From positions 117,365 through 156,409 of the forward strand of contig NW_003124904.1 of NCBI RefSeq assembly GCF_000003605.2: a DNA stretch of 39,045 bases, read 5' to 3'. Position 1 is the first letter of the stretch. Each line of letters starts with the position of its first letter. This document shows, piece after piece, positions 1 through 39,045 of this stretch. The stretch comes from Saccoglossus kowalevskii. Taxonomy: Eukaryota > Hemichordata > Enteropneusta > Harrimaniidae. Under the pieces are notes generated by a model. That model was not told where the DNA came from and searched no databases. It saw only the letters and a program-made list of their open reading frames with translations. The position numbers and the translations under genes are program-made.

Positions 1-51
1 TCTCCTTAAACAGGTTAAAGATCAATCAATCGATATTGTATATATATATAC

Positions 52-137
52 CGTATTGTGAGTTCCATTTTGGTGGGTGACCACTCCGGTGTTGTCTCTA
101 AATTCAATACCAGTAAATAACGGTGGTTGTCGGTTAG
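52..137 (-). CDS. Left sulfatase exon 10, last exon in the window
   Basis: It encodes Q-P-P-L-F-T-G-I-E-F-R-D-N-T and an N-G-T sequon, ending at a GTATAT donor. Positions 1-51 are the start of the next intron. It is one codon longer than the right copy (27137-27219). Confidence 0.88.
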
Positions 138-3100
138 CTACACATTCAAAGATGAAATATACAATATATGGTATCATGATGTCTAGGAACGCTCCCTGTT
201 TCATACAACAAATACTGATCATTTTCGAAATTGATTCGGGATATTTCGGATAAAGTCATTCACTTCATCATGTATACAGACAATAATATCAATTTAAAAC
301 TCGAGAAAATGTACGTTAGGTTTGTGGAAAAAACGGCCGAACTTAGAAACAAAATAAGCAAAATAATCACATTTCTGGTTCAACAAAATTTTCATTGGGA
401 ATTCGGCAGAACACAAAGTATCCTAGAAATTTGCTAGAAAACAAAAAAACATCGTTCGATTTATTCTACGCTATAGGTCACATCAATGTCTAAAGAAAAT
501 AATAAGCAGTCTTCAAAACACAAAGTCAAATGTTGGTCGCAGCTTCTTTAAAGACATACATTATGGCAAAAAAGTCCATCAACGGGACAATGTAAGCTAT
601 AATTCTAAACACACTCTAAGCGCCAAAAAAACTTATCTTGCCCTCAAGTCGGAAAATTGAAAAATTAGGTCGGTCGGTCGGATTTTTTTTTTTTTTTTTA
701 AACTCGTGGAAACTAAGGGTGTCGTGAATAATAAGATACTAAACACAAAAATCAAAGTGTTTCTTTCAGTCTTTTGTATTTAAATACAGATCAACCCGAG
801 GTTCAAAGTCGCCACTTATTCTCCGGGGAATCTGTGGATAAAACAACGGTCCGGGATCGTTAATTTTTAGAGTAAACACTTTTTTACTGCTTAAAATGGT
901 GAGTTTTTAATATTTGGGCCAATTAAAAAAAACACGACCAGATATTTCATATTTTTCGGTCGGTCGCTGAGGGCAGCAAAACAATTTTTTTGTTTGGCCT
1001 TATGTATACTTTCTGGCATGATTGTATACTGCCTGTACAAACAATCATAAAACCATAGACAAAAAATGGCGGCTGAGATCTCGTTGAAATCGAGAGATCC
1101 ACGTGACTTGATGATTTTCTCCCGTAATCCCGTCCACTGCTCTAAATACGATAGTTGTATAATCATGAAAAAAGTGGATTCATTGATTGGAGAAAATTAT
1201 TATTATTAGAAAGGAATAAAAACAAGTCCCGTAGCTCTATTTCTCCATCTCTCACACACAATGAGATCTCGGCGGCCATTTTCATCTAAGGTCTACAGTG
1301 TACAAATTGTATATTTACGCGGCCAGTTCAACATGTGTGTTTCATAGTCCGATATTGTAGCTTCATAACATCCATAATGGGAATCAAATCCACGCCACAG
1401 GGGTGTATAAGTCCAATTACACGAACCAATATTCCATCTAAAAAAAATTTAAAATAATATTACTATAAAAACAAATTAGCAGCGGAAGCAATATAATTAC
1501 ACCGTCGACTGTATATATCAACCAGACGTGAACAGTGGTTCAGTGAAGAGCAACTTTACGTTTTTTATATATTATGTATCTGTTAAAGAAAACTATCATA
1601 TCAGATCATGTCACGTGGTACGTACTTGCCAACAACATGGTTCATGTAACCGACCTCCTTCAGTTTGTTGGCCAGTGTAGAGTATTCACTAGGCAAATAA
1701 TATGGCTGCGATGGTAGAACCACAGAGTGCTGTAACACAAATTATTATGTCAATTCAACAAGGAGTTATATAGTACATTTTCGTTAGTTTAAACTTACGA
1801 AATGCATATTTCGGAGACTTAACGATGTGAAATTAAATTGTGTTAGAAAAATACATTTGCATTTGAATGAGCAATCAATTTATGTTCGGGACATGCAACT
1901 CCACGTACTCTTCTTAACACCATGACGAGAAATACGTCATTGCTATAAGTTCCGCCCTCTAGTGACGAAACACTTCTGTGACGTCAGCATGCCGTAAATG
2001 AGGTGAAGGCATTGTCGTTCAGATCGACCTTTCTATTCGGTTGTGCAGTCGTTCGACATCTAGTATAAGTAAAATCTCTCAAGAACGCAATCTTATTGGT
2101 GAACGACGGCGGGTTAAAACGATATCGACGTATTGAACGTCTGTGACGTCACCCATTTACCTCGTACAAGCGCTTCATTAATAGAGGGCGCTATTTACAG
2201 AAAAGTTGTATTATCCTCGGGCGGACATCCGAGCATTTTCACCGCATGGCAACCATTTTCCGCCCCCGAGGATATAACTAAAACTTATCACCCGATAATA
2301 ACCATACTACATACCTGCATATCGACTTTTGCTGGATATCTACCAGTTAACAGCGCAATACGTGAACTATAAAAAAAAACAAGAATTAGTCTGTATTTAA
2401 AATTTACACACGTCATCAAATATTTGTTTATCTGCATCGGCAAGTTAGTCGACATTAAACACCAAAGGATTATGTAAATTTTAATCAGTAAACAGTTTTA
2501 TACAAATTGATATCAATTTCTACGAGAATAATAGTTACGTGGCTTTGTCGATTTTTCTTAAATGCCTGAAATCCTTCAAATCATCTCATACAGTTGTTTG
2601 TCTAAACTTTTCATTGAACATCCACATCAGAAAACAATTCCAAAATGTCTTTATATTGATAACATTTCAGAATGACAACTTTATTACAGTTGCCAGCAAA
2701 GTTTGGTTGCAACATTAGTTTAACAGAATCGAATTTCAAGTAAGTAAACAATGTATTTTACACGCGTTGCCGTGTATATGTCGCTATGAGTCCCATATCG
2801 AACAGGACGCGGCGCGACGACTGCCGCCCTTTAACATAAAAGACAAGCAAACAATCATGATACATTCGAACATACATAATTGCTTGTCGTAAATGTTTGA
2901 TATCATCAATTTACAAATCACATGTGTTTAGAACTGGTCACATGGAATAATCACAATTTCAAGAGAACCAAACTGCATATCGTATAGTAGTTAGCTTACC
3001 CAAACAAAAGATCTGGTGGTATAGTTGAAATGATTTGTAGTAATACAACATGTACTTTCTCATGCACATTCAATCGACATAGTATCAGATACTTACGGAG

Positions 3101-5634
3101 TACAAAGTGGTTGTGCATACATGTTATTAAGAATAACACCATTATACGCAAGTTCATTCAACACTGGTGTTGGCATGAAGTCATTGTTCCAACCAACGTC
3201 ATTCCAACCTTACGACAAAACAAAATGTATTATAATATTGTGTACTACAATAATTTAGATTAAAAAAAAACATACTTATATATGCGATATTAATATAGGT
3301 GTATGTATGCTGACAATTCTTAGGTAACGTGTGTAAACAAAATATTTACTTTCATTTTCCTTTTTGTCAATTTAGAATAAAACTTTTCAAAGTTTTACAA
3401 ATTGATCAATATATACTAATACTCGCCTTAGTTGCTGGTGACAGATCTGGATTAAACGCTGCCACTTACCTGCGTCATCAATCAATACCACGACAATATG
3501 GGGTTGTTTACCGCTGACGTCACAGGAATCATCTACAAAGACACAACGTGGTGAGTTTCAAATCACAGTGTAAGAAAAAAATAACAAAAATAAATAAAGA
3601 TATTTAAATCTAGCTCCTACCGTCTCCGTCGTTCTCGCAGTGGTTGTCGTCGTTGTCGCCCTGGTCGTCGTTGTTCTCGACTTCCCTTTTAGCGAAATTG
3701 ATTTCTGAAAATACATTGTGGATTAGGTATCAATACAAGTAGAAATGTTTCAACAGATTATAGAAATTCAAGTGAGATACAGATCCGTGGTACATCGAGG
3801 CCATTTCACAATGTAATCTCATCCTTACAATTAATTAAATAACAATTTAGTATATTAGTCTTATTTTTGACTCGTTGTTAACATAACTCTGTACTATGGT
3901 GTTGGTGATATATGAATTGGGTGCCATAGGATGGTACTTGATGGCCAACCAATCTAATCAAATATGTATTTTGCATTGTACGAGTGCAAAATAAGTTATT
4001 AGGAAATTAGGATATTAGTATCAGCTGTTTTATACGCATGCGCATTGGCCGATCCTGTCAAATCTCGTCATCTGTTTTGGGGCGTGTCTGGTCGATGTGA
4101 CATTGCTTCAGCCATTGTTTATTTGGAGTAATTTCCAATTCTACGCCAGGTCCTTAGTAATTAATGATTCCACGTAATTATTCAGCCGTTATTTGACAGA
4201 CGTAAAATGCCATAATGTTAATTCGCGGAAATTTAAACACACTGATACTGATAATGAATTAAAAATTTGCCAAAAAATACTAAATTAGCTATCTCATGAA
4301 AATAGTTAAAATCAAAATATTTGGCAATTTATTAAGTTTTGCGTCGCATGCACACGATTGAAATATCATATAAAATGGGCCTAATATACTAATGTTGTAT
4401 TTATTTATTTGTAAGAACGAGTTTACATCCTAGAATGGCCACGATGTACCACGGATCGATACAGTATTACATTATATACACAAGTACCCCCTCCGTGAAG
4501 CTAGATATACCACGAGATATTGCACAACTCACGACATATATGCACGAGACGCAGAAATATACAATATCTAGCAGTATACTCAACTTTGTTAAAGATTATT
4601 GCAATTGTATTATATCGTAATTATTTTCCCGTAGTCTTCAGAAATGAAAACACGATGAAAATCTAGAAAACATTATTGAACTGCAACGACGCCTTCTGTG
4701 CGTGTCTAGGGTAATATATACGTGGTTCTGAAACTAGCACATTATCATCTAAATTCTTACCTGATTTATTCCGAGTCGAAATTATGTACGTTTTCTTATT
4801 TTTAGGAGACTTTGAACGATTTGATGCCAACATACAATAACAAACTTTTTTTGATCTAAACCTATAAACTACTCCGTACAACACTAGACAACACAGGCAC
4901 GACAAGTTTATTGACACACGATCGAGCATACCTGTGCCGACATTTTTTTTGGTAAAGTGACTCACCCCTTCTACAAACTCTCTAACGCATAATAGTCTCC
5001 ATCATTGCAGTTCGGTTTAAAATAAAATTATAGTTAATATCTATAAAATACTGATTCAGTGTTATTATAATATTCCTAAAATAGAAATGATAACATATTC
5101 AATAAGATCACGCCATGCATTATGCTACGTCTGGCCGTATCGTGAAATTTAAAGCGGGGTCTCATCCAATCACAAAAATGTATTCATAACACTAACACAT
5201 TAGGTGTGACGTAATTTCAAATAAGCGTATATTAATAAGTGTGGACACGTAAACAAATAACTCAAATTCTAAGCGTCTTACCGGAAGCAGCTAGGTTCTT
5301 CAACATAAATATGCAAATAAACACAACCAGCAATAGGAGCTTAATGCTACGAGCCGTTGTACGATTGAAAGCCTATAAAATAAATACAAAATATTGAATA
5401 TCAATTATGTTTGGATTGTTTTGAGAAAAAAAAACTAATATAATCGCACAGCCGTGGTACACGTACAACATTCAACGCCATATTTAGATGAAGTAAATAT
5501 CTTGCGCAAATATCCACAACTCTTTACCGAGTAAACAACAAGTAAATTTATTTGCGTATTGGATTATTCACTTTAAGTGTCCTAAAATTTGAATATGGTG
5601 CCTATCAATTACTCACCTCATTTTTTCCAAGCAT
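52..5634 (-). CDS. Arylsulfatase B/I/J-like gene, left copy (5' part, runs off window)
   Basis: Coding exons in transcript order (minus strand): 5634-5617, 5372-5282, 3704-3621, 3532-3470, 3208-3097, 2366-2315, 1729-1626, 1437-1319 and 137-52. All junctions are GT-AG and the frame stays open for 243 codons; the gene continues beyond position 1. The product should hydrolyse sulfate esters in the secretory pathway, lysosome or outside the cell; its substrate is unknown. Residues 1-38 hold a hydrophobic signal or anchor and residues 38-65 an acidic Asn/Asp-rich linker. The catalytic core follows: Asp-Asp-Ala-Gly near 83-86, the formylglycine motif C-T-P-S-R at 121-125 with L-T-G-R after it, and Gly-Lys-Trp near 174-176. 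The next residue, usually the catalytic His, is Asn177. The ATG was chosen because the paralogue keeps the same start and the same short upstream exon sequence. Assignment to the ARSB/ARSI/ARSJ group rests on motif resemblance. Whether the gene is active is uncertain. Confidence 0.9.
1061..1287. mobile_element. MITE family D, left intron 9
   Basis: Inverted ends of the form AATGGCGGCTGAGATCTCG and its counterpart CGAGATCTCGGCGGCCATT, with internal CACGTGACTTG and AAGTCCCGTAGCTC blocks. The same element sits at the same place after exon 9 in the right copy. Confidence 0.75.
1319..1437 (-). CDS. Left sulfatase exon 9: G-K-W-N-I-G region
   Basis: The acceptor TTTTTTAG leads into the second half of the Lys codon, then W-N-I-G-S-C-N-W-T-Y-T-P and R-G-F-D-S-H-Y-G, the segment after the catalytic lysine in ARSB-type enzymes. 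The usual H in K-W-H-x-G is Asn (codon AAT). The exon ends ...N-W-P at a GTAAAT donor. Confidence 0.85.
1941..2200. mobile_element. MITE family F, left intron 7
   Basis: The ends are TCCGCCCTCTAGTGACGAA and the inverted AATAGAGGGCGCTATTTAC, with TGACGTCA near each end. The right copy carries the same element at the mirrored place. Confidence 0.75.
2212..2274. mobile_element. MITE family C, short deletion derivative, left intron 7
   Basis: TATCCTCGGGCGGACATCC faces CCGCCCCCGAGGATA across a 63-bp unit. The right intron 7 has continuous sequence at this place, so this is an insertion specific to the left copy. Confidence 0.75.
2726..2834. mobile_element. MITE family A, partial, left intron 6
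   Basis: Carries the CAATGTATTTTACACGCGTT core and the ACGACTGCCGCCCTTTAA end. The opposite end is missing. Confidence 0.7.
3097..3208 (-). CDS. Left sulfatase exon 6, carrying the formylglycine cysteine
   Basis: 112 bases ending ...P-L-C-T-P, with the Pro codon split by the intron. Cys121 is the residue expected to be oxidised to formylglycine. I count one base difference from the right copy, a Met/Ile change. Confidence 0.9.
3621..3704 (-). CDS. Left sulfatase exon 4: acidic Asn/Asp-rich linker
   Basis: An 84-base exon encoding a low-complexity acidic segment dominated by Asn, Asp, Glu and Gly, with one Cys and one His (D-D-N-H-C-E-N-D-G-D at the end). It lies between the membrane segment and the sulfatase domain. 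It differs far more from its right-hand counterpart than the flanking exons do. Confidence 0.8.
3705..5281 (-). other. Left sulfatase intron 3
   Basis: AT-rich intronic DNA of about 1.6 kb. The part near 4940-5230 mirrors the right intron 3 (20180-20480). No coding signal seen. Confidence 0.6.
5282..5372 (-). CDS. Left sulfatase exon 3: signal or signal-anchor segment
   Basis: This exon encodes basic residues (N-R-T-T-A-R-S-I-K) followed by an uninterrupted hydrophobic run (L-L-L-L-V-V-F-I-C-I-F-M-L) and a short polar tail. That is typical of a signal peptide or type II anchor. It is 91 bases long, starts at phase 0 and ends at phase 1. Confidence 0.85.
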
Positions 5635-5656
5635 CTTCTTGGTAGACTTTTTTCAG
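5617..5656 (-). CDS. Left sulfatase exon 2: end of 5'UTR and start codon
   Basis: The acceptor TTTTCAG precedes 5656. The exon has 22 untranslated bases, then ATG and five more codons (M-L-G-K-N-E), ending at a GTGAGT donor. The right copy at 19490-19528 has the same ATG, the same six codons and the context CCAAGAAG before the ATG, which supports this start in both genes. Confidence 0.85.
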
Positions 5657-6683
5657 CTGAAAATTATGCTCAAGTATCTTCCTTGTTCCAATGTAGGACT
5701 TGTGAAAAAAAACCTGAAATGCAGTAATGTGCAAGCAAGAAATATATTGTGACCAAATACACCAAATTATATCCCGGCTGTTAAATGTCAGTAGATGTCA
5801 AAAGTCAGTAGATACAGAAGAAGTGCTTTTATTCTCTGTTTTGGTATGCGTAAGAGAGTGTATCACACGAGTGACTCTTTGGTCTTCTTTACAGAAAGAT
5901 ACTGTGCTAGTTTGCCAATCAGTGGCAATTTAGTCTTCGAGAAAAATGCGAGGAAATACTGGGGATTATTTCAAAGTCAATTGCCGTTTACCCCCCCCCC
6001 CGATTTCAAATGCATTGTGAGTGAATATAACCCGTCTATAATTTATTGTCCCTCACACCACAGTCCCTCTATCAGACGCAATGACCTTCACGGCAAATAA
6101 TTTAAATAAATTGAGTATTACATTTTTGTTGTGATATGTTATAAGTGACTCCATGAATGGGTTTAATGTTAAAAGATTTAAAATAAACTCAACGTTATTT
6201 AAAGGATATAATTTGTGATTTCTCCGAAGTGTTTAACGTTAAGTGTATGTTACTATCCTGTACTAAGAAATTCGGTGTAGTGTTTAATTCATACGGAACA
6301 ATGCAAACATGTCTGCAAATAACAACTCAGTTTCGAAATGATTTGTCATCAACAAACAGTCACCACCCACAGTTCTGTCAAAATTTGATCTGTTAAAAGC
6401 AAGATCATGTCTATCCAAAAGCCAACTAGCATATATACAAGAAAGATAAAACTAGAACACTGGATATAAGTTCAAATAAATAAGTGCGAAGCCAAGATAA
6501 TGCTACCAAGCAACAACATAACAATGGGCAAGGAATTATTTAAATACAAAGCAACAACGAAACTAACTACTGTTTCTTCTACGTAATAGAGAACGCGAAT
6601 ACTAAAGTCGATGAATCCCCCCCCCCCTTCCCCCACATCAAAGTGTGTTGATGAAAACTCCCGGGTGCTCGTATGTTATTTAA

Positions 6684-6776
<93 letters not shown>

Positions 6777-8650
6777 ATCAATTTTGGTGCAATGAGCCGT
6801 CGAGGAACGTCTGGTCTACATGTCGAAATCGCTAACCACCTGGGAACTCAAATTCACCAAAAGGAACTAATTAAACAAATTTATTAAGTCACGTTTCAAC
6901 GCCCCCCCCCCCATATAGTCGTCAGAGATTGCCGATAACACGGAAATTTACAAACACTATATGTCTTGTTTTCATATATTGGGGGTCTATTTCTTCTGCG
7001 CATTGCATCACGGGAAATAGTCAGCACTCAAGAGAATTGAAACAAACAAGGACTAGTTGTTGTTGATACTAAGTTGCGATACAAGTCCTGCATGTTTATG
7101 TCAGTTGTTTTCTAATTGACAGAACAAAATATTCTACATTTATTAATCTATGTCAGCAAAAGATATTCCTTCTATATACTGTGACATTCACAGTCAACGG
7201 AGTGCGTGATTGGACAGTGGAGCGGCGACTTGAAGTCTGGGTGCGTCGCAAATGTATCAAAACTAACTTTATTGTTAGTAGCAAAACAACTTCGACAACA
7301 TTGGAAGCAATTGATGTACATTTACCGACAATGTTGATAATAACTTACTCAAAGCATGACTGAACAGATAGTAAGCTTGTTCTTTATGTCAATCTACTAT
7401 TATTAAATCCATATTTTAGTGTTTAATTTGAAGAGTCATTCGTATTACACAATTATATTTGTCTCACGACTCGTGGATTCCAACTTGTTGTTAAAAGAAC
7501 AAGCTGCCAGAAACAAGACAATTCCTATACAGTATTAGTTGATATGTGTCGATCACTTAAAATTAATGCAATGGTACACAACATGTTGGTTTCCATGTTG
7601 AATAAAACGAAATCATTAACATTCGCTGAACTAGTGGTGAACTATTCACCACTCACAGGTGGTTTGTAACAATGGGATAACTTTTGAAAACGTATTTTTT
7701 TTGTAATATTTTACATTAAACACAAAAATAACGTATAAACGAAGTTAGAGTGAATAAATCGATTTACAATTATAAAAGAGAATTACTACTTATCGGGCGA
7801 TTCATTTTAATAGGAAATCTTTCTAATTCATCAATGTTTTTTTCAATCCAATTATGTTTTATTTTTTCTTATTTAAAAAAAGACTTTTTTCCCACATTTA
7901 TTAAATTCAAGTTGGACTAGGCTTGCCTAGCGCTTTGTGCACTCTGCTTAGTAAGTAGACAAAAGTGGTTCGCAATTTTGCTGAAACCAGTTAAAATTAA
8001 GAAACTGACCCCAAATATTCAGTACTGGTGTCCAAATGTCATTTGTAAATTTACAATGTATAAACATGTGTGTGTATTAAGTTTTTCACCCTACTTTTTA
8101 CAAAAAGTACACGAATGGGAATCAATGTAGGACATTCTATACAGAGTAAAATTGGGGTGAACCAGATTCTTTAAAATACGACAATAGAAATCTCGTGATT
8201 TTGAAACAATTTTTGTCAAAAAAGAAAGCACATAGTATGATTTCCAGCTGAAAGCAACGTTAGGAAATAGACGTTGAAAGTCCATTTCACTTACTGGTGG
8301 CTAAAAAAATTCTTGAGATAAGGATTTGTGGAATCGATTTGTCAATAGTAATTATTGTGTTACTACATATTTTGCCAATCAAAAATTAATTTAACTTTGC
8401 TGTACGCTTTTTTATTTAATTTTATATTCTTCTCATTCTCCAATGATATTAAATAATTATAAATTTTCATTTACATCCATGTAAATGACACTGCACGGGG
8501 AACAAACATATTTGTAACATTGAATCAAGGCTGTTACTCACATCATGATTTGAAACTTCGCGATGGAATCCGTTATGTGCGATTTGTCACATTAGAATAA
8601 TATCACAATATAAACACTTCTAGTAATGAAGGTATAATGCCTGTACTCAC
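5657..8650 (-). other. Left sulfatase intron 1
   Basis: No exon found. It contains segments mirrored in the right copy (5660-6110 with about 19050-19480; 6350-6590 with about 18100-18390), poly-C runs, an (ATT)n microsatellite and AT-rich sequence without recognisable features between about 6850 and 8450. Confidence 0.6.
6681..6774. repeat. (ATT)n microsatellite
   Basis: More than 25 uninterrupted ATT units, present in the left copy only. Confidence 0.95.
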
Positions 8651-8674
8651 CTCTGCGCTGTGTTCTTGTTTGAA
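8651..8674 (-). other. Non-coding exon 1 of the left sulfatase gene (inferred)
   Basis: A short conserved segment ending GCGCAGAG|GTGAGT lies 25-30 bases after the TATA box. It has no ATG, so it would be 5'UTR joined to exon 2 at 5656 across a 3 kb intron. The 5' end is inferred from the TATA spacing only. Confidence 0.55.
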
Positions 8675-8696
8675 TCGTGGCAGAAATGCAAATGCG

Positions 8697-8704
8697 CTTT
8701 TATA
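8697..8704 (-). promoter_or_regulatory. TATA box of the left sulfatase gene
   Basis: TATAAAAG on the minus strand, about 30 bases before the inferred start of exon 1, whose donor (GCGCAGAG then GTGAGT) is at 8651/8650. The arrangement is mirrored in the right copy. Confidence 0.65.
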
Positions 8705-8722
8705 GAACAGTATTCAACAGCT

Positions 8723-8738
8723 ACGTCATTTGTGACGT
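8723..8738 (-). promoter_or_regulatory. Paired ACGT (CRE-like) motif, left promoter
   Basis: ACGTCACAAATGACGT on the minus strand just upstream of the TATA box: two inverted TGACGT half-sites of the bZIP/CREB type. It is conserved at the same distance in the right promoter. Confidence 0.5.
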
Positions 8739-9964
8739 AACATACATTATTGTGTTTCGAGAATAATTTGCCTGGTGGCAAACTGAGTATGTAATTAAAG
8801 TAAAAAGAAGCAATACGCAAAATCTAATCAATCGAGAACTGCTTGCCTCACGTAATTCTTACGTTTGCCAGACGTGCCATATTGTTGAAATTACATGTAT
8901 ATGTGATTCGAATACCGAGCTAGCACACCGTCGTCGAATAACAGTAAACCCAACTAGTTTATTTATCCGAAACAATGGCTAGGAAGGATAAATTTATTTT
9001 ACAGACAATGTAATTATACACGATGATATTAAGATAACTGTGAAAAAAAATGTCTTTCCATGCATGTAGGATGCAGGAAAATAGACAACAACAGTAAATA
9101 CCACGAAGTTCAAAATACTAATAGTAGCTTTTATTAGTACAGTGACCTCAAGAAAATGACTGTCATTAAAGTTAAACGAGCTAAATCCCGGGAAAACAAC
9201 ATCAAACAGATTTTTTCGCGGTTTTCGCGCTGGTGAGTGTTTAGTAATCGTACAATTCATTGGTGATAGTTTTGGATGCGTGATATATGGAAATTGTGTA
9301 CCTTTTATCCTTTTTTTTATTTCACACTCCAGTACTCAGGCTCTCTTACCCTTTCTCGCGTTCACACTCTCACTATCTTACATACACAGTTTTTCCCTCT
9401 CTCAAAAACACACACACATGTCTTTTCTCTCTTGGTCACTCTCTTTTTCACTCTGATCCCGAACAAAGATGCATGCGTTCTTTTTCATGAAACTTTGAAT
9501 TTACAAGAAATGATTCTAAAGACAATCAGACAAGTGGGTGATTTAAATGATTGTACTTTAATTATTGTAACTCCGTCATGGTATCTTATTGTAAGCTAGA
9601 ATGCCTTTAAATGCGTGCCCACGTGATAAAGTATGTTATTATATACGATATATTTGTTTATGTGTCATCTGATACGTTTGGGGCAGTACATCGTATTGTT
9701 GACGGTGGCGATCGTCGTGTAACAAACAAACAAACAAACACACAATGTGTATAGCATATAATGTATACGGCGCCTGCTGGGGCCATATTGAACACGACTA
9801 CCCGCTTCAATACTTCGTGGAATGGAATCGATAAAATAAAATTGAAACATTGTGTAATTGCGAGCAATTGAGCTAAATCACAAAAAATCACTCAATGTCA
9901 GTGCTGTTTGCATACGGTAGCACAAATCTGGATCAACACGTCTTACCAACTAATACTAGTTTTA

Positions 9965-11610
9965 GTCAGAAATATTAGATCAGAAATAGAAAAAAAAATA
10001 TTATAGTATTGTGGTCATATTTCAAAGATAGAAACTCAAATACAAGCTCGTTTGTGCCATTACGGATTACGTTTGTGCAGTGCGATTACTGAGTTTAATA
10101 CTTATTTTAATATCTGATTTTAATAGTCAGTCGCCAGTGCGCCCTCCAAAGTGATCTGACACACCACTGTCGTTTTTACACTTGCAGAACATAACAATCC
10201 TACATTGATATAGTGATCTACTAGCGTTATGCAATTTGTAATTTAGTCGTAGGAAATTTACATTCTATAGACACAAACACGAAGGAAATCGGGTGCCTCA
10301 AGTTACAGACACATACATTTTTTTTTTTCCTAAAGACCGACTCTCATCAAAATAACTAAACGTGATAGTTGGAGATTCCATTTTTCACGCGAGATGCCAA
10401 CAAAATCATTCCACCTGGAGAGCTCACTGTCAGTCACTAATATTATGATGTAACGAATTGATTACCGAAAGTTGCTTCAGAAATTGTTTGAAGTTGATGA
10501 AGGTTTGTTAGTTACTGCGGAAGAACTTAAAGGGCCGTGGTCGTTGCGCAGCGCGTGTTCGAATTTCATGTAAATAAACAATGTATTTTACACGCGTTGT
10601 ATACGTCGCTATGAGTCCCATATCGAACAGGACGCGGCGCATCGACCACCACCCTTTAAATAGAAATGTAACTTCGGTGGAACCCCTTTGAGTACTCAGA
10701 ATACTATTGTTCTTTAAAAAATACTTTATGATTTACTCGGGCTTTGTTCTACTTTTAAACGTTGTCATGGATCGAATTATTTTAATTATGGTCACCTGCG
10801 TCTTGTGAAGATGGTCACCTTTTTCGTTGAACGCTATGAATTCATTCTCTGATGAGATGAGTCTCTGTAAGCTGCTCCATGACTTGTAGATACCACACTA
10901 TTTATAATATTTATATATATAATATTTTGGTTTATATACGATTCTCCGACGATGTATTTTATGCTGAGAAATACCAGATACCATTCTCGTCGGGTAATTG
11001 AATACCAAATAAATAAAAAAAAGGATATGGCCTCCGGAACGTCACTCAAATCTGTGAACAGAGGCAGTATCACGCTTTTTAACATATTCTAACACATCAG
11101 TACACAATTCTGTCTTGGCATTCGAAGTTCCCAATCAATCACAATACAACCTTCCACACAAATCTAAGCTGAATGAAAACAACTCGGTCTGGAGTCGACG
11201 TGGGTCTGAATTGGTGTTGCATATGTTTACACAAAGAAAACATCTGTGAAATGTATTCCAATTAAATAAGTACGCTTTGTATTAAAATTAGTCTGGAAGA
11301 AATAATATGTGATACATATGAGATCGGATCAGAACAATATACTGTAATTTATTTTTAGTTTTTTTTTATTTGTATACAGCAATACTTGCGTCATGAATGG
11401 ATGAATGTTGCTGATCATCAACTGTTTTTTTTACGTGTGTTTTAATTCTTCATCTTAAAGTATATCAGTTTTTGAAGTACATTTACTATATCAGCACAAC
11501 AACAGGCACAACAATTGGCAGAGAAGTTTAATCTGACATCTAATATGCATGATAACGAACTTTATCAGTCAATACCACGTAGTAACTTTATTTATTACTA
11601 TTATTTTTTT
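9965..11610. other. Asymmetric spacer at the centre of the inverted duplication
   Basis: About 1.65 kb of AT-rich DNA that I cannot match between the two sides. It holds one TTAA-flanked MITE (10527-10659) and no convincing coding exon. Confidence 0.6.
10527..10659. mobile_element. MITE family A, central spacer
   Basis: TTAA borders with inverted ends AGGGCCGTGGTCGTTGCGC and CATCGACCACCACCCT, and the core CAATGTATTTTACACGCG. TTAA targets fit the piggyBac or Kolobok superfamilies. Confidence 0.85.
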
Positions 11611-11885
11611 AACACTACTGTTGGTAAGACGCATCGATTTTGACAAAACTGACACTCAGCTTTTTGTGATTTAGCTCAATTTGTCACAATTGTGACAATA
11701 TTTTATTTTTATTTTATCGCTACCATTCCACGAGAAATTGAAGCGGGTGCTCGTGTTCAATATGGACCCAGGCGCTGTATACATTGTATGCGATACACAT
11801 TGTTTGTTTGTTACACGACGATCGCCACCCTTAACAATGTGATGTACTGCACCAAATATACCGGATATAAGTATAAACAAATATA

Positions 11886-13059
11886 CGAAGGGCGTTCAAT
11901 AACCATTTCCCATAGCAGGAGATTAATGAAACTTGGCACAGTTATTAGTCTTTCTCTACATAGAAACCACCCAGAGTTATGCATTTCTCCAATCGTTTGA
12001 TGCAGCTCTGGACACCGTTCTTGTAGAACACCCCAGGTTGGTCCTTCAACCACATCGTAACTTCCGAAATCAAGGCTGCATCATCGTTTCAAAAACAACT
12101 TCATGGCTGGGAAGAGATGAAAGTCAGAAGGTACAAGGTCAGGAGAGTAAGGGAGATGGGGGAGGATTTCATAGCCACACGCCCGTGCTTCTGATCTGGC
12201 GACATGTTGTGGACCGAAGCGTTGTCCTGCAGGAGGAAGATACCTTTGCTGATCTTGCCCCGCCTCTTCATTTTGATAGCTTCTCTTAACTTCATCAAAA
12301 GTGAAGCGTAATAGGCTCTTGTACTTGTGGTATCCTGGTTCCAGAAGACTGTGAGCATAACCTTGCCAGTGGAGGGCTGCACCCTTTCCTTCTTTATGGG
12401 TGGTGAGTGATTCCATTGCATTGACTGGGCTTTGGTCTCTGGATCATAGAGTGTAATCAGTCTTTTAAAAAACTTTGACACATCATCTTCTTGGCACTTG
12501 ACGCGTTCTTGCTTCTGGAAAGGTATGAGCAACCTGGGAAACCATCTGGCAGACACCTTATGCATACGCAAATGGGCATAAATGATAGTTTCCACAGACC
12601 CTGTACTAATCTTGACCCCTTAGGCTATTTGGCGAACAGTAATGCGTCAATCTCCCAAAATGGCTGCCCCAACTTGACGGACAGACGCCTCATCAATGGC
12701 AGAAGAGGAACGACCAGGTCTGGGAGCTGTTTCCATAGACTTTCGGCCATGTTCACGATGCCAGCGTTATACAAGGTCATATGATGGGGCATCATCACCA
12801 CAAGTTTTTTTCATTTCATCAAAAGTCTCCTTTGGTGTGCGTCCTTTCAAATACAAAAACCGGATCACTGCGCGACACTCAACTGGCTTCATTTCACACC
12901 TGACTCAGTTCAAACACCTGTAAATCAGAAACCACAATTAGTTTAGAGCTGTTTTTTGAAACATAACCCATAGAGATGTAAATCATTACACATGCAAAAT
13001 TTCATCTAGATGGGACAATTGGAAGTGGGTCAGGGGCATTACTTATTCAACGCCCCTCG
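11886..13059 (-). mobile_element. Tc1/mariner-family element, decayed
   Basis: The ends are imperfect inverted repeats beginning CGAAGGGCGTTCAATAA (left) and CGAGGGGCGTTGAATAA (right, reverse complement), each bordered by TA. The element is 1174 bp, close to the usual mariner length. The minus strand encodes mariner transposase: M-K-P-V-E-C-R near 12890, an N-terminal DNA-binding part, a T-V-F-W block, L-L-Q-D-N-A-S-V-H, and in a shifted frame L-P-H-L-P-Y-S-P-D-L-V-P-S-D-F-H-L-F-P. At least three in-frame stops in the N-terminal half and a frameshift after the second catalytic Asp make it inactive. Confidence 0.95.
12081..12900 (-). pseudogene. Mariner transposase pseudogene
   Basis: In family order from the N-terminus: M-K-P-V-E-C-R-A-V-I-R-F-L, a helix-turn-helix region with stops replacing the codons after D-L-V and in I-L-G-D and Q-I-A, the D-N-A-S-V-H catalytic block, then the Y-S-P-D-L-V-P-S-D block one frame away. 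It would have carried out cut-and-paste transposition at TA sites. Confidence 0.9.
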
Positions 13060-13315
13060 TATTGTAAATAACATACTTTATCACGTGGGCACATTTAAAG
13101 ATATCGTGATATCGTGAGTTACAATAATAAAGTACAATCATTTAAATCACTCACTTATCACATTGTCTTTAGAACCATTTCTTGTGAATTCAAAGTTTCA
13201 TTAAAAAAAGACCGCATACATCTTTGTTTGGGATGAGAGTAAAAGAGAGAGTGAACAAGAGAGATACCGTGCGGGATCGCATAGGCTAATTGCGTATCTT
13301 GAGCAGCGAGGTCTA

Positions 13316-13347
13316 ATTGGGCGCGCCTCGAAACAAGGCGCCCAATC
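13316..13347. repeat. Short GC-rich hairpin
   Basis: ATTGGGCGC and GCGCCCAAT face each other across about 14 bases, next to the helicase fragment. It may be an element end or a simple foldback. Confidence 0.5.
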
Positions 13348-13530
13348 AGCTTGGATGTACCAAATTATAAAACAAAATTCCCCTTCCTGTTTTTGTCGCT
13401 ATGAAGATATCCTTCCCACACAAAACTGCGTCGATTGCCTGTACCTGGTGAGGCCTGAGGGCACCAACACCGAAAATTTTCGCAATTTTATCATCACAAA
13501 TATCACAATTCATGGGCGCCGCCATTTTGT
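13346..13530 (-). pseudogene. RecQ-like helicase fragment
   Basis: The minus strand reads I-F-G-V-G-A-L-R-P-H-Q-V-Q-A-I-D-A-V-L and then G-K-D-I-F-I-A-T-K-T-G-R-G. This fits the start of a RecQ-type superfamily 2 helicase core, where LRPxQ and motif I (TGxGKS) lie this far apart. The Lys-Ser of motif I is missing (R-G-I-L-F-Y), and a stop follows soon after. The upstream part is lost in the N gap at 13573-13661. Only the right arm carries it, so it came with an insertion. Confidence 0.6.
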
Positions 13531-13572
13531 TTAAAATGAAACGCCAAATAGGGATTTGTAACACGCAAACTG

Positions 13573-13661
13573 NNNNNNNNNNNNNNNNNNNNNNNNNNNN
13601 NNNNNNNNNNNNNNNNNNNNNNNNNNNNNNNNNNNNNNNNNNNNNNNNNNNNNNNNNNNNN
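13573..13661. other. Assembly gap (89 N)
   Basis: A run of N inside the right-arm insertion, immediately upstream of the helicase fragment. Confidence 1.
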
Positions 13662-14858
13662 TGATTAGCCACAACTGACTACTGAGGGCGCTGTTAGAAT
13701 ACGCATATTGATGGTCGTCTGCCAAGGTCTGTTTAGAGGCTTGGCCGAATAAACTTAGACCTTGGCGAGCGAAGATGTAGAGTATGTGAATTAGGGAGGA
13801 CTAATCTCTGATGAAATACCCGACTTAAAAAAAAAGGTTTTATATATGATAGGATTAAATCATATACGATAGATAGCTGTGGGTCCATAGCTCGTGTCGT
13901 TCTTTAGTCTTTGTGGTGACATTTTAGTCATTTCTGATATATTTTGTGTAACTAAATTTGTTATTTAAGAGCTATGGTTCCTCCCATAGAGTTGCGAAAC
14001 ACAAACATGCAACGTCAAATGGCATCGCAAATAAAAGTCAATAAAAGTACACCATTTCCATATATCGCACATCCAAAACTATCACCAATGAGTAACATTA
14101 AACACTCACCAGTGCGCAAAGCGTGAAAAATTATCTGTTTGAAGTTGTTTTCCTGAGATTTAGCTCGCTAAACCGTGCGTAACTTTAGTGACAGCCATTT
14201 TCTCGGTATTTACTACTGCTTGTGCTTATTTTCCCTGCATACCATTTTCCCATACCATCGTGTATAACTAAAAAAAATTGTCTGTAAAATAAATTCATCC
14301 TTCCTAACATAAGGTGATTTTCTGTTCAACTGAGAGTTGCATGGAAGACGCGCGTCGAACGTTTGCCGCAAAAATCGAAATATTTGATTTTGAATTCGAA
14401 TTTCCGTATTTCACAGCTCACATGATCGAAAGGCCGATCTTTGACAGAGGACTTCATTGAAATTGACCATCAACAAATGTGGACAGCACATTATTAAGCA
14501 TGGAAATGTCCCCAAAATACTTTCGCGTTTGTCGAATCCCACGCGATGTCTGTCGCCACTACGACGCTATAACCTTTGTTTGTCACGTTGTTACGTTCGA
14601 TTTCACGCATAACGCGGGTTCTCGCAGTGAACGGAAAATGGTCTAGTGTTTCGGATAAATAAATTGGTTGTGTTTGTGGTTTCTTGATTACGCTGTGCTA
14701 GTTTGATTATCTGAATATACATATAAATTGTATTTCAACAATATAACAAGTAAATGACGGCTGATTACATTTCGCATATTGCTTGTGTGTTTTAATTACA
14801 TATTCGCGTTTGCCACGCGGCCAATTTTTTTTTTTTTTTGAAACACGACAATGTAAGT

Positions 14859-14874
14859 ACGTCGCAAATGACGT
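14859..14874 (+). promoter_or_regulatory. Paired ACGT (CRE-like) motif, right promoter
   Basis: ACGTCGCAAATGACGT, one base different from the left copy, at the mirrored position upstream of the variant TATA element. Survival in both copies suggests, but does not prove, function. Confidence 0.5.
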
Positions 14875-14898
14875 GGCTTGTTATGTTGAATACTGTTC

Positions 14899-14906
14899 AA
14901 TAAAAG
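14899..14906 (+). promoter_or_regulatory. Variant TATA element of the right sulfatase gene
   Basis: AATAAAAG stands at the exact mirror of the left TATAAAAG, with one base changed. It is followed by the same GCGCATTTGC block and the same donor. Confidence 0.55.
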
Positions 14907-14929
14907 CGCATTTGCTTTACTGCCACGAC

Positions 14930-14952
14930 TCAAACAAGAATACAGCGCAGAG
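14930..14952 (+). other. Non-coding exon 1 of the right sulfatase gene (inferred)
   Basis: Ends GCGCAGAG|GTGAGT as in the left copy. The start is inferred from the TATA-like element; splicing is to 19490. Confidence 0.55.
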
Positions 14953-16257
14953 GTGAGTACAAGCATTATACATTCATTGCTATAAGTTTTAGAAGTGTTT
15001 ATATTGTGATATTGTTCTAAGACTCGCGATACGTCGCATATAACGGAATTCTATCATGAAGTTTTAATCGTCAATGAGTATCAGCCTTGTTTCAATTACA
15101 AGTGTGCCTCTCCCCGTGTAGAGTCATTTATGATTTTAATGAGATTTATTATTACCTTATAGTAAAATATGTTTGGATATTTAGAGTACTAAGAAATTGA
15201 CACTCCCGGTCTGGTTAGACTTAAAATACACCACGAATATTCATTTTTGAGATATAATTTTTGGTATGTGTTGGTTCTACTTGGATATTTCATCTTCGCC
15301 GTCCTGTACTTCGTTTAGTAATTCGAACTTCCCAGTTTGCGTAAAAAGGGAAAATATCGCGATTTCAACATCGAAAATGCCTTTGCTTCATTATTTGCTG
15401 AGGGAAGGCCGCTTAGGTATGTGCTCTGTAACTTGCAGCAAATGAACCTAAAAACGTTAGGTAATCAAACAAAAATGACGTTGTACTAAAGTCCAAAAGG
15501 TACGTTCAAGGTCTGTTTGTTTTCATAGCATAAAAGCGATTTACTCTCTTGCTTATTGTGACACCTCAAATCAATTGATTTCCATTCCCCTCAAGAGTCA
15601 AAATGGTATGTGCCTCCGTTTTGCAGCCACGACTTGAACAAGTTTTTTTTGCTTGACGTGTTCATTCGTCTTTAATTGCATTTCAGTGGCTGTCACAGTC
15701 ATATTCTGAGTCTTGCCGATAACATTTTTGGGTCAAATTCACGTAAATATCGCAACTCAAATTTTCAAATAAAGCTAATTTGCATAACAATGTTTTTGCC
15801 CTTGGTCGCCATATTGGACACCCCATACAATTAGTTATTTAAGTCTTAAGTTCAGATATGACCTTGGTAGTACACATTCAAAGTCATTATATGCAATGAC
15901 AGGAAGTTATAATTGATACCATATGTTTTAATTGAGCAAGTGATCAGATGCTAGGCAGACTCCAGTGAGCTAACATCCTGTAACAGCACTGTAACGTTTT
16001 TTAGGAAAGTCCAGGGTTATTGAAGAAACCGGACTGAGCTGCTTTTGATACCTGCAACACATATTCATTCTATTTTTTTTTTTCAAATTTCATATTTTGA
16101 ATTTTGTTCCATTTTGAAGTTAGTCATTTGTGAACTAAACGGTTTGCTATTAGCATTCAACAATTTTCAAAATAACTTTTCATCAGTGTTGTGGAGTAGA
16201 GCTTTGAGTGCTGATCACAATGTCAAAAATAACAATGGATAAACTACAACAGTTCAG

Positions 16258-16360
16258 TTTAGACATGGCCATAAGACTAAAACTCTTATTGAACTCATCA
16301 GGAATTTGAGGAAGACCAAAAGAGTTCAAGTTACAGCTAGCACAGGCATGGCTGCAAGTC
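16258..16360 (+). pseudogene. Possible Pif1-like helicase fragment
   Basis: The frame reads H-G-H-K-T-K-T-L-I-E-L-I and then V-Q-V-T-A-S-T-G-M-A-A. This resembles the Walker A region and the following T-A-S-T-G-x-A-A motif of Pif1 helicases, including those of Helitrons. The Walker A is degenerate (H-G-H-K-T). It lies in right intron 1, in repeat debris. Confidence 0.45.
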
Positions 16361-17397
16361 AGTCATTTTTTTATTATCCAAGAAACGTTCCGAGTGCCTG
16401 TGATTTGGATCGGACGATTTCTTTTGTTTTCAATTCATTGTACGCCTAGAAACATGGCAATGTTGTTTTTGGTGAATATATAACATAATATATGAGGTGT
16501 TTTATCCCAAATTTGTAGGAGGAGATACATTTGGCGCAAAGCTATCCAAAAAAAAGAAGTTTTTTGGCTGTTGCTATGGCAACGGTGGGCCATTTTTTTC
16601 AGATTTCTGCTAATAACTAGGGTGAATGTGTGACCTACCTGCCCAGTTTGAGAAAAATCGGCCAAGCCAAAATAATCACAGAAGAAATAATACGTGAAAA
16701 CACTGTAAATCACACACACACACACACAAAACGACAACAGTGATTATAAGGGCAATCGTAGCGGAGTGGATGGCCAATAATTAATATTTCATTTTTGTTA
16801 GTGTATCTTAAATTTTATTTATTAAAATATATACTCATTATATCTAATTGGGGTGGAAATTGCCAAGCCAATTTATAAAATTATAAACAAATATTTTCGT
16901 AAATAACACTGACCGTGAAATACGCCCTTGAGAAGTGTTACTGACGGAATATTTTATATTGCAATTTTTTTTCAATTTAATTAGTTGTATTGCAATGCAT
17001 TAGTAATAATGAAAATATATATATATATACATTTCTTTATTTCATTGTTGAGACTGATTTATATATTTGTTAGGTACTATAATTTATCTATATTGGAAAA
17101 CGGTTATTAATTATTAATTGAAGAAACAATATTCAACTATCTTTTGCAACACCAATAAGATCATAATGATGATGTTTCTTGGTTTTTGAAACTATGGACA
17201 CTTTCAGAGCATGGGTCTTATTTTGGAACTCCTGCCAGAGCAAATACACAAATCATAGGGGCAAATTAATAGCTTCTAAGGATGGTATTCCCAGAATAGC
17301 GCAAGTTGTTAAAGAAACATAAAACTTTAATTCTCAACAACGATGAAAGGACCAGTTACTGAGACAAAGCCCTACTCCCCGCGAGACCCACCCAATA

Positions 17398-17464
17398 CGA
17401 AAGCCACTTACCGCGAAAGCCACTTACCGCGAAAGCCACTTACCGCGAAAGCCACTTACCGCGA
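17398..17464. repeat. 16-bp minisatellite
   Basis: Four perfect or near-perfect tandem units of GCGAAAGCCACTTACC. No homologue seen in the left copy. Confidence 0.9.
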
Positions 17465-17744
17465 AGCTACTAGTAATTATATAATATATCATTGCAGAAT
17501 GATATGTAGTAAGCCTATTTTATAAATGTAAACCAATTTATGTATGTAATTTATGTTTGTTTGTACTTCGTTATTTTTGTATTTTTTGTGATTTGTGTTT
17601 TTCTTTAGATTGGCTTAATAAAAAATATATTAATAAAAGTCTGCTGCCAAAAGTTCTCCTACCGTTACAAACCATCATGTACGGTTTACGTATCTCCAGT
17701 GTGCATGGTGAACTCGTTACACCATAACTGCTTGAATAATAAAA

Positions 17745-18060
17745 AATAATTACCATATTAGGAAATGCGAATTCCAAATATTGAATGATTGCGCGCATAA
17801 GAGTCCTCTAATAATAAAAACAAACATGGCTGCCACCTGAGGTTTGACAGGACTCCACACAAAGATTCTATTCTAAACATTTTGGATGTCGGCGTTCCTT
17901 GGAAGAAAAAGATGTATAATAATAAGGTTATTACGAGGATACCTCAAAGTATGCACTCAGACAGTACGCCGTGCATCGACCTCCGATGCGCGTCGGTCGA
18001 TACTCCAGCTGTACTTCCTTCGTGCTTACTTTGAGGTATTCTCGTAATAACCTTATAATG
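17745..18060. mobile_element. Foldback repeat family E, right intron 1
   Basis: Contains a hairpin with arms ATAAGGTTATTACGAGGATA and TATTCTCGTAATAACCTTAT (17930-18057) and a 5' extension with ATTCCAAATATTGAATGATT. A reversed copy is at 30437-30745. Confidence 0.75.
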
Positions 18061-18407
18061 AAGACCCGGAGTTCCCCGTTACGTCATTACCTAACTAGTC
18101 ACCATAGTGACTGTAGAAGAAACAGTTGTTGGTTTCGTTGTTGCTTTGTATTTAAATAATTCCTCAGGCTTGCTCAGTGTTGTGTTGTTGCTTGGTAGCA
18201 TTATCTTGGCTTCGCACTTATTTATTTGAACTTATATCCAGTGTTCTAGTTTTATCTTTCTTGTATATATGCTAGTTGGCTTTTGGATAGACAAGATCTT
18301 GCTTTTAACAGATCAAATTTTGACAGAACAGTGGGTGGTGATTGTTGATGTTTAATCACTACTCCTTTCTAAACTGAGTTGGTATTTCAGACATGTTTAC
18401 ATTGTTC

Positions 18408-18815
18408 TGGCATATTGTTGTGAAGTGTGGGGCAATACGTATAAAAGTAATCTTGAAATGTTATTTCTCATACAAAAAAAGAGTGCTGAGGTCTGTGCTG
18501 AAAGCAGACTTTCGAAGTCATACCAATCCCATTTTTTATTCACCTGGGACTCTTAATTTTTTGATTTGATTATATTAAATACTGTTGTTACAATGTACAA
18601 GGCATATCATTCCCTGCTTCCAGCTCATATTCAGAAAATATTTTATGTTCACTGATAAAGTTCCTAATACAATACCAGACAGTATAATCTTTTTAAAATC
18701 AATTATAAAAGAACAACTTTAAAATTTATGTGTTTGACTCATAGTGGTGTAAAATTGTGGAATGGTATTCCTAGTAACATTAAAAATGTTTTCAATTGTT
18801 CTTTATTTTATTGTA
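18408..18815 (+). pseudogene. Non-LTR retrotransposon ORF2 C-terminal fragment
   Basis: The plus strand reads, with stops and shifts, C-E-V-W-G-N-T-Y-K-S-N-L, then L-I-Q-K-K, Y-K-A-Y-H-S-L-L-P, Y-N-T-R-Q and H-S-G-V-K-L-W-N-G-I-P-S-N-I-K. That is the order at the end of reverse transcriptases of many invertebrate LINEs. No endonuclease or polymerase core is present. The left copy has different sequence at this place, so the fragment arrived after duplication. Confidence 0.85.
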
Positions 18816-18819
18816 ACAC

Positions 18820-18982
18820 TAAATCGGGGAGTCGTCACCTGCGCATGCGTCAGATGGTCATAGCTTGTCATTATTTACAAACAAGCGTCTACCCATGAGC
18901 CTTTGCGTTTATAGCATGCATTGTTATCGTTGCTTGGGACATAATTCCCGCGCGTGCGCAGGTGACGACCCTCCCGCTTTAA
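18820..18982. mobile_element. MITE family B, right intron 1
   Basis: Inverted ends TCGGGGAGTCGTCACCTGCG and CGCAGGTGACGACCCTCCCG, TTAA on the right, and the internal block CAAGCGTCTACCCATGAGCC. Confidence 0.85.
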
Positions 18983-19489
18983 ACCTATTCATAGAATCGC
19001 CTATAATATATTTCAACAAAAAATACGTAATTTACGTTAATTATTCGTCCTGAAAGTCTGATAGAGGGACTATGATGGGAGAGACAATACATTATACACG
19101 AGTTATATTCATGCATAATGCATTTAAAATCTGCGGATAAAGGGTAATTGAATTTGAAATAATACTGGGAGTATTCTCTCACATTTCTTTGAAGACTTAA
19201 TTGCCACTAATTGGCGAACTAACACAGTAACTTTCTGTAAAGACGATTAAGGAGTCACTCGTGTACTAATAGCGCCAGTGTTGATACACTCTCTTACGCA
19301 TACTAAGAACTGAGAATAAAAGCACTCCTTCTGTATCCACTGACTTATGACATCTACTGGCATTTAACAGCTGGGATATAATTTGATGTATTTGGTCACA
19401 ATATAATTCTTGCTTGCACATTACTGCATTTCCGTTTTTTTCACAAGTCCTACATTGGAACAAGGAAAATACTTGAGCATAATTTCCAG

Positions 19490-19528
19490 TGATAAAAATC
19501 TACCAAGAAGATGCTTGGAAAAAATGAG
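19490..19528 (+). CDS. Right sulfatase exon 2: end of 5'UTR and start codon
   Basis: The acceptor is TTTCCAG. The ATG at 19511 opens M-L-G-K-N-E, identical in the left copy, and the donor is GTGAGA. Intronic sequence just upstream (about 19200-19480) mirrors 5660-5950 of the left copy. Confidence 0.85.
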
Positions 19529-22238
19529 GTGAGACTTTTAGCCGTACATATATAAAAGTAATTAACATGCACCATATTCAAATTTTAGGACATTTAAAGT
19601 GAATGGTCCAATGCGCATATAAATTTACTTGTTGTTTACTCGATAAATGTGAAAATTTGCGCAAGATATTTACACATTTAAATATGGCTTTCAATGTCGT
19701 GTATTGTACGTGTACCACAGTTGTGTGATTATATTAGTTGTTTTTTCTCAAAGATTTAAAATCCAAACATAATCGATATTTAAATATTTGTATTTATTTT
19801 ATAGACTTTCAATCGTACAAAGGCTCGCAGCATTAAGCTCATCTTGCTGGCAGAGTTTATTTGCATATTTATGACGACCATGGCTACTTCCGGTGAGACA
19901 GAATTTACACTATCAACAGACTCATTGTTTGGTCAACTGGAAAACAACAAACGGGATTTGAGATCTGTTTTTTTTTTTCTAACGTACCAAACTTTAAGCG
20001 GGGGAGTCGTCACCTACGCATGCGTTAGGTGGGCATAGAGTGTCATTGTTTACAAACACGCGTCTACCCATGAGCATTTGCGCTCTTAGCGTGTGTTATC
20101 CTCGCTTGGGACTCAATTCTCGCGCGTGCGCAGGTGATGACCCTCCCGCTTTAACTAAATTAAACTCTCATTTGAAAATACGTCGCGCCTAAAGTGTATC
20201 AGTGTCATGAATACATTGCTGTGATTAGATGAGACCCCGTTTTAAATTTTACATACCACCGACTGTTAGATATTGCATAAAGCACGCCGTGCACTTATTC
20301 ACGGTTACTAGATAACCGTGACTTATTGAACAGGTTATCGTTTCTATGTTATCAGGATCGGGATTTTACGGATATTTGCTATAATGTTATTTTGTACTAC
20401 AAAAGTGACGACTATGATACGTAGAGAGTTTGTAGAAGGGGAGAGTCACTTTAATACCGAAAAATAAAATGTCTGAACTGGTATGCTCAATCGTGTGTCC
20501 ATAAACGCGCCTGTGTAATCGAGTGTTGTATTGAGTCGTTCGACACTTTATGGGTTAAAGACGATAGACAGATTTAAATTTTTTCAAAGTCTCGGCAAAA
20601 AAAATGAAATATAAAAAGGTAGATAATTTAATCATGTAAGAAATTAGAAAAAAAATGCTGGTTTCAGTACCTCGTATATATCACCGCAAGACACACTCAG
20701 AATGTGTCATTGCAGTATAATTTTCTTTCCTCCATGTTCAGTGTGCTTGCGAGCACTCGTGGTAACCTAGGATCGTGGGTTCGGGGGGGGGGTATATGTA
20801 TATACTGTTATACAGTTTCTTAAGAAAACCAGAATCGTTGTTATAATCATTTTGTGGTCAAAGCTTGTTTATCGTCAAGCAGTGTACTTGGATTGTATCT
20901 CACTGGATTTTTCTTGTTTTATTACTTCATATACAATTTACTTTCAGAAGTCAATAATGCTAAAAGGCAAGACAGCAACAGTCAGGGAGAAAACAACAAC
21001 GACGACCAAGGCGAAAACGAGGGAGAAAGTAAGAGCTACACTTAAATGCCAGGTTATGCATCTTTCTTTAGTTTTGTTATTTTTTTTCTCTCTAAGTAGA
21101 ATTTTAAACTCACCACGTTGTGTCTCTGTAGATGATTCCTGTGACGTCAGCGGTAAACAACCTCATATTGTGGTGGTATTGATTGATGACGCGGGTAGGT
21201 GACAGCGCTAATCTGTATCTGTTATCATCAACTATTACACGATATAGACTATATTGGTCATGTTGTTATTTATTTTTGTAAATCCGCTTCGTGTGAAATC
21301 ACAAAAATGAAATTGAAAGAAATTATAATGTTTTGCACACGTTACACTAATATTAATATCGCGTATATATGTATTTCTTCTTAATCTAAATAAATGTACA
21401 ACACAATATTATAATAATGTATTTTGCTTTGTCGTAAGGTTGGAATGACGTTGGTTGGAACAATGACTTCATGCCAACACCAGTGTTGAATGAACTTGCG
21501 TATAATGGTGTTATTCTTAATAACATATATGCACAACCACTTTGTACTCCGTAAGTATCTGATAAGATGTTGATTAAATGTGTATGAGAGAGTACCTGTC
21601 ATTTTGTATTACTGCAAACCATTTCAACTTTCCCGCTTGCTTGTTCATCCGGGTAACCAACAACTACTACAGGTCAGTTTGATTATCTTCAAATTGTTTT
21701 GATATGATCAGTTCTAAAAACATCTGATTTGTCAATTGTGGCAAAAAAATATTGGTATATTCGAAGAGCATGTTTGAATATAACACTTGTGAAACACCCA
21801 GGAAAAAAAGAATTATCAATACCTTTTTTCTCTGAATGCGAAATATCTTTGAAATTTACTATGAACGGCATAAGTTCTGACTGTCTATGTATGAGTTAAA
21901 ATCACTTGACTGTAAGCGTCTGTCACGGTTCAATTGTCACTATGTGCGTGACTGTTACTCAGTTCCTTCAACTGTACTTCACTGTCGGCCTGGAAAGCTC
22001 GAACTAGAATGTGTATTTTTGTCCTGCGAAAATTTCACAGTACGTTGCTTGGTTATCTACAATTGGTTGTCTGGTTTTGTGGCACTTCTCATTCTTTTCA
22101 GTAACATACACAAAAATGGCCGCCATTCGGCTATCTTGAATCAGATCGTAAAACAAATTGATGTGCATATGTATGTCATGTATGATGTATGTGTTTCGTT
22201 TGATTGTGATTGGTCCAGGCATTTCTAAGATATAGGTA

Positions 22239-22270
<32 letters not shown>

Positions 22271-25200
22271 TGGAAGTCAAAACATAAGTCCCCGTTTTCG
22301 GACTTCATGGTGCCGCTTCATATTGTACCAGGTGTATTGCTTGGACACAAAGTACATCTAAACACTATAATTAAGAAAATAAAACACAAACTATCTTCTG
22401 CCATTTCGACTAAAATGCGCTAACAATTTCGATGAAAATCCACTGGTTACTCGTAGCATAGTGCTTGTTGCATCAAACTTAAAGGGCGGTGGTCGTCGCG
22501 CCACGCTTGTGCGAGATATGGGTCTCATATAAACAAAGATGACGATTTTGACTGTTGCGCAGACCAACTAAGTAAAAACTGAGATGTTACCAAGCTTTAA
22601 TTTAGTATATTTGTTGGTTATTGGAAGGTATCAAAGGAGGTACCGGCGGTAATTAGTGCAAGTCGCGCCCAGAACAAAACTTGTACTTGTGATTCCCATT
22701 TGAAGAGAGCATTGGATTGTGGGAAAATCAATGTTTATCAACACAAATGTCGTACATGCGTCCTTTGAATAAATGTTGTTTTTTCCAGTGCTAAAATCAA
22801 GATCTGGAGCCCGGTCTTCTTTCGATCTAACTGTCAGTGATTACACACGAGTGAATCAAGTGTCCACGTCGTCGTTTGGTCGTTGGCGATTCAACGCAAG
22901 AAATTCTTTTGTTGCATTATTTGTCTGTTTGTTTGCATATACAATATATTACACCTATTTCAGGTCTGTGGATCAATGGAAACTTCATGAACTTGTTATT
23001 TTCTGTTTGTATTCAATTCATAATGAAAACCACGACACATAGAAATGTGCTTAGCTTATAAATACTACATATTAAATAAGAGATTTTTTTAATGAAGCAT
23101 TTTTTTTTTGGAGAAATAGAATTTCGGACATTTTGTCATTTTCTGATAAAATAATGTAGCAACCGAACACTGTTGGTAACCGTAAGAATTTTGTCAATTT
23201 GTAATGCACTCTGTGATTACAATTACAATTAAATCAAATATGCCTGAAAAAGGCACGTCTCTTGTGAAAAGGGGACGTTGAGAGGATGTTTTCTGAAGTG
23301 GATGCTTCATGAAACTTCATTTTGTCATTTTCTGTTAAAATAATGTAGAAACTGAACACTGTTGGTAACCGTAAGAAGTTTGTCAATTTGTAATGCACTC
23401 TGTGATTACAATTACAATTAAATCAAATATGCCTGAAAAAGGCACGTCTCTTGTGAAAAGGGGACGTTGAGAGGATGTTTTCTGAAGTGGATGCTTCATG
23501 AAACGTTTAGACTCAAACTGTATAAAACGACTTGAACGATTTCAACTATTTTTTTTTTTAAAAGACGACTTGAAATTTTTCAGTCAGTTCCAACAAAATT
23601 TCGGCAAAGCCATGTTACTGTTTGTAAGTTTGGCTCCAACCTGTGGATGGTGCATTCCAAATTAAATGAAGCACCAAGAATCCAGAGAATATATCGACTT
23701 AGTAATACATAATCGCTCTATAAGTTGAAGAAAACACGATTGTACCGGAGATTTACGAAGCTGTTTACTACAGTGGGACATGAGTCTTTGAAACACTCAC
23801 AAGCGACAAATTGCAAGTCATTTTCACAAAATTCAAGATGGTGGCCAAACCACGTGACTCGTGTAATAATTTTTTTACTGTCGGAAAATTTCTAATCAAA
23901 TCTGACCAATGAGGCATCATTATAAAACTTCCTGTTCAAAAGTTATATACATAAAATTATAAATACAGACTAATTCCTCTTTTTTTATAGTTCACGTATT
24001 GCGCTGTTAACTGGTAGATATCCAGCAAACGTCGGTATGCAGGTATGTGGTATGGTTATTATCGGCTGATACAACTTGACTGTAAATAGCGCCCTCTATT
24101 AATAGTAATGAAGCGTTCCTATGACGTAAATCGATGACGTCTTATACGTTCAGTACGTCGATATCGTTTTGATCTGTCGTCGTTCACCAATTACGTTTTT
24201 GATTTTACTTATACTAGAAGTCAAACGACTGCACAGCCGAGCAGAAAGGTCGATTTAAACGATATTTCCTTCACCCCCATTTACGGCATGCTGACGTCAC
24301 AGAAGCTTTCCGTCACTAGAGGGCGGAATTTATAGGAATGGCGTATTTCTCGTCATGGTGTTAGAAAGAGTACGTGGAGTAGCAAGTCACGAACATTGAA
24401 TATTATCTCACGCAGGTCTATTTTTTTGTTATGTCTCCCAAAGCCGAAATACTGCATTGCCTTTCGCAAATTCAAACTAACGAAAATATATTATATTGGT
24501 AAATTAATTGTTTTTACAGCACTTTGTGGTTCTACCATCGCAGCCTTATTATTTGCCTAGTGAATACTCTACACTGGGTGACAAACTGAAAGAGGTCGGT
24601 TACATGAACCATGTTGTTGGCAAGTATGTATCACGTGACACGTGTGTGGGAATGTGATATTTTTCGACATCAAATACATAAAATATATCGAAAAAAACTT
24701 CATGAAATCCTGACTGTAAAGTTGCTCTTCACTGGCCACTGTTCACATTTTGTTGATATATAAACAGTTAATCTCGATCCTCCTGAATAATGTTTTATAT
24801 TTCGTTCTCCACTATTATTATTGGCATCAATTTCTAAAACATAGGTTTATCCATTCCAATGATAGACACAACGATAGATTGACCATTAAATAGATTCAAC
24901 TTTGTGATGATCATTCAGTTTTATGCGTTTGGTGCAATGAAGTACTCACTACAATGAAAAATGGATGTCATTTTTGTCGTTAGCAAAAAAATACAATAAC
25001 ATATCCACAAGCTCAAAATATACCATATCGCCTATATATAATAGAATACAACGTTTACTAAACAAGACAACTGCATTATACGCAAGTTGAAGTTAGCCGA
25101 TTGCGGCAGCGCACGTGTGTAACAACGTACGTGTTTGAATATCCCCCCCCCCCACGTGACAATAGGCAAATATTTCAGTAAAATGGTATCTAAATTGCAT

Positions 25201-28200
25201 TCTTGTATTAACGTTTCTAGTCTTGAATATGCGAAAACCATTTTAGACTGTTTTGAAAACTCATACACTTTGCGCAATGTCAAAGGACGGTGGTCGTCTC
25301 GGCGCGCACTGTTCGATACGAATAGCGACGTGCGCAGTGCGTGTAAAAAGCATTTATTCACACGAAAATCAAACATGCGCTGCACGACGACTACCGCCCT
25401 TTAAACTTTAAACTAAAGTGTTTACACTGAAACGATTATTATATTTGAATACGTTTTCCGACGTAAACCTACATTGTAATGCGGAAATATATGTCATAGG
25501 CAATTGTTTCATGATTGGTTAATTGTTTTTCGGTCACCTGCATTTATCAACCTAAAGCGAAGGTCATTGCGACCTTCGTATAGTAAATATGTATACTTTG
25601 GCTAGGCACTGTAGTGATGATTGTGTTGTTATACACCGGCGCCATCTTGTAATCATAATTCATTGAGCTGTAGTGCTCCAGCCTGCCATCGGGAAGTATT
25701 CTTGCAGATTCGTTTTTGTGCTGTCTTCTGTGTTTAGTTACAGTCTACACGACTGTTCAATCCGCGAAATCGTTGACGTGTTCGTTTTGAGCAATGACAA
25801 ATGTTCAAATGCGACGTGTATATGACGCAGATTTTCAAATAGTGGAGCGCTCAAAGCCATTTTATCCTGTNNNNNNNNNNNNNNNNNNNNNNNNNNNNNN
25901 NNNNNNNNNNNNNNNNNNNNNNNNNNNNNNNNNNNNNNNNNNNNNNNNNNNNNNNNNNNNNNNNNNNNNNNNNNNNNNNNNNNNNNNNNNNNNNNNNNNN
26001 NNNNNNNNNNNNNNNNNNNNNNNNNNNNNNNNNNNNNNNNNNNNNNNNNNNNNNNNNNNNNNNNNNNNNNNNNNNNNNNNNNNNNNNNNNNNNNNNNNNN
26101 NNNNNNNNNNNNNNNNNNNNNNNNNNNNNNNNNNNNNNNNNNNNNNNNNNNNNTACAACGTCGGACTATGAATCACACATATTGAACTGGCCGCGTAAAT
26201 ACACATTTTGTAATTTATAAACATCAGATAAAAATGGCCGCCGAAATCTCGTTGTAAGAGAGAGTGAACCACGAGACTTGATTTTTTTTTTTCCTTCGTA
26301 TAGTGCCAATTTTTTCCGCTTATCACGTCCACTGGTTTTCTGATTATGTATCCATTTATTTAAAGCAATGGGCGGGATTACGTTGAAAAATACACTATTT
26401 AAGGGAAAAACAAGTCCCGTCTCGACAAGTCTCGTAGCTCGCGTTCAACGAGATTTCAGCAGTCATTTGCGTCTTGGGCCTAATTATTGGATTGTACATT
26501 TCATAGGTAGTAAACAATCATGTTAAAAAACATATATACGTTTTAGGAATGTGTTTATAAGTATTGTATACAGTAACCGTTGATTGAATATTTGGCCATT
26601 GCATATGACCAACACTGGATTCTGTGTTCGAAAGACTACTTAAAATTTCTTAAGACATTGATACTGTAGATGTATTAATTATTCACTGGGTTTTAATTTC
26701 GCTATTTTCGCTGATAAGTAAAATCCGCTAAATTAAATCTAGGTGAACATGTAAAATAACAATAAACTCATTGTTTCATTGACAAATTCGTAAAATTAAA
26801 ACACAGTGAAAATGCTCAAAACATCAAAACAGTGAAATTAAATGTCAGTGAAAATAAATGGTTTTACAGTATTACATACAACGTCTGAAATAATTATTGA
26901 AAATATATTTTTCTAGGAAATTTCCAGGATACAATTCTTTTGCCAATTTTCCAAACAAAATGAAGCAGAAATGTAACCAAGTTTGAAATTGATATTATTG
27001 TCTGTAAACATGATGAAGTGAATGACTTTTTTCGAAATATCCCGAATCAATTTCAAATTATGTTTTGTATAACAACACTGAGCGCTAACAGACATCATGA
27101 TACCATGTATTGTATATTTCATCTTTAAATGTGTAGGAAACCAACCACCGATATTTACTGGTATAGACTTCAGAGACAACACCGGAGTGGTCACCCACCA
27201 AAATGGAACTCACAATACGGTATTTACATTTAGAATAATATAAATATATATATATATGCAGTGTACAGTATCGATTGGTTGATTGACTCATCTTTAACCT
27301 GTTTAAAAATATATACAAATAGTTATATTTATTCATTTAAATCTTTTTAAACAGTTTTTATTTAGCGAAAGGGCAGAGAAAATTGTTAGAAATCACAACC
27401 CTGCTTCACCACTATTTCTATACGTTGCGTATATGGTACCCCACTTCCCTATCCAAGTAAGTATTATCCCAAATTTAATACACCTACATCCCACGTGACA
27501 GCAGTTAAATACATGCATTTATACCTAATTTGAACGCAATTGTCCTCAGACGCAAAATGACCGCCGAGATCTCGTTGAGAGCGGGAGAACCACGAGACTT
27601 CTTGCTGTCCATCAAATAGGTTCCATTCTTTCTTGTTGTTGAGCCAACTGTTTGCGTAAAGCATGTTATTTAGAAGCAATGGTTAGAGAGGATGGAACAC
27701 TATTTGTGATGCAAAGGCAAGTCGCGTGGTTATCTCGCCCTCAACGAGATTTCGGCGGCCATTTGCGTTAAGTGTATACTGATCATAGACGGAAGAGAAT
27801 CAGATTTGTTCACAGTGACAAAAGTTTACGTCATTTAGCAATTCTGAATCTGATTAAATATGATTAATACATTTTCTTTCGTCTTCGAGAAACGTGTAGT
27901 CATTGTGGTTACAGCACCAAACTGGTTGCAAATGTTTTCTTGTTTTTTTTATCATAACTCCCATAAAATACATTTATTTAAAAAAAACAATATTGGCAAT
28001 TTGATTTTATAGGGTCGCTAAATTGACAACTAGTAATCTGTAATTTATATTATTTGTTAATGTATAAATTTTGGACACATTAGGCGCATGCGCGGTGGCA
28101 GTTGGTAATGCCAGTGAGACGAGGCTACTGTTTGTGGATTCACTCATTAGTTATATTTGAAAATATGTAAACCAGAATAATTAAACATTCCGAAGAGATA

Positions 28201-31200
28201 AGTCGTCATTTTTATGAAATTTCTTTCCATGAACTTAATTCTAATAATTCACATTTTTTGGCCATTTCTCATGCAACAGGTTCCGGCTGGATTTGAAGAA
28301 TCTGTACAAGTCGATGACGCTAACAGGAAAGCTTATGCTGGTAAGTGTTTGCCGTAACACGATTTTCTTTCTAAATTTGTATCACAGCCGGCAGAACAAA
28401 GGAGAAGTTACCAAACTGAAGGTGCATTGGCAGTACACCTTTCAAATGAATCGCGCCCTCTAATGTCGAAGTGATTTCATGACGTAAATGAGTTACACGA
28501 AGCACGCCCACAACGTCGTCTTCGTTTTTATTTACTCGAGTTGCACATAATTTTTAGAGAGATTTTACTAAATTCTCGAACGACTACACAATTGAACACT
28601 CTTGTCGATTTGAACGACATTGCCTTCACTCTTCTACGTCATTTTGACGTCACATAAGTACTATGACACCAGAGGGCGCGATTTATTGAAATGATGTATT
28701 GTATGTTTGCGAAGATAGAGTGAACAGATTCATACTTGATCTACACAATGTTGTTGTGGCACCGCGCTATTTTTTTTAATCCTACAATTTTTTTTTTCAG
28801 TAGCATATAGAATATAACAATTCTTTTTTTTTCTCCGACGTTATTAAAAATTAGGCATGATGGCAGCTATGGATCAAGGTGTGGGTAACATCACACAGGC
28901 CTTGAAAGACACTGGTATGTGGGATGATACACTGTTTGTATTCCTCAGTGACGTAAGTTCAAATTTGTAATAGTTTAAAGGGCGATGGTCGTCGTGCAGC
29001 GCATGTTTGAATTTCGTGTAAATAAATGTATTTTACACGCGCTGTGTACGCTCTATGCAGATCGGACCGTACGCGCCGAGACGACCACCGCCCTGTAAAG
29101 CGCGGTAGTCGTCGCGCTGCGCATGTGCGAGATACATGTGTCTCATATAAACAATGATGGCGACTTTTGACTGTTGCGCAGATCAACGAGTACGAACTGA
29201 CACGTTTCCAAGCTGTAATTAGGTAATTTTCATGTGATTGGAAGGTATCAAAACAGTCATCGGCGGTAATCAGTGCAAGTCGCGCCCAGGTCAAACCTCA
29301 CACTTGTGATTTCCACTTGAAGAGCGCATTGGATTGTGGGAAAATCAATGTCTATCAACACAAATGTCGAACATGCGCAGCGCGAAGACTACCGCGCTTT
29401 AACATTGCGCAGAGTGCAGAGTCTTTTAACAATGGTGACTGGTTTATGATTGTTGCGCATGATTTAGTACAAAATGCATCCTCGATAATATATATTATGT
29501 CGTTAATTACATTTTGTCGTTAATTATGAAATTCAATAAACTATTGATATATTATTTACTTACAAAGTGATAATGACGCGTAGTTTATCTTAGTTTAAAG
29601 CGAGGGGGTCGACATCTGCACATGTGTGGGAATTGTGCCCCAAGGGACGACGACACCGCACGCTAAAAACACAAAGGCTCATGGGTAGACGCTTATTTAT
29701 AAACAGCCATACGCTTAATGAATGATTTTTTTGTTTAAACTATTTTTTTTCAGAATGGCGGCGATGACGTATTTGCTGGCTCGAACTATCCGTACAGAGG
29801 GAATAAAGGCTCGACGTTTGAGGGCGGTATGAAAGTGCCCGCATTCTTCCACGGCAGCATGTTGCAAGACCCGTCAACTGTGAATAACGAGTAAGCTTTC
29901 CGTTTACTCTCATTGCATCGCCATCGATTTGAATTAGAACGAATTCCATGCAGACTGGAGTTAGTCGGTGTATGGTTTGATCTAACCGATGACATCATGT
30001 ATTCCTTATCGATTGCTGTTTAAAGCGCGGTGGTCGTCGCGCAGCGCGTGTTCAAATTTCATGTAAATAGACAATGTATTTTACACGCGTTGTATACGTC
30101 GCTATGAGTCCCATATCGAACAGGACGGCACGACGACTGCCGCCCTTTAACCCATTGTAGTATGTTATAGTTTTGTACTTATACGAGTCTACATGAAATG
30201 TATGACAACGTAAATACTACTATTATTCAGGTTATACCATTTCACCGATGTATTTGCAACTTTAGTGAGCGTTGCCGGAGGAGAGTTAGGTAGGTAATTA
30301 TTCAAGCTAATATTTAGAGTAACATTCACAAGATCACACTAGACTTTTAAACTCTCCATCATTGTGCATCGCGACAAACAAACAAGGACTGTAAGTCAAT
30401 ATATTGAATAATTGCATCGATAACGCTATATGATATAAGGTTATTACGAGGTTACCGCAAAGTATGCACGAAGACAGTACAGCTGGAGTATCGACCGACG
30501 CGCAGCAGAGGTCGATGCGCGGCGTACCGTCTGATAATAACCTTATTATTATACATCTTTTCCTTCCAAGGATACACCATGGGAATACCGAAATTCAAAA
30601 TGCTTAGAACAGAATCGGCGAGCTTCTTTGTATGGAGTCCGGTCAAATTTTGGTGGCAGCCATGCTTGTTTTTATCAATAGAGAACGCTTGCGCGCGTAA
30701 TCATTCCATATTTGGAATTCGCCTTTCCTAATATGGTAGGATGAAAATACCCGGTAAAATACCGCAAAATTACGACACGCTGTAAATTATGGCGTCACGG
30801 TGACAGATGTATAATATGTAGTACTAGTAACAGATAATAGTAGTATTCTTCCTCAGTTATCGATATGTATGGAGACTATTCATAAATATTCATAGATAGA
30901 GATATCCTCGAGGCGGAGCTACGTCACAAGATGTTCCACGTTGCTAAGACGCGCACCACTGTACATGCATTTCTATGGACTGTGTGCGCGCTGTTGTGGA
31001 ACGCCGGTCGAGCCGGTGAAAATTCGAGAAAACAACATAAACTCAACTTTGAAGTAATCCTGAAATTTAAAACAGAATTGATATATGTTAAACAAGTAGG
31101 GCTAATCTTGTTACACTGGAGTCCCAACAACCATCCCAAAGTACCGTTTTCTGCGAGTTTTTTGCCTTTGTTTTCACCGCGATGGTTGCCAGGCGGTGAA

Positions 31201-34200
31201 AATGCCCGGATGTCCGCCCCGAGGATACTAATATATTCAATTCACATAGACTTGTTCATTTCTATCATAAGAAAGAATAGTTCTTTCGAAACGTCAGGTT
31301 ATATTGAATACTTACCAAATACTACAATTACATACTACAATTTTGTTTATAATATGTTCGTCTGTTCCAGCAGCTTTCACCATTATTTAACCGCAATAAA
31401 ACCATGCTTGTAAATTGCGCCCTCTAGTGACAAAGCGCTCCAATGACGTAAATGGACGACACGAAGATCGTTTAGAGGGCGTACTTTACAGGAATGGTGT
31501 ATTGTGAGATACACATGCAATTGTTTTGTTTAAGACGTAATATAAAACAAAAAGGTTAAGTCACACAATTGCCATATTTTTTTCACAACTTTTAGAGACG
31601 GACATTGATGGGGTGAATCAATGGGATAGCATCTGTCGAGGCGAACCTTCAAAACGTTCAGACATTCTTCTGCACTACGACACACACCCTGACACCACCG
31701 GCCTAGCTTATAGGTATGTATTGTTTGTCTTAGTCGAAAATTCGTATGCAGGATTGTTAAAGAAAGTTGTGTTTGTTTTTGTTTTTTGTCAGAAAAATAT
31801 CGGTTATCAGATGATTGTTTCTGTTTAGGCTGTCGCGAATTCAAACCGAAATCATCGGACAAAATATCATCCGTTCAAGTTGTTGAATTGCTTATTGCTT
31901 AAAATGGGGATTGTGTTTTGCCCGTTTCTGTGATTCTGTTTTGTCGTACTGGTATGTTGGAAGCAATCAATTTGTTTACATTCTCAAGAAGCTAGTCGGG
32001 TTTCAACTTAGTATACTAGTAGTCCCTTAATTTTCAAAAGGCCGCCGAAGTCTCGTTGAGAGCGAGAGTGAGAGAGTCACATAACTTGTAGTTTATGTAC
32101 ACTGTAAACTGTTAAATTCTTCTTACCAGAATAGACCTTAGACAGAAATGGCCGCCGAGATCTCATTGAGAGTGTGAGAGTCACATAACTTGTAGTTTAT
32201 GTACACCTGTAAACTGTTAAATTCTTGTTACAAGAATAGACTTTAGACAGAAATGGCCGCCGAGATCTTGTTGAGTGTGAGAGAGCCACGAGACTTGTTT
32301 TTGACCATCCATTCGCTAACGCCAACGTGCTCATTTGCGAATAAAGTCTATTGATATTACCATTCCTACAAAAAAAACTTCGCATATTTCGCATTTTGCA
32401 GTCATTACGTGACAACTCTTTTCAGGTGCATGTATTTGTTTAGAATAAAACGATTCTGTTTTATATGTAGCAATGTGTACAGAGACAATACGGTAATATG
32501 AAATACTGTAAAACACGTCTTCTTAGCTGGCATGTCATTTTAGCTAATTTAGCTTACCTGTAATTTCGCTAATTCAAGATGTCGCTAATTTAGAATAAAG
32601 TATATTCTCGCAATAAGATTGTTGGCATTTTAGCTAAATTAAGATTTTGTTAATTCATGTATTGAATCAAATTCACTAAAATGGCATGTAGCTATTCAAT
32701 GTTTTTTACAATAGGTTTAGAACCCCGAAACAGCCCCTTCACAGAGATTTTGTTTTATTATATATATCTTTATTTTTGTTTTTATCGCCAAACATAACAT
32801 AGCTCTCAATCTCTCAATCCTTTTCAGTTGTGTTCAGTCTGATTTGCAAACACAGTTTTCATTACCTGACGACCGTTTACTGTCAGTAGATATTCAGTCG
32901 TTATCTTCTGTAAACGGTCATTATATATTCACGCTTTTGAGAGTTGTACTTCTGATTTTCATCCATAAATATTTGAAAGTAATGTGATCTGTGACCCGAC
33001 GTCACTGATAGGACGGTAACCAGTATATAGTGGGAAACTTGTCACGTGCGTTAAAGCGGGGGAGTCGTCACCAGCGCATGCGTCAGATGGCCATAGCGTA
33101 TAATTGTTTACAAACAAGCGTCCACCCATGAGCCTTTGCGTTATTAGCGTGTGTTGTTATCGCCGCTCGGGACTCAATTCTCACGCGTGTGCAGGTGACG
33201 ACCCCCGCTTTAATACTGCATAGATAAATTTATATATATATATATTTTTGCTTTTTTTGTTGAAGAATGGGAGACTACAAATACATTGAAGGCATCACAA
33301 CCACATGGCCGTTCAGACGTTTTTCCAACGACCTATTTCATTTTGGTACGATGCTTTTTTTCATCACCATTATACCTTTCACTACATTGCTACATAGTTG
33401 ACTTTTCTGCTTACAAAATAACAGATGTAACAAGCCTTTGTAATTTATCAACAGTTTTATTAATTAACTATAAATTGTTAAACTAATTCTATCTATATTT
33501 GTCAATAGATCAATGGTTTCGTCCTGCTGAAAACCCCAGTGCTCCAATACCTGATGCGCCATTTATTACTGAAGATGAAAATAACAGATTTCTGTTTAAC
33601 TTAAAAGGTATTGCACCACATAATACATGAAGTTATGAATTAGAAACTTAAATAGAATAGATGGTTCTAATTGTTACAGATATTTGGCAGGTAGTAATAT
33701 AGGTGCAACTTATACAACTTTTCCACACAGAAGATGACATGAGTATTCTAGAAGTTCTGATCGGTTATAATTTTTTGTTGAGCTGGGGTGATACATATTA
33801 GTATTCTATTTAAAACAAAATGCATTGTCTTTTGGCCAATTTATTTATTTGTAAGTAAGAAGCTGCATTTCATCTCCAAATAAACAAATTAAAATAAAGT
33901 ACAAATAATTCCTTAATTTAGTATTCAGATATATGATTTACTTGTCATCGGCGGTGGCGTTCAGTCAAATTGATCACGTGCTAAGTGCCACGGAACAGTC
34001 TGCCTCGGGCGGATATTATCCTGCAATTTGCGCCATTGAACTACTCCCCTTTGGCCAGTCTAAACATTCCTCCCCTCTGGCAATTTGGTTGCTGATTCCC
34101 GCGGAAAATTCTGCATTTTGCCCTTTCCCGCTCAATCTAAAAATGGTACTTGCCTGCCCACTGAATAAAAATTTTCTCCTACTGGAATTCCCCTCCGAGA

Positions 34201-34568
34201 AACCCTATTTTTAATGCCCTCCCACTGGAGATGTTTTATTATGCCTGCCCGCTGAAAATCCTTTGCGAACACATATTTCACGAACAGCTCCGTTGACTGC
34301 ACCTGCTACACGGCATGTATCTTCTCCAATGTTCGCGATCATTTCAAATTGTTGTTCAATAATTGTTTAATTCCACTTCATTGTAGATGATCCATTGGAA
34401 ACCAATAATCTGTACTACGATCCGGATGAACAGAATGTTGTTATTGAAATTGAGCAGCGTCTCGAGGAATACAGAGCTAGTATCTCTCCGATTTGGTATC
34501 CAGGCGCGCTGGACCCGAGAAGTGACCCGGCTAAATTCGGTGGTTTTTGGACACCAGGGTGGTGTTAA
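19511..34568 (+). CDS. Arylsulfatase B/I/J-like gene, right copy (complete except for an assembly gap)
   Basis: Coding exons: 19511-19528, 19805-19892, 20948-21028, 21132-21194, 21439-21550, 23991-24042, 24520-24623, one exon partly in the N gap and ending at 26194, 27137-27219, 27355-27456, 28280-28340, 28855-28952, 29754-29890, 30231-30289, 31596-31713, 33266-33345, 33509-33607 and 34387-34568 (TAA). If the gapped exon has the paralogue's 119 bases, the protein is 551 residues, normal for the family. Visible catalytic residues: Asp81-Asp82, formylglycine Cys119 in C-T-P-S-R with L-T-G-R after it, His270 in V-P-H, Asp327-Asn328 split across an exon junction in S-D-N-G-G, and Lys345 in R-G-N-K-G. 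The C-terminus has the family's late D-P-L-E-T-N-N and D-P-R-S-D-P motifs. N-glycosylation sequons N-G-T and N-I-T are present. The introns hold most of the mobile DNA in the window. Substrate specificity cannot be read from the sequence. Confidence 0.95.
19805..19892 (+). CDS. Right sulfatase exon 3: signal or signal-anchor segment
   Basis: Same design as the left copy but one codon shorter. The hydrophobic core is broken by a glutamate (L-I-L-L-A-E-F-I-C-I-F-M) and the tail is T-T-M-A-T-S instead of L-K-N-L-A-A-S. The charge may weaken membrane insertion or favour cleavage; this is inference. Confidence 0.85.
19994..20154. mobile_element. MITE family B, right intron 3
   Basis: TTAA on both sides, ends AGCGGGGGAGTCGTCACC and GTGATGACCCTCCCGCT, same interior as the other B copies. 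Absent from the left intron 3. Confidence 0.88.
20948..21028 (+). CDS. Right sulfatase exon 4: acidic Asn/Gln-rich linker
   Basis: An 81-base exon, phase 1 in and out, encoding a Ser/Asn/Gln/Glu/Gly-rich linker (for example G-E-N-N-N-D-D-Q-G-E-N-E-G-E). It keeps the A-K-R start shared with the left copy but is otherwise rearranged. The donor is GTAAGA. Confidence 0.8.
21439..21550 (+). CDS. Right sulfatase exon 6, carrying the formylglycine cysteine
   Basis: 112 bases with the G-W-N-D-V-G-W-N-N-D strand of the sulfatase fold and Cys119 of C-T-P. The remainder of the motif (S-R...L-T-G-R) is on exon 7, 2.4 kb downstream, so the active-site signature spans an intron, as in the left copy. Confidence 0.92.
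22232..22270. repeat. (ACGC)n microsatellite
   Basis: About nine tandem CACG units in right intron 6. Confidence 0.9.
22479..22768. mobile_element. MITE family A2, right intron 6
   Basis: TTAA then AGGGCGGTGGTCGTCGCGC, with the same interior as 29094-29402. The right end is shortened to ATGCGTCCTTTGA. Confidence 0.75.
23131..23504. repeat. Tandem duplication with a 189-bp period
   Basis: Two almost identical adjacent units share TTTTGTCATTTTCTG, GAACACTGTTGGTAACCGTA and GGACGTTGAGAGGATGTTTT. It lies in right intron 6; the left intron 6 lacks it. Confidence 0.92.
23991..24042 (+). CDS. Right sulfatase exon 7: S-R-I-A-L-L-T-G-R
   Basis: A 52-base exon completing the sulfatase signature: the Arg of CxPxR and the Thr-Gly of the downstream helix. 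The left counterpart 2366-2315 differs at two bases (N-V-G versus K-V-D). Confidence 0.92.
24078..24345. mobile_element. MITE family F, right intron 7
   Basis: Starts GTAAATAGCGCCCTCTATTA and ends CACTAGAGGGCGGAATTTAT. It is the mirror of 1941-2200, with internal TGACGTCA and a GTCGATTTAAACGA block. Confidence 0.75.
25279..25404. mobile_element. MITE family A-related, right intron 8
   Basis: AAAGGACGGTGGTCGTCTC faces GACGACTACCGCCCT-TTAA. The interior is distantly similar to family A. Confidence 0.65.
25871..26153. other. Assembly gap (283 N)
   Basis: Removes the start of right sulfatase exon 9 and the end of intron 8. Confidence 1.
26154..26194 (+). CDS. Right sulfatase exon 9, 3' part only (5' part in the N gap)
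   Basis: The visible end encodes T-S-D-Y-E-S-H-I-L-N-W-P and ends at a GTAAAT donor, matching the end of the left exon at 1319. By comparison with the 119-base left exon, about 78 bases, including the catalytic Lys-Trp-His/Asn region, are hidden in the gap. Confidence 0.85.
26229..26473. mobile_element. MITE family D, right intron 9
   Basis: Starts AATGGCCGCCGAAATCTCG about 35 bases after the exon 9 donor and ends AACGAGATTTCAGCAGTCATT. It occupies the position of the left-copy element at 1061-1287. Confidence 0.75.
27551..27769. mobile_element. MITE family D, right intron 11
   Basis: Starts CGCAAAATGACCGCCGAGAT and ends TTTCGGCGGCCATTTGCG. The inverted ends extend through CACGAGACTT and AAGTCGCGTGG. 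Confidence 0.8.
28440..28705. mobile_element. MITE family F, right intron 12
   Basis: Starts GCGCCCTCTAATGTCGAAG and ends CACCAGAGGGCGCGATTTAT, with GATTTGAACGACATTGCCTT inside as in the intron 7 copies. Confidence 0.75.
28975..29098. mobile_element. MITE family A, right intron 13
   Basis: TTAA left border, ends AGGGCGATGGTCGTCGTGC and GACGACCACCGCCCT, core TAAATGTATTTTACACGCG. It abuts the A2 element that follows. Confidence 0.8.
29094..29402. mobile_element. MITE family A2, right intron 13
   Basis: Ends like family A (AGCGCGGTAGTCGTCGCGC / GCGAAGACTACCGCGCT, TTAA on the right) but with a different, longer interior (about 310 bp, including TTTTGACTGTTGCGCAGA and TTGTGGGAAAATCAATGT). Confidence 0.8.
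29595..29715. mobile_element. MITE family B, reversed and deleted, right intron 13
   Basis: TTAA then AGCGAGGGGGTCGACATCTG, followed by the reverse complement of the CCATGAGCCTTTG block. One end is missing. Confidence 0.65.
29754..29890 (+). CDS. Right sulfatase exon 14: metal-site Asn and catalytic Lys
   Basis: The exon begins with Asn328 of S-D-N-G-G, next to Asp327 that ends exon 13 (28855-28952). It continues to Y-R-G-N-K-G-S-T-F-E-G-G, where Lys345 is in the position of the sulfate-binding lysine of the family, and on to the M-K-V-P strand. Confidence 0.9.
30020..30150. mobile_element. MITE family A, right intron 14
   Basis: TTAA at both borders, ends AGCGCGGTGGTCGTCGCGC and CGACGACTGCCGCCCT, and an interior nearly identical to the 10527 copy. 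Confidence 0.85.
30437..30745. mobile_element. Foldback repeat family E, right intron 15
   Basis: Reverse orientation of 17745-18060: ATAAGGTTATTACGAGGTTA at one end, ATAATAACCTTATTATTATA inside, then the GGCAGCCATG and TTTGGAATTCGC blocks in inverted order. Confidence 0.75.
30903..31227. mobile_element. MITE family C, right intron 15
   Basis: Terminal inverted repeats TCCTCGAGGCGGA and TCCGCCCCGAGGA, flanked by TA. A second inverted pair (CGGTGAAAA / TTTTCACCG) lies within. Interior blocks such as CTGTACATGCATTTCTATGG are shared with 36041-36368. Confidence 0.85.
31405..31505. mobile_element. MITE family F, internally deleted, right intron 15
   Basis: Both ends are present (GCGCCCTCTAGTGACAAAGC and the inverted TTAGAGGGCGTACTTTAC), but only about 60 bases of interior remain. 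Confidence 0.7.
32037..32300. repeat. Family D ends repeated in tandem, right intron 16
   Basis: Three copies of the GGCCGCCGA-GATCTC-TTGAG end, at about 32041, 32149 and 32253, are separated by a nearly identical segment of about 105 bases containing ACTTGTAGTTTATGTACAC. This looks like tandem amplification of one MITE end. Confidence 0.75.
33051..33212. mobile_element. MITE family B, right intron 16
   Basis: TTAA on both sides, ends AGCGGGGGAGTCGTCACC and GGTGACGACCCCCGCT, with CAAGCGTCCACCCATGAGCC inside. Confidence 0.88.
33608..34386 (+). other. Right sulfatase intron 18
   Basis: The last intron. Positions 33940-34260 are unusually C-rich, with repeated phrases such as CCCCTCTGGCAATT, TGCCCGCTGAAAAT and CCCTCCCACTGGAGAT. 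It may be a degenerate tandem repeat or an unrecognised element. No exon seen. Confidence 0.5.
34387..34568 (+). CDS. Right sulfatase terminal exon
   Basis: It encodes D-D-P-L-E-T-N-N-L and, near the end, D-P-R-S-D-P, G-F-W-T-P-G-W-C and TAA. This C-terminal arrangement is typical of the ARSB/I/J group and shows the gene is not truncated. Confidence 0.93.
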
Positions 34569-34866
34569 AATTTAACTTAAATTGATTAAACTAATCACCA
34601 TCAGTTCTGTCTTTTCATCACAATATAGTCCCGTTTATAGTCTGCACTCTTTTTCAGATTTGAACAAAATAGGCAATTTTTTCAGTGAAAGACTGAAAAT
34701 TGACTCAAATTTCGTCTGTTTACTAGAAAATTATGGCCCATTGCCAGAAATATTGAAGAATATAAAACAAATCACTGCAGAATAATTTGGGCGGGAAAGT
34801 CTGGCGGTGAAAAGGTTATGGATTTGTTAAGACATACAATTGTATTTAATTCAGAACATAGAGGGG

Positions 34867-34872
34867 AATAAA
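34867..34872 (+). terminator. Candidate poly(A) signal of the right sulfatase gene
   Basis: The first AATAAA downstream of the stop codon lies about 300 bases after it, a usual 3'UTR distance. Transcript data are not available here. Confidence 0.5.
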
Positions 34873-35041
34873 ACATTGGATCTGCAAATCACCATCTTGT
34901 GTGACATTCATTCAACTCTACGCAATTTTCTTTTTATATTAATTCGAATTTAAGTCGCGTTTGCGTGGCTTTAGGTTTAGAATATTCAACTTTGAATTAA
35001 TTAAAATTTAAACTAAAATGCAATTATATGTTGAATTCCAA

Positions 35042-35398
35042 TTAAGGTAGAGATGCAGATTCGTGGGCACTTGGGAGTGATTTTTTTTTTTTTTTTTTTT
35101 TTTGCTTTCCATTATCCAAACAGTCTTGGCTATAGACTGTTAAAATTTTGTAAGAATTGTGAATAGTGGAACATACTCAAAAGACGATTTTAAAATATAG
35201 ATAACAGGTGCAAACATTCTCTCTTTTGCATGCTTAGCAAGATTTAGCAAGGCTGTACATAAATAATAAAAAAGACACATGTTGAGAAAAAGTAATGACG
35301 GGATCTCCATAAAATGCACTATATATAACTTTTTACAAAACGATAATACATTTACATTTGGAACTATACCTGTCAGGTAAACTGCATCTCTACCTTAA
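35042..35398. mobile_element. TTAA-flanked short transposon in the 3' flank
   Basis: TTAA at 35042-35045 and 35395-35398 enclose 349 bp with terminal inverted repeats GGTAGAGATGCAG / CTGCATCTCTACC. There is no transposase. The TTAA duplication fits a piggyBac-like non-autonomous element. It contains a poly-T run near 35082-35103. Confidence 0.85.
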
Positions 35399-35647
35399 AA
35401 CGCAACCCTATACAGGAACGCGTTGGAAGCAAGAGCTCGAAAAACGACATGCACAAATTAAATGTCGGTTAAAAAAATCGACAACACGTCGATAACAATT
35501 CAAATCAACTAGTTCGCTCTTATCGTCAAATTATGTAAATGACATTTATATAGGAAAAATATTTACAAGGCAATATTCTAAAAAATCTAATTAACAAACA
35601 AGAAAAACTAAAACTTGACAATCCCATAACGTATGAATGTATCCTTT

Positions 35648-35725
35648 GAATACACCAACGTCGTTCGGAAACTTAAAAACAATAAATCTCCTGGTAGCGA
35701 TAGATTGCCTACCGAATTTTACAAT
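35648..35725 (+). pseudogene. L1-like reverse transcriptase fragment
   Basis: The frame reads V-R-K-L-K-N-N-K-S-P-G-S-D-R-L-P-T-E-F-Y-N, the first conserved block of LINE reverse transcriptases. A poly-T tract interrupts it. V-L-A-T-R-L-Q-P and I-I-N-R at about 35915-35960 may be the next block. The rest is unreadable. Confidence 0.75.
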
Positions 35726-36040
35726 GTTTTTTTTTTTTTTTTTTTTTTTTTTTTGCGAAAACGTCGGCACTCTAGTTTGTGAAACGATTATCATTGACAC
35801 AAATAAAGGTATACTGTATACTTCCGCAATGGAGTGCATTGTTGCGTTTGATACGTGAAATGGATAAACAAAATATTTTCGAGAAATGGCGTAGGTTATA
35901 AAATTATCGATTTTGTATTGGCTACGAGACTTCAGCCAATGAAGAGTAATAGAATAATAAACAGAGGGGCTTTCAAGTTGTATTGGGCCACGTAACAACG
36001 ACCCGATGATTTTGCTGGTTTAAGACGGCCAAAGATGCCA

Positions 36041-36368
36041 ATCCTCGGGGGCGGAGCTACGTCACAGAACGTTCCACGTTGCTACGACGCGCACCACTGT
36101 ACATGCATTTCTATGGGCTCTGTGCGCGCTGCTGTGGAACGCCGGTCGAGCCGGTGAAAATTCGAGAAAACAACACAAACTCAACTTTGAAGTAATCCCG
36201 AACAACCAAATTTATATATGTTACACACGTAGGGCTAATCTTGTTACACTGTTCAGAGGAGTCTCAACAGTCATCCCAAAGTACCGTTTTCTGCGAGTTT
36301 TGGGCCTTTGTTTTCACCGCCGCGGGTTGCCAGGCGGTGAAAATGCCCGGATGTCCGCCCCCGAAGAT
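36041..36368. mobile_element. MITE family C, 3' flank
   Basis: Terminal inverted repeats TCCTCGGGGGCGGA and TCCGCCCCCGAAGA. It is nearly collinear with 30903-31227 over its whole length. Confidence 0.85.
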
Positions 36369-36657
36369 AAAATCTCTAGGTGCCTTCTTATGTTATGACA
36401 TCCTGTCCATGAAAGTATTTCTCTCGCTTCAAACAAAAAATAAATGCCATATTTTAGCTCTATGGTCACGCAGAAATATCACATTATATGGTGAAATTGC
36501 AGTGATTTAGTCACGGGCGTCTGCGAAAACAGCCTACCTTCTCAATGTTTGCATCGTGCAAGATGTTGCACAATCGCCAATGCCCAAATGGCTGATGTCC
36601 GAACAGTTGAAATGTACAAGTGTAAACGAGATCGAGAAACTGAAGTTTGCGTACAGT

Positions 36658-36770
36658 AGAGGGCGGTTGTCATCATGCTGCCAATGGATAAACGGATAAT
36701 ATATGTTACACATGTTGGGTACGTCACAAGGACCCATATCAAAGACGGTGGGTGCGGAGCGATGAATACG
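36658..36770. mobile_element. Decayed family A copy, 3' flank
   Basis: AGAGGGCGGTTGTCATCATG followed by TATGTTACACATGTTGGGTACGTC-like and CCCATATCAAA blocks follows the family A order with many changes. Confidence 0.45.
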
Positions 36771-38289
36771 TCGTTTAATATTTTAATGAAGAATAAAGGT
36801 CAAAAAAGTCTAGCACAGAACATTTTGCTCTTCTGACAGAGATATGAGAATATTAAGATAGATTTTAGAAATGGCAACCCCGACCCTCCTGCTATAACAT
36901 TGTTATAGTGGATATGTATATGATGTGCCCGTCCTAATTTCAGATTCACCTCGGCTACCACAAACATGAGTATATTTAGTTTGACAACAACCTCAAGTGG
37001 TTTCATGTTACCAAAACATCTCCATTATCGATCTTTGTGAAGTTGGGATACTTGATTACCCATAGCCGAGTTGATTGGCATTCTGTAGTTAAATAAGTAA
37101 ATATTCTCACTCACGTTTCGCCCCATTTAGTCTAACTACTCACACCTAAAAATAGACCACTTGTATATGAAAATTTAACGGACGAATTCTGTAATAACAA
37201 ACTGTGATATCGACATATGACACACTACGCATGCGCGAAAAAAATGCGAGTCTGAGAACAAATAACCTCCTCGCGCGTCAAATAATAAAATGGCATCCTA
37301 TCCCATGATTCAATGTGGTGATGCGGAACACCTGCAATGTCGAAAGATCTGACACGTACATTCACGTGACTGTAAGTCTTGTTTACATGCTTTCTAGTGT
37401 TAATGCCCTTCAAGTTCGATAAAGATCTGAACGTATTCTGAGTAGGAACTTGACACATATATTAGGGTCACGTTGCGGGCCTTTAAAATACAAAAATATA
37501 AAAACATTGATCGTTAACACCGAATTACTTAGAGAAACGTTTGCGCTTGTGTGAATTCTGTTCTGTTCAATGACTACCCTTCTCCATTGTGGTCGGTTCT
37601 TACCGACAAGGTAGATGGCCTAGTCTCATAGTTGTATCTAGCTCGTTATCACCAGTACTCTCGGCCCAAGGCTTACTTTGGTTTTGTCCATGTTTTGCGC
37701 TTAGCCTAAATGTTTTGCTTGATGTTGGACTCGCATGACGCATGCGCAGTTCTCTCACATGTGCAGCGCGCGTTCAATTTCTCTGCAACAAACAACGTAT
37801 TTTACACGCGATGTACACGTCGCATGGGACCCACATCGAACACGAATCGGCCCGAAGATTGTGATGATTTCATATTTATATATATTACGGTTCGTGATAT
37901 ATTTACTCAACTGCAATAGCCCAGTTCACCACACACGCGATTCCATGAAGGCATGCGTGCTGCTGTTTCACCGTCCCGTTCATTATGGCTAGCGCAATCT
38001 GCTGTGTGCATTTTGTATCACGCGATCGTTTACATTGCTTTCTGTATTTCCCGCTATTTGTCTCGTCAAGCCTGAGCTTAATCCTAAGTATTAATCATAA
38101 CACCTCTAGCAACGAAATAAAATTAACAAAATGACGGTTTCCGTTCGATGACGTACATGGGGTAAATATTGGATTCCATGACGCCCCGAGACACAAAGAT
38201 CGCATTACACTAAAATCAACGAAATAATCTATAATATCAACGAAAATGGGTCTTTAAAATGATGTGCATTGTTCTATTTTGACTCTCTA
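36771..38289. other. 3' flank without recognised genes
   Basis: AT-rich sequence with one decayed family A MITE. No exon, RNA gene or other element could be supported. Confidence 0.5.
37759..37860. mobile_element. Decayed family A copy, 3' flank
   Basis: Contains GCAGCGCGCGTTCAATTTC, CAACGTATTTTACACGCGAT and CCCACATCGAACACGA, the family A interior in order. The ends are eroded. Confidence 0.55.
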
Positions 38290-38459
38290 ATTTCAGATGT
38301 ATGTACTCGCTATAGTTTGCCGAGATTTAATTGACCATAACCACAGATCAAGTTTAAGAGCATATAGATCAACAACTGAATTGAAGTCATCTTCAAGTAT
38401 GTTTGCGATTTGTGGACGAATGGGTTGTTCCGCTGACAGATTGTAATGTATTAGTAAAC

Positions 38460-38600
38460 ATGTCAGTGTGTCACTTGAATAGCCATTTACGCCGGGCTTC
38501 CGGTGCAAGTGGTATGTTCGACGACATTCGGATTTATGAACACCAAGTTACAACCACGCCCACTTTTGCGAAACCACCCCTAAATTGTAACTCGATGTTC
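38460..38600 (+). other. Weak candidate exon: LamG/concanavalin-like end
   Basis: The frame reads G-A-S-G-M-F-D-D-I-R-I-Y-E-H-Q-V-T, close to the final strand of Laminin-G/concanavalin A-like lectin domains (F-D-D-x-R-I-Y). There is a stop 35 codons further on, and no linked exon was found. It may be a remnant, or the end of a neighbouring gene. Confidence 0.35.
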
Positions 38601-38621
38601 AATTAACAGTTAACAGAACTT

Positions 38622-38912
38622 CGCTAATATACGTCATGTTGACGTCACGGAAGCCAAAATATTGGTGCAACAGAACTTCGAGTTACGGGCAAAATGCATT
38701 TTTGTTTAACTTCTACATTTAGTGACTCTAACTTTAAATATGGGAAACATAGAACGTTGAACGAGACAAACAAATCTATGTTCCCCGTAATTTAAAGTTC
38801 GAGTTACTAAATGTGCACGTTCAACAAAAACAAAAATGTACCTTTCCCGCAACTCGAAGTTCTCTGGCATCAACATTTTGGCTTCTGTGACGTCAACATG
38901 GAGCGTATTAAC
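38622..38912. repeat. Long hairpin (inverted repeat)
   Basis: Arms at 38622-38751 and 38777-38912 pair over most of their length, for example CATGTTGACGTCAC with GTGACGTCAACATG and AGAACTTCGAGTT with AACTCGAAGTTCT, around a loop of about 25 bases. This could be a foldback MITE. If transcribed it would form a dsRNA stem. Confidence 0.85.
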
Positions 38913-39045
38913 GAGGGCGATGTCGCTCCAATCGACAACTATGTTTTTTGTGTGTGTGTTTTTTTTAATTTTTTTATTTCTTTTTTAAACACTTACATTA
39001 ACAATTATTGACAAAACAAACAAAATTGATGGTACAGTCTACAAC

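Follow-up and report, generated by a model that had tools for sequence, protein, structure and literature searches.

Organization of the locus

The window, that is, the whole stretch of 39,045 nucleotides of the hemichordate Saccoglossus kowalevskii that was analysed (C1739:117365-156409 in the 572-Mb draft of 4830 contigs that was searched for relatives), carries two arylsulfatase paralogues placed head to head in an interrupted inverted duplication (Table 1). This arrangement had been proposed in a sequence-only reading of the same DNA, and it was confirmed by antiparallel matches, a chain of 17 colinear blocks, the match to an ARSB-like structure and the gene model. The outer limits given in that reading, 52 and 34568, correspond to a boundary of left exon 10 and to the right stop codon. 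The genes of the draft, among them a COX1 on another contig that is read with 7 TGA codons, suggest an animal and probably an invertebrate.

Table 1. Positions in the window of the duplicated arms, promoters, coding exons and recurrent stretches (e, exon)
Feature	Position	Strand	Remark
Left arm	34..9907	-	may extend past left window edge
Axis spacer	9908..11642	.	about 1.7 kb, without N; includes 10526-10662, recurrent in 10 other fetched loci
Right arm	11643..27237	+	
Left core promoter and end of non-coding exon 1	8651..8710	-	TATAAAA at 8704; donor after 8651
Right core promoter and end of non-coding exon 1	14896..14952	+	AATAAAA at 14899; exon end at 14952
Left e3, coding part	5617..5634	-	MLGKNE
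Left e4	5282..5372	-	hydrophobic, signal-peptide-like
Left e5	3470..3532	-	
Left e6	3097..3208	-	CTP of the formylglycine motif CTPSR at its end
Left e7	2315..2366	-	SR of CTPSR; Asp, against Gly in right copy and paralogues
Left e8	1626..1729	-	
Left e9	1319..1437	-	GKWNIG, Asn in place of active-site His
Left e10	52..137	-	gene then exits the window
Right e3, coding part	19511..19528	+	
Right e4	19805..19892	+	signal-peptide-like
Right e5	21132..21194	+	
Right e6	21439..21550	+	
Right e7	23991..24042	+	
Right e8	24520..24623	+	
Right e9	26154..26194	+	visible 3′ 41 nt; rest in N gap 25871-26153
Right e10	27137..27219	+	
Right e11	27355..27456	+	
Right e12	28280..28340	+	
Right e13	28855..28952	+	
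Right e14	29754..29890	+	NGG of SDNGG; RGNK
Right e15	30231..30289	+	
Right e16	31596..31713	+	
Right e17	33266..33345	+	
Right e18	33509..33607	+	
Right e19	34387..34568	+	includes stop codon (ends 34568)
Recurrent stretches, left side	2214-2257, 2729-2834		found in other fetched loci
Recurrent stretches, spacer and right side	10526-10662, 14334-14652, 17750-18062, 18820-18987, 19986-20160, 22109-22248, 22479-22760, 25282-25404		found in other fetched loci

The right gene presents 17 coding exons (16 complete), and its model remains in frame to the stop codon. The 524 residues of the product include 27 X for what the gap hides of exon 9, whose length was assumed to equal that of left exon 9. 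The splice sites of the other right coding exons were regular (15/15 acceptors AG, 15/15 donors GT). Loss of exon 15 from this copy, with a missing DW.PT-type motif, had been considered and was rejected when HFTDVFATL was found at 30231-30289 by comparison with the paralogue C131; similarly, an end of exon 17 at a weak GTTTTT donor was replaced by 33345, before GTACGA. A version of the model lacking 9 residues in the region near the C terminus matched Pfam Sulfatase with an E of 6.7e-45 and 154.1 bits (gathering score, 25) over residues 46-362 and positions 1-300 of the 301 of the profile, and its best solved structure was human N-acetylgalactosamine-4-sulfatase (1fsu), at an E of 2.4e-85. Among NCBIfam profiles, four models were matched, all far under their cut-offs. 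The right copy carries the formylglycine motif CxPSR as CTPSR at residue 92 and, of the ARSB active-site residues listed in Table 3 of PMC7404199, the 1fsu alignment and motifs showed that it keeps the equivalents of Asp53/54, His242, Asp300/Asn301 and Lys318; those of Lys145 and His147 (GKWH) fall inside the N gap 25871-26153.

The left gene appears in the window as e3-e10, that is, eight of the coding exons of the right gene. Its visible N-terminal part reached 77.8 bits against Pfam Sulfatase (gathering score, 25), covering positions 1-132 of 301, and the CTPSR formylglycine motif is present. Human arylsulfatase B, or N-acetylgalactosamine-4-sulfatase, an S1-type formylglycine sulfatase, was the best solved structure for both copies, which are ARSB-like by sequence, the right one keeping the DD, CTPSR, PHF, SDNGG and RGNK motifs.

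Exon boundaries and intron phases are common to both copies, as had been reported. The nine shared coding exons counted previously were reduced to eight (e3-e10), one of which, exon 9, is visible for 41 nt in the right copy vs 119 in the left. The first coding exon, e3, starts with MLGKNE, and in-frame stops were found 6-7 codons 5′ of the ATG in both copies, so eight is the likely shared number. An earlier, ninth coding exon is unlikely given these stops, and an unusual acceptor after the stop could still allow one.

The two genes diverge from the axis, with TATA-like boxes at 8704 and 14899, about 6.2 kb apart. Bidirectional promoter pairs have start sites within about 1 kb of each other, so that, judged from these boxes rather than from mapped start sites, the two promoters do not form such a pair. 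Mirroring of the promoter and non-coding exon 1 had also been claimed, and this held for the core promoter and exon 1; the surroundings beyond the core are kept no better than the introns, since block 8418-8974 differs by 18%. A scan for sigma-70 promoters found 25 against 23.5 expected, a result without meaning for a eukaryote.

Arms, junction and repeats

Self-comparison of the window revealed a series of antiparallel matches between 34-9886 and 11661-27237. In a looser colinear chain, the 17 blocks ran from 9907/11643 to 34/27237 and held 5050 aligned non-coding sites within a left arm of about 9.87 kb, one of them (7660-7854) differing by 33% and possibly aligned by chance. The antiparallel alignment of the arms that the sequence-only reading had predicted was thus found, colinear around a 1.7-kb spacer, broken by repeats and including the 5′ region of the genes, and the inverted duplication is real.

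The draft assembly has N gaps at 13573-13661 (89 bp) and 25871-26153 (283 bp). There is no N over 1-13572, where the arm junction lies and where left blocks 9426-9907 face right blocks 11643-13264. The linkage of the right gene to this junction rests on scaffolding and colinearity, because the 89-bp gap separates the junction from the right promoter. In a draft with these two gaps, one might suspect a misassembly, or the head-to-head placement of two alleles of the same gene, but this is highly improbable: the arms differ at 14-18% of aligned non-coding sites, which makes alleles very unlikely, the recurring stretches are not the same in the two arms, and the junction is free of N, with its flanking blocks in the expected antiparallel order.

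The unaligned DNA of the arms consists in part of repeats. Several stretches recur in other fetched loci (Table 1), and a transposase relic, which we take to be mariner-type, was detected by Pfam Transposase_1 at 12101-12619 (-), between aligned blocks upstream in the right arm. Left intron 1 contains a (TTA)n array of about 32 units (6680-6774), with no counterpart reported at the corresponding position in the right arm, and an intron of the right arm holds two 189-bp tandem copies matching at 97% (23129-23504). Elsewhere in the window, 38629-38908 is self-complementary (77% over 290 columns) and resembles a small inverted-repeat element, and the repeat pair 30904-31227 / 36041-36369, with 88.6% identity, was also found in C3170 and up to 6 of the fetched loci.

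Divergence of exons and arms

The left and right exons differ at 0/18 sites in e3, 3/63 in e5, 1/112 in e6, 2/52 in e7 and 6/104 in e8. The counts previously given for exons 5, 6 and 7 were therefore exact, and these exons are among the most alike; the description of all their differences as synonymous was correct for exon 5 and did not stand for exon 6 (Met/Ile) and exon 7 (Lys/Asn, Asp/Gly), which have replacements only. Exon 9, mostly N in the right copy, was excluded, and a single left codon was removed from e4 and another from e10 to match the lengths of the copies; over the resulting 172 codons of e3-e8 and e10, 11.5 synonymous and 17.5 replacement differences were counted (dS 0.101, dN 0.046), and the signal peptide exon e4 holds 9.5 of the latter.

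The non-coding DNA of all chained blocks differs at 903/5050 sites (K2P 0.205). Exclusion of the conserved intron-1 block and of the poorest block left 824/4575 (18.0%), and eight better-aligned blocks of our choice gave 397/2750 (14.4%). The duplication had been called young, a view that does not agree with this divergence of 14-18%; at the usual animal rates, its age would be tens of millions of years. Overall, it looks like an ordinary duplication and not a very recent one.

The alternative offered in the same reading was homogenization of the arms by gene conversion, in which case the copies would be older than their exons suggest. The dS of 0.101 is about half of the K2P over all chained non-coding sites, and the probability that at most 11 of 121 synonymous sites had changed was 0.005 at the 17.9% of all chained blocks, a control that includes poor alignments. 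This probability rose, however, to 0.055 at the 14.4% of the better-aligned blocks and to 0.20 at an assumed 12%, so conversion is possible but not required: the copies resemble each other somewhat more at synonymous sites than in non-coding DNA, but not clearly so, by a deficit that varies with the control. Another point in its favour is a run of 111 identical non-coding bases in intron 1 (6408-6518 / 18183-18293), longer than the 99.9% shuffle value of 75, but the shuffle takes sites as independent, which makes long runs appear rarer than they are. Conversion between head-to-head paralogues is described for Caenorhabditis in the cited part of a review (PMC3966223). Exons 8 and 4 hold many differences, and divergence picks up again near splice sites, both of which argue against conversion, and we regard it as doubtful. 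For most of the identity seen in the exons, purifying selection on the protein may be explanation enough.

The 111-bp run itself stands far above the identity of its surroundings. As possible identities of the intron-1 block in which it lies (6296-6582 / 18113-18407), an exon, an RNA and a repeat were weighed; the block had no Rfam match and no recurrence in 178,721 bases of other fetched sequence, a tiny sample of the genome.

The altered active site of the left copy

Left exon 9 reads GKWNIG instead of the GKWHLG of human ARSB, and in the alignment with 1fsu its Asn occupies the place of the His equivalent to His147. In the cited parts of three sources (the table of PMC4014121, Table 3 of PMC7404199, and PMC5159873), His147 of ARSB binds formylglycine, and PMC4014121 reports a proposal that the equivalent His of sulfamidase aids formylglycine regeneration. 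When a motif pattern allowing any residue at this position was applied to 54 loci, it returned 11 rows, two for the left gene itself and nine for seven other genes (L021, L027/L051, L029/L047, L040, L041, L044, L052), and all seven had His, among genes that carry the other parts of the pattern, as it misses the rest. Similarly, GKWH was present in all eight sulfatase reading frames of L001-L008, from two other clusters. The residue of exon 7 that is Asp in the left copy is Gly in the right copy, C3170, C131 and C1491.

An Asn for the formylglycine-binding His and an Asp for a conserved Gly suggest that activity was lost or altered, and the sulfatase function of the left gene is probably reduced or absent. 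The Asn at this position is new here and came as a mild surprise; it was read in the left copy of a single assembly, where it may reflect a sequence error or a polymorphic site. The order of the His/Asn change and the duplication is not readable, with the right codon hidden in the N gap. The left paralogue might have been retained as a pseudo-sulfatase, its formylglycine motif kept, with a non-catalytic or regulatory role beside an active mirror partner, a tentative reading that we think unlikely to be correct.

Relatives in the genome and origin of the pair

Sulfatase exons are abundant in this genome, with at least 118 Pfam matches, and a mixed-query search gave at least 130 matches, some of which are the window itself. 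Three close paralogues (C3170, C1491 and C131) share the exon layout of the window genes where it is visible, C1491 lacking e6-e7 in the alignment, where its contig ends. In a tree of five sequences (96 to 302 sites per pair), the left and right copies were sisters with a support of 0.977; they are identical at 114/125 amino acid sites and at 66-76% to the three paralogues. No colinear intron match of the window to these paralogues was seen, and, a few short ones excepted, their matches outside exons mostly correspond to stretches recurrent in other loci.

Other sulfatase clusters were observed in the same genome, namely L004-L008 (C2176), whose members have hydrophobic stretches, and L001-L003 (C3460); the former are presumably STS-like and the latter ARSA-like. 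Additionally, N-terminal sulfatase exons were matched in eight rows along C843:230043-353280, on both strands, which suggests a further local array.

Considering the orientation, colinearity, exon structure, divergence and sister relationship observed, it is very probable that one ARSB-like gene segment underwent inverted duplication, followed by divergence of the arms and a probable weakening of the left copy. The segment would have comprised one sulfatase gene with its promoter and about 1.2 kb further upstream, and its inverted duplication would have produced two divergent genes. The arms would then have diverged to the extent seen in the aligned non-coding DNA, with repeats and indels breaking them up, the coding exons meanwhile being kept alike, mostly, as we infer, by purifying selection. 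The right gene may encode a sulfate ester hydrolase, secreted or lysosomal, that acts by means of a formylglycine derived from the Cys of CTPSR. A direct tandem duplication with later inversion of one copy would end in an identical layout, but requires two events, with breakpoints near the duplicated unit, and seems to us an improbable substitute for a single inverted duplication.

Comparison with known systems and implications

A head-to-head sulfatase pair is already known from Pristionchus pacificus, whose paralogues eud-1 and sul-2.2.1 lie 7 kb apart according to the cited part of PMC8869759. The two pairs are alike in comprising inverted, head-to-head sulfatase paralogues with kilobases between them. 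In contrast, the Pristionchus genes are described there as SUL-2-like, with human ARSA, GALNS and STS as nearest relatives, and are ringed by inverted nag genes, whereas the window pair is ARSB-like; judged from these subfamilies, the two pairs would be of separate origin. The abundance of sulfatase matches in S. kowalevskii also recalls the multiplication of ARSB genes in molluscs, as described in the cited part of PMC5159873, which mentions no head-to-head arrangement.

The locus thus adds one more sulfatase family growing by local inverted duplication, and the pair offers conserved exons set against diverged arms, a contrast that can be measured. If the left copy were indeed a pseudo-sulfatase, its role might lie in binding sulfated glycans, or the enzyme might be caught in its sulfated form. 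The His-to-Asn change makes the pair a candidate in which to follow how an enzyme, once duplicated, loses or alters its activity.
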